From: Methanomassiliicoccaceae archaeon
GTDB taxonomy: Archaea > Thermoplasmatota > Thermoplasmata > Methanomassiliicoccales > Methanomethylophilaceae
Length of the DNA stretch: 44,189 nucleotides
Direction of reading: 5' to 3'
NCBI GenBank assembly: GCA_016281925.1
Contig: JAEEJP010000095.1
Location: 1 to 44,189, forward strand
Shown in pieces: positions 1 to 44,189 of the stretch. Position numbers and translations under genes: made by a program. Under the pieces are notes generated by a model, which ran no database searches, was not told where the DNA came from, and saw only the letters and a list, made by a program, of their open reading frames with translations. Each line of letters begins with the position of its first letter. Position 1 is the stretch's first letter.

Positions 1-250
1 CTCCCCTCCCGCGCGCCATATATAGATATCTTGCAGGAGGGACTTCCGGGGGCGGGCGTGGCCGCCGTGGGCTCTCCGGCGGCTGCCTCGCCAGGATCCG
101 CGACGGCCGGGGCCGGCAGGGCCGGGAGGCATTCCGCGCGCAATGGTGGGATGCCCACGGCCATCCGGCTGTCCGTGCCGGCGCGGGCGGAGCCGAATGC
201 GCCCCGCCGAACACACGCTGGCCACGGGAAAGGCTGAAATATCCGTAATA

Positions 251-368
251 CGGGCCCAACACTTTCCTCGGGCCTCCGGATCCCCGGTATCGAAGTTAAG
301 CAGAGGCGGTGCTGCGAGGCCGCCGCGGGGCCCGGGATTCTGGGGGTCCCGGAGAGGTGTTTGGCCCG
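251..368 (+). rRNA. 5S rRNA-like sequence (orphan, divergent)
   Basis: About 118 nt, the usual 5S length. The ends (251-262 and 357-368) pair as a long terminal helix with one mismatch and are followed by TTTT. Inside are GGATCCCC and CGAAGTTAAGC, which match the 5S region from helix III to loop B, and then GGTGCTG...GCCG...CGGGA, which matches the loop E and helix IV/V signature. The loop C segment is about 6 nt shorter than usual, so the molecule is divergent or may be a pseudogene. An unlinked 5S gene is normal in Thermoplasmata. No 16S or 23S is present in the window. Confidence 0.5.
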
Positions 369-382
369 TTTTACAAGTATTT
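335..382 (+). repeat. Direct repeat copy 1 (3' part of the 5S-like sequence plus downstream TATA-like tract)
   Basis: This stretch is repeated about 132 bp downstream with very few changes. It covers the 3' third of the 5S-like sequence, the TTTTACAAG tract and a following GTATTT. The flanks diverge in both directions. Confidence 0.8.
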
Positions 383-466
383 AAGCATTCCCGCATAGCT
401 AGCAGTGTTTGATCCGGCGCCGCCTGCGCAAGGTTCTCAGGCCATCGCGGCGACCAGATCCAAGCG

Positions 467-514
467 GGGTTCTGGGGGCCCCGGAGAGGTGTTTGGCCCG
501 TTTTACAAGTATTT
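467..514 (+). repeat. Direct repeat copy 2 (5S 3'-end fragment)
   Basis: Nearly identical to 335-382, including GGAGAGGTGTTTGGCCCG followed by TTTTACAAGTATTT. No GTTAAGC-type 5' half precedes it, so it cannot fold as a full 5S rRNA. It is probably a remnant of a partial tandem duplication, although a short RNA gene sharing this 3' end is possible. Confidence 0.75.
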
Positions 515-1018
515 CTAATTACCCCTATAGCCAGCATGTGTTTTGTTTGGCGCCGACGACGGCGATATCCGGCGCACAGGCGGCACGCGTCCTGCGGGGC
601 GGCCAGACGGCGACTGGTCCGGGGCCATGGTGGATCCGTCCGAAATCGCCGCGCGTCAGGGCCCCCGGCGACCACATCCGCCCCCGGGAAAACCCCCCGA
701 AAACCCCTCTGCAAAATATCTATATATGGCGCGCGGGAGAGTGGTGTGGGTTGTGTGTGGCCCCGATCGCCTGGCTCGGCCGGAGAACCCACATTCGCCC
801 CCTCATCCGCCCTCCTGCGCAAGGACGATAGGAATAACGAGCGTGCGGCAGCGCCGATACCGATGCGGAGCGCTTCCATCCGCCTTTCCGGGGCGGCCTC
901 TACCATTGCTATTCCTGCCGGCGGCCGCGTTCTTCGATCCGCCGAGGCATGCGTTGTCAATGTGCGTATCCGTACCCATGTGCATTTCCGCACGGACAGC
1001 CTTATCTCAGGAGCCCCT
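515..1018. other. Gene-poor stretch without a recognised gene
   Basis: GC-rich sequence with long stop-free frames in several phases, none of which reads as a recognisable protein. It contains the right arm of the inverted repeat (709-738). The last 20 bases carry the ribosome binding site of the next gene. I see no tRNA, transposase or CRISPR here. Confidence 0.6.
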
Positions 1019-1225
1019 ATGCTTATAGCTATGACATTCGAGTTCCACAGGAACCATTACGTGTCACGCCGCGGGCCCAGCGACGCGGCCGTGACCGTGA
1101 GGATGCCGAAGTCGCTCAGCAGCGACCTCAGCGCCCTGACCCTGGCGTACGAGGAGCCGAAGTACTCCGTCCTCCTGCGCATAATCGAAGGGTACGTCGA
1201 CTCCCACCAGGGCGACGTCGCCTAG
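1019..1225 (+). CDS. Small ribbon-helix-helix (RHH/CopG-like) DNA-binding protein
   Basis: Sixty-eight residues. The core reads as an RHH fold: a short strand with VTVRMP, a helix beginning KSLSSDL, and a second helix around YSVLLRIIEGYV. RHH proteins dimerise and bind operators, often as autoregulators of mobile or toxin-antitoxin loci. ATG 1019 is chosen because AGGAG lies about 7 nt upstream; ATG 1031 is also possible. It ends in TAG, which almost no other gene here uses, and the same frame stays free of TAA/TGA down to the recombinase-like gene. If TAG is sense in this organism, the protein would continue at least to a CGA in the next small ORF. Confidence 0.65.
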   Translation: MLIAMTFEFHRNHYVSRRGPSDAAVTVRMPKSLSSDLSALTLAYEEPKYSVLLRIIEGYVDSHQGDVA

Positions 1226-1237
1226 GGGAGGTGGCGG

Positions 1238-1387
1238 ATGGCCCATTACAGCCCCGGCGGATGGGGCGGGGAAGCCGGAGGGAAGGCCCGCTGCGATGCG
1301 TCAGACGAGCGCCGAAAGCGGGCATGCATTCCGCATCAGGAAGGCCCCCATCCTCGGACCGCTTTCCGATGGCGCTTCGCCGCTTAG
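1238..1387 (+). CDS. Possible 49-aa ORF behind a strong ribosome binding site
   Basis: GGGGAGGTGG ends 3 nt before ATG 1238, one of the best Shine-Dalgarno matches in the window. The ORF runs 49 codons to a TAG. Its sequence is Gly/Arg-rich with two Cys and resembles no family I know. Codon 26 is CGA, a codon that genuine genes here avoid, so the peptide may end after 25 residues or the ORF may be spurious. It lies in frame with the RHH gene upstream. Confidence 0.25.
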   Translation: MAHYSPGGWGGEAGGKARCDASDERRKRACIPHQEGPHPRTAFRWRFAA

Positions 1388-1669
1388 CCAAGCCCCCACA
1401 ACTTTCCGGGCCGGCCACATATCTGGAGCTGCCGCGTACGAATGGCGGCGTTTGACGACGATCCGGCCGGAAATGCGGCTGCCGTTTGGCATGCGCAAGA
1501 CGATCCTTGCCTTCCGCTTAAATCCTAGAAACTCCGCTCACCCCGCCATGGCATTCACAGTCATGTCTACATGTGTGTCAGAGATGGACGACGGGCGCGT
1601 CGGTGCGCTCATGAGAGAGGGGCACCGCATGCCCCGCAGCGACGCCGAGCCACGCCCGGAGGCGGCATC
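1388..1669. other. Intergenic stretch before the recombinase-like gene
   Basis: No recognisable gene. The frame shared by the RHH and recombinase-like genes is interrupted only by TAG (1526-1528) in this interval. The last bases (CCCGGAGGCGGC) form the ribosome binding site for ATG 1670. Confidence 0.5.
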
Positions 1670-2686
1670 ATGACAGGGGCTAGTGCAGCGGCCGGTCCTT
1701 CCAGCGGAGAGCGGAATGTCACTTCCACCGGCTTCGGTGGGCCGTCCCCGGCGGCAGCGGGCTGGGACGCGTCCGAGATTGAGTGCATGCTCATCGATTC
1801 GATAGCAGACGAGCACGGCGTGAGCGAGCTATACAGGGAGCACATCAGGGACGTCGTGGAGGCGATGGGGCTCTTCGGGATGGGCAAAGACCCTCGCGAG
1901 ATCAGCGCGGACGACATGAAGGGATTCGTCAGGAAATATCTGGGGCGCGATGCCTGCCGCTACAGGGAGGCCTATGTGAGGTCTTGGGAGCAGCTTCAGA
2001 CATTCATCTACTGCCTAGGGCACCTGGGCAATTACGCCGGCTATGAAACTATGTGCGCGCTTTTCCTGCACTGCTCCCCCCAGTGGCTGTCCGAGGTCCA
2101 GGTGAGGAGGCTCCTCGAATCAGGCATGACGCCCCTCCAGCGGCTCCTGGTCACGTTCCAGCTGCAGATGGCGATGGGCCTCGAAGAAATAGCCTCGCTG
2201 GGCAAATTGGATGAAGACACCACTACGATCACCATTCCTTACAATTATCGCTGCTGGTTCGACAGAACCGTGCCGATGACCAGTGGGGCCACCGATGCCC
2301 TGGCCGAATGGAACGTGCATCGCAAGCTCATATGCGACGGCCTCCAAAAGGCCGACCCGCATTGGAAGGATCCGGGCCGCCTGATCCTGGGCGAAGGGAT
2401 GAAATCCGGCCAGAGCCCCGGGGAGACGGACGACAGCATCCTCGGCATCTGCCGGGAGGCGCTGAGGGACCTGGGCGAGAGCGTCGCCATCGACCTTAGC
2501 GGGGACGTCCTCCGCAGGACAAGCGCAAGGGCGATGGTCCTCGCGGGCACCGATGCCGGCGTCGTGTCTGTGGTCACCGGCATCGACATCCAGGAGTGGC
2601 TTGAAGACGACGAATGCAAGGATTTGCCTTCGATAAGTCCATCCGAGCTGGTCAGGCTCCCCGAGGCCCTGGGAAAGGGCAGATGA
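1670..2686 (+). CDS. Degenerate tyrosine recombinase/integrase-like protein
   Basis: 338 residues; GGAGG lies about 7 nt before ATG 1670. The N-terminal 130 residues are helical like a core-binding (SAM-like) domain. The C-terminal half follows the catalytic domain of tyrosine recombinases. However, the first catalytic Arg (usually in GLRxSE) is replaced in AMGLEEIASL. The second-Arg box is recognisable as VLRRTSARAMVLAG, but the His before it reads Asp (GDVLRRT), and no nucleophilic Tyr is obvious near the end. I infer a recombinase-fold protein that has lost strand-exchange chemistry, possibly a DNA-binding or regulatory relic. It may once have acted on the inverted repeat nearby. The codon use matches the host, so transfer is not recent. 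Confidence 0.55.
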   Translation: MTGASAAAGPSSGERNVTSTGFGGPSPAAAGWDASEIECMLIDSIADEHGVSELYREHIRDVVEAMGLFGMGKDPREISADDMKGFVRKYLGRDACRYREAYVRSWEQLQTFIYCLGHLGNYAGYETMCALFLHCSPQWLSEVQVRRLLESGMTPLQRLLVTFQLQMAMGLEEIASLGKLDEDTTTITIPYNYRCWFDRTVPMTSGATDALAEWNVHRKLICDGLQKADPHWKDPGRLILGEGMKSGQSPGETDDSILGICREALRDLGESVAIDLSGDVLRRTSARAMVLAGTDAGVVSVVTGIDIQEWLEDDECKDLPSISPSELVRLPEALGKGR

Positions 2687-3390
2687 GGGCTGCGTCCGGG
2701 CGGGCCGGGCCCCGCAACTCCCCCGAAGGAGACGGCGCGCGCCCTATCAGCCCTTCCGGCAAACACCGGCAGGATGGGCGCCTTCCCGCCCCATCCCTGC
2801 AGCTTCCGCGGCCCTTCGGCCACGGTTCCGCAAGCGATTCGACTCGTCCGCCGAATCCCGAAAGCGCCGGGCCGCATTGCCGTCATATTTTGCTTCCCAT
2901 GAGACCGGCAGCGCTTCACGACGCCCGGCCCCCGGCCCCGGACTCAGCGGATCTGATCCAGGCCAATAACGAATCGAAACAAGCTCACAGGCAGTCTTCC
3001 GGCCTCTAATCCCAATCGCCCCCGCGTACTGCCGGCGGACGCGCATCCAGATGCTTATGGCGCGCGGCAAGGGCGAACGCTGTGCCGCGGGGCGATCCGG
3101 CGCGGGACTATACCCACGAACTCGTGCGGGTCTTCACAAACGGTACGGCCTCTGATTTGCCATATACCCGGAGCATTCCCAGCACAGTTAAATCCTGCGC
3201 ACGAGATTCGAGCGCATGCTCGGAAGCCCATAGGCCGCCGTCCAGGCAGACAGCAATGGATTCTCCCGCTACGCTCCGATTCCTATTCTCGGCGGGGACA
3301 TGAGAACCGGCTGCCCTGAGGAATGGGACACGGCGTGCCCGGCCGAACTTAGGCGTGATGCAAACAGAAGCAGCAATTGCAGGTGAAAAA
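2687..3390. other. 700-bp intergenic region, nothing recognised
   Basis: GC-rich sequence between the recombinase-like gene and the LRR gene. I find no convincing protein or tRNA. AGTTAAATCC near 3186-3195 is a possible TATA element about 200 nt before the LRR start. AATTGCAGGTGAAAAAATG at the right end supplies the ribosome binding site of the LRR gene. A structured RNA cannot be excluded. Confidence 0.5.
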
Positions 3391-6018
3391 ATGAGAACGA
3401 AAACGATGGCATTCGCGGTTGTCGCGGTGGTCCTCATGCTCATGTCGCCGCTGGCGGACGTGGGCGACGGGGCTGATGCCGCCGCCACGAAGGATCCGGC
3501 GCCGGTTCCGGCTCCCAAAGATTACATGTACGCCATAAGCACCGACGAAAACAACGCCGAGATAAAGAGCGTCAGGGCGTCCGAGGGCGGCTCCGCTCTG
3601 AGGCAGATATCCGGCGCGAGAACTAGCGGGGGCGCCTCCAGCATCTCCGATTTCTGGGCGTTCGATAAGGAGACGGGCATGGGGCCCTTCAACTCGTTCT
3701 ACGCGGCGGTGAACCTGGACGGCCGCTCGCCCAGCGACAGCGGCGAGACGAAGCTGAACGACGGGGCCGGGACGATCGCATTTGTCCTGGACCCGTATGA
3801 TCTGTCCAAGACTCTGAAGGGGACCGCGTTCGCCGGCTCGTACAACATCGTGCTGGTCGTCCCCACCGTCTACTGGAAATCAAGTTCGACGACCCTGTAC
3901 ATGTCAAGCTCGCCGAGCTACACGGCCGGCACATCCACCGTGAGCGGGATGGTCGCATACGCGCACACCGCGACCTCCGGCGGCTCCTCCACGGTTTTCC
4001 CTTACCTGGGGATAGGCGTCTACGAGGCGTCAGTATCGGACGGGAAGCTTCTGTCCGCCAGCGGAGTGACCCCCTGGGCCGGCGCGACCTGCGACCAGTA
4101 CAAGTTGTACGCCGACGTAAACCTTGTCCCGGCCGCCAACTCGGACTACCAGCAGTGGAACTTCTGGCAGTGGACCCTTTACAAGATGATGTCGTACACG
4201 GTGATGGGGACCAAGAACTCGCAGAAGATGCTCGGCAGCGGCCCAGTTAGCAATCACTCGGTGTCCAAGACCGGGCTCGCCGACAGGGCCGGCCCCTACG
4301 CGGACGCCACGTCCTCTTATTCCAAGCTGTTCATCGAGAACTCCTGGGGATCGCTGTTAGAGTTCGTCGGGGGCACATACCTCAGCGGCAGCAACGGCTC
4401 TTTGGTCTTGCATGCGGACAACACATTGGGCGGTTCCAAACTGGGGAGCCAGAAGGCCGTGTCTGGAACTTCATTCCCTAAAGACGGCTATATCTCAGCG
4501 ACTTTTTCGGACTCTTTATTTTGGGATTTCCCCAAGTCAAGCAGTGGAACTTATGACTCTTTCTCCCAGCCCGGAGATTATGTCTTGTCCTACTCCGGCT
4601 CGTGCTGCCTGATTGTCGGTGGCCTCTGGAACTACGGTTCCTACGCCGGTGTCGCCAACGCCGCCGCCATCCGCAGCCTGTCGTACTCGGACTCGTACGT
4701 CGGGACTCGCGTGGCCTATATGATTGCCGCCGATGCAGTGGCCCCTATCGACGGCGCCGCCAAGGTCGGGGACAGGTTTTCCTCAGGCGGACTGGTCTTC
4801 GAGATCGATTCCATAAGGCCCAGCACGGCTTTCGTGGCGGGGTACGAGGGGAGTCCCGTCTCCCTGGAGGTCCCGGCCCGCGTCGATTACTGCGGGCTCT
4901 CGTTCGAGGTCACGGGCATAGGGATCAAGGCGTTCTACGGGTGCAAGACCCTGGTATCCGCGGATCTGGGAGGTGTCTCCACCATAGGGTCCAGGGCCTT
5001 CGCCCAGTGCGCCAGGCTGACGACCGTCGACGTCGGCGGGGACGTGAAGGCGATACACTCCTATGCCTTCTATTCCTGCGCCAAGCTCGCGAGCATAAAC
5101 CTCGAGGACTCCGGCAGGACCCTGAAGACCATCGGAAAGGACGCCTTCGCCGGTTGTGGCTCGCTGGCCAGGATATGCATGCCCTCGTCGCTGTCCGAGA
5201 TCAACGCGAGCGTCTTCTCGCTGCCGTTCGCGGATTCCGACGGGGAGACGCTGAGCGCGGACGCGAAGACCCTCCGCGGCTACTTCTACCAGGAGTCCGG
5301 CGGGAAGTTCGTGCGCGTGTCCAATCCCGGGGCCGGCATGAGGTTCTCCTCGGGCGACCTGGAGTACGAGGTTATCTCCTCCGCTCCCGCTTGCGCCGCG
5401 GTCGTCGGCCACGCCGACGGCATCAGATCCGTGGCCGTCCCGGATTCCGTCCCATACGGCGGGCAGGCCTACGACGTCGTCGCCATAGGGGGCGGGGCGT
5501 TCTCCGGGTGCGTCACCCTCCTGCATGCGGACCTCGGGAGCGTGGATACAGTCGGGGCCAAGGCCTTCTATGGATGCTCGAAGCTCAGGGACGTCTCGAT
5601 GGAGGGCGCCAAGAGCATCGGGATGAAGGCCTTCGCCATGTGCCGCTCCCTGTCCTCGGTGGGGCTCGGCGATTCCCTCCGGACCGTCGGGGCCTACGCC
5701 TTCTCCTTCTGCTACTCCCTGGGCGGGTTCTCGGCGGAGGGAGCCAAGATCTCATCGATAGGGGCCTACGCCTTCTATGCGTGCAGCGGCCTCGCGGACG
5801 TCGACACATGCAACGCGACCACCATAGGCAAGCTCGCGTTCGCCACCGGCGACCCCATGCTGGGCATAGCCTTCGGCAGCGACCTGGCCTCCGTGGGCGA
5901 GGATGCGTTCAGGGGCATCGTGTTCCGCGACGGCGGCAGCGATCTGGGGCACGACGCCGACTCCCTCAGGGGCCTCTCGTTCTCGTACGAGGGCGGGGCC
6001 CTGGCGGCAGTCCATTGA
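3391..6018 (+). CDS. Large secreted BspA-type leucine-rich-repeat protein
   Basis: 875 residues. ATG 3391 is preceded by AGGTGA and gives a clean Sec signal peptide: MRTKTM, then a hydrophobic stretch, with likely cleavage near ADA-AATK. Residues about 30-455 are Ser/Thr/Gly/Tyr-rich, beta-like and unassigned. Residues about 458-640 and 650-860 are two blocks of BspA/LRR_5 repeats with the recurrent AFxxCxxL pattern (for example KAFYGCKTLV, YAFSFCYSL). No C-terminal membrane anchor is visible, so it is released or held non-covalently. Such proteins are thought to mediate adhesion in host-associated microbes; that role is an inference here. It has its own terminator hairpin downstream and looks monocistronic. 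Confidence 0.9.
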   Translation: MRTKTMAFAVVAVVLMLMSPLADVGDGADAAATKDPAPVPAPKDYMYAISTDENNAEIKSVRASEGGSALRQISGARTSGGASSISDFWAFDKETGMGPFNSFYAAVNLDGRSPSDSGETKLNDGAGTIAFVLDPYDLSKTLKGTAFAGSYNIVLVVPTVYWKSSSTTLYMSSSPSYTAGTSTVSGMVAYAHTATSGGSSTVFPYLGIGVYEASVSDGKLLSASGVTPWAGATCDQYKLYADVNLVPAANSDYQQWNFWQWTLYKMMSYTVMGTKNSQKMLGSGPVSNHSVSKTGLADRAGPYADATSSYSKLFIENSWGSLLEFVGGTYLSGSNGSLVLHADNTLGGSKLGSQKAVSGTSFPKDGYISATFSDSLFWDFPKSSSGTYDSFSQPGDYVLSYSGSCCLIVGGLWNYGSYAGVANAAAIRSLSYSDSYVGTRVAYMIAADAVAPIDGAAKVGDRFSSGGLVFEIDSIRPSTAFVAGYEGSPVSLEVPARVDYCGLSFEVTGIGIKAFYGCKTLVSADLGGVSTIGSRAFAQCARLTTVDVGGDVKAIHSYAFYSCAKLASINLEDSGRTLKTIGKDAFAGCGSLARICMPSSLSEINASVFSLPFADSDGETLSADAKTLRGYFYQESGGKFVRVSNPGAGMRFSSGDLEYEVISSAPACAAVVGHADGIRSVAVPDSVPYGGQAYDVVAIGGGAFSGCVTLLHADLGSVDTVGAKAFYGCSKLRDVSMEGAKSIGMKAFAMCRSLSSVGLGDSLRTVGAYAFSFCYSLGGFSAEGAKISSIGAYAFYACSGLADVDTCNATTIGKLAFATGDPMLGIAFGSDLASVGEDAFRGIVFRDGGSDLGHDADSLRGLSFSYEGGALAAVH

Positions 6019-6043
6019 AACGGGGCTCCGGCCCTTCCTTTAT

Positions 6044-6067
6044 GCCCCGGGAGATCGTCCCCGGGGC
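6044..6067 (+). terminator. Hairpin after the LRR gene
   Basis: GCCCCGGG and CCCGGGGC form an 8-bp GC stem around an 8-nt loop, 26 bp after the LRR stop codon. No strong T-run follows. Confidence 0.55.
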
Positions 6068-6184
6068 AATCACCATCGTCTTCGTCCCATAGGCCCCAAT
6101 ACAGAAAGATCGTCGTGTTTATGCCTTTGAGTCGATTCCATATTCCCAAAGATTAAATTTGGAGGCTGCTCTGGCATCATCGTA

Positions 6185-6907
6185 ATGTCTCTGGACGTTG
6201 TCGTATTCTTGCCTCCTGGCCCCTCGCTCTCCGAGCTCGAGCTCAGCATCGCCAAAAGATACACCGGCAGCGACGTCCTATTCGTGGTTTGCGGGTCGAA
6301 GGAGAAGTGCGACCATCTCAAGGGATATTTCGGATCGTTTCCCCTCTATCACGCCAACATCGTCGGGATCCAGGAGCAGGATTATCCCAGGCTTTCGGGA
6401 TTCTTGGCGCAGAACCTTTCGGGTCCCGGTTCCGAGGTAGACATAACCTTCGCCCCGCCTTATCTGGCCGCCTCCGTGGCTCTGACTGCCAAGGCCGCGG
6501 AAGGCAGGGTGGTGGTCACATCAGGCGACGGCTCCGTGGCGGAGGTGGGGCCCCCGAAGATAGACTATGGGTCCCTCGACTACGACGACATCCTCATCCT
6601 TCGCAAGGTTTCCCTCGGAATCAGCGATTCTTCCTCCTTGGCAGAAGAGACCGGCATAAATTACAAGACCCTGTCCAGAAGGCTCTCCCGGCTGTCGGCA
6701 GAGGGGTTCCTAGAATGCAGCGGGGGCCGCCCCAAACGCTACACCACGACGGAGGCCCAGTCGGTGATGGCATCCCTGTCGCGCCCCCGCCCCCGCCCCG
6801 GCGACTACAACAAGGTAGCGTCGATTGAAGAGGGCAAATGCTGGACCCTCTACGACATGGAGATCGTCCTTGACCGCAGCCTCTCCTCGAAGGGCGAAAA
6901 AGAATGA
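6185..6907 (+). CDS. CARF-like N-domain plus winged-helix transcriptional regulator
   Basis: 240 residues. A TATA-like GATTAAATTT lies about 30 nt before ATG 6185, so the mRNA is probably leaderless. Residues 1-120 look like a Rossmann-type alpha/beta domain: strand VVVFLPPG, and VDITFAPPYLAAS at the place where CARF regulators carry their ligand loop. The typical G-G-T or S-A-G-T motif is absent. Residues about 128-200 are a winged helix (LAEETGINYKTLSRRLSRL recognition region, EGFLECSGGRPKRY wing). By analogy with DUF6293/Csa3-like proteins it may sense a nucleotide-type ligand, but there is no CRISPR in the window. The 9086-9919 protein has the same architecture with the motif intact. Confidence 0.65.
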   Translation: MSLDVVVFLPPGPSLSELELSIAKRYTGSDVLFVVCGSKEKCDHLKGYFGSFPLYHANIVGIQEQDYPRLSGFLAQNLSGPGSEVDITFAPPYLAASVALTAKAAEGRVVVTSGDGSVAEVGPPKIDYGSLDYDDILILRKVSLGISDSSSLAEETGINYKTLSRRLSRLSAEGFLECSGGRPKRYTTTEAQSVMASLSRPRPRPGDYNKVASIEEGKCWTLYDMEIVLDRSLSSKGEKE

Positions 6908-7420
6908 CGGTCGGGCCTTGCCCTCCATCGGCATCAGTCTCGGCCATTGCCGTGGATGCTTTGCGGCCATTTCTGTGGGGCCCATCCGCCTGTGATTCGG
7001 CTCGGGCCCAGATCGGCCGTCGTTTCAGACAATCCTGGCGGCTGCCATGCCGAGGCCCACGCCCCAAGGCCGCAGGGGCCCGTTCCATTGTCTCTCGGAC
7101 AGGCCGGCCTCCTGCCAGGGACGCCGCATTGATGCGTTCCTCTATCTTCCTGCCGATGGGCTTCGGTGAGGCTGCGCCCAGCGTCGCGCCTGAATTCCGT
7201 CCTCATCTGCCGGTCGTCGGGGCGTCTCGGGCCGTCAGATCCCCACAGTTGGATGCATGGCCATCGTCCGAAACCCGAGGGTTCGCATCGGTTTGTTCGC
7301 CACGGTCTGATTTGTTTCTGTAAAAAAAATGTAAAAATGCTTCGGCAGCCATTCCTCAGAAGCTTGACTTTTCTCTTATAGTATATAATAATTTAGCGAT
7401 ATTATATATAGAAAGAATGG
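6908..7420. other. 510-bp intergenic region, nothing recognised
   Basis: The first 400 bp are GC-rich and the last 100 bp (from about 7318) are sharply AT-rich, with A-runs and TATATAATAATTTAG. I looked for RNase P and SRP RNA signatures on both strands and did not find them. It lies downstream of both the regulator gene and the minus-strand tRNA-Thr. The AT-rich part may act as the 3' region of the tRNA gene. Confidence 0.5.
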
Positions 7421-7494
7421 AGCCACTTGAGGAATTCGAATCCCCGACCTGCTGATTACAAGTCAGCCGCACTACCGGGCTATGCAAAAGTGGC
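7421..7494 (-). tRNA. tRNA-Thr (anticodon TGT)
   Basis: Complete cloverleaf on the minus strand: acceptor GCCACTT/AAGTGGC, D arm, anticodon stem GCTGA/TCAGC enclosing loop CTTGTAA, T arm with GATTCGAAT, discriminator T as expected for Thr. CCA is not encoded. A TATA-like TATATGCGG lies upstream (near 7520). Confidence 0.97.
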
Positions 7495-7638
7495 GTCAAG
7501 CCGTCGTATATCGATTCCGCATATATGCTTTTCTTATCGTCTGGGCCCCTGAATGCAATCTGTCCGGTTTCCGATATATTTAAGAGAAGTGATGGTATCG
7601 CTGACTCATCCAATTCATTCGAATCAAGGTGTATTTAT

Positions 7639-8343
7639 ATGGCAGACGAAGCAAAGAGGCTCATCCGTTTCAATTTCAGATCGTATCTCGCAGATGAAGA
7701 CAGGCTCTACGACACCAACATCGCAGAGGCTGCCAAAGAGGCAGGGATCTACAACGAGAAGTACCCTTACGAACCCGTCGCCCATATCACCGGGACCGAC
7801 AGGCTCTTCAAGGATCTTGAAGACGCCCTTTCCGCTGCCGAGATCGGCAAAGAGTACGAAGTCACCATCCCCTGCGAGAGGGCGGCCGGTGCGAGGAACC
7901 CCAAGAATGTTGAGTACTACCCCCTCAAGAACTTCCTCAAGGAGGATCAGTACCCCCAGCCCGGGATGACCGTCAACATTGGGAACAAAAAAGGCACCAT
8001 CGCTTCCGTCGGTGCCGGGCGTGTCAAAGTCGATTTCAACAACCCCCTCGCCGGCCACGACCTGATGTACAAGTTCACCGTCACCGAGGAGATCACCGAC
8101 CCTGTCGAGAAAGCGAAGGCAGTCGTTGAGGCCGATTTCTCTATGGCCGACGGATTCGAGTTCGAGGTAGCGGAAGACAAAGTCCTCGTCAAGGAGCCCG
8201 ATCTCTGCAAATACGACAACAACTGGGCCATCGCCAAATATAAGGTAGTCGCCGACCTGAGGTCCGTCTTCGGCATCGACAGAATCGAGTTCCTGCAGGT
8301 CTGGGACATCCCCAAGAAAGCTGCCGAAGAAAAGAAAGAGTGA
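7639..8343 (+). CDS. FKBP-type peptidyl-prolyl isomerase (archaeal long/SlyD-like)
   Basis: 234 residues. It folds and chaperones proteins in the cytoplasm by prolyl cis-trans isomerisation. The N-terminal ~150 residues follow archaeal long FKBPs: NFRSYLADEDRLYDTN, an insert-in-flap domain around KEYEVTIPCERAAGARN, and the hallmark GRVKVDFNNPLAGHDLMYKF. A C-terminal domain of ~85 residues and a charged tail (KKAAEEKKE) follow. ATG 7639 is preceded by AAGGTG; a TATA-like GATATATTTAAG lies about 65 nt upstream. Codon choice is strongly biased, suggesting high expression. Confidence 0.93.
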   Translation: MADEAKRLIRFNFRSYLADEDRLYDTNIAEAAKEAGIYNEKYPYEPVAHITGTDRLFKDLEDALSAAEIGKEYEVTIPCERAAGARNPKNVEYYPLKNFLKEDQYPQPGMTVNIGNKKGTIASVGAGRVKVDFNNPLAGHDLMYKFTVTEEITDPVEKAKAVVEADFSMADGFEFEVAEDKVLVKEPDLCKYDNNWAIAKYKVVADLRSVFGIDRIEFLQVWDIPKKAAEEKKE

Positions 8344-8363
8344 GCCTCCGGCCCGCCAATAAC

Positions 8364-8391
8364 AGCCGGGGGAACCAGATTCCCTCCGGCT
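8364..8391. terminator. Bidirectional terminator hairpin
   Basis: AGCCGGGGGAA pairs with TTCCCTCCGGCT (one bulge) and is followed by TTTCTT on the plus strand. It sits between the convergent FKBP and flavodoxin-like genes, and the stem can serve both. Confidence 0.75.
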
Positions 8392-8394
8392 TTC

Positions 8395-8844
8395 TTACCT
8401 ATATTCGAAATATACCTCTTCTATCGGGCCTATCCCGAGATTCTTGAGGGTTTCGAGCTCGAATTCCTCTCTGTTTTCCGGTATTCCCCTCATAATCACC
8501 CTGATTTTTCTGATTCTGACGCTGTCCTTGCTCAGAGGCACTGCCCCGCCCATGTCCGTGAATGCCTGAAGCTCGTTGCTGAGCCTCTCCACGGCTTTTG
8601 TCATCATGGGGGCGAATCCGTTCTCATACGCGGCCGAATGGATCTCAAGGACTTCGAATTCCATCATTCTTTCCGAGATTTCGGGGAAACCGTCTTTTAT
8701 AGCGCATTTCCCCGGCGTCTCGGTCAGACAGCGGACGCAGCCAACGCATCTGCGCAGTTTTCTCCCCGATATCGATGCGACGGCGGGTCCTTCCGGTTCT
8801 GAGGGGTCATCCGTGAGTACGAACGCTTCTGCCTGCTGTCCCAT
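8395..8844 (-). CDS. Flavodoxin-like / iron-sulfur flavoprotein-related protein, truncated at the N-terminus
   Basis: 149 residues from ATG 8844, chosen because TTTTATAAGTG lies about 30 nt upstream (leaderless). CVGCVRCLTETPGKCAIKDGFPEI matches the segment of NADPH-dependent FMN reductase/iron-sulfur flavoproteins that carries the Cys cluster and the DD/DG loop, and the following region matches the helix near the flavin. The usual N-terminal beta strand and phosphate loop (GSPRxxGNT) are reduced to about 25 residues with no such motif, so FMN binding is uncertain. It may be a diverged redox protein or a degraded flavoprotein. Confidence 0.6.
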   Translation of the reverse strand: MGQQAEAFVLTDDPSEPEGPAVASISGRKLRRCVGCVRCLTETPGKCAIKDGFPEISERMMEFEVLEIHSAAYENGFAPMMTKAVERLSNELQAFTDMGGAVPLSKDSVRIRKIRVIMRGIPENREEFELETLKNLGIGPIEEVYFEYR

Positions 8845-9085
8845 GGTATGTCGAATGCCTGTGTCACTTATAAAACACAAGTATGGAATTTATCTCGCTG
8901 TTGAGCCTGTTGTTGTTCGCGTTTCCCTTGCGAGAGTCTCTGTACCATCCCTTGTCCGAAAGGCGCTGCTTCGGCAGAGGCATGAGTACGGTCTGATATT
9001 GCACCATTCCAATCATCCTGCTCATGAGAGCAGGGATTACATCCTCTGCTGGATATAATAACTGTATTTTGTTATATTTGTTATT

Positions 9086-9919
9086 TTAGTTATGTTTGTC
9101 ATCGATGGTGTAGAACGTGTCTATCACGGTCTTCCCGCGTTCGGTGAGCGAGTATTTCCCGTTGAGCGTGTTCTTCTCTATCCACCCGTATTTCAGCCAT
9201 TTCGATATGAAATCCCTCTGATAATACACAGCTTCTGTCTGGCGCTTGGTGGTTTTCATGTTCGCCGAGGGTTTCACGTCCCTGTACCAGACTTTCTCCT
9301 CTTTGAGCGCCTCGATCATCACCGGCGCGGACACGGTTTTCCTCTCGCTGATAAGCCTGTCCATGATGCGGAGCCCGCGGACAAGGTGCTCTTCAGGCAT
9401 ATCGATGCTGTAGTTGGGGAGCGTTCTGGGCTCTCCCGCGGTTTTTGTCATGCCAACCGGTTTCCCGCCGGAGAAGTACACTTCTTTCATCATCTCATTG
9501 CTGACCGTGAATTCCTGGCTGTTGACCGTGAACGGGACCGTGCCCTTGACCATCATGGAGGCGATCGTCGATGCCGCGGTGTACTCGGATGTTCCGGCGG
9601 AGACATTGACGTAGATTTCGCACCCTTCCTCGTCGCGATTCTCAGTCTGGAGGATGTTAAGCACCGTCTTCAGCATCTCGCCGAAGTTGTAGACGACAGC
9701 GTTGTGCTCCACGATCTCGATGTCGCGGGGAATCTCGCCGATGAGCTCGATGACGCGGTCATAAAACATGTTGTAGATATTGTCCTTGTCGAGAGGATCC
9801 TTCGAATAATGGATCAGGTGTATCTTATTGGCTTCGTAGAATCTCGCCGGGGACACTATTTTGTCGGTCTCGAACGTCACGCAGGCGACCATTATCCTTT
9901 TTTTGCGTCCGGTTCTCAT
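9086..9919 (-). CDS. CARF domain-winged helix regulator (DUF6293/Csa3-like)
   Basis: 277 residues from ATG 9919. The start is chosen from a TATA-like GTATTAAAT about 27 nt upstream, giving a leaderless mRNA. Residues ~1-160 are a CARF-type Rossmann domain: strand KRIMVACVTF, and the ligand loop YVNVSAGTSEYTAAS at about 103-117. Residues ~185-277 are a winged helix with Lys/Arg-rich recognition segments (ANMKTTKRQTEAVYYQRDF) and a typical wing (GKYSLTERGKTV). CARF domains bind cyclic oligoadenylates or related nucleotides, so it probably regulates defence or stress genes in response to one. No cas genes are nearby. Confidence 0.8.
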   Translation of the reverse strand: MRTGRKKRIMVACVTFETDKIVSPARFYEANKIHLIHYSKDPLDKDNIYNMFYDRVIELIGEIPRDIEIVEHNAVVYNFGEMLKTVLNILQTENRDEEGCEIYVNVSAGTSEYTAASTIASMMVKGTVPFTVNSQEFTVSNEMMKEVYFSGGKPVGMTKTAGEPRTLPNYSIDMPEEHLVRGLRIMDRLISERKTVSAPVMIEALKEEKVWYRDVKPSANMKTTKRQTEAVYYQRDFISKWLKYGWIEKNTLNGKYSLTERGKTVIDTFYTIDDKHN

Positions 9920-10101
9920 CGGAGAAACAAGAATCGGCTCCGATTTAATACTATCCGTTAATAATGAAACTGCTGTAATCTCTGCCGGAAACAAGAAACG
10001 GGACCGCTATGCCAGGCCCATGTCGGAGAAATCGGAGAGGCGGCCAAGAATTGTGGCTCAGAGAAAAATTTATAAATAGCGGCAACTTCACGTGTTTCAG
10101 C

Positions 10102-10179
10102 GGACAGGTGGCCTAGTCTGGATATGGCAGCAGCCTCCTAAGCTGCAGGCCGGGGGTTCGAATCCCCTCCTGTTCGCCA
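10102..10179 (+). tRNA. tRNA-Arg (anticodon CCT), CCA encoded
   Basis: Acceptor GGACAGG pairs with CCTGTTC, anticodon stem GCAGC/GCTGC encloses loop CTCCTAA, T loop GGTTCGAAT is present, and discriminator G is followed by an encoded CCA (10177-10179). It reads AGG, a very common Arg codon in this window. A TATA-like TTTATAAATAG lies about 30 nt upstream. Confidence 0.97.
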
Positions 10180-10213
10180 TTTTTCGGTTTGTTTTGCTGG
10201 CAGAGGCGTGAGC

Positions 10214-11287
10214 ATGGACGGGATAAGATGCAGAGTTCTTATCGTAGGGTCTGGCCCTGCGGGCGCGTCGGCGGCCTATCATCTTTCGCGTCTCGGAGAG
10301 AAGGATGTGGCTGTCATCGAGAGGCTCTCGGAGAAGGCCCACAGCAGATACCATTCCATATGCGGGGAGGCTGTCAGTGACAAATCCCTGAGACGTGCCG
10401 GCATAGAAACATCCCATGCCGTCCGCCGGGTGGAAGCGATCGAGATATCATGCGGAAGCCTGGGGAAAACGCGCATCAGCGTCAGAGGTTCGATTGTAGA
10501 CCGTCCTAAGATGCTGGAAGAGATTCTGGAAAGATCCGGCGCAAAGCGCATCCGGGCATCTCTGCGCTCGGTATCCAGGCTCCCGGAAGGCGGATTCATA
10601 GCCGAGACCAGCGCCGGGACGGTGGTCTGCGACATACTCATCGGAGCCGACGGAGCGCATTCGACCGTCAGGAAATGCATATTCGGCACCCGTCCCGAAC
10701 AATTGGTGCCGGTGATCAATGCCGTCGTGCCCGGCGATTCCGACGGCACGCTGAGATTCAGCGTCAAAGCCGGCGACGACGGCTTCTACAGCTGGGATTT
10801 CCCCTCGTCCGCGGGAAGGAAATCCGTGGGGTTCAGAAAAGGTTCCGGCGAAATCCCGGAAGACTCCAATCACGGCGCCCGCTGCATACCCATAGGGCGC
10901 CTGCCTCATGCGGCCCAGGAAGGATGCATTCTGGCGGGAGATGCGGCGGGGCTTCCGAATCCCCTTTGCTACGGGGGGATAGGTGCGGCTCTGATCTCAG
11001 GGAGCAGAGCCGCAGAGGCGGCGGTCTCGGGCGATTGGCGCGGTTACGATTCGTGGATAGACCATGACAGGATGTTCGACAGACGCTTCATGGATGCCCA
11101 CAGCAGCTTCTCCCGTTGGACGGATGGAGATATTCAGGATGCCATGCGTCCATTGAACGGAAATGCGACTATTCTTAAAGGTTTCTTAGCGATATTGCGC
11201 CATCCCAAGTATGCGCGTGTGTATATGGCATGTTGGATGGGTTTCCGTTTCGGATGGCGATTAGTATTGATATCCATACGTATATAA
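10214..11287 (+). CDS. Geranylgeranyl reductase family FAD-dependent oxidoreductase
   Basis: 357 residues. An FAD-dependent enzyme of the family that saturates isoprenoid chains of archaeal lipids; other members act on different isoprenoids, so the substrate is not proven. The dinucleotide fold GSGPAGAS is at residues 12-19, followed by IERL as the acidic end of strand 2. DILIGADGAHSTVRK and the second FAD motif GCILAGDAAGLPNPLCYGGI are clear. ATG 10214 is preferred over GTG 10208 because AGAGG then stands at correct spacing. It begins 35 bp after tRNA-Arg. Length is slightly below the usual ~390-400 residues. Confidence 0.85.
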   Translation: MDGIRCRVLIVGSGPAGASAAYHLSRLGEKDVAVIERLSEKAHSRYHSICGEAVSDKSLRRAGIETSHAVRRVEAIEISCGSLGKTRISVRGSIVDRPKMLEEILERSGAKRIRASLRSVSRLPEGGFIAETSAGTVVCDILIGADGAHSTVRKCIFGTRPEQLVPVINAVVPGDSDGTLRFSVKAGDDGFYSWDFPSSAGRKSVGFRKGSGEIPEDSNHGARCIPIGRLPHAAQEGCILAGDAAGLPNPLCYGGIGAALISGSRAAEAAVSGDWRGYDSWIDHDRMFDRRFMDAHSSFSRWTDGDIQDAMRPLNGNATILKGFLAILRHPKYARVYMACWMGFRFGWRLVLISIRI

Positions 11288-11463
11288 TATATTCTACCTT
11301 GGCGTAATACATCTGTGCATGCCGGAGTCAAGACGGCGCCGCTATGCGGTGACACCGTCCGTCTGGGAACTCGCAGGATGCCGGACATAAGAAGCGGCTG
11401 GAGCCTCTTCTAGGAGAACCGATTTAATGTGAAGAGGAAGGAAAAGTAAAGGAGGTGGTATAG

Positions 11464-11964
11464 ATGGCTGGACGCGCACATGGGACCCCAATGCACTGCT
11501 GCAGGTGCAATTACGATTGGTTTCCCCGCGGGGACGAACTTCCGAAACGCTGCCCAGAATGTCGCTCGGTCAAATGGAACAGCCCGAGTCTTCCCATAGA
11601 ATGCCTTCGCTGCGGCCACAGATGGAATTCCCAGAAAGGCAGCCCTCTGCGCTGCCCGTTCTGCGGGTCCAAATGCTGGAACGTTCCTCCAAAGAGGAAT
11701 GTATGCATGCAATGCGGATTTGAATGGACGTCTTTCAACGCCAACCGCCCGGGCAAATGCCCCGAGTGCGGAAGCAGGAGCTGGGATTCCGAAAGCAAGG
11801 ATCTCAGGCAGCCAGCGAAGCAGGCGCTGAAAATCGACGGAAGCACGAGAAAAAAGATATATGATCTGGATCGGAAAGGAGCTTCCTGCGTTCAGATAGC
11901 CATGGAGACCGGAGTCTCCTGCAGCGCCATAATGAGCATGCTGAAGGATCGCAGCCCCACTTGA
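11464..11964 (+). CDS. Tandem zinc-ribbon protein with C-terminal helix-turn-helix
   Basis: 166 residues behind a strong GGAGGTGG site. It contains CxxC pairs in tandem: CCRCNYDW/CPECRS, CLRCGHRW/CPFCGS, CMQCGFEW/CPECGS, so three treble-type zinc ribbons of near-identical design (roughly residues 12-38, 44-72, 78-106). The C-terminal 45 residues (KIYDLDRKGASCVQIAMETG, then SAIMSMLKD) form a helix-turn-helix of resolvase/Hin type. This suggests a DNA- or RNA-binding protein built from repeated zinc ribbons. I know no characterised homologue. It is probably monocistronic and faces a convergent coiled-coil gene. Confidence 0.75.
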   Translation: MAGRAHGTPMHCCRCNYDWFPRGDELPKRCPECRSVKWNSPSLPIECLRCGHRWNSQKGSPLRCPFCGSKCWNVPPKRNVCMQCGFEWTSFNANRPGKCPECGSRSWDSESKDLRQPAKQALKIDGSTRKKIYDLDRKGASCVQIAMETGVSCSAIMSMLKDRSPT

Positions 11965-12073
11965 CGAAGCGGATACAATCCGGAAACATGGAATCAATTT
12001 GGATATGCGGGCCCAGGATAGCACAGGGCAGCGTTGCTATGCGGAGCCCGCGCGATATCCGCGGTTATGCCTC

Positions 12074-12640
12074 TCAGTCGGGGAGGTTATTCTTCAGCTC
12101 ATCGATTCTCTTCAGAATCTCGACGAATTTCTGGTGCTCGGAATCGGCGGCCGCTTTGCAGTCAAGGAATTGCTCGTGGCACACCTGGGCCTCATCGCGG
12201 AGTTTCGAGGCTTCGTCCATGAGCTGGCACATCTTCTCGTGGTTGGCCTGCCCTTCCGCGGACATCTTCACGACGGTCTGATGGTGCTCCTGCGCCTTGG
12301 ATCTGGCATCTCCGGCATCGCCCATTCCCCCGCGGGATTTGATTTCTGCGGCCAGATCGTTGAATTCCTGGCGCTTCTGCTTTGCTTCCCTGGCGGCGAG
12401 GTTGCATTCGTCCCTCTTTGAGCGGTATATCTGAGCCTCCGAAGAAAGCTCTCTGGCTTTTTGCTGGAGCCTGTTGCGTTTCTCGGCGAGCACAGCGGCC
12501 TGCTGATGGTATCTGTCGCGGGAATCGCGGAGTCTGTTGGCCTTCTTGCTGAGCTCCGCGGTCATCTCTTCAAGGCTGCGGAGGTCCTCCTCGATTGTGT
12601 CCGATATCAACCTATCACCCCGCGGAGTATGGCCGACCAT
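12074..12640 (-). CDS. Coiled-coil protein (archaeal DUF342/COG1340-like)
   Basis: 188 residues, almost entirely heptad-like charged helix (ELSKKANRLRDSRDRYHQQ, and similar to the end). A small Gly break (SRGGMGDAGD) in the middle suggests an antiparallel hairpin of two long helices. Similar soluble archaeal coiled-coil proteins of this size are widespread and uncharacterised. It is divergent from the Cys-rich gene at 12707; their 66-bp spacer must hold both promoters. Confidence 0.7.
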   Translation of the reverse strand: MVGHTPRGDRLISDTIEEDLRSLEEMTAELSKKANRLRDSRDRYHQQAAVLAEKRNRLQQKARELSSEAQIYRSKRDECNLAAREAKQKRQEFNDLAAEIKSRGGMGDAGDARSKAQEHHQTVVKMSAEGQANHEKMCQLMDEASKLRDEAQVCHEQFLDCKAAADSEHQKFVEILKRIDELKNNLPD

Positions 12641-12706
12641 GAGATAAACAGTGCGCTCCGGGGCGGTACCTCAAGCGTAAATACGGAACCGCCATAACCG
12701 CCAGCG
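12641..12706. promoter_or_regulatory. Divergent promoter region
   Basis: The spacer between the minus-strand coiled-coil gene and the plus-strand Cys-rich gene. GCGTAAATACGG (about 12675-12686) is near-palindromic and lies about 27 nt before ATG 12707, where the TATA box of a leaderless archaeal mRNA belongs. It could also serve the minus-strand gene. Confidence 0.5.
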
Positions 12707-12943
12707 ATGACCGACGAAACCTACCACAAATGCATGACGTGCAGGCTATGCAGGCATTCCGGCGACGTATGGGAATGCGTCCCGGACGGCAGAGCCACCG
12801 AACCGGCGTCATCCTGCGGAAGGTACCGTCCCGGATGCTGCGAGGCTTGCGCTTCATATTCGGACGGGAAATGCTCGCTCACCGGCAATGAGGTGTATGA
12901 TCTGGACGTATGCCAGTTCTACGATCCGTCGTGCCCTGTCTGA
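12707..12943 (+). CDS. Cys-rich 78-aa small protein
   Basis: 78 residues with eleven Cys, arranged CMTCRLC, C, C, GCCEAC, C, C, C. The spacing suggests two metal-binding knuckles or an iron-sulfur/zinc site rather than a membrane protein. A TATA-like element about 27 nt before ATG 12707 supports the start. Its end overlaps the tail of the convergent DUF5685 ORF by 90 bp, which would shrink to 15 bp if DUF5685 ends at its in-frame CGA. Function unknown. Confidence 0.65.
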   Translation: MTDETYHKCMTCRLCRHSGDVWECVPDGRATEPASSCGRYRPGCCEACASYSDGKCSLTGNEVYDLDVCQFYDPSCPV

Positions 12944-13840
12944 TGTGCGTTCTTTTCTGTTGGAAAGCACGTTCTTGATGCTTGCTTTCGCTTTGGCCTC
13001 GCCTGTTATCACTTTTTTGGCAGACTCCGGTATCCCATAATAGACGATGTTGTCGCATAGGGTCTGGTTTCCCCGGAGGGAAGGCCTGATCCTGGAATAG
13101 TGCTCCTGAAGGCTTCCCACGGTCTCTCCGACGACGGAAGTCAGCCGGTACAGGTTGGAATTTATGAACGATTCCGAGTTTATGAACCCGGTCTCGGGAA
13201 GGAAAGGATTGTAAGTCCCGTCCATGTAGTCGTCGTCCAGATCGTCTATGGCATCCATAATATAGACGGCGGCGGTGAGCTCCTCGAATATCCTGTCCAG
13301 ATCTGCGCCGGAGCAATCCCCGGCGATGTCTTTGAGAGCGCCGGAGAGCCCTTCGCCGAAGGTAAGGCCCATTCTCCTGGCATCCTTGCATCCGGCCAGC
13401 TCCATATCGCGGAGGGCGGAGAAGCCTTCGCCCACCATGCCGTCGTATTCCGGATATTGGCTCACGGCTTTGTCTATGGCCTTCCTGAGAGCGGCGGAGA
13501 TGGCTTTGGTCTTCATGGACGGTTTGTCGGTTTCGTCGTCGTAAAGCTCCCATTTCGTAAGGATCACGGTATATGCTGCCATCTTCCTCATGAGATCCGA
13601 ATCGGCCTTCGGCCTGTCGAGCACGCATATGGTCTTCTCGGTGGGCCCGAATTCCAGGGCTTCGCCCATCACGCCGGAGAGAAGTATCGTGTTGAACGTC
13701 ATATCGAAATTCACGGTTGCGGTGCTTCTCAGCCCGAATCCCGCTCTGAGATGGTGGCACCCTTCGCAGTAATACTTCCTGTATCTTTTGAGGTCCGTGG
13801 GCTGGAGCCTTTGATACGAAGGGACCGTGTATCCGAACAT
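12854..13840 (-). CDS. DUF5685 family protein
   Basis: 328 codons on the conventional code from ATG 13840. ATTATAACG about 25 nt upstream supports a leaderless start. The opening MFGYTVPSYQRL...RYRKYYCEGCHHL and the motif STATVNFDMTF are typical of DUF5685, an all-helical family with conserved Cys and Asp residues (AVYIMDAIDDLDDDY). These resemble the Asp-rich motifs of prenyl-chain-binding enzymes, but no activity is established. In-frame CGA at 12929-12931 is the only CGA I saw in the gene. It follows NRKERTSDRA and probably marks the real end (303 residues); the last ~25 codons lie antisense to the Cys-rich gene. Divergent from the candidate RiPP precursor. Confidence 0.8.
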   Translation of the reverse strand: MFGYTVPSYQRLQPTDLKRYRKYYCEGCHHLRAGFGLRSTATVNFDMTFNTILLSGVMGEALEFGPTEKTICVLDRPKADSDLMRKMAAYTVILTKWELYDDETDKPSMKTKAISAALRKAIDKAVSQYPEYDGMVGEGFSALRDMELAGCKDARRMGLTFGEGLSGALKDIAGDCSGADLDRIFEELTAAVYIMDAIDDLDDDYMDGTYNPFLPETGFINSESFINSNLYRLTSVVGETVGSLQEHYSRIRPSLRGNQTLCDNIVYYGIPESAKKVITGEAKAKASIKNVLSNRKERTSDRARRIVELAYVQIIHLIAGERAFPVRI

Positions 13841-14012
13841 CGGAGGCCCATCGCAGGCGACGTTATAATGCTTGCCGATGCCTCGCCGGCAGAGGCGGAG
13901 GGCCCTCCGGCAGCCCTCTCCCCGGAAGCATCTGGCTTTACGACAACGACACGCAAAATAAATTCTGGATTCGCCAATCATTAAATATCGGGAAACAGTA
14001 CTGCGTGCATTA

Positions 14013-14043
14013 ACCGAATATAAGATTCGGACTGGTGAATGAA
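14013..14043 (+). promoter_or_regulatory. Promoter and ribosome binding site of the Cys-rich peptide gene
   Basis: GAATATAAG (about 14016-14024) is a TATA element about 22-25 nt before the start, and GGTGA (14034-14038) is a Shine-Dalgarno match 5 nt before ATG 14044. Together they favour ATG 14044 over GTG 14035. Confidence 0.6.
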
Positions 14044-14340
14044 ATGTCTAGCGATTCCGCTTCCGTAGACAAACTTGCAGCACTTTATGAGAGCCAATCA
14101 CCCGTGGCGTTCACTGCGCTGGCCATGGAGGGCCTTCCCGAGAGCGACCATGCCGAGCGTTTCGACAAAGGAGACCATGAGGGGCTTTCCAAATGTGACT
14201 ATTGCTGCTGCGACGACAAGGGCTGCTGCAATTCGGGCGGATGGTATGCCTGCCTCGCCGGCGGCATAATATGCTGCTGCGCCTGCTGCTGCTACATAAC
14301 GCACGGATTCAACGGCGTCTGGACCTACTGGCCTTTCTGA
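14044..14340 (+). CDS. Cys-rich precursor peptide of a candidate RiPP
   Basis: 98 residues. Residues 1-50 are Cys-free, acidic and leader-like (helix around SVDKLAALYESQ, then GLPESDHAERFDKGDHEG). Residues 51-98 carry thirteen Cys (51, 54-56, 61, 62, 70, 77-79, 81-83) in runs such as CCC, with Gly-rich spacers and an aromatic tail ending TYWPF. It lies 43 bp upstream of a radical SAM/SPASM enzyme on the same strand. Leader/core split, Cys-dense core and SPASM partner together suggest thioether cross-linking (sactipeptide or ranthipeptide type). Alternative: a Cys-rich membrane-associated or metal-binding peptide, because residues 68-84 are hydrophobic. No protease or exporter is adjacent. Confidence 0.7.
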   Translation: MSSDSASVDKLAALYESQSPVAFTALAMEGLPESDHAERFDKGDHEGLSKCDYCCCDDKGCCNSGGWYACLAGGIICCCACCCYITHGFNGVWTYWPF

Positions 14341-14383
14341 TCGGCGATTCTTTCGCCCCATCGCAGACGATAAGGGCCTCTAC

Positions 14384-15517
14384 ATGAAAGACTATCTTTC
14401 AGTGGTCATAAAGCCGACCTTATACTGCGATACCGATTGCAGGCACTGCTACCACACCCCCGAAGAGAGGGTGAAAGGCAGCATGTCCCTGGCCACGGTA
14501 GAGAACATAATGAGGCTTGTCTCGGAGGAGTATGAGGCGGCCTGGTTCATATGGCACGGCGGTGAGCCTCTCACGCTTCCCCTGTCTTTCTATAAGGAAG
14601 CGATAGCCCTCGAGGAGAAATACTTCGGCAAAGGGTCTTTCCGCTACGGAAATACGATACAGACGAACGGCCTCGGCCTGAACAGGAGGCTGATGGCCTA
14701 TTGCAGGCAGAAGCAGATCAACATCGGCGTATCGTATGAGGGGCCGTTCAACGGCGTGCTGAGGGAAGGCGACGCCTCCAAAGCGATAGCATCCCTGTCG
14801 GACAAGGACAACAAATACTCGGCCAGCGCGACCATCTCGGCGGAGACCGCGCTCCGTCAGAAAGAGATATACCGCTATTTCCGCGGCAGGAATACCGACG
14901 TGTCTCTGTCGCCGGTCATCCCGGCCGGATGCGCCAGATGCGGCGGCCTGGTGCCGGATCCCGACGATTACATAAGAGGAAGCATCGAGGCATTCGACGA
15001 CTGGCTTCTGGATTCCGGCTCAGAGATACCGCTAATCCCCCATTATCTGTATGTGCTCAATTATCTTGGCGAGCCCGTCCCGTCCGATTGCGCCCATACC
15101 TCCTGCCTCACGAAATGGATATGCGTGAACCCGGACGGTACGGTATACCCCTGCGCCAAAGCCTGCCCCCCGGAATTCAGGATGGGTAACATCAATGATG
15201 CGGCTTCCATCGCAGAGCTGTTCAGATCCGAAGGATTCGGGAACATCCTCCGCGGGTCCGTGGAGAGGCGCGAGAAATGCAGGGGCTGCGAGATTTACCG
15301 CTATTGCGGCGGAGGATGCAGCATGGATTTCTATCACGAATGCGGCATCGAGAACAATACCGGGGATTCATGCAGGATATACAGGGAGATATTCGCGCAT
15401 GTGGCCGCAGAAATCCAGAAGATACTGGATGAAAAGCCGGATATGGGCCGCTACAACCGTTTCATAAGGGACGCGGTTATCGGCAAGCTTGTTAATCCTA
15501 AAACCGTCATACAATGA
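14384..15517 (+). CDS. Radical SAM/SPASM peptide-modifying enzyme
   Basis: 377 residues. C15-x3-C19-x2-C22 (CDTDCRHC) binds the SAM-cleaving 4Fe-4S cluster; GGEP at 59-62 contacts the SAM amino group. The C-terminal SPASM region (CLTKWICVNPDGTVYPCAKAC ... CRGCEIYRYCGGGC ... C) has enough Cys for auxiliary clusters. The family includes sactionine and ranthipeptide synthases and anaerobic sulfatase-maturating enzymes. There is no sulfatase nearby, and the protein starts at strand 1 without a PqqD-like recognition domain, so leader recognition would need another route. Cotranscribed with the Cys-rich peptide by position. A hairpin terminator follows. Confidence 0.9.
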   Translation: MKDYLSVVIKPTLYCDTDCRHCYHTPEERVKGSMSLATVENIMRLVSEEYEAAWFIWHGGEPLTLPLSFYKEAIALEEKYFGKGSFRYGNTIQTNGLGLNRRLMAYCRQKQINIGVSYEGPFNGVLREGDASKAIASLSDKDNKYSASATISAETALRQKEIYRYFRGRNTDVSLSPVIPAGCARCGGLVPDPDDYIRGSIEAFDDWLLDSGSEIPLIPHYLYVLNYLGEPVPSDCAHTSCLTKWICVNPDGTVYPCAKACPPEFRMGNINDAASIAELFRSEGFGNILRGSVERREKCRGCEIYRYCGGGCSMDFYHECGIENNTGDSCRIYREIFAHVAAEIQKILDEKPDMGRYNRFIRDAVIGKLVNPKTVIQ

Positions 15518-15521
15518 GAAG

Positions 15522-15549
15522 GCCGCCCGAACGAACCGGGACGGGCGGC
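15522..15549. terminator. Terminator hairpin between convergent genes
   Basis: GCCGCCCG (15522-15529) and CGGGCGGC (15542-15549) form an 8-bp stem with a 12-nt loop, between the radical SAM stop codon and the ridA stop codon. Confidence 0.7.
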
Positions 15550-15556
15550 ATAGGGA

Positions 15557-15928
15557 TCAGCGGAGGGCGACCGCATCGATCTCGATTTTGGAACCTTTAG
15601 GAAGGGATGCGCATCCGACGCAGGATCTGGACGGGTACGGCTTCCGGAAGAACTCCGCATAAACGGCGTTGACCTCCGGGAAAGCGTCCATGTCAGTCAG
15701 ATAAATGGTTGTCCTCAGGACCCTGTTCATCGACGATCCCGATGCTTCTACTACGCTCTTCAGATTCTCCAGAGCCTGCTTTGCCTGGTCCGCCATCGAT
15801 TCCGGCATCTTCCCAGTGGCCGGATCGACAGGTATCTGTCCCGAAACGAATACGAGCTCTCCGCTTGCCACCGCCTGGGAATAAGGCCCCGCCGCGGCCG
15901 GCGCTTTGTCTGTGCTGATTTTTTCCAT
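15557..15928 (-). CDS. ridA: RidA family enamine/imine deaminase
   Basis: 123 residues, the standard length. RidA hydrolyses reactive 2-aminoacrylate-type enamines released by PLP enzymes. Signature regions are all present: GPYSQAVASGELVFVSGQIPVDP near the start, and MNRVLRTTIYLTDMDAFPEVNAVYAEFF. The catalytic Arg lies in PSRSCVGCASLPKGSKIEIDAVA at the C-terminus. It follows cobO on the same strand with a 4-bp gap, so the two are probably cotranscribed. Confidence 0.95.
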   Translation of the reverse strand: MEKISTDKAPAAAGPYSQAVASGELVFVSGQIPVDPATGKMPESMADQAKQALENLKSVVEASGSSMNRVLRTTIYLTDMDAFPEVNAVYAEFFRKPYPSRSCVGCASLPKGSKIEIDAVALR

Positions 15929-15932
15929 GGTA

Positions 15933-16478
15933 TCAATACTCTATCCCTTTTCTGGCGCCGATCCCTCTGTCGAACGGATGCTTCACCAGCTTCATTTCCG
16001 TCACGAGGTCGGCGTAATCGATGATCTCCTGGGGAACTCCCCTGCCGCTGAGGACGACTTCGGTGTTGGGGGCGCGTCTTTCCAGCATGGCGATGACATC
16101 TTGCGGGCTGACGAGGCCGAATTTCATCGAATTGTTGATCTCATCCAGTATCACAAGGTCGTATTTCCCCGAAGTGAGGGCCTCTTCGGCTTTGGCCAGG
16201 CCTTTTCTGGTCAGCTCGATGTCTTCCTCGCGGGTGATCTCCTTCCCGGCCATGTGGTCGGCGCCCATCGGGACGATCTCGAAATTAGGGATCATCTCGG
16301 CAGCCATGTGTTCCCCGTATCCTTTGGCTGGCTTTAGGAACTGCAGCATGACGACGTTCAGACCTCTGCCGGCAGCCCTGAAAGCGAGCCCGAGGCATGC
16401 GGTGGTCTTGCCTTTGCCGTTTCCGGTGTATACCTGCACCAATCCGAGTTTCCTTTTGATTTCAGCTTCGGCTGACAT
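15933..16478 (-). CDS. cobO: Cob(I)yrinic acid a,c-diamide adenosyltransferase
   Basis: 181 residues. Transfers the adenosyl group of ATP to the cobalt of corrinoids, making coenzyme B12-type cofactors. P-loop GNGKGKTTACLG near residue 19, conserved FLKPAKGYGEH and LDEINNSMKFGL (Walker B and partner), and SGRGVPQEIIDYADLVTEM all match CobA/CobO/BtuR. ATG 16478 is preferred: a TATA-like AATTAAAAC near 16510-16518 puts the transcript start downstream of the alternative ATG 16505. First gene of a pair with ridA. Corrinoids are central to methyl-dependent methanogenesis. Confidence 0.95.
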   Translation of the reverse strand: MSAEAEIKRKLGLVQVYTGNGKGKTTACLGLAFRAAGRGLNVVMLQFLKPAKGYGEHMAAEMIPNFEIVPMGADHMAGKEITREEDIELTRKGLAKAEEALTSGKYDLVILDEINNSMKFGLVSPQDVIAMLERRAPNTEVVLSGRGVPQEIIDYADLVTEMKLVKHPFDRGIGARKGIEY

Positions 16479-16564
16479 GATAGCGGACCATGGATGCACG
16501 TGCACGGTTTTAATTGTGGCGAATGCTGCATAAGCGGTAAATACGTCGGCAATATAGTCGCGCA

Positions 16565-17953
16565 GTGGACGGATTCACAGATTCAGAGAGCAGGCGCCTC
16601 ATGGTCGCATGCTGCGCGGCTGCATTCATAACGCCGCTTCTCAGCACGATGATGAACCTTTCCCTTGAAGCCCTGGGAGAGGAGTTCGATGTGGGGTCCC
16701 ACGCGCTGGGATACGTCAACACCGCATTCCTGCTCTCTTCCGTTATATTCATGGTGCCGTTCGCGAAGCTGGGCGACATAATCGGGAAGCGGAAGATGTT
16801 CCTTTCAGGGGTTGTCATAGTGGCCGCAGCCTGCCTGGCCGCCCCGTTCAGCACGGATTTCTGGATGGTCGTCGCCTGCAGGGCAGTCATAGGCGCAGGC
16901 GCCGCCGCGCTTTCATGCACCAGCGTCTCGATGATCGCCGACGTCTTCGACCGCAGCAGAAGAGGCTGGGCGCTGGGCGTCAACACGACATGCGTCTATC
17001 TCGGCCTGGCTCTCGGCCCGTTCATCGGCGGCATGCTCAACGATGCCCTCGGATGGCGCGCCCTGTTCTATGTGATCCTCCCATTCGCAGCCGTCGCGAT
17101 AGCTTTGATGCTGTCGTTCAGGCATGAGATAGCTCCCGACAGCGGCGAGAGCCTGAGCATAGGGGGCTCCGTACTGTATGGGATATCGATCCTGCTGGCT
17201 ATGGGCGGGGTGATCAATCTTCCCGAGATGTGGGCGGCCGCCATGCTTCTCTCGGGTCTCGCCCTCGGCGCGGCATTCGTGCGCACGCAGATGAGATCCG
17301 ACAGGCGCATACTCGAGGTCGGGCTGTTCAGGAACCGCATGTTCTCGGGGTCTTGCGCCGCGGCATTCCTCAATTATGCGTCCTCGTATTCCATATCGTT
17401 CTTCATGGCGCTGTATCTCCAGAGCGTCCAGGGGCTCAGCGCTACCGAAGCCGGGACCATGATGCTGGTCCAGCCCGCAGTCCAGGCTCTGCTGTCCTCG
17501 TATTTCGGCAGGAAATCAGATCTCATGGAGGACAAGCGCATACTTCCCACGGCAGGGATGCTCCTGATCGCCGCGGGGGTGGCTTCCATAATGTTTTATG
17601 ATGTCGACACGCCCGCGTGGTGCATAATAGCCATGATGGTGCTGATAGGGTTCGGATTCGCTATGTTCTCTGCTCCCAACACAGCTTCGATCATGTCGTC
17701 GGTCCCGCCGGAGGAAACCGGGGAAGCATCAGCCATGGTATCGGTCATGAGACAGACCGGGATGATGATCAGCATGGGCATAGCCATGACCCTGATCTCC
17801 GTGATAATGGGGTCCGCGGACAACATAGTGCCGGAGACATACGGGGATTTCATGGACGTGATGAAGATCACCTTCGCCATATGCACCGCGATGTGTCTGG
17901 CCGGCGCGGCCGCATCCATGCTCAGAGGCAGGCAGAACCCGGAGCGTTCCTGA
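16565..17953 (+). CDS. MFS drug/solute exporter (DHA2-type, 14 TM)
   Basis: 462 residues with about 14 hydrophobic segments. Motif A appears after TM2 as GDIIGKRKMFL, and motif C-like AVIGAGAAALS and LGLALGPFIGG lie in TM4-TM5. These features and length fit the DHA2 proton-antiport family; substrate unknown. GTG 16565 is the likely start, with a TATA-like GGTAAATACG about 27 nt upstream (leaderless). It is followed 48 bp later by the 2-hydroxyacid dehydrogenase in the same direction. Confidence 0.88.
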   Translation: MDGFTDSESRRLMVACCAAAFITPLLSTMMNLSLEALGEEFDVGSHALGYVNTAFLLSSVIFMVPFAKLGDIIGKRKMFLSGVVIVAAACLAAPFSTDFWMVVACRAVIGAGAAALSCTSVSMIADVFDRSRRGWALGVNTTCVYLGLALGPFIGGMLNDALGWRALFYVILPFAAVAIALMLSFRHEIAPDSGESLSIGGSVLYGISILLAMGGVINLPEMWAAAMLLSGLALGAAFVRTQMRSDRRILEVGLFRNRMFSGSCAAAFLNYASSYSISFFMALYLQSVQGLSATEAGTMMLVQPAVQALLSSYFGRKSDLMEDKRILPTAGMLLIAAGVASIMFYDVDTPAWCIIAMMVLIGFGFAMFSAPNTASIMSSVPPEETGEASAMVSVMRQTGMMISMGIAMTLISVIMGSADNIVPETYGDFMDVMKITFAICTAMCLAGAAASMLRGRQNPERS

Positions 17954-18001
17954 GGCGCTGTTTCAAAAAGGGCGGAGCATTCACCCTGTCAGAGTGAGAG
18001 G

Positions 18002-18985
18002 ATGAAAGTCTTCGTCTACAGTTGCCGCAGATTCGATGAGCAGGAGTATTTCGAGAGATATGCCGGAGAATTCGGTTTCGACCTGGGATTCACCGAGGAG
18101 CCTCCCGGCCCTTCTAACTGCTGTCTGGCCGCAGGCAGCGATTTCGTCTCGGTCCTCACCACTCCGATCACCGCGGAGATCCTGGACAGATTCTCGGAGA
18201 TGGGGGTGAAGATGGTATGCACCCGCACGATAGGGTACAACCACATAGATCTGGAGCATGCGAAAGCCATCGGGATGGCCGTATCGCACATCACATACAG
18301 CATAGACGGGGTCGCGGAATATACTGTGATGATGATCCTGGCGGCGATCAGGAATCTTAAGATGATCCAGGCGAAGAACTCCGAGAACGATTTCAGGCTG
18401 GAAGGCCTCATGGGGAAGCAGCTCAGGGACATGACTGTGGGGATCATCGGCGCCGGGGCGGCCGGGAAGGCGGTCCTCCGCGATCTCTCCGGCTTCGGAT
18501 GCAGGCTGACATACTGGAACCGCAGCCCTTCCCCGGAGGCAGACAGATTGGCCGTCCGCGTCGGGATGGACGAGCTTCTGGCCGGAAGCGACATCATTTC
18601 GCTGCATCTGGAGCACAACAGCGAAACCCACCACATAATCGGCGCGGAAGAGTTCTCGAAGATGAAGGACGGCGCATTCCTGGTGAACGCAGCCAGAGGG
18701 CCGCTGGTGGATTCCAGGGCCATGATATCGGCGCTCAGATCCGGGCGTCTCGCGGGTGCGGCATTGGACGTCATCGAAGACGAATTCGGCTATTATTACA
18801 ACGACTGCCGGGGCATGGATATGGGAGGGCATCTCATGGATGAGCTCCGCTCCTTTCCCAACGTCCTGGTCACGCACCACATGGCCTTCTACTACGACAG
18901 GGCGATTTCCGACATGGTCCGCAACAGTTTCCTGAGCATGGAAGCGATGGCGGAAGGGAGGGAAATCCCGTACCGTCTGGCCTGA
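18002..18985 (+). CDS. D-isomer-specific 2-hydroxyacid dehydrogenase (D-lactate dehydrogenase/VanH-like)
   Basis: 327 residues. NAD-dependent reduction of a 2-keto acid, probably pyruvate to D-lactate. VGIIGAGAAGKAVLRDL is the Rossmann motif, TRTIGYNHIDLEHAKAIGMAVSHI the substrate-side hinge, NAARGPLVDSRAM the catalytic-Arg block, DVIEDE the Glu region, and VLVTHHMAFYYDRA the His region; the AFYYDRA ending is typical of D-LDH/VanH rather than phosphoglycerate dehydrogenase. GAGAGG precedes ATG 18002 closely. No D-Ala-D-Lac ligase is nearby, which argues against glycopeptide resistance. Confidence 0.88.
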   Translation: MKVFVYSCRRFDEQEYFERYAGEFGFDLGFTEEPPGPSNCCLAAGSDFVSVLTTPITAEILDRFSEMGVKMVCTRTIGYNHIDLEHAKAIGMAVSHITYSIDGVAEYTVMMILAAIRNLKMIQAKNSENDFRLEGLMGKQLRDMTVGIIGAGAAGKAVLRDLSGFGCRLTYWNRSPSPEADRLAVRVGMDELLAGSDIISLHLEHNSETHHIIGAEEFSKMKDGAFLVNAARGPLVDSRAMISALRSGRLAGAALDVIEDEFGYYYNDCRGMDMGGHLMDELRSFPNVLVTHHMAFYYDRAISDMVRNSFLSMEAMAEGREIPYRLA

Positions 18986-19035
18986 TCTTTCCGATGGCAA
19001 TTTATCCGTAATGCTGATATGGATGTGAGGAAACA

Positions 19036-19803
19036 ATGAGGCAGCCCCAGGAATCGATGAAATTGGTGCTTCTGCGCCACGGGCAGAGCGAATGGAACAG
19101 GCTCAATCTGTTCACCGGATGGACCGACGTGGATCTGTCCGATCAGGGCCGCGAGGAAGCCAAGGCCGCAGGGATGCTGATGAAGGAGGCGGGGCTGGAT
19201 TTCGATGTCTGCTACACTTCATACCTCAAGCGCGCGATACACACGCTGAATCTGGCTCTCGAATCCATGGACAGGGAGTGGCTCCCGGTTATCAAGACAT
19301 GGAAGCTTAACGAGCGCCATTACGGAGCGCTCCAGGGCCTGAACAAATCCGAGACCGCCCAGAAATACGGCGAGGAGCAGGTCAGGGTCTGGAGGCGGTC
19401 CTATGACGTATGCCCGCCCGCCCTCGAAGAGCACGACGAGAGAAATGCGGCGAACCAGGACCAATACAGAAATGTGGACAGGTCGGAGGTTCCGCTCACG
19501 GAAAGCCTGGAGATCACTGTAAGGCGCGTCAAGCCCTATTTCGAGAGCGAGATAAAGCCCCGCATGCTGGCGGGGGAAAGGGCGCTCATAGCGGCCCACG
19601 GGAACTCTCTGAGGGCGCTGGTGATGACGCTCGAAGGGCTGTCTCCGGAAGAGATCGTAGGCGTCAACATCCCCACGGGTGTGCCCTTGGTCTATGAGCT
19701 GTCGGAGGACATGAGGATCCTGGACAAAAGATATCTCGGAGATCAGGAAGCCCTGCGCTCGAAGATCGATGCCGTCAAGAACCAAGGAAAGAAGCGATCC
19801 TGA
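19036..19803 (+). CDS. gpmA: 2,3-bisphosphoglycerate-dependent phosphoglycerate mutase
   Basis: 255 residues. Interconverts 3- and 2-phosphoglycerate. LLRHGQSEWNRLNLFTGW contains the phosphohistidine, followed by TSYLKRAIHT, LNERHYGALQGLNK and AAHGNSLRALV, all diagnostic of dPGM. Most archaea use the cofactor-independent enzyme, so a bacterial-type dPGM points to an old transfer, as in some other Thermoplasmata. GAGG stands 5 nt before ATG 19036. It sits 105 bp before aspS, same strand. Confidence 0.96.
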   Translation: MRQPQESMKLVLLRHGQSEWNRLNLFTGWTDVDLSDQGREEAKAAGMLMKEAGLDFDVCYTSYLKRAIHTLNLALESMDREWLPVIKTWKLNERHYGALQGLNKSETAQKYGEEQVRVWRRSYDVCPPALEEHDERNAANQDQYRNVDRSEVPLTESLEITVRRVKPYFESEIKPRMLAGERALIAAHGNSLRALVMTLEGLSPEEIVGVNIPTGVPLVYELSEDMRILDKRYLGDQEALRSKIDAVKNQGKKRS

Positions 19804-19908
19804 ACAGTCCGCTGTATACAGGCATAGCATAACGCGTCTGCCCATGCCGCGGACGGGCCCGCGATTCGTCTCAACCGTAAAATACAGCGTCCCCATTCGC
19901 TCCAAATT

Positions 19909-21213
19909 ATGGCAGCCATAAAAGATTCCGGCAGCATTTCCGTGGAGGACGGGGTCGCGACCGTCCGCGGATGGGTGCAGGACATCAGGAACATGGGCGG
20001 GATCTCATTTCTGACCCTGCGCGACAGGCACGGGACCATACAGATCACCATGCCCAAGAAGAAGGTCGATCCGGACCTCTTCGGGCTTCTCACCAAGCTT
20101 CCCAGAGAGACGGCAGTTTCCATCACCGGGGACGTCAAAGCCAGCAATCAGACTTCTCTGGGCCTGGAGATCATCCCGACCTCGGCCGAGGTCTACAGCG
20201 AAGCAGGCGTCCCGCTCCCGATGGGAGTCATAGACAAAGTCAACGTCGAGATGGACACCCGTCTGAACAACAGGTTCATGGACCTCAGGAAGCCCGAGAT
20301 AAGGGCTATTTTCGAGCTCAAGTCCATGATGGTCGGCCTGATAGAGGAAGCCGTCAGGAAGAACGGGTTCGTCCAGGTCTACACGCCCAAAATCTCGGCG
20401 GCCGGAGCCGAAGGCGGTGCGGAGCTGTTCCAGGTCCAGTATTTCGACAGGCCCGCTTATCTGGCGCAGTCCCCGCAGCTATACAAGCAGATCCTCATGA
20501 GCACCGGCCTCGACCGCATATTCGAGATCGCCCCTGCGTTCCGCGCCGAGCGCTCGAACACCAACCGCCATGTCACCGAATTCATCTCGTTCGACGGGGA
20601 GATGTCCTGGATAGAGAACGAGGAGGAGGTCATGGCCATGATCGAGGAGATTATCGATTACGTGCTGACCGGCCTCAAAGAGAGGGGCAGGAAACAGCTG
20701 GAGGCCATCGGCAAGGACATCTCCGTCCCGGCCCGCCCGTACCCGGTCCTCACATATTCCGAATGCCTGAAGATAGCCAACGAAGGCGGCCTCGGCCTGA
20801 AAGACGGCGACGACCTCGGAACCGAAGGGGAGAAGATCGTCGGGGACGCCATGGCGGCCAAAGGAATAGACCTGTATTTCATCGCCGAGTATCCGGAGGA
20901 AGCCAAGCCGTTCTACATAATGGAGAAGGACGGCACCCCGTATTCGTTCTCGTTCGATCTGGACTACCGCGGCCAGGAGATATCTTCGGGCGGCCAGAGG
21001 GAGCACAGATACGACAGGCTGGTCGCCAGGATGGAGAAGAAAGGCCTCAATCCCGAGGATTTCTCGTTCTATCTCGACGCATTCAGGTACGGCATGCCTC
21101 CCCACGGAGGATGGGGAATCGGCATCGAGAGGCTGCTGGTGAAGATGCTGGACCTGCCCAACATCAGGGAGGCCATCCTGTTCCCAAGGGATCCCAGCAG
21201 GCTTTCCCCCTGA
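19909..21213 (+). CDS. aspS: Aspartyl-tRNA synthetase (archaeal/eukaryal type)
   Basis: 434 residues, the archaeal length without the bacterial GAD insertion. N-terminal OB-fold anticodon domain (VRGWVQDIRNMGGISFLTLRD). Class II motif 2 FRAERSNTNRHVTEF, and motif 3 GGWGIGIERLLVKML near the C-terminus; SAAGAEGGAELF and LAQSPQLYKQ line the aspartate/ATP site. Whether it also charges tRNA-Asn cannot be decided from the window. ATG 19909 is used; a hairpin follows the stop. Confidence 0.97.
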   Translation: MAAIKDSGSISVEDGVATVRGWVQDIRNMGGISFLTLRDRHGTIQITMPKKKVDPDLFGLLTKLPRETAVSITGDVKASNQTSLGLEIIPTSAEVYSEAGVPLPMGVIDKVNVEMDTRLNNRFMDLRKPEIRAIFELKSMMVGLIEEAVRKNGFVQVYTPKISAAGAEGGAELFQVQYFDRPAYLAQSPQLYKQILMSTGLDRIFEIAPAFRAERSNTNRHVTEFISFDGEMSWIENEEEVMAMIEEIIDYVLTGLKERGRKQLEAIGKDISVPARPYPVLTYSECLKIANEGGLGLKDGDDLGTEGEKIVGDAMAAKGIDLYFIAEYPEEAKPFYIMEKDGTPYSFSFDLDYRGQEISSGGQREHRYDRLVARMEKKGLNPEDFSFYLDAFRYGMPPHGGWGIGIERLLVKMLDLPNIREAILFPRDPSRLSP

Positions 21214-21217
21214 GACG

Positions 21218-21233
21218 GAGGGCTCCGGCCCTC
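21218..21233 (+). terminator. Hairpin after aspS
   Basis: GAGGGC and GCCCTC form a 6-bp stem around a TCCG tetraloop just after the aspS stop codon. Confidence 0.55.
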
Positions 21234-21296
21234 TCCAAACACTTTCGGGCACCCCCTCTTCTTCAGTTATATAGTTGGTCATCTTCACTCGATGTG

Positions 21297-21929
21297 ATGG
21301 CCGCGCCCGGTGATGTCTATGAAAGAGAGCTGAAATCGCTTCTGATAGGCGATGAGAAGGCTATCTCGAAGACCGTCAAAACGTGCAGCGCCATGGAGAA
21401 AGCCGGCTATATGCTCATGCGCTCCGAGCCTTTCCTCGTCATCAGGGCCGCAGGCTCTCTGGGAGTGGATCTGGTTGCGCTCAGATGGGATTTCTCATTT
21501 CCCATCGAGGTCAAGAGCTCGGCGGATTCCACGCTCCATTTCAGCAGAAGCCAGAGGCTGTCCGAGCAGGCAGACAGGATGCTCTCGGACTGCGAGAGCT
21601 CCCATCTGGTCCCGATATACGCATTCAGGCTGAAAGGCATCCGCGGGGATCCCTGGAGGGTGTTCACGATACCCACCGACCACGAGTTCAAAGGCCGCCA
21701 CGCGATTCTGTACCGCAGGATGCCGAAGATAGACGTCTCGGCCGAGGGCAACTACATCATGCGCTGGGAGGAGGGCATGAAGCTGTCCGATCTCATCCTC
21801 TACCTCGGAATGTCCGATTATTCCGTGGAGCGAGGGCGGCCGTCAGAACTCATAGGGCTCATCATCAGTCAGCCTCGGTCGATCATCATCCGTCGCCGCC
21901 CGCGTGCGCTATCGCCGGCGCTTATTTAA
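21297..21929 (+). CDS. Archaeal Hjc-like / restriction-fold nuclease
   Basis: 210 codons by the conventional code. TTATATAG about 27 nt upstream supports a leaderless ATG 21297 (GTG 21294 possible). YERELKSLL, the acidic VDLVALRWD and IEVKSS match the Holliday-junction resolvase Hjc/endonuclease core (E...D...ExK). A ~20-residue insertion sits between the first Glu and the core compared with Hjc, and a C-terminal extension follows. In-frame CGA at 21831-21833, the first in the gene, follows LGMSDYSVE; the 32 residues beyond it are Arg/Ile-rich and read like non-coding sequence, so the protein probably ends at 178 residues. Confidence 0.75.
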   Translation: MAAPGDVYERELKSLLIGDEKAISKTVKTCSAMEKAGYMLMRSEPFLVIRAAGSLGVDLVALRWDFSFPIEVKSSADSTLHFSRSQRLSEQADRMLSDCESSHLVPIYAFRLKGIRGDPWRVFTIPTDHEFKGRHAILYRRMPKIDVSAEGNYIMRWEEGMKLSDLILYLGMSDYSVERGRPSELIGLIISQPRSIIIRRRPRALSPALI

Positions 21930-22015
21930 CCGTGTCCGAGGGCCCATGGAAAGGGATTAAATGCTTCCCCTCATACCATATGCACATTCATCGCCGTCGG
22001 CGGGGGCGTTAACCA

Positions 22016-23164
22016 GTGTCAAAGACGTACGAGGAGATCAACGATAAGATCAAAGCCAAAAAAGCGGTGGTATGCACCGCCGAGGAAGTAATAGATCTGG
22101 TCAGGGAGAAGGGCGCGGAAAAGGCCTCCGAGGAAGTAGATGTCATCACTACCGGGACATTCGGTGCCATGTGCTCTTCGGGGGCGTTCCTCAATTTCGG
22201 GCACGCCACGCCGCCGATCAGGATGACCAACATCCTTCTGAACGGCGTTCCCGCATACGGGGGGCTGGCCGCCGTGGACACATACATCGGCGCCGCCCAG
22301 ATGACCGAGGATCCTGCGGGAGGGTACGGAGGAGGCCATGTCATCGAGGACCTCATCGCCGGCAAGAGGGTCCATCTCCGCGCATGGGGCCCTGGAACCG
22401 ACTGCTATGTTAGGAAGAGCATCGAAGCCGACATCTCGCTGGACGACATCAACGAAGCGTATCTGTACAACCCCCGCAACTCGTACCAGAACTACGGCAT
22501 CGCCACCAACACGTCATCCAGGACCATTTACACCTACATGGGCAAGCTTCTGCCCAGGATGAGGAACATCACTTACAGCTCCGCCGGACAGCTGTCGCCG
22601 CTGCTCAACGATCCCCACTGCGACGTCACAGGCATAGGGACGAAGATCTTCCTGGCCGGAGGGGAAGGCTATGTAGCCTGGCAGGGCACGCAGTTCAACA
22701 CCGCCAACGAGGAGGTGAACGGGGTCCCCGTCGGAGGTTCCCGCACGCTGGCGCTGATCGGCGACATGAAAGGCATGGATTCCAGCTATGTCCGCGGCCT
22801 GGACATAAGCGGATACGGAACGTCGATCGCCTTGGGGGTGGGCATACCCCTGCCGGTCCTCGACGCAGATGTCATGAGGCGCGCCGCGATCTCTGACGAA
22901 GAGATATTCTCGGATATGCTGGACTACAGCCTCCCGTCGGGGCGCAAGCCCATGGCCAGATACAGCTATGCCCAGCTGAGGTCCGGGAAAGTGGAATATG
23001 AAGGCAGATCGATCAGGACGTCTTCCATGTCATCCTATGCCGGAGCCAAGAAAGTAGCCGAGGAGCTCAAGGACTGGATCGAGAAGGGCGAATTCACCCT
23101 CGCCAGACCGTCGGCCCCGCTTCCCAGGGAAGGCAGGCTGAAACATCTTGTGGCGAAGGAGTGA
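22016..23164 (+). CDS. DUF39/COG1900 homocysteine biosynthesis protein (L-aspartate semialdehyde sulfurtransferase)
   Basis: 382 residues, starting at GTG 22016. Family members such as Methanosarcina acetivorans MA1821 convert aspartate semialdehyde to homocysteine with sulfide-derived sulfur. Conserved blocks: TTGTFGAMCSSGAFLNFGH near residue 45 (Cys proposed as the persulfide carrier), AYGGLAAVDTYIGA, and GYGTSIALGVGIPLPVLDADVMRRAA. The NIL-ferredoxin partner starts 5 bp later and UPF0280 follows, the same three families as the MA1820-1822 cluster. A TATA-like GATTAAATG lies about 55 nt upstream. Confidence 0.93.
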   Translation: MSKTYEEINDKIKAKKAVVCTAEEVIDLVREKGAEKASEEVDVITTGTFGAMCSSGAFLNFGHATPPIRMTNILLNGVPAYGGLAAVDTYIGAAQMTEDPAGGYGGGHVIEDLIAGKRVHLRAWGPGTDCYVRKSIEADISLDDINEAYLYNPRNSYQNYGIATNTSSRTIYTYMGKLLPRMRNITYSSAGQLSPLLNDPHCDVTGIGTKIFLAGGEGYVAWQGTQFNTANEEVNGVPVGGSRTLALIGDMKGMDSSYVRGLDISGYGTSIALGVGIPLPVLDADVMRRAAISDEEIFSDMLDYSLPSGRKPMARYSYAQLRSGKVEYEGRSIRTSSMSSYAGAKKVAEELKDWIEKGEFTLARPSAPLPREGRLKHLVAKE

Positions 23165-23169
23165 GGCGG

Positions 23170-23574
23170 ATGGGAACCAAGATCAAGATTGAGTTCGACG
23201 AGATGAACGTCCAGGAATCCGTCACATACATACTGTCGACGGAATACGGCCTCAAACCCAACGTCCTGAAGGCGGAGATCAAGGACGACAGCAGCGGGAT
23301 AATGATACTCACCCTCGAAGGCGACCAGTCCAAGATAGATGAGGCCGCGGAAGGGCTCAGATCGAAGGGATTCACGGTGAGCAGCCTGGAAAGGCATATC
23401 CTGCGCGACAAGGCCAGATGCTTCAGCTGCGGGGCCTGCCTGTCCCTCTGCCCGACGAAATCGTTCACCTTCGACGAGAAGACATGGGAAGTCCATCTGG
23501 ACATCGACACCTGCATCGCATGCGGGTCCTGCGTCACCGGCTGCCCAGTGAAGGCGCTGAGACTGAACTTATGA
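23170..23574 (+). CDS. NIL domain plus two-cluster 4Fe-4S ferredoxin (MA1822-like)
   Basis: 134 residues. The N-terminal ~75 residues form a NIL domain (KIKIEFDEMNVQESVTYILS). The C-terminal half holds two CxxCxxCxxxC clusters (CFSCGACLSLCPTKS and CIACGSCVTGCPVKA). It supplies electrons for sulfide incorporation together with the DUF39 protein. ATG 23170 is preferred over GTG 23161 because GGAG then stands 8 nt upstream. Its stop overlaps the start of the next gene (ATGA). Confidence 0.93.
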   Translation: MGTKIKIEFDEMNVQESVTYILSTEYGLKPNVLKAEIKDDSSGIMILTLEGDQSKIDEAAEGLRSKGFTVSSLERHILRDKARCFSCGACLSLCPTKSFTFDEKTWEVHLDIDTCIACGSCVTGCPVKALRLNL

Positions 23575-24281
23575 GGGCAGAATTCCGGTGCGGGGAGACC
23601 ATACTGACTCTGGTCTCCGACGGGGAATCGATCCGCATCGGGGAGAGGGCTGCAATGGAAGCGCGGGCCATCGTCGAGGACAAAATACGCGGCGACCCGT
23701 TCTTCGGCATCACATACGAGCCCTATCTGGAATCCGGGAAGGATCCGGAGCTGATACGCAGGATGTGCCGGGCTTCTTCGGCCGCGGGCGTCGGTCCGAT
23801 GGCCGGGGTGGCGGGCGCGATTGCCGAATATGCCGCCGGAAAGATGGTGGAATCCGGGGCCGGGGAAGCGATAGTAGAGAACGGAGGCGATATCGCCCTG
23901 TATTCCCCCGGCAGAGAGATTCCCATCGGCATATACGCCGAGGACAGCGTCCTCAGGGACATCGCTTTTCTGGTGGGATCCGACCGCATCACAGGGATTT
24001 GCTCCTCATCCGCGAGGATAGGCCCGTCTGTGTCCCTGGGATCCAGCGATCTCTGCACCGTCTTCTCTGACGACGTGGCGCTCGCAGACTGCTGCGCCAC
24101 CGCCCTCGGGAATTCGGTGAGAGGTCCGGACGAAGGGGGCCTGTCGTCCGCAGCCGAAAAAATCGGCTCGATAGACGGTGTCAAGGGATGCGTCGCGGTA
24201 TGCGGAGGGAAAGTCGCTTTTTTCGGCGACATCCCTGAGATGGTCCCCGCGGAATTCGGGGATCTGATCCGCGGCCGCTGA
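23571..24281 (+). CDS. UPF0280/COG2122 protein (ApbE-like fold, MA1820-like)
   Basis: 236 residues. The ATGA overlap with the preceding ferredoxin gene implies translational coupling. GPMAGVAGAIAEYAA, VENGGDIALYS and the Ser-rich TGICSSSARIGPSVSLGSSDL are family hallmarks. In Methanosarcina the homologue works with the DUF39 and NIL-ferredoxin proteins in homocysteine synthesis from sulfide; that role is carried over here from gene order. It converges with the ADH synthase gene (14-bp gap). Confidence 0.9.
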   Translation: MRAEFRCGETILTLVSDGESIRIGERAAMEARAIVEDKIRGDPFFGITYEPYLESGKDPELIRRMCRASSAAGVGPMAGVAGAIAEYAAGKMVESGAGEAIVENGGDIALYSPGREIPIGIYAEDSVLRDIAFLVGSDRITGICSSSARIGPSVSLGSSDLCTVFSDDVALADCCATALGNSVRGPDEGGLSSAAEKIGSIDGVKGCVAVCGGKVAFFGDIPEMVPAEFGDLIRGR

Positions 24282-24295
24282 CGATCCCTTCCTGA

Positions 24296-25087
24296 TCATC
24301 TGAGATTCTCGGCAGCCTCTTTCACGGTCGCCCCATGGAGGACTATGTCCGAGATCGCGGACATCATGCCTCTGACGTTCCTGTGCTGGAATACGTTCCT
24401 CCCTATGGACACCCCGTGGCCGCCGGCTTCCAGAGAATCGTGGACCATGTTGAGTATGTCCAGGTCCGAATCCATCTTGGGCCCTCCGGCGATGAGGACG
24501 GGCACCATGGAGCCTTCGACCACCCTGGAGAACGAATCGATGTCTCCCGTGTAGCTGCATTTGATGACGTCCGCTCCAAGCTCGGCTGCGACCCTGACCG
24601 AATGGGCTATCGCCTTGGGATCGTAGGAATTGGGGATCGAAGGCCCGCGGGGGTATACCATAGCCACAAGCGGCATTCCCCACTCCATGCATTCGCTGGA
24701 CACCCTGCCGAAATCCTCCAGCATCTGGGGCTCGGTCTCCGCTCCGACGTTGACATGGATGGAAACGGCGTCTGCCCCGAGTTTCAGGCCGTCCTCCACG
24801 GTGGCCACCAGGACTTTGCTGTTTGAGTTGACGCCTATATCGGTGGAAGCCGAAAGATGGAGGATGAGCCCGACATCGTTCCCAGATGTCCTGTGCCCCT
24901 GCGGGACCATTCCCTTGTGCATGAGAACCGCTGTCGCTCCGCCCTCGGCCACATCGTTCACGGTCTTCCTGAGATCGATGATTCCGGGGACGGGGCCGAT
25001 GCTGATCCCGTGATCAAGGGGCACTACCACCGCATTTCCGCTGTTCCTGTCGATTATCCTCTCGATTCTTATCTTCTTTCCGAACAT
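24296..25087 (-). CDS. 2-amino-3,7-dideoxy-D-threo-hept-6-ulosonate synthase / class I archaeal aldolase
   Basis: 263 residues. In the archaeal shikimate entry route (MJ0400-type) this enzyme makes ADH from aspartate semialdehyde and a hexose-phosphate-derived ketoaldehyde; paralogues act as fructose-bisphosphate aldolase. VVPLDHGISIGP, AVLMHKGMV, VYPRGPSI and GADVIKCSYTGD, whose Lys is the Schiff-base residue, are present, as is the phosphate site IAGGPK/SIGRNVFQH. ATG 25087 is preferred over the extended ATG 25114, since AATAAATAG near 25118-25126 is the likely TATA box. Shared use of aspartate semialdehyde with the adjacent operon is notable. Confidence 0.88.
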   Translation of the reverse strand: MFGKKIRIERIIDRNSGNAVVVPLDHGISIGPVPGIIDLRKTVNDVAEGGATAVLMHKGMVPQGHRTSGNDVGLILHLSASTDIGVNSNSKVLVATVEDGLKLGADAVSIHVNVGAETEPQMLEDFGRVSSECMEWGMPLVAMVYPRGPSIPNSYDPKAIAHSVRVAAELGADVIKCSYTGDIDSFSRVVEGSMVPVLIAGGPKMDSDLDILNMVHDSLEAGGHGVSIGRNVFQHRNVRGMMSAISDIVLHGATVKEAAENLR

Positions 25088-25168
25088 CTGAATTACCGTG
25101 ATACGTGTTAGCACGGCACACTATTTATTACTGTTGGAAGGGACGGCAGGATGGCAGTCGACAAAAAG

Positions 25169-25251
25169 CGCGGAGAGGGAGATTCGAACTCCCGAGGAAT
25201 TCTCCACCGGTTTTCAAGACCGGCGCCGTGGGCCAGCTGGGCTACCTCCGC
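25169..25251 (-). tRNA. tRNA-Ser (anticodon TGA)
   Basis: Type II tRNA on the minus strand: acceptor GCGGAGG/TCTCCGC, anticodon stem CCGGT/ACCGG enclosing CTTGAAA, long variable arm, T arm with AGTTCGAAT, discriminator G as in Ser tRNAs. CCA is not encoded. Confidence 0.97.
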
Positions 25252-25335
25252 AGCAGCTCTGTTTATGCCCAATCCATATAAGTTTCTTTCCAGCGGACCG
25301 TTCCCGAAATATAGTTGCGGCGCAGTCTTCCATCT

Positions 25336-25992
25336 GTGATCGGGATATTCAGCAACATCGCCAACCGTACCGGCCCCGGGCTCGCGCTCCAGGAGATGCT
25401 GTACGGATACATCATGGCGATGCTTTTCATATCGGCTGCCAGATTCGGCCTGATTCAGATAACGGACGCCACGGATCTGGTGGTCCTGATGATAGGGATG
25501 GATTTCACGTGGGGCGCCATAGACTGCATACTGTTCTATTTGGTAGATACCTTCGATCAGAAGCGGATGCTCAAGGATCTCAGATCCGACGTATCGGCGG
25601 CTGAGAAAGCGGAGATGATCGACGGTGATTTCGACTGCAGCCCTCTGGATCTGATAGAAGAGAATTCAAGGCGCAGGATATGCATGGAAGTCGCGTCCTC
25701 CCCGCTTGAAAGCAGCGAGGTCATGCGCAAAGACAGGAGACGCATGTTTACCAGCGCCGTCTATTGCTTCATCGCCACGGTGACCCCTCTGGTGCCGGCT
25801 GTCCTGCCGCTCCTGCTGATAGACGACCTCTACGACGCCATGTTTGTCGCATCCGCCATATCGTCCGCGATGATGTTCGTGGTCGGATGGCACTTCGGCA
25901 AATACATAGGCGTCAAAGGATGGAAATCCGGGACGCTGATAGCCGCGGTAGCCTTCCTGATAACTCTGGCGGCCACGTTCACCGGCGGATGA
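25336..25992 (+). CDS. VIT/CCC1-like membrane protein
   Basis: 218 residues from GTG 25336; AAATATAG about 25 nt upstream supports a leaderless start there rather than TTG 25315. About five hydrophobic segments: two before residue ~75 (GYIMAMLFISAARFG, LVVLMIGMDFTWGAIDCILF) and three after ~145. Between them is an acidic cytosolic domain (LRSDVSAAEKAEMIDGDF) like the metal-binding loop of vacuolar iron transporter relatives. Iron or manganese handling is plausible but untested. Its end overlaps the convergent helicase gene by 14 bp. Confidence 0.7.
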   Translation: MIGIFSNIANRTGPGLALQEMLYGYIMAMLFISAARFGLIQITDATDLVVLMIGMDFTWGAIDCILFYLVDTFDQKRMLKDLRSDVSAAEKAEMIDGDFDCSPLDLIEENSRRRICMEVASSPLESSEVMRKDRRRMFTSAVYCFIATVTPLVPAVLPLLLIDDLYDAMFVASAISSAMMFVVGWHFGKYIGVKGWKSGTLIAAVAFLITLAATFTGG

Positions 25993-28051
25993 AGAACTTC
26001 GCCGAATCCCCTGCCGGATCCTCTGACAACGATGCGTCCAGCTGCTTGGCGTAGCGGGACGTGCGGCTGTCGAGGATGACCGCCATACCCCTGTCGGTCT
26101 CGGTCCTTATCAGGCGGCCTATCGCCTGCTTCATCTTTCTCATGGCCGGGACCTCGCTGCAGTAAAGCCAACCTTTGCCTGCGCCGTATCTTTCGTCGTA
26201 CATCGCCGACATCGCCTGCATCTCCGGCGACGGAGGCGGGAAGGGGATGCCGACTATAACGGCGAAGCAAAGCTCGTCCCCGGGGAAATCGATGCCTTCG
26301 GCGACAGACCCTCCCATGACCGAGAAGAAAACGCCGTTCCTTCCGGCGCGGAATTGGGAGAGGGCATCCATCGTCTTCCTGAGGTTCCTGGCCTCCTCCC
26401 AGTACATGTCTTTGCTGAGGTGGATCTCGATATAATGGCGCATCATCCTCATGTTGTTGTATGAAGTGAAGAAAACAAGGGTATTCTTGTCCACGGATTC
26501 GCACAGATTGACGATGTATCTCTCGATGCGGTTCTGCATTCCCGGGTCGGCTTTCATGTCCGCCTGCCGGGTGGTCACGTCGCCGACGTAGATCACTTTC
26601 CTGTTTTCAGGCGGGAAAGGCGACGGATATGTGCGGCACCTGGTGGTCTCGGGGAGACCCAGGACCCTCGCGTATTGGTTCAGCGGCTGCAGCGTGCCCG
26701 ACATATGGACGGATCCGGGGACGCTTCTGAGGAACACCGAAATCTCCACGGGATCAATGCAGGCAGCGCTAAGATATTCGCCGTCCTGATCGATCTTAAG
26801 CGATCTTACGAATCTTCTGGAAGATGCGGAGCACCAGTTCTGTAGCGCATGGCCCAGTGTCTCCAATTCCGACAGCCTGGCCTCACCTTTCTCCATGAGA
26901 TATTGGCTCCTTTCCTCTCCGATTTCGGCTATGATGTCCAGGGCCGTGATGAAATCGCCGCGTCCCATCCCGAATTTGGCCATCATCCTTTCCTCTATGA
27001 AGTCCCCGTCGAAGACGTATTCCCTCTGGCCCAGACCTATCTTTTCGTTGGCAACTGCTCTTACGCTGTTCTTGAAATACCCGATAAAATCGGCCATCTT
27101 GATTCCGGGAGCCACGTCTGCGTTCTTCATGGAATTGCATTCGTCTATGGCCGAATCGATCAGCCTGGAATTGATTTCGAAGCTTTCCTCGCCGCGGGCA
27201 GAATCGATGAAGTTGTGGGCCTCATCTATGATCAGGACTACTCCGGTAGCATCCCCCGCGGTATTGAGATTGGCGAGAAGATTCACCCTGATGTCCTTGG
27301 AAAGGATATGGACGTAAGGGACGGCGATCACGTCCATCTTGCGCATCAGCGCCTTCTTGGCTTCGTATGGGCAGGCCCCCAGCTTTTCGCAGTATCTGTC
27401 CAGCGCCTCCGAGGTGGGGAACTCCTTTTTGCAATATTCCTCAATGGCTGGAAGCTCTGTTTTGACTCTGTCGAAATATCTGCATCCTCCGGCCTGGCCT
27501 CTGGTGCTTTTCTGTTTCCTTTCGTCGCACATCATCGATAAGACGTTCGGCGAGAGAGATTCGAAGCCCGGAGAGCCGCGGTATAGGGGGCATGACTTAT
27601 TCCTACCTGTGACTGCGATGCCCGAGACCTGCCTTATAGTCCCTATGGATCTCAGCTCCCTCATCACCTGATCGCTCTGGGATATGGTTCTGGTGAGATA
27701 GACTATCTTTTTGCCGCGTTCCTTGGCATGTTCCAGGGATGCCGCCAATGACACTATAGTCTTTCCAGTTCCTGTCCCCGATTCCATCACTATATGGCGG
27801 CCGCCGTTCAGCGCGTTGCGGATGTCCTCTATGATCGCCATCTGGCATCCGCGGGGCTCGTAAGGCATGTACGGCGCGCCTTCGACCTCAGTGGTTTTCG
27901 GCGGAGCAGAGGGCCCGGCCTCGCCCATCGCATCGAATAGGCAGCTTTGGCTGGATACCGATGTCGAATCCACCGGAGCGCCGCAGGAGCGGCATTTCCC
28001 GCTTCCGGGGGGCAATAGGCTTTTGCATCTTTTACAGAAAAGGCCCTGCAT
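25979..28051 (-). CDS. XPD/DinG-type Fe-S DNA helicase with N-terminal zinc ribbon
   Basis: 690 residues. Superfamily 2 5'-3' helicase. Residues 6-23 form a zinc ribbon (CxxC...CxxC). Walker A SGTGTGKT is at 91-98, an Fe-S insertion with candidate ligands C154, C175, C190 and C227 follows, then DEAH at 276-279. C-terminal motifs include VHMSGTLQPL, GGSVAEGIDFPGDEL and the motif VI region QAIGRLIRTETDRG. It probably acts in DNA repair, like archaeal XPD/Rad3. The leader carries two ACTATAGT palindromes 32 bp apart (28147-28190), a candidate operator. I found no in-frame CGA in the gene. Confidence 0.93.
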   Translation of the reverse strand: MQGLFCKRCKSLLPPGSGKCRSCGAPVDSTSVSSQSCLFDAMGEAGPSAPPKTTEVEGAPYMPYEPRGCQMAIIEDIRNALNGGRHIVMESGTGTGKTIVSLAASLEHAKERGKKIVYLTRTISQSDQVMRELRSIGTIRQVSGIAVTGRNKSCPLYRGSPGFESLSPNVLSMMCDERKQKSTRGQAGGCRYFDRVKTELPAIEEYCKKEFPTSEALDRYCEKLGACPYEAKKALMRKMDVIAVPYVHILSKDIRVNLLANLNTAGDATGVVLIIDEAHNFIDSARGEESFEINSRLIDSAIDECNSMKNADVAPGIKMADFIGYFKNSVRAVANEKIGLGQREYVFDGDFIEERMMAKFGMGRGDFITALDIIAEIGEERSQYLMEKGEARLSELETLGHALQNWCSASSRRFVRSLKIDQDGEYLSAACIDPVEISVFLRSVPGSVHMSGTLQPLNQYARVLGLPETTRCRTYPSPFPPENRKVIYVGDVTTRQADMKADPGMQNRIERYIVNLCESVDKNTLVFFTSYNNMRMMRHYIEIHLSKDMYWEEARNLRKTMDALSQFRAGRNGVFFSVMGGSVAEGIDFPGDELCFAVIVGIPFPPPSPEMQAMSAMYDERYGAGKGWLYCSEVPAMRKMKQAIGRLIRTETDRGMAVILDSRTSRYAKQLDASLSEDPAGDSAKFFIRR

Positions 28052-28146
28052 GCAGCTCAATCGGCTTGACGATTATAATCTTTCGTCAGGTTTCTTCGAG
28101 ACGGAAATCGGCGAATGCGGCGCCTGCAGGTCTATTGTGGAAAATC

Positions 28147-28190
28147 AGACTATAGTGTCACTCGTACTCATTATTCTAGTACTATAGTCT
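28147..28190. promoter_or_regulatory. Paired palindromic operator-like sites
   Basis: AGACTATAGT (28147-28156) and its exact reverse complement ACTATAGTCT (28181-28190) form an inverted repeat. Each also contains the 8-bp palindrome ACTATAGT. The palindromes are 32 bp apart centre to centre, about three helical turns, and lie 95-140 bp upstream of the helicase start, right after the TPR gene stop. This geometry suits two dimers bound on one face of the DNA. Confidence 0.55.
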
Positions 28191-28195
28191 ACCAT

Positions 28196-29125
28196 TCAAA
28201 AATCGAGGGAGGGGCCGTTCTGCCCGTCTTCGCGGTCGCTGACATTCCTGTCCATGTATTCTTGGGCGCCTTTCAGGGTCAGCTTCACCGCTTTCATGAG
28301 ATATTTCTCCGCTTCGCCGACTTTTCCGAGCTTAATGAATTCGGCGGCAACGTTGTGGCATATATCGGAAGCTTCGCTCATATCGTTCAGGATGCCGTTC
28401 TCATGCATCTTTTCGATGATGAGGATGGCTTTGTCAGAATCCTCCACGAAACGATCCATCATCCCCATATCCAGATCGCATTCGGCTTTGGACATGTATG
28501 TGGCGGCCAGGAGCTCTACGTCCTCCAATCTCCCGGTCTTCATGAGGTCCATGCCGATTTCTGCCGCTTCCCCGTAGTACTTCTCGGCAAGCTCGGCATC
28601 GCCTGCGTCGTCATATGTTTCGCCTACCATATTTAGCGTCTCCATCCTGCGGTTTCTCATCCACGGGTCCATCTTGCCGTATGTCATGTCCATGGCCTTT
28701 TTCAGGAAAGGGATGCTGTCCGTCGTATGGCTGAATTCCAGAAGTATTTCTGCGGAATCGAGGCACATGGTGACCACCCCTTTGGCATCGAAATGTCTGG
28801 ATGACGGGCCTATCCATTCCAGGCGTGCGGCAGCATCGGCATAATGATCCTGAGGATCTATCCCGAAATGGCTGCAGAGCCTGCCCAGCTCGGTCTTCAT
28901 CTTCACAAATGTGCCGTCATCCGAGCCGATGCGGGATTCGATATCCGATGCCGTCTCGAGATCGTCCAATGCCGACGTGTAATGCTCCATCATGCCGAGG
29001 ATGCACCCCCGGTTGACGTAGGCTTCCAGAAGCTCCTCAGAGTCTCCTCCGGATTCCAGAGCGTTGACTTTTTCGTTGTATTCTGAAAGAGCTTTGTCGA
29101 GATAGTCTTCAGGCACCTCTGGCAT
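28196..29125 (-). CDS. TPR-like repeat protein
   Basis: 309 residues, all helical, with TPR-type helix pairs (AYVNRGCILGMMEHYTSAL, LNMVGETYDDAGDAELAEKYYGEA, ICHNVAAEFIKLGKVGEAEKYLMKA). It has no signal peptide or membrane segment, so it is probably a cytoplasmic scaffold. CATATATACGG about 27 nt before ATG 29125 supports a leaderless start. It lies upstream of the helicase on the same strand with a ~145-bp gap holding palindromic sites, so it is probably a separate transcript. The partner is unknown. Confidence 0.75.
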   Translation of the reverse strand: MPEVPEDYLDKALSEYNEKVNALESGGDSEELLEAYVNRGCILGMMEHYTSALDDLETASDIESRIGSDDGTFVKMKTELGRLCSHFGIDPQDHYADAAARLEWIGPSSRHFDAKGVVTMCLDSAEILLEFSHTTDSIPFLKKAMDMTYGKMDPWMRNRRMETLNMVGETYDDAGDAELAEKYYGEAAEIGMDLMKTGRLEDVELLAATYMSKAECDLDMGMMDRFVEDSDKAILIIEKMHENGILNDMSEASDICHNVAAEFIKLGKVGEAEKYLMKAVKLTLKGAQEYMDRNVSDREDGQNGPSLDF

Positions 29126-29218
29126 GCATCATGCAACTGCGAAGCCCGTATATATGTTGGGCTTTATGTTTCACGATAAACCGTCATTTTTATAATGATA
29201 CATCAATGATGGAGGCGC

Positions 29219-30553
29219 ATGAAGCAGAAAAGGGTCCTGGCGATCCACGACATATCATGCGTCGGAAAATGCTCGCTCACAGTGGCTCTTCCGATCATTT
29301 CGGCCGCCGGAGAGGAATGCGCCGTCCTCCCCACCGCCGTGCTGTCCACGCATACCGGGGGTTTCACCGGATATACTTTCAGGGATCTTACCGAGGACAT
29401 CGAGCCGATCGGAGCCCACTGGGATTCACTGGATCTGAGGATGGATGCGGTCTACACCGGATTCCTGGGATCTTTCGAGCAGATCGATCTCGTAAAGAAT
29501 CTTATAGACAGTCTCCCCGGTCCGAGGCCCGCCGTCTATGTGGATCCGGTGATGGCCGACAAAGGGAAGATGTACGCGATTTTCGGCCCGGATTTTCCTG
29601 CCGGCATGAGGAGCCTCTGCGAAAAGGCGGACCTGATAATGCCCAATCTGACCGAACTGGCGTTCATGCTCGGTTTCGAGTATGAGGAAGGCCCGTATTC
29701 CGAGGGATACATCGAAAGCGTATTCGATAGGGCGGAAGTTCTCGGTGTCCCGCGCATCGTCATAACCGGGGTAAGCTTCGAGCCCGGGAGATTGGGGGCT
29801 GTATGGAAGGATTACCGCACCGGCGAGACAGGAAGCTACATGAGGGACGAAGTGCCCGGCTATTACCATGGGACGGGCGATATCTTCGGCTCCGCTCTTG
29901 TGGGGGCGATGGAAGCCGGGGTTCCGCTCGGAGATTCCGTCTCCATCGCCATCGATCTCACCGTAGGAAGCATCATCCGCACTTATTCCGCCCGCACGGA
30001 CGTGAGATTCGGCGTCAATTTCGAATGCGGTCTGCTTGGATATGCGTATTCCATCAGAGACAAGGCGCCGGTGCGCGTGGCTTCTGCCGCAGAAGACCTG
30101 GAATCGATAGAGCGCATGGCGCAGGCCATATGGCACGAGGCATACCGGAACATCGTCCCCGAGAGCCAGATAAATTATATGCTGACCAGATTCCAGTCCG
30201 CGGAGGCGATCGCGGAGCAGCTGTCTAAAGGATACGCCTACGACATCGCCCGCACCGACGGGAATGACGTCGGATATGTAGGGTACAGACTGGACGGAAA
30301 CGATCTGTTCGTATCGAAGATCTATGTCATGGCCCAGCACAGAAAGGAAGGGATCGGAAAGGCTCTCCTTCAGATGGCTTTCGAAGCCGGGAAAGCGGCC
30401 GGGGCGGATCGCATGCACCTCACGGTCAACAAAAACAATTCAAAGGCCATCGCGTTCTACGAGAGCATGGGCTTGAAAAAGATCTCCGAATCGAAGACCG
30501 ACATAGGCGAGGGTTTCTTCATGGACGATTTCATCATGGGGCGCGGGATTTGA
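29219..30553 (+). CDS. Pyridoxal/pyridoxamine kinase fused to a GNAT acetyltransferase
   Basis: 444 residues. Residues ~1-280 are a PdxY/PdxK-type ribokinase-fold kinase: AIHDISCVGKCSLTVALP, PTAVLSTHTGGF, YVDPVMADKGK, LIMPNLTE and the anion hole/catalytic HGTGDIFGSALVGA. Residues ~286-444 are a GNAT domain with YVMAQHRKEGIGKALLQMA as the acetyl-CoA pyrophosphate loop and NKNNSKAIAFYESMGLKK at the end. Each half is full length and the join is in frame, so this looks like a true fusion. It suggests PLP salvage coupled to acetylation of an unknown substrate. GGAGG precedes ATG 29219. The stop overlaps the next start (TTGA). Confidence 0.9.
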   Translation: MKQKRVLAIHDISCVGKCSLTVALPIISAAGEECAVLPTAVLSTHTGGFTGYTFRDLTEDIEPIGAHWDSLDLRMDAVYTGFLGSFEQIDLVKNLIDSLPGPRPAVYVDPVMADKGKMYAIFGPDFPAGMRSLCEKADLIMPNLTELAFMLGFEYEEGPYSEGYIESVFDRAEVLGVPRIVITGVSFEPGRLGAVWKDYRTGETGSYMRDEVPGYYHGTGDIFGSALVGAMEAGVPLGDSVSIAIDLTVGSIIRTYSARTDVRFGVNFECGLLGYAYSIRDKAPVRVASAAEDLESIERMAQAIWHEAYRNIVPESQINYMLTRFQSAEAIAEQLSKGYAYDIARTDGNDVGYVGYRLDGNDLFVSKIYVMAQHRKEGIGKALLQMAFEAGKAAGADRMHLTVNKNNSKAIAFYESMGLKKISESKTDIGEGFFMDDFIMGRGI

Positions 30554-31698
30554 GCTCCGAAGAGCTGTTCGCGGAAGGATACAGGCTGTATTCCGAAGCG
30601 GAATCCCCTGCCGACCTCGAAAAGGCCCGCAGCCTCCTCGGTATGGCCGCCATGGAAGGTCATGCAATGGCCCAGGACATCCTGGGGAACATGTATGAGG
30701 ACGGAGACGGCGTGGAGGAAGATCTGGCCACCGCCGCTCACCTTTATTCCCAATCCGCGGATCAGGGCTGCCACAAAGGCATTTTCGATCTGGGGATGCT
30801 CATCCTCGACGGCAGAGGCGTGCCCAAAGACGAGTTGCGCGCGTTCTCGATGATCAGAAAGGCCGCGGAAAGCCGGGATCCCGACCACCTGTTCATGCTG
30901 TCCGTCCTTTACCTCAAAGGCATAGGCACAGAAAAGGATGAGAAAGAGGCCCTCAGGCTTCTGAAGGAATCGGCAGAGCTCGGGAGCTCCGAAGCCAAGG
31001 CAAACCTGGGCGCGATGATGCTTTCGGGAGACGGCCTGCCCAAAGATGAGGAGGGCGCTTTCGGCCTTCTTAAGGAGGCGGCAGAGGACGGGGAATGCTC
31101 GGCGATGTGCAACCTCGGGATGATGTATGAAGGCGGACTCTGGGTAGGCAGAGATCTGGATGCTGCTCTTTCCTATTACAGGCAGGCGGCCGATCTGGGC
31201 TATTGCCCGGCGTACTACCACATGGCCGTGCTTGCCGGCGAAGGCCTGACAGACATCGCCGACGCCGACCCCGACGGCATCCTCGGCGAGGTGGCCGGGG
31301 GCGGAGAAGCGGAAGCCATCGCGGCTTTGGGCGAGGCGTACTATCACGGCGACGGCGTCGGTTCTGACCTGGAGATGGCCGCCCAGTATTTCCGTGCGGG
31401 TACCGATCTAGACGTCCCGTCGTGCATGTACAACCTGGGGGTCATGATAATCCGCGGCGAAGCCGATGCCGAATACGACGGAGAGGAATACGATCTCATC
31501 CTGGCCGCGGCCGACGCCGGATACGGGCCCGCAGAAGAGCTGGCTTCGCGTTCCGGGGAAGGGAACCGATGTTCATACCGGCAACCGAGAAAGAAGTCCG
31601 CGCCAGAGGATGGGATTCTCTCGACGTCATACTCGTCTCCGGCGACACATACACCGACAATTCCTACAACGGGACGGCTGTGGTCGGCCATTGGCTGA
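30550..31698 (+). CDS. Sel1-repeat protein 1
   Basis: Starts at TTG 30550, overlapping the previous stop codon. About nine Sel1 repeats (GNMYEDGDGVEEDLATAAHLY, SVLYLKGIGTEKDEKEAL and so on) build a helical solenoid for protein contacts. No signal peptide, so cytoplasmic. Conventional translation runs 382 residues and overlaps ygiQ by 130 bp, but Sel1-like sequence stops near residue 339. Codon 340 is CGA (31567-31569), the first in-frame CGA of the gene, and its A begins the ygiQ ATG. CGATG thus replaces the expected TGATG overlap. I take 30550-31566 as the true coding span. Confidence 0.85.
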   Translation: MSSEELFAEGYRLYSEAESPADLEKARSLLGMAAMEGHAMAQDILGNMYEDGDGVEEDLATAAHLYSQSADQGCHKGIFDLGMLILDGRGVPKDELRAFSMIRKAAESRDPDHLFMLSVLYLKGIGTEKDEKEALRLLKESAELGSSEAKANLGAMMLSGDGLPKDEEGAFGLLKEAAEDGECSAMCNLGMMYEGGLWVGRDLDAALSYYRQAADLGYCPAYYHMAVLAGEGLTDIADADPDGILGEVAGGGEAEAIAALGEAYYHGDGVGSDLEMAAQYFRAGTDLDVPSCMYNLGVMIIRGEADAEYDGEEYDLILAAADAGYGPAEELASRSGEGNRCSYRQPRKKSAPEDGILSTSYSSPATHTPTIPTTGRLWSAIG

Positions 31699-33638
31699 TT
31701 GACCACGGATTCAGGGCCGGAATGATCGCCCAGCCAAGGCTGGATTCTCCGGAAGACATACTGCGCCTCGGAACCCCAGAACTGTTCTGGTCGGTATCCG
31801 CCGGCTGCGTGGATTCCATGGTGGCCAACTATACGCCGACGAACAGGCGCAGGAAAGACGACGACTTCACTCCCGGAGGGGCCAACAGCCGCCGCCCCGA
31901 CCGCGCCTGCATCGCATATTCCAATCTCATCAAGAGATACGCCAAAGGGAAGCCGATAATCCTGGGCGGAATCGAGGCCAGCCTGCGCCGCATAGCGCAT
32001 TACGACATGTGGGACAATGCAGTCCGCCGCTCGGTCCTTCTGGATTCCAAGGCCGACGCCATCGTATACGGCATGGGCGAGCTTTCCAATCTGGAGATCG
32101 CCCAGAGAATCCGCGGCGGGAAGGATTGGAAGGATGTCAGGGGGATCTGCTACATGTCGTCCGAGCTGCCTGAGCCTTCGGTGATTCTCCCGCCATATGA
32201 GGAATGCGCTTCAGACACGGAGGCATTCGCGGAGATGTTCCGCATATTCAGGGACAATTCGGATCCCGTATCCGGCAGGAGGATGGCCCAGGCATACGGG
32301 AAAAGGTATCTCGTCCATAACCGTCCGCAGAGGCTGATGACCCAGAAGGAGCTGGATTCAGCCTACGAATCCGACTACGAGAACGCTGTGCACCCTCTGT
32401 ACGCCTCCCAGGGGAAGGTGAAGGCAATGGATACCGTCAGGAATTCGATAACCACCCACCGCGGATGCTACGGGGACTGCTCTTTCTGCGCCATAGCCGT
32501 CCATCAGGGGCGGGCGGTGGTCTCCCGCTCGGAAGAATCCATACTTAGGGAAGCAAGAAAGCTCGCGTCGAATCCCTCATTCAACGGGATCATCCAGGAC
32601 ATAGGCGGGCCGACAGCCAATATGTACGGCATAGACTGCCCGGTGAAATCCATCGCAGGAGCCTGCAAGGACAGGAGATGCCTATTCCCTGCCCCGTGCC
32701 CCAGGCTTCCGATAGACCATTCCTCCCAGACGGAGCTTCTGAAAAAGATCTCGGCGATACCCGGGGTGAGGAAAGCCTTCGTCAACTCCGGCATCCGCTA
32801 CGACATGATCGCCGCTGACTCCGGCGGAGGACAGGAATACCTCGACGAGCTGGTCATACGCCACGTCTCCGGACAGATGAAGATAGCTCCGGAGCACATT
32901 TCTGACAGAGTCCTGCGCCTGATGGGGAAGCCTCCCAGAGGTGTCCTCGAGGATTTCAGGGAGATGTTCGCGGACTCCTGCTCCAGATGCGGCTCGAAGC
33001 AGTATCTGACGTACTATTTCATCGCTGCCCATCCCGGCTGCACCGAAGACGATATGAGGGATCTGGCCGATTATTGCCGCCGCGTCCTCAGAACCAACCC
33101 GGAGCAGGTCCAGATCTTCACCCCGACGCCGTCCACAGTCTCGACGATGATGTACCATTGCGGGAAGGATCTCCGCGGGAAATATGTGGGATCGGAGCAT
33201 TCCATGCAGAGGAAACAGAGGCAAAAGGACATATTGGTCCCGAGGAATGCCAGGAAACGATGGAGATCGACGTCAGGATATCCGGGAAGAAGACCCCAGT
33301 CAGGGTTGATTTCGAGGATACGGGGAGCAGAATCTGCCGCTACGGCGTCGAAGGCGGGAAGCGGTTCGCGGCTCTGTCCGATTACCTTTCGGATTCGCCG
33401 CCGGAAGTGGTGGAGGACATCCTGGCCTGCCTATTCAGCGGGAAGAAAACGTCCCCGGATATTTTCCGGGAATACGTGTCGTCCGACGAATTCATTCTGG
33501 CGAAAAGGCCGCTGTTTCTGGAGCGCGGCGGATTCACATGCACTTCCGAAGGCGATTTCCGCAGCCTGTCGGATTCCGCCCAGAGGCTCTACGATTCGGG
33601 GCTGCTGGGGGCCGACGATTTCAGCAACACATACATAA
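31569..33638 (+). CDS. YgiQ family radical SAM protein (UPF0313)
   Basis: Radical SAM enzyme of unknown reaction. N-terminal DVILVSGDTYTDNSYNGTAVVGHWL, then SAGCVDSMVANYTP and GGIEASLRRIAHYD, the cluster motif C-x3-C-x2-C in RGCYGDCSFCAI, and IAPEHISDRVLRLMGKP, all typical. Family proteins end soon after the PFTG/MQK-like segment, here QRKQRQKDILVP. Conventional translation instead continues to 690 residues, through ~125 Arg/Ser/Trp-rich residues out of frame over the SprT-like gene. Codon 564 is CGA (33258-33260), the only in-frame CGA I saw, and its A starts the next ATG (CGATG). The real protein is probably 563 residues. Confidence 0.9.
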   Translation: MFIPATEKEVRARGWDSLDVILVSGDTYTDNSYNGTAVVGHWLIDHGFRAGMIAQPRLDSPEDILRLGTPELFWSVSAGCVDSMVANYTPTNRRRKDDDFTPGGANSRRPDRACIAYSNLIKRYAKGKPIILGGIEASLRRIAHYDMWDNAVRRSVLLDSKADAIVYGMGELSNLEIAQRIRGGKDWKDVRGICYMSSELPEPSVILPPYEECASDTEAFAEMFRIFRDNSDPVSGRRMAQAYGKRYLVHNRPQRLMTQKELDSAYESDYENAVHPLYASQGKVKAMDTVRNSITTHRGCYGDCSFCAIAVHQGRAVVSRSEESILREARKLASNPSFNGIIQDIGGPTANMYGIDCPVKSIAGACKDRRCLFPAPCPRLPIDHSSQTELLKKISAIPGVRKAFVNSGIRYDMIAADSGGGQEYLDELVIRHVSGQMKIAPEHISDRVLRLMGKPPRGVLEDFREMFADSCSRCGSKQYLTYYFIAAHPGCTEDDMRDLADYCRRVLRTNPEQVQIFTPTPSTVSTMMYHCGKDLRGKYVGSEHSMQRKQRQKDILVPRNARKRWRSTSGYPGRRPQSGLISRIRGAESAATASKAGSGSRLCPITFRIRRRKWWRTSWPAYSAGRKRPRIFSGNTCRPTNSFWRKGRCFWSAADSHALPKAISAACRIPPRGSTIRGCWGPTISATHT

Positions 33639-33895
33639 CCTGGACCAAGAGGAAGACCCGGAGGGTCCTCGGCAGATGCTATCCGATGTTCCGCGTCATT
33701 TCGATATCTCCCATCCTTGATTCCGGCAGCGTCCCGGAAGACTGCCTGGATTTCGTCGTCTACCATGAGTTCCTCCATATCAGGCAGGGGCTGATGTTCG
33801 GCAGACGCTATCACAATACGGATTTCCGCCGCCAGGAACGCGAGTTCCCCGGCTACGACAGCATCCAAAAAGTGCTGTCGAGGCTCGGAAGTTAA
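33260..33895 (+). CDS. SprT-like zinc metalloprotease-fold protein
   Basis: 211 residues. FVVYHEFLHIRQG contains HExxH, and HNTDFRRQEREFPGY downstream supplies the third His region, as in SprT/WLM-type metallopeptidases. The fold acts on DNA-protein crosslinks in some relatives, but the target here is unknown. Residues 1-90 (MEIDVRISGKKTPVRVDFED) form an unassigned N-domain. Its start overlaps the end of ygiQ, and its reading frame is clearly coding across the whole overlap, so the ygiQ extension over it cannot be genuine. Confidence 0.8.
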   Translation: MEIDVRISGKKTPVRVDFEDTGSRICRYGVEGGKRFAALSDYLSDSPPEVVEDILACLFSGKKTSPDIFREYVSSDEFILAKRPLFLERGGFTCTSEGDFRSLSDSAQRLYDSGLLGADDFSNTYITWTKRKTRRVLGRCYPMFRVISISPILDSGSVPEDCLDFVVYHEFLHIRQGLMFGRRYHNTDFRRQEREFPGYDSIQKVLSRLGS

Positions 33896-33919
33896 TAATC
33901 GCTGCGCATATGGCAGGCC

Positions 33920-34831
33920 ATGGAACAGGAAGGAAGCGGTTTTGTTTTCCATACGCCACAGGGCGAGAGAGAACTGACCATCGAGCAGGTCTCGGAGCTC
34001 GCCGACAAAGAGAATCCGGACGGTATGTATGCGATGGCGATGGCATACCTCTTCGGATGGGACGTGGAGGAAGACGCCGTGAGGGGATACTACTACCTTG
34101 AGAAGGCCGTGGCCGCCGGCCAGACCGATGCGAAGGCGCTGATGGTGAGGCTTTTCATGCAGGGCGAATACGATGGGATCGACGCCGAGGAAGCGGCCAG
34201 GCTCTCCATCGAGGCCGCCGAGGACGGGATCCCGGATGCTCAGGCGTTCGCCGGGCTGGCATACATGGACGGCGTCTATGTCGAGCGCGATTACGGGGAG
34301 GCCGCCAGGTACTTCAGGCTGGCTTCGAACCAGGGCAATTCCGATGCGAAGACTAATCTGGCCTATCTCTATCAGCACGGATTGGGGGTAGACAAAGACG
34401 AAGCAAAAGCCTTCATCCTGTACAGGGCCGCGGCCAAAGCCGGGAATCTGAACGCAATGTTCCAGCTGGGCGTCTGCTACGAATTCGGAATCGGCACCCC
34501 GCAGAACACCGCCAAATCAGCGGAATGGTACCGGAAAGGCTCCGACGGAGGCGATGCCTTCGCGATGGAAAGGCTCGGGTACCTCTATTCCATAGGCTTC
34601 GGGGACATAAAGCCGAACGAGGGGATGGCTTTCGAATGGTTCCTGAAGGCCGCCATGGAGGGGGCTGTCTCATCTATGTCCACGGTCGGACATTGCTATC
34701 TCAGCGGCACAGGGATAGATAAGTCCGAGGCCGAGGCCGCCAAATGGCTCAGGATGGCGGCAGAGAACGGCGATGCCGACGCGGAAAGAACCCTCCGCTC
34801 TCTGGAGGGCCAGAGGGCGAAGGATGATTAA
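33920..34831 (+). CDS. Sel1-repeat protein 2
   Basis: 303 residues. After a short N-terminal segment (GFVFHTPQGERELTIEQ) there are about seven Sel1 repeats, for example LAYLYQHGLGVDKDEAKAF, LGVCYEFGIGTPQNTAKSAEWY and VGHCYLSGTGIDKSEAEAAKWL. Cytoplasmic solenoid, probably a protein-interaction scaffold. Its stop TAA lies inside the start region of the next Sel1 gene (8-bp overlap), so the two are translationally coupled. Confidence 0.85.
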   Translation: MEQEGSGFVFHTPQGERELTIEQVSELADKENPDGMYAMAMAYLFGWDVEEDAVRGYYYLEKAVAAGQTDAKALMVRLFMQGEYDGIDAEEAARLSIEAAEDGIPDAQAFAGLAYMDGVYVERDYGEAARYFRLASNQGNSDAKTNLAYLYQHGLGVDKDEAKAFILYRAAAKAGNLNAMFQLGVCYEFGIGTPQNTAKSAEWYRKGSDGGDAFAMERLGYLYSIGFGDIKPNEGMAFEWFLKAAMEGAVSSMSTVGHCYLSGTGIDKSEAEAAKWLRMAAENGDADAERTLRSLEGQRAKDD

Positions 34832-35519
34832 TGATGCTGACGATTCGGAGGCGATCAACATGGTTTCTGAGAAAGATTCCGGAATGCAGGACATTGAGGA
34901 AGAGGCTGACAAGCTCTACAAAACGGGATTGGACTACCTCTATGGGACCAACGTCCCGGTCGACTATGCCAAAGCTGCGGAATGCTTCAGAAGCGCCTGC
35001 CGCATGGGAAGCCTGCCTGCGCGCAGGGAGCTCGGGATCCTTTATGCTTCGGGCAAAGGCGTCCAGCCGGACATGGAAAAAGCCGTCCGCTATCTGGGCC
35101 AGGCCGCGGATTCTCTGGATCCTAGCGCGCTGTACCATCTCGGGCTGATGTATGAGGTGGGTTCCGGCGTCCCCAAGGACATGCAGAAAGCCGTGAGGAT
35201 GCTGGCCTATGCGGCCGAGATGGGATTCCCCGGGGCCGACATCGATGCGGAGCGCGTCGATGCCATACTGACCGAACAGAGGAACAGGAATCTCCGCGCC
35301 AGACCCCTTCTCAGGCTGGAAATCTCCGACGTTGACGTCGAAGCGGCGTGCTGCAAGCCTATGCTGGATTCTCTTCTCGAGCAGAGCATAGTCTTCATCG
35401 ATTCATATAAAGGACCGGCCCTCCTCGGCGAGGACAAAGACGGGATGGACGCGGTCCTTGACAGCTGCCCCTTCTGCGGGGCGCCCATACACATTGTCCC
35501 CCGCGACAAAAAATACTGA
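34824..35519 (+). CDS. Sel1-repeat protein 3 with C-terminal Cys motif
   Basis: 231 residues from ATG 34824. Three clear Sel1 repeats at about residues 30-135 (LYGTNVPVDYAKAAECF, LGILYASGKGVQPDMEKAV, LGLMYEVGSGVPKDMQKAV). The C-terminal ~90 residues lack repeats and carry CC and CPFCGAP, which may form a zinc site. A hairpin follows the stop codon. It looks like a shortened paralogue of the two Sel1 genes upstream, with a different tail. Confidence 0.82.
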   Translation: MINDADDSEAINMVSEKDSGMQDIEEEADKLYKTGLDYLYGTNVPVDYAKAAECFRSACRMGSLPARRELGILYASGKGVQPDMEKAVRYLGQAADSLDPSALYHLGLMYEVGSGVPKDMQKAVRMLAYAAEMGFPGADIDAERVDAILTEQRNRNLRARPLLRLEISDVDVEAACCKPMLDSLLEQSIVFIDSYKGPALLGEDKDGMDAVLDSCPFCGAPIHIVPRDKKY

Positions 35520-35526
35520 GCCGCCT

Positions 35527-35548
35527 CCGGCGGGAACATTTCCGCCGG
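35527..35548 (+). terminator. Hairpin after the Sel1 gene
   Basis: CCGGCGGGAA and TTCCGCCGG pair around a 3-nt loop, directly after the third Sel1 gene. Confidence 0.6.
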
Positions 35549-35594
35549 GCCTGCCCAGGCAATCTATTAATCTCCGCCGCGCATCCGTTCGCTC

Positions 35595-36185
35595 ATGGAA
35601 GACGGAGCTTTCAGCGCGGAGGAATCCGAAAGAATACTCAAGGCCGTCATCGAGAACAAAAAAAGGGACATCGCCGATCTCGAGAAATCCAAGTCCAGGC
35701 TCAGGAAGCAGGAGAGGATAGAGCATGCCGACGCCCTGATCCGCTATCTGAGGGCCGACATGGCCGCATACATGGCGGTCCTGGCCGAGATGACCGGGGA
35801 CAGCGAATATCTCGACGGAATCGATGCCGACGAGATCGACGAACCCAAGTGCCCCGATGACTATCAGGATTATCTTAAGACACTCAGCGAGGAGGACACC
35901 GAGCTAGAGGCCAAAGCCGACGAGATCCGCACGGAATACTTCAACAGAATCCTCGATGAGAACTACCAATCCATCGGGATCCAGGCTCTTCTGTCCCCGA
36001 AAATGATGAAGCATATCCTTCAGGACCCTTACATTCTGAGCGTCATCGGAGACGCCATCTTCAACGACGACGAGCTCTACGAAGAGTTCTGCGGGATAAT
36101 GAAGCCCAAGAAAAAGAAGAAAGGCAAGAAAAAGGGCAAGAAGGGCAAAGCCTCGTCCAAGAAAGGCTCCAAAGACAGGGCATGA
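35595..36185 (+). CDS. Helical protein with Lys-rich tail, function unknown
   Basis: 196 residues. Helical throughout: a coiled-coil start (ILKAVIENKKRDIADLEKSKSRLRKQ), then a compact region ending DELYEEFCGIM. The last ~30 residues are almost all Lys, Gly and Ser (KKKKKGKKKGKKGK), a flexible basic tail able to bind nucleic acid. The stop overlaps the next start (ATGA), so it forms an operon with the following coiled-coil gene. Not recognised as a known family. Confidence 0.7.
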   Translation: MEDGAFSAEESERILKAVIENKKRDIADLEKSKSRLRKQERIEHADALIRYLRADMAAYMAVLAEMTGDSEYLDGIDADEIDEPKCPDDYQDYLKTLSEEDTELEAKADEIRTEYFNRILDENYQSIGIQALLSPKMMKHILQDPYILSVIGDAIFNDDELYEEFCGIMKPKKKKKGKKKGKKGKASSKKGSKDRA

Positions 36186-36577
36186 CTCCCATATCCGCCG
36201 AAGAAGCCGAATTGGCATCGCTCAGGGCCGAGTTCCTGGGCCTGATGTCTTCCATCGCCGATACCCCGGCGGAAGCCAGAGCGAACGCCGGAAGGATGGA
36301 AGAGATCAGGAAAAGGATCGCCGAGATCTCATCGGGAGGGGCGGACCGCCGCGTCGCGGAAATGAGGGGCGTCCCCACCGAGAGTTCGATCCGCGAGGAG
36401 ATGGAATCGATCGCCGGCGAAATCGCGGAGATAGGAGCCAGAATAAGGGAGGCGGAGGCATCGTCGGATTTCGAGCTTATCTCCAGGCTGGCCATGTCCG
36501 CCTCCGCGCTGGAGCGCCGCCGCAGAACTCTCGGCGATGAATTGGAAAGCCTGCGCTCGGATCGGCCTGAAGACTGA
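36182..36577 (+). CDS. Short coiled-coil protein
   Basis: 131 residues, translationally coupled (ATGA) to the preceding gene. Heptad-like helices dominate (EIRKRIAEISSGG, EEMESIAGEIAEIGARIREAE, RRRTLGDELESL). No catalytic motif. It probably pairs with its operon partner. A strong hairpin begins at its stop codon. Confidence 0.68.
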   Translation: MTPISAEEAELASLRAEFLGLMSSIADTPAEARANAGRMEEIRKRIAEISSGGADRRVAEMRGVPTESSIREEMESIAGEIAEIGARIREAEASSDFELISRLAMSASALERRRRTLGDELESLRSDRPED

Positions 36578-36608
36578 CAGACACCCGGTTTTGGGGGGTG
36601 TCTGACAG
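36574..36608 (+). terminator. Strong 13-bp hairpin
   Basis: CTGACAGACACCC (36574-36586) pairs with GGGTGTCTGACAG (36596-36608) with one mismatch and a 9-nt loop. It starts inside the stop codon of the coiled-coil gene and is the strongest hairpin I saw in the window. No T-run follows directly. Confidence 0.65.
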
Positions 36609-36701
36609 ATAAGGATAAATAGGGTCGATGCGGATGATAAACCGAACGTGGCGGGTAGAACGAAAACTGGTTTTGGAACGCAAACCGCTTAGCCCGTCAC
36701 C

Positions 36702-37343
36702 TCACTCGTTCTCTCTGTCCGATGCGGTGCCGAACATCATCGACAGCAGCCTGAAAAGGATCGCTTCCCATCTTCTGATCAGATCCTCGTCGGGCCTCTC
36801 CACCTCTATCTCCATGGCGCAGCGGTTCCTGTACGAGAACAGGGCGGTGACATCATCGATCTCGTCCCCGCTGATTATGCCGTCCCTGATCGCGAGCAGG
36901 ATGCAGAGCACGTATGAGGCCGTATCCACGGTCTCCGTTATGCCCAGCGCATAGATGAGGGAGTCCATCATCACGTTGCAGGCATAGACGGATCCGCAGG
37001 CAGGATCGTTCTCGAACATGGATTCGACGTTTACCGGGTCGATTATGCTGAAGCTCTCGTTGCATCTGGCTCTGTCGAGTATCTTGGCCAAGCCTTCGGC
37101 TTCGGGGATCGAGGGGCCGGATTCCAGGAAAGCGGTGAGCTCCCTTATCGCATCCCCGTCCAGTTTGTCCAGGGAATATGTATTTCCGCAGATCCCGTAC
37201 TTCGACAGCATCATCTCCGGATCGCAGAATATCATCTCTTTCGTGACCAGGGTAGCCAGTCTGAGGCGCGATCCGTCGCGATCGTCGTCGACTATCCTGT
37301 ACTCGCCTTCCTTGCCTTCAGTCCTGCCGTTCTCTTCGTCCAT
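36702..37343 (-). CDS. Conserved-looking hypothetical protein
   Basis: 213 residues from ATG 37343; a TATA-like CTATATGG about 23 nt upstream favours it over TTG 37349. No signal or clear membrane segment; several helical stretches (ACNVMMDSLIYALGITETVDTASYVLCILLAIRDG) and a charged tail. Not recognised. It starts 27 bp after the end of the UPF1-like helicase gene on the same strand, so the pair may be functionally linked. Confidence 0.6.
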   Translation of the reverse strand: MDEENGRTEGKEGEYRIVDDDRDGSRLRLATLVTKEMIFCDPEMMLSKYGICGNTYSLDKLDGDAIRELTAFLESGPSIPEAEGLAKILDRARCNESFSIIDPVNVESMFENDPACGSVYACNVMMDSLIYALGITETVDTASYVLCILLAIRDGIISGDEIDDVTALFSYRNRCAMEIEVERPDEDLIRRWEAILFRLLSMMFGTASDRENE

Positions 37344-37370
37344 GTGCAACCCCGTTCCATATAGCTTCGG

Positions 37371-39464
37371 TTATTTATCCATTTTTTCAGGCCTGACCCA
37401 AGGCTCTGCCGCCGCCGCGATCATGCCGATCAGCTCGTCTTCCTTGGCGGCCCAGAATCCCATGTCGCAGACAAGTATCAGCCGCCTTTTCGCCCTGGAT
37501 ACGGCGGTGTTGATGACTTTCAGGCCTATCGGCGAAGCGGAGCTGGTGAACCTCAGCGGGACGTCCCTGTCTACGGCGCCGTTGTCGGCCACGCTCAGCA
37601 TCACCGTGTCCCATTCCCTGCCCTGCGAAGCGTGGACGGTCATAATCGAATCGCGGTATTTCCCCGCGCCCCGCCTCAACAGCTTAGCCTGGTCGGCATA
37701 CGGAGTAAGAACCGCTATTTCCCCGGGCTCAGGCGATTCGGCTGCGAGAAAGGCTTCGACCGCCTCTTTCTCGGCTTCGTTAGCCCTCTCCTTCCTCTCT
37801 GCGCCTCTGGCGTCGATGCTGCATATCTCCAGATTGCCCGCGCCGCAGCCCGACATGCCGTTGCGGTAAACGAATCTGTCCAGGATGGATGCGAGATTCT
37901 GGCCGAAACGGTGGGATTCGGTCAGGTTGCAGCGCGAGGTCATCCTGAATTCGGGCTCCGTCCCGGATGCGTACGCCAGGGCCAAGGCATCCCTCGGCCA
38001 TGACAGCAGCTCTTCGCAGTAGAGAGCGCTCATGTCCCAGAGGAAGGCATTCCTGAGCCTGCCTCCTTTGGCCGCGGAAGAGACGAGGATGTCGGCGTCG
38101 ATTTCGCATACCGGAGGGAGCTGCATATGGTCCCCCAGCATGGCCACGGGCACCCCGTTGGTCATCAGGCACGCGGCATGGACCAGATTGCAATATCCGG
38201 CCTCGTCCAGGAATATGCGGTCGGCGTCCATCTCCATCCGCCCGTCGTCCTCCGATCCTTTCGGTCTGAAGCGGGAAATGAACTGGAGCGGGGTCCCGGC
38301 GATTATGGAGACGTCCCTCACGCGTCTGAATGTGCATCTGGACAGGATGCTTTCCAGCTCGTCCTCCATCGACGATATCATCCCGGCTATCTCGGAATCG
38401 CTTATCCCTGCGTATTCCTCTATGTCCAGGGCCGGGCGGTCTCTGTCGTACAGTGCCGATTTTGCTTCGGCCAGCACGCTTCTCAGATCCCTGCCTTCGA
38501 GATTGCAGGCATCCCCCATGCGGGACCGGCAGAGCGCGATAACCGGCCTCATGTCCTCCATCAGGCTCCCTCCGAAATCTTCGGTCCCTGACATGGCTTC
38601 CAGGCGTTTTCCGATGACATCTATCTTGGGCCTGAGGCGGTCGCATGAGCGCTCGAACAGAATCTCCTCCATATTGGCTATGCTTTTTCTGAGCCTTTCC
38701 GCGCGCTTCTGGGCCTGCCCGTCCTCGCACATTTCCGGATGCTCCAGAAGGAACCCTTTCGAAGGGATGCCGAGACGGAGTATCCCGTCGCCCAGATCTT
38801 TCCTGCCGAAAGCCTTTAGGATCCCTCTCAGCACCTGCTCCACGGAATTGTTGGTGGGGGCGAATACCGCGACCCTGAGACCTCTGGCTATGCACGTCCT
38901 GATGCAGGTGGCCAGCACGAACTGCGTCTTGCCGGTCCCGGGAGCTCCCCATACATACGACAGCCCGCTGGACATTATGCTCTCTACGGCCGAAATCTGC
39001 TGCTCCGAAGGGGAGGACCCGTCGGGGAAGATGGGATCCCATGCCGAAGGAGGACGGGGCGGGATCCCTATGGACCGGGAATGCCTGGACAAGAATTCGG
39101 ATACGGCCCTCACCAGGAATTTCATGTCAGACATCACCATGAGGCGGGGATGCCCGACGGACATGAGGGACAGCAGCTCCGGCCCGGGACGTATGACAAT
39201 GGTGCGGGAAACCTCGTCGTAGCGGGTGAATCCGGCATCTTCGCCCCGGTATAGATCGGCCCCGGCCATAAGCATGAGCGATTCGGTATCCTGAAGCGGC
39301 GACGAAAGATGCAGAACGGCATAATCGCCGCGGACATCATACGACGATACTTCCGATACGCTCATGCCAATCGGCGGATCGGTGGCGAACTGCATGTCTT
39401 CGATGTACGAATAGAGCGACGAGGCGGAATCCGACAGCATCTCAGGCAGCTCTTCGCGGTCCAT
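37371..39464 (-). CDS. Superfamily 1 DNA/RNA helicase (UPF1/SMUBP2-like, AAA_11-AAA_12)
   Basis: 697 residues. Walker A WGAPGTGKTQFVLA near residue 172, motif Ic/II region IFLDEAGYCN, motif III LGDHMQLPPVCE, ESHRFGQNLASIL (motif IV), VHASQGREWDTVMLS (motif V) and NTAVSRAKRRLILV (motif VI) give a complete SF1B helicase. Between motifs Ia and II lies a ~200-residue helical insertion. Residues 1-130 are a beta-rich nucleic-acid-binding region. TTAAATCC about 28 nt upstream supports leaderless ATG 39464. I saw no in-frame CGA in its 697 codons. Confidence 0.92.
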   Translation of the reverse strand: MDREELPEMLSDSASSLYSYIEDMQFATDPPIGMSVSEVSSYDVRGDYAVLHLSSPLQDTESLMLMAGADLYRGEDAGFTRYDEVSRTIVIRPGPELLSLMSVGHPRLMVMSDMKFLVRAVSEFLSRHSRSIGIPPRPPSAWDPIFPDGSSPSEQQISAVESIMSSGLSYVWGAPGTGKTQFVLATCIRTCIARGLRVAVFAPTNNSVEQVLRGILKAFGRKDLGDGILRLGIPSKGFLLEHPEMCEDGQAQKRAERLRKSIANMEEILFERSCDRLRPKIDVIGKRLEAMSGTEDFGGSLMEDMRPVIALCRSRMGDACNLEGRDLRSVLAEAKSALYDRDRPALDIEEYAGISDSEIAGMISSMEDELESILSRCTFRRVRDVSIIAGTPLQFISRFRPKGSEDDGRMEMDADRIFLDEAGYCNLVHAACLMTNGVPVAMLGDHMQLPPVCEIDADILVSSAAKGGRLRNAFLWDMSALYCEELLSWPRDALALAYASGTEPEFRMTSRCNLTESHRFGQNLASILDRFVYRNGMSGCGAGNLEICSIDARGAERKERANEAEKEAVEAFLAAESPEPGEIAVLTPYADQAKLLRRGAGKYRDSIMTVHASQGREWDTVMLSVADNGAVDRDVPLRFTSSASPIGLKVINTAVSRAKRRLILVCDMGFWAAKEDELIGMIAAAAEPWVRPEKMDK

Positions 39465-39524
39465 GGATGCGGACCCTCGGAAACGGGATTTAAGCCGTTC
39501 CCGAGGGCAATAAGATTGTTAGGC

Positions 39525-39950
39525 TCAGGCGTAGAAGCTGGAATAGGAAGAGCTGTCCTTCGGAGGGAATTCGGGCTTGCCCGCTTCGAACTCTGTCCAA
39601 TCCGCCGGCTCCCTGGAGAGGGCGGCGACGGTCATGTCGGTCCTGAACTAGATGCACTCTTTCTCGACGCTGTACTTGACGCCGTGGATGATGCCGATGC
39701 AAGCGTCCAGGAAATCCCCGTCGGGATCCTCCGCGCTCCAATCGAATTTGAGGGAGGTCAGCTTGGATGTTCTGACGCCCAGCAGCCCCCTGGTCTTTTT
39801 TACGGCCCTGTGGAGGACGCAACCCCTTCCCAGATCCAGCGCCCAGTAGGATGCGTCCCTGTCAGCGTCATCCTCCAGCCTTTTCCATCCGGTGAAATCG
39901 TCCAGCTCGAGGCCGGCATACATCCGATATTGGGTCTCTCCGGAAATCAC
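39525..39950 (-). CDS. Unknown protein with in-frame TAG (possible pyrrolysine codon)
   Basis: The frame reads ~100 residues ending HGVKYSVEKECI, then TAG (39648-39650), then 40 more sensible residues (FRTDMTVAALSREPADW ... SSYSSFYA) before TGA. Composition and codon choice stay gene-like on both sides of the TAG. In a pyrrolysine-decoding archaeon the natural reading is one 141-residue protein with Pyl. The start is uncertain: GTG 39950 has AAAATACC about 27 nt upstream, while ATG 40025 and ATG 39923 are alternatives. ATG 40025 would overlap the TATA box of the divergent protease gene. No known family recognised. Confidence 0.55.
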
Positions 39951-40043
39951 GACCCGGCAATGCCCGACCGGGTATTTTTGTTTAAGGTTGCTAAACCTGT
40001 TCCGAAGTCCGCATTTATATTTCATCAGCGCATTCCGTGGCTC

Positions 40044-40898
40044 ATGTTCGCAGATGCATGCCGCATTGCGAAGGGATTCACGCGCCCCGTCGCCACGTCC
40101 CTCCGTTATCAGGACGGGGTCGTCAGCACGGTCCTCAACTCATTCATCATCGTCAACGAAGATGGCTGGGCGATAACCGCCGGCCACACGTTCGATTCCC
40201 TGGTGAAGTTCGAAGGCGACCGCAAAAAGATGGCCGAAATCAAGCAGATGAGCGCAGGTTCTTCCGAGCCAGCCAAAATGGATCCCAAATTCATCCTGAA
40301 CCATTCGTTTTGGTGGGGATGGGACGGGGTGATGATCAGCGAAGTCACCGTAGACAGGAAGATCGACATAGCCCTCGTGAAGCTGGCCAATTTCAGGCCG
40401 AACATGGTCCCGAACTATCCGGTATTCGCCGATCCCGGAGACATATCGGTGGGCAGCAGCGTCTGCAGGCTCGGCCATCCGTTCGTCGATCCCCCGGCGG
40501 ATTTCGATGCCGCCCGCAATGCGTTCCGCATCCCCAAAATCGATTCGGACGCCTGCATCTTCGCCAACGACGGCATGGTTTCCAAGATAGTCACGGTGAA
40601 GAAAGCCGGGAACAGCCCGTTCGACGCCGTGTACCTCGACACTTCCACCCCCGGATACAGAGGGCAGGCCGGCGGCCCGATAGTCAACGCAGAAGGCAAA
40701 GTCTGCGGCATGCAGATCAACACAATCGCCATGCCGTTCGGGTTCCATTTCTTGGATGCCGAGAAGAATCCCCTCGACGACCAGTTCTGCTGCGTAGGGC
40801 GCGCCGTCCATGTGAAGACGATCCGCCAGTTCCTGGATTCCAAGAATATAATGTACAGCAGCGACGACCCCGGCGAGGAATACAGGATCGTTGGCTGA
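40044..40898 (+). CDS. Trypsin-like protease-fold protein with catalytic Ser replaced by Ala
   Basis: 284 residues, no signal peptide. ATTTATATTTC about 25-28 nt before ATG 40044 supports a leaderless start. The chymotrypsin-type double barrel is recognisable: H48 in AITAGHTF, D108 in KIDIALVKL. The nucleophile site reads RGQAGGP, with Ala (GCC, 40668-40670) where GxSGGP expects Ser. A single TCC-to-GCC change would explain it. So it is probably a pseudoprotease that binds but does not cut. It lies tail to tail (5-bp gap) with a paralogue that keeps the full triad. Confidence 0.8.
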   Translation: MFADACRIAKGFTRPVATSLRYQDGVVSTVLNSFIIVNEDGWAITAGHTFDSLVKFEGDRKKMAEIKQMSAGSSEPAKMDPKFILNHSFWWGWDGVMISEVTVDRKIDIALVKLANFRPNMVPNYPVFADPGDISVGSSVCRLGHPFVDPPADFDAARNAFRIPKIDSDACIFANDGMVSKIVTVKKAGNSPFDAVYLDTSTPGYRGQAGGPIVNAEGKVCGMQINTIAMPFGFHFLDAEKNPLDDQFCCVGRAVHVKTIRQFLDSKNIMYSSDDPGEEYRIVG

Positions 40899-40903
40899 GG
40901 GAA

Positions 40904-41581
40904 TCAGCTTTCGGACGCCCTGATGCGGTAGGATATCCCGGCCGCATCCAGGAACCTCCTCACAGAGCCGATATGCAGGGCGATGCCTTCGACGGACATG
41001 AGGGGCCTCATGACGCCTCTGTCGTCCGCCCCGCTGTATCCCAGATGCGAGCGGCGCGTGGATGTCTGCATGCCCATGACGCATCCGTCGCAGCCGAATA
41101 CCGGCCCTCCGGATTGGCCTTTGATGCCGGCAGAGGATGTGACGATATACCCTGTGTCCGGGCCGCCGCAGATGCGCGATATGATCCCGCTGTTGAAAAG
41201 GGGAAGCGCGGACGCTATTCCGCAGCCTTCCTCCACCGCATAGCCGAGCCTTCCGAACGATGTCCCCAGGGAGATGGCGTCCCCGTCCATAAGCATCGGA
41301 TAATCGGATATGCGTTCTGGTTCGAAAGGATCCAGCCTCACGGCGGCCAGATCTGTGTCGTCGTCCAGGATTACTTCGTCCGCGACGACGCCTTCCCAGC
41401 CCCAGACGAGATCGGCGCCGTCTTTTTCCAGAGCCTCGCCGAGAATGTGCTTGGCGGTGACGGCCCAGCCGGACCTGTTCAGCACCATGAATGTTCCGCA
41501 GCCGGCCCAGGAGTTCTTCGGGTCGGATACCAATACGGGACGCGCGAATTCTTTGGCGGCTCCGCAAGCCTCTGCGAACAT
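40904..41581 (-). CDS. Trypsin-like serine protease with intact triad
   Basis: 225 residues, cytoplasmic by sequence. H45 (AVTAKHILGEA), D77 (DDDTDLAAVRL) and S157 (GIKGQSGGPVFG) form the triad. The opening MFAEACGAAKEFARPV parallels MFADACRIAKGFTRPV in the convergent neighbour, so the two are paralogues from a local duplication. A TATA-like GTTAAATAG about 27 nt upstream supports leaderless ATG 41581. Substrate unknown; a regulatory pairing with the Ser-less paralogue is an attractive inference. Confidence 0.82.
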   Translation of the reverse strand: MFAEACGAAKEFARPVLVSDPKNSWAGCGTFMVLNRSGWAVTAKHILGEALEKDGADLVWGWEGVVADEVILDDDTDLAAVRLDPFEPERISDYPMLMDGDAISLGTSFGRLGYAVEEGCGIASALPLFNSGIISRICGGPDTGYIVTSSAGIKGQSGGPVFGCDGCVMGMQTSTRRSHLGYSGADDRGVMRPLMSVEGIALHIGSVRRFLDAAGISYRIRASES

Positions 41582-41758
41582 GCGCCCACATCCTTGCGGT
41601 TCTATTTAACGGTGCGATATGGCGCGCAAACAGTTCGCCGGACAAATGCCGAACCGTAAGATATCAGCATGGACAGCTCATCGAGAACATCGGTGAATGC
41701 GTCCGGCCGCCTTTTCCCCTTGCAGCCGGAGCGCAGATTTCGGTTTGGATCCGCCGGT

Positions 41759-41857
41759 TCATTCGAATTCCGGCTTCATGAATGGCTGCCCGCAAGACGG
41801 GCACATCGAAAACGGGCAGAGGGACGATATTTCGCATCCACAATACGCGCATCTCAT
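41759..41857 (-). CDS. 32-aa zinc-ribbon microprotein
   Basis: MRCAYCGCEISSL then CPFSMCPSCGQPF: two CxxC pairs in 32 residues, a minimal zinc ribbon. CTTATAACC about 26 nt before ATG 41857 is the standard leaderless arrangement of this genome. It is in frame with the GIY-YIG ORF upstream and would be its C-terminus on the conventional code, but the intervening ~75 codons look non-coding and follow a CGA. I therefore favour a separate gene. Confidence 0.5.
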   Translation of the reverse strand: MRCAYCGCEISSLCPFSMCPSCGQPFMKPEFE

Positions 41858-42901
41858 ATTCCGGTGAATCCCGACGGAGGTTATAAGCCGTTCTGTCATA
41901 CTTTTTGAGGATTGAATAACCCTAAAATGCGTTGGATTATAGAATCCGAATCTCCCCAGAATAAAGGCTATTTTATTCCGGACAAATCGCGGGCATCCCT
42001 GATTTTGGCGACAGTTCCGATATGATTTGATCGGCGGTCCCGGCGGCCGGATGGATGGTCCCCTCCCGGGCGGAAGAAGAGGTCGCTCATCCTCGCTGGG
42101 TCCCTCCGGATCCCCGATGAGGCGCCCGCCTCTCTTCGGAGGCGTGTCCTCGTCGGCATGCGGCAGGCGGATTGCGGACAGGGATACGCGGAGCAGTTTG
42201 GCGGCGGCGGTGAAGATCATCCCGTCAGACATCGAAACGGTTTTTTTCCCGGCGAGCCGCCCGGCGCATCTGGCTTTGAAGGAATGCCTTCCGTATGCCA
42301 GGTCCGTGCTGATAGGGAGGCCGGAACAGGCTGTCCCCAATCTGATCCCGTCGGCATAGATTGACACCGGCTTCCTCCCGGCCGCCCTGAACACGGCTCT
42401 GCGCATCTCGCCGCGGTCGGATCCGTGCCGGGGATAAAGCCTCCTATCGGCGAAGATGAACTCCGAACCGCTTTCGCATCTGCGCATCGAACCGCCGTCT
42501 GTCATGTTGTAAAGCTTATCCCTTCCGAACGCATAGATCAGCGCGCATTCGACGTCGTTCAGCGATTCTGCGGAGCACGGGATGATCTGGACGGCCGCGG
42601 CCATTCCGGATCTTATATCTGCATAGACGTTGCTGTTGCCGGAACCGGCCAGATGGTCGCGCAATCTGGACTCGACATCGACGGACTGCCCGACATAGCC
42701 TGCATTATACTTCGAAAGATTCCTAGGGATGCGGCCCCCTCTGTAGATCAGTATGATGTAGCATCCAGGCACTTTCCTTTGACATCCGCAACGAGCATAT
42801 GAGCGCAAAAACTCGTCCCAAGGCACGAAATCCCCTTCGAAGACCCAGTCCAGTATCTTCTCAGGAGGTCCGCGAGAGCTTACGGAACCTATGTGTTTCA
42901 T
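41759..42901 (-). CDS. GIY-YIG domain protein with PEGA-like region
   Basis: The conventional ORF is 380 residues from ATG 42901; a TATA-like CTTTAAATACTG lies about 50 nt upstream and AGGGGA precedes the ATG. Residues ~45-135 are a GIY-YIG nuclease domain (GCYIILIYRGG, AGYVGQSVDVESRLRDHL with catalytic Tyr/Arg, DVECALIYAFG with Glu, YNMTDGG with Asn). Residues ~170-245 resemble a PEGA beta-sandwich (VSIYADGIRLGTACSGLP, YGRHSFKA). The first in-frame CGA is at 42083-42085, after EGPSEDE. Beyond it the frame is Pro/Arg-rich and contains a promoter, so the protein probably ends there at 272 residues. Confidence 0.7.
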   Translation of the reverse strand: MKHIGSVSSRGPPEKILDWVFEGDFVPWDEFLRSYARCGCQRKVPGCYIILIYRGGRIPRNLSKYNAGYVGQSVDVESRLRDHLAGSGNSNVYADIRSGMAAAVQIIPCSAESLNDVECALIYAFGRDKLYNMTDGGSMRRCESGSEFIFADRRLYPRHGSDRGEMRRAVFRAAGRKPVSIYADGIRLGTACSGLPISTDLAYGRHSFKARCAGRLAGKKTVSMSDGMIFTAAAKLLRVSLSAIRLPHADEDTPPKRGGRLIGDPEGPSEDERPLLPPGRGPSIRPPGPPIKSYRNCRQNQGCPRFVRNKIAFILGRFGFYNPTHFRVIQSSKSMTERLITSVGIHRNMRCAYCGCEISSLCPFSMCPSCGQPFMKPEFE

Positions 42902-42953
42902 CCCATTTTCCCCTGGGGACCCATCCCCCAGGGAGGGATTTTTCATACAGTAT

Positions 42954-43853
42954 TTAAAGTGGGCAAGAGGGATGGCCGAAAGTGTCAGCCGCCATAGCCA
43001 GGCATCCTTTGAGGGCCTGATCGCCGCCCAGCTGCGATGGGACGATGTATGAATCCATGTCCTCGCTCTCTCCCCAGATGTAATGCCCATGGAGCTGTTC
43101 AACTACGTTCCGGCGAATCATCGGGAACAGAAACTCCCTTTCCATCACACCTCCGCCCATGACGATGACGTTCGGCGACACGATCTGCATGCAGTTCCTG
43201 ACCAGCTGAGAAAGATAATGGGCTTCTATACCCCAGACTGGGTCGTCTTCCGGGATATTCTCCCCTCTTCCGCCGATTCTCTTGCCGAGAGCGGTGCCGC
43301 TGGCCATGCCTTCGGCGCAATCCGGATGGAATCTGCAGGCGCTCTGCATGATGTCGCCGGGATATCTCTCGACTTTGGAATGGCCGCCTTCAGGATGGAG
43401 CATGCCGTGCAGAGGCTTCCCATCGATTACTATTCCGATGCCGATGCCGGTGCCTACGGTAATGTAGAGGACATTTTGTTTGCCTTTCCCGGCACCGAAT
43501 CTCGCCTCCCCGATGCATGCGGCATTGACGTCGCTGTCAACAGAGACGGGAACATTAAGGCCTGAGCTTAGAGATTCCCAGAGGCGGCAGTAAGACCAGG
43601 CTTTTCTGGGGCAGGCGAGAATCATGCCGTAATCGCGGCATCTTTCGCGGATGTTGACGGGCCCAACAGTGCCTACGCCGACAGCGCCGATATCATAGCC
43701 GCCCAAAAAATCGATCATCTGAGGGATGTTCTCATCTGGGGTAGAAGTCGGGAATCTGATTTTCTCATGGATGCTGCCGTCATGATTGCCGACTGCGCAT
43801 ATGATTTTGGTCCCGCCGATTTCGATGGCACCCAGTAGTTTGTCGCTCTTCAT
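42954..43853 (-). CDS. ROK family sugar kinase (fructokinase/glucokinase-like)
   Basis: 299 residues. Phosphorylates a hexose with ATP. AIEIGGTKIICAVG is the ATP phosphate motif, VGVGTVGPVN and VDSDVNAACIGEARFGAGKGK with the catalytic Asp, YITVGTGIGIGIVIDGK is phosphate motif 2. HPEGGHSKVERYP followed by CRFHPDCAEGMASGTA is the ROK zinc site in its fructokinase form. GTTAAATC about 28 nt before ATG 43853 supports a leaderless start. Confidence 0.93.
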   Translation of the reverse strand: MKSDKLLGAIEIGGTKIICAVGNHDGSIHEKIRFPTSTPDENIPQMIDFLGGYDIGAVGVGTVGPVNIRERCRDYGMILACPRKAWSYCRLWESLSSGLNVPVSVDSDVNAACIGEARFGAGKGKQNVLYITVGTGIGIGIVIDGKPLHGMLHPEGGHSKVERYPGDIMQSACRFHPDCAEGMASGTALGKRIGGRGENIPEDDPVWGIEAHYLSQLVRNCMQIVSPNVIVMGGGVMEREFLFPMIRRNVVEQLHGHYIWGESEDMDSYIVPSQLGGDQALKGCLAMAADTFGHPSCPL

Positions 43854-44097
43854 GCGGATGAATTCCCAAACGCTGATTTAACAGTGTTCGGTCAGATTCA
43901 GAGTGAAGATTGGAACAAAAGATTTGGAAAGTAAGAAACCTGACAATCAATGATGGGTGCAAAAGAAAAGGCAAGAAGTCAAGGTTTATGCAAAGGAATC
44001 ACTCAAATCGGACGAAACTAAGAAAAAAAACGTCAGATGGGGAAATATCAACATAGAAAAATTTAATATACTACAATCATATCAGTGAGATTACGCT
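43854..44097. promoter_or_regulatory. AT-rich divergent intergenic region
   Basis: Promoters for the ROK gene (TGTTAAATC near 43880) and for the rightmost gene (AAAAATTTAATATAC near 44055-44069) lie at either end. The middle (about 43920-44040) is purine-rich with A-runs and no gene that I can support. Confidence 0.5.
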
Positions 44098-44189
44098 GTG
44101 AAAGCAGCAATCAGAATCATGCACCCGACCCAGAGGAACTGGGCAGGGGAAGAGGCACAGGGCTCCGCATTGGAGGATGAGGACGGATA
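44098..44189 (+). CDS. Partial gene cut by the window end
   Basis: Open frame from GTG 44098: MKAAIRIMHPTQRNW then AGEEAQGSALEDEDG to the edge. AATTTAATATAC about 35 nt upstream is a plausible TATA box, so the mRNA has little or no leader. Only 30 residues are visible; I do not recognise the protein. Confidence 0.6.
   Translation, partial: MKAAIRIMHPTQRNWAGEEAQGSALEDEDG

Follow-up and report, generated by a model that had tools for sequence, protein, structure and literature searches.

The best explanation of our data, which we consider highly probable, is that in this genus of Methanomethylophilaceae the release factor aRF1 reads the arginine codon CGA as a stop. Loss of Arg68 of aRF1 (now Met or Leu) would have made U at the first codon position less of a requirement, turning CGA into a near-stop. 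Interior CGA would have been purged from nearly all genes, with one early CGA retained in aRF1 itself, where aRF1 and tRNA-Arg(UCG) would compete for the codon, the one terminating and the other inserting Arg. The outcome would be an aRF1 that limits its own synthesis, like RF2 at the UGA of prfB, minus the frameshift. In several species, including the source of the DNA analysed here (genome G000), TGA ends would have drifted to CGA. In one further genome (G028), having neither tRNA-Arg(UCG) nor a CGA within aRF1, CGA would be used as a plain stop. The codon positions, their conservation, the presence or absence of the tRNA and the identity of residue 68 are read directly from the DNA, and from them we infer that termination at CGA is carried out by aRF1.

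CGA at the ends of genes

The window, i.e., the whole stretch of 44,189 nucleotides, contains six genes ending on CGA (Table 1). An earlier note had located five of these triplets correctly and had taken them for the only in-frame CGAs; the sixth, that of phosphoglycerate mutase, was overlooked. Its remark that CGA is common out of frame holds, as the window has 1026 CGA triplets versus 1006 CGC.

Table 1. CGA-ended genes of the window, with the coding score before and after the CGA
Gene	Gene position	CGA	Strand	Length (aa)	Score before/after	Family match
DUF5685 gene	12929..13840	12929..12931	-	303	0.23/-0.03 (weak drop)	DUF5685 model 1-271/272 up to residue 275
2,3-bisphosphoglycerate-dependent phosphoglycerate mutase	19036..19797	19795..19797	+	253		NF010713 to 247/248 at residue 253
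Hjc-like resolvase gene	21294..21833	21831..21833	+	179	0.39/-0.45	Hjc domain, residues 9-126
Sel1-repeat protein gene	30550..31569	31567..31569	+	339	0.24/-0.52	Sel1 repeats
YgiQ family radical SAM gene	31569..33260	33258..33260	+	563	0.12/-0.43	TIGR03904 1-557/558 up to residue 556, E 4.6e-225
GIY-YIG-like ORF (weakest site)	42083..43102	42083..42085	-		0.09/-0.54	GIY-YIG below cut-off, E 0.0022

The strength of the evidence differs between the six ends, and proof by family length exists for YgiQ and phosphoglycerate mutase. In YgiQ the CGA is codon 564, and the standard-code ORF would carry 126 extra residues, CGA counted. In phosphoglycerate mutase the CGA is codon 254, with a TGA one codon beyond. 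The note had argued that family length, overlap or composition backs each of its five ends. This stands for 33258, where the CGA forms a CGATG stop/start overlap, for 31567, where a CGATG overlaps the YgiQ start at 31569, and for 21831, which is supported by the loss of coding signal. It is less secure at 12929, with its weak drop, where the next standard stop lies 24 codons further with two more CGAs on the way, and at 42083, where the domain is below the cut-off; here the caller places the start later (229 aa), and the standard ORF is 107 codons longer with one more CGA. Genus orthologues of the six genes were not found within the sampled stretches of the genus genomes.

Counts for G000 refer to 434 kb sampled out of its 1.96 Mb, and genes were called throughout with a home-made caller based on codon usage. 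Its results on 13-kb loci were implausible for L305 and L318, and probably for L329 (39, 51, and 14 interior CGAs, respectively); therefore, we relied on pooled calls. The suggestion that CGA may act as a stop was borne out genome-wide, with CGA at 87 of 388 gene ends in G000; in the sampled stretches of G028 it ends 75 of 174 genes. The coding signal in G000 drops after CGA the way it drops after TGA, the mean scores before and after being 0.224 and -0.301 for CGA and 0.261 and -0.360 for TGA. Corresponding values for CGA in G028 were 0.351 and -0.671. Among ends followed by at least 10 in-frame codons, coding-like sequence lay downstream of CGA in 2/58 cases in G000 (one being aRF1) and 0/53 in G028; the G000 controls gave 13/216 for TGA and 10/13 for TAG.

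Under the standard code, the same 434 kb yields 340 genes and 116,176 codons with 118 in-frame CGAs, of which 69 fall within the last 30 codons and 45 deeper, most of the latter in long ORF tails or at merged neighbouring genes. CGA is the most enriched of all sense codons in the last 20 codons, by 14.7-fold in G000 (48 tail, 52 body, p 3e-32) and 10.4-fold in G028 (43 tail, 61 body, p 1e-24). Absence of the codon from gene interiors, as expected of a sense-to-stop reassignment, was found for the sampled stretches. Furthermore, the base following the stop (+4) is T at 48 of 87 CGA ends in G000, compared with 73 of 267 TGA ends (p 4e-6); without the competing tRNA, in G028, this bias is not significant (p 0.07).

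A reassigned codon should also lie where orthologues terminate, and this is what we observed. Orthologues were paired as the best match per genome with at least 35% identity and coverage of half or better. In 435 of 492 genus pairs the CGA-ended protein stops within 10 residues of its TGA- or TAA-ended orthologue, and the same test gave 5777/5947 for TGA and 0/66 for TAG. By this control, TAG ends in the genus are read through. When counted per gene by majority, after 23 aRF1 stubs had been left out beforehand, the ends agree in 67 of 88 CGA-ended genes. A point against CGA as a stop is that in 41 of the 492 pairs the CGA-ended protein is more than 10 residues shorter than its orthologue. The rows of the genus share kinship, so that counts over its members are not independent. 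A YbhB-like gene beside tRNA-Arg(TCG) is CGA-ended in G000, G029, and G001, and genomes with CGA ends come from no fewer than three isolate series (RGIG, Tb.RUG, SIG).

The aRF1 gene and tRNA-Arg(UCG)

Of the 27 genus members covering the site, 26 have a single in-frame CGA in the aRF1 gene, always at the same conserved Arg column; the 27th, G028, has CGC. Its context is NCT-CGA-CTN, the preceding codon being GCT or TCT in 25/25 and the following one CTN in 26/26. In nine genus genomes, chosen as low in CGA from an earlier low CGA count, only 5 interior CGAs occur outside aRF1 in 168,234 codons, and aRF1 holds its CGA in 9/9. Other genera, represented by one locus per genome, show the same pattern: no interior CGA in 17,146 codons of g5 and an aRF1 with CGA in 5/5; 1 in 11,246 codons of g21, with 2/2; and 4 in 39,669 codons of the g22-type genomes, with 12/12. 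Ten of these last twelve came from the caller and two from direct inspection, which found CGA at the same aRF1 codon in L328 (start called inside the gene) and L338 (aRF1 uncalled). The aRF1 codon that holds CGA differs between genera and within genera.

These observations suggest that aRF1 would terminate at this CGA and thereby limit its own synthesis. By analogy with prfB, the codon is probably autoregulatory. RF2 and aRF1 belong to different protein families. Since the aRF1 frame goes on in frame 0 past the CGA and needs no frameshift, the arrangement is prfB-like in its working and not a member of the prfB type.

A release factor altered at a codon-reading position is a further expectation. 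The position of human eRF1 Arg68 is Met in all 26 genus rows reaching it and Arg in the aligned solved aRF1s as well as in human eRF1. The aRF1 tree (54 rows) places all rows with Met or Leu at 68 together, on one side of a supported branch. The effect of the change is taken from simulations of human eRF1 reported in PMC5681627, in which R68A cuts the penalty for a first-position C from about 6 to 1–2 kcal/mol; the results given there also predict an equal relaxation for CAA and CAG. In our genomes CAG is common, and CAA at ends is only 1.1- to 2.7-fold enriched, as are other rare codons. Met68 also occurs in genera g23 and g26 and in a g2 genome, all of which still have 1.1 to 2.3 in-frame CGAs per 1000 codons; residue 68 is therefore not sufficient, although we infer that it contributes causally to termination at CGA. 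The tyrosine-to-glutamine change before NIKS was rejected as a cause because g5, without this change, is equally depleted in CGA.

The earlier note had named a normal tRNA-Arg(TCG) as an observation that would speak against its proposal. The tRNA does exist in G000, which counts against it, yet in the genus it is unusual, with a 31-39 mismatch in 13/13 folded and C33 in 8/8 of the other type. We found it in 27 of 31 genus members, G000 among them (21 by ARAGORN and 6 by DNA similarity), which leaves CGA formally ambiguous for most species. The tRNA is likely to be kept because the aRF1 CGA needs it. Among the 31 members searched, G013, G016, and G017 gave no clear match; G013 and G016 nevertheless carry the aRF1 CGA, and their genomes are 87–88% complete. 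A candidate in L389 (G034) proved to be tRNA-Pro.

The tRNA is missing in G028, the genome whose aRF1 codon is CGC: tRNA-Arg(TCG) is absent among its 43 tRNA matches and from the intact syntenic block, for which an adjoining locus was added as the 1.5-kb flanks were insufficient alone. All other genus members group together in the aRF1 tree with G028 as their sister, so this genome may never have had the aRF1 CGA.

Alternative explanations

The first of the models in the earlier note, under which CGA is either unassigned or a codon that the release factor reads, agrees with the data across this genome and in its relatives. Its unassigned form, in which ribosomes stall at CGA because tRNA-Arg(UCG) is weak or lost and are released by Pelota/ABCE1 rescue instead of aRF1, appears unlikely to us. 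The abnormal tRNA of the genus and its loss in G028 would agree with it, as would the weak secondary hits of the aRF1 model in these genomes, presumably Pelota. However, the ordinary termination of 75 of the 174 sampled G028 genes would then depend on rescue, and it would leave unexplained why aRF1 keeps its CGA, the fixed codons around it and the change at residue 68. Conversion of CGA to UGA by C-to-U editing of mRNA, with aRF1 as an ordinary release factor, is very improbable. Such editing makes UGA from CGA in plant organelles, and a C-to-U deaminase acting on tRNA is known from archaea. Here no less than a fifth of gene ends would require editing, in addition to aRF1, and it accounts neither for Met68 nor for the fading of the +4 bias where the tRNA is lost.

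A third alternative, which covers the note's two remaining models, keeps CGA as an ordinary, avoided Arg codon and attributes the ends to stop loss by chance, or to TGA-to-CGA mutation or consensus error. CGA is one transition away from TGA, the main stop, and the genome is a draft. The coincidence of CGA with orthologue ends, set against none for the read-through TAG, contradicts chance stop loss. Mutation or error is unlikely because several separate genomes share CGA ends, the same gene being CGA-ended in more than one. Taken together, we give this explanation almost no chance. Reading of CGA as a stop by aRF1 remains the account we prefer.

Known systems and significance

In the literature searched, sense-to-stop reassignment is reported from mitochondria and plastids only. 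The organelle cases described in PMC6821328 and PMC12574857 comprise mitochondrial AGR, UCA, and UUR and peDinoflagellate plastid UUA/UCA, and PMC12574857 presents its plastid case as the first known outside mitochondria. As far as these accounts go, they share with ours a sense codon confined to ends, a changed release factor and, in the case of G028, a lacking cognate tRNA. In contrast, the present case concerns a cellular archaeal genome, the Arg codon CGA and a factor of the aRF1/eRF1 type, and the tRNA is retained in most species, as is a single CGA within the gene of the release factor. The bacterial prfB system, as outlined in PMC12421855, likewise has an early in-frame codon in a fixed context, with self-termination that in aRF1 would be the counterpart; there the codon is a standard stop bypassed by frameshifting, whereas aRF1 has a sense codon that is translated as Arg without leaving the frame. 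The CGA and CGG reassignments found with Codetta (PMC8629427) also involve a changed meaning of CGA and the tRNAs of the CGN box. Those described there concern low-GC bacteria and replace one sense meaning by another (Trp, Gln), while ours is sense-to-stop in archaea of about 51–62% GC. The anticodon stem opened in most genus tRNA-Arg(UCG) recalls the tRNAs with a 4-bp anticodon stem in PMC13092985; here the loop-side pair 31-39 is opened, a form that in the part of that work on tRNA-Trp is counted and not studied.

Standard-code annotation of these gut methanogens would yield false C-terminal tails and fusions. Residue 68 is a candidate for the first-position specificity of eRF1-type factors, and the aRF1 codon points to likely autoregulation of a release factor in archaea. 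Within one family, the related genomes show apparent avoidance, ambiguity, use and completion; with these stages side by side, theories of code change become testable on data. We think it probable that a sense codon of a cellular code is here becoming a stop. On this view, family-wide ambiguity would have followed from a change in aRF1, and nearly all other genes would then have lost CGA, which would survive in the aRF1 gene as a self-limiting switch whose position shifts between genera; within one genus, some species would use CGA as a stop, and one without the tRNA would have completed the change. Thus, our findings suggest a genetic code in the midst of change and put to self-regulation.

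CGA at the ends of genes

CGA, a common plain triplet in the window, also closes genes there. The five CGA ends proposed in the earlier note are all present, and its list was incomplete, a sixth lying at the end of the phosphoglycerate mutase gene. For the YgiQ gene, the family model stops 8 codons short of the CGA, and reading on in the standard frame would lengthen the protein by 126 residues. The window is contig C121 of the source draft genome (G000; 1.96 Mb in 122 contigs, completeness 85.9%, contamination 2.4%), which was compared within genus g1, represented by 31 genomes, G000 included. The closest named relatives of its archaeal release factor, aRF1, are in Methanomethylophilaceae MAGs, mostly from animal gut.

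Features discussed in the window and in loci (L) from relatives
Sequence	Position	Strand	Feature	Remark
Window	962-1225	+	TAG-ended ORF	no orthologue found
Window	12929-12931		CGA end	earlier note
Window	19795-19797	+	CGA end, phosphoglycerate mutase gene	added here
Window	21831-21833		CGA end	earlier note
Window	31567-31569		CGA end	earlier note
Window	33258-33260	+	CGA end, YgiQ radical SAM gene	earlier note
Window	42083-42085		CGA end	earlier note
L081	14887-16035		fast-evolving gene near aRF1	no NCBIfam match
L094	13724-16917		aRF1 directly upstream of argS	
L196 (G014)	17303-17653		small ORF	no NCBIfam match

The G000 gene counts rest on 434 kb. Under the standard code, 340 called genes held 118 in-frame CGAs, 69 of them within the last 30 codons; treating CGA as a stop gave 388 genes, which end in TGA (267), CGA (87), TAA (21) and TAG (13). 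The mean coding score dropped across CGA (0.224 to -0.301) much as it did across TGA (0.261 to -0.360). Where at least 10 in-frame codons followed the end, coding-like sequence lay downstream of CGA in 2/58 cases in G000 (one being aRF1) and 0/53 in the genus-mate G028; the TGA values were 13/216 and 5/66. Gene-tail enrichment of CGA was the highest of all sense codons in both genomes. Use of CGA as a gene end is heaviest in G028, at 75 of 174 genes; the aRF1 gene of G028 is one of them.

The ends of orthologues mostly agree. Across the genus, CGA-ended proteins shared their end (within 10 residues) with TGA- or TAA-ended orthologues in 435 of 492 pairs, 41 of the remainder being shorter and 16 longer. 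TGA-ended controls did so in 5777/5947 pairs, TAA-ended proteins in 322/322 and TAG-ended ones in 0/66. Counted per gene, with 23 aRF1 stubs left out, 67 of 88 CGA-ended genes matched the majority of their orthologues (G000, 17/19; G028, 22/25); corresponding values were 719/756 for TGA, 56/56 for TAA and 0/7 for TAG. It is nearly certain that CGA ends genes. In the L081 gene, a CGA end occurs in several species at a shifting position, and this gene was the source of many of the disagreeing pairs inspected.

TAG serves as an internal control, since the mean score stays positive past it in G000 (0.271 to 0.195), indicating read-through. Coding-like sequence followed 10 of 13 TAGs in G000, and the TAG-ended ORFs of the genus were shorter than the orthologue in all 66 pairs (7 genes with standard-ended orthologues). 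Such read-through in G000 and its genus-mates fits pyrrolysine use; amber/pyrrolysine use is described for the order (PMC4153887).

A CGA inside the aRF1 gene

An in-frame CGA occupies a conserved Arg position of aRF1 in 26 of the 27 g1 genomes covering the site (G002, G004 and G022 yielded no usable aRF1, and the G017 piece begins past it). By called starts it is codon 72-87, upstream of the GGQ motif. The preceding codon is GCT or TCT in 25/25, against a background of about 6-9% of Ala codons and 3-6% of Ser codons, respectively, in three genomes counted; the following codon is CTN in 26/26. The 27th genome, G028, reads GCC-CGC-CTC; in G028 aRF1 sits immediately upstream of argS, and its end, CGATG, overlaps the argS start. 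Being conserved does not by itself set the codon apart, because a few AGG and CGT codons in the aRF1 gene are equally fixed; what sets it apart is that it is CGA.

Interior CGAs, counted after leaving out the first 12 and last 30 codons of each gene, number 5 in 168,234 codons outside aRF1 in nine g1 genomes selected as low in CGA, all nine of which carry the aRF1 CGA. Counting one locus per genome in other genera, we found 0 in 17,146 codons in g5 (aRF1 CGA in 5/5, at four different places), 1 in 11,246 in g21 (2/2) and 4 in 39,669 in the Methanomethylophilus-type (12/12; 10 by the caller, 2 by direct look). The pooled rate, 10 in 236,295 codons, gives a chance of about 1.7% for a CGA per aRF1 gene. 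In five outgroup genomes of the order, CGA runs at 1.5-8.3 per 1000 codons. In G014, where CGA is otherwise nearly missing, codon 73 of the L196 ORF is an interior CGA; either this is a second site of dual meaning or the ORF may have been miscalled.

The release factor and tRNA-Arg(UCG)

The fourth residue after NIKS, residue 68 by alignment with human eRF1, is Arg in that protein and in two solved archaeal aRF1s. It is Met in all 26 g1 rows reaching the position, Met or Leu in genera g2-g6, g19, g21-g23 and g26, Arg or Lys in g20, g24 and g25, and Arg or Asn in outgroups. In the midpoint-rooted aRF1 tree, a single branch with support 100/97 separates the Met/Leu rows, 54 of the 72, from the others. 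Simulations of human eRF1, with Ala at 68 rather than the Met seen here, predict that loss of Arg68 reduces the cost of a C at the first codon position from ~6 to 1-2 kcal/mol, and R68A is noted to lose termination efficiency (PMC5681627, section 7). CAA and CAG show no clear effect here, and g23 and g26 combine Met68 with moderate CGA use; residue 68 is thus at best one part, and the case for it as a cause is evenly balanced. NIRS replaces NIKS in the aRF1 of G001 (L082) and G006 (L102).

Of the 31 g1 genomes, 27 yielded a tRNA-Arg(UCG), 21 by ARAGORN anticodon and 6 by similarity (some also by pattern); G013, G016, G017 and G028 gave no clear match. The main type has a 31-39 mismatch in 13/13 folded g1 tRNAs versus 0/13 from other genera; the G007 type (L391-L398) has C33 for the near-universal U33 in 8/8. 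G028 has 43 tRNA matches, and of the tRNA types in the complete genome G007 only tRNA-Arg(UCG) is missing among them. In G000, G001, G018, G021, G026 and G029 this tRNA is flanked by hypE and a YbhB-like gene; in G014 it is located just past hypE (hypE and apt are our readings of the sequences). In G028 the Thr tRNA, hypE, YbhB, apt and the gene that follows are all present, and tRNA-Arg(UCG) is absent.

T follows CGA at 48/87 ends versus 73/267 for TGA in G000 (p 4e-6), and at 30/69 versus 56/250 with CGATG overlaps removed (p 7e-4); C follows the aRF1 CGA in 26/26 g1 genes. The bias is not significant in the smaller G028 sample, which comes without the competing tRNA (31/75 versus 25/91, p 0.07; overlaps removed, p 0.23). 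This pattern weakly supports, and is consistent with, a stop needing help where the tRNA competes.

No earlier report of prokaryotic or nuclear sense-to-stop reassignment, or of a CGA stop, was found in searches of the open-access literature (preprints excluded); a plastid case is termed the first outside mitochondria by its own authors (PMC12574857). The reader of CGA is very probably aRF1. Abundant aRF1 would terminate at its own CGA, and when it is scarce tRNA-Arg(UCG) would read that codon as Arg; the codon is likely to act in autoregulation of aRF1.
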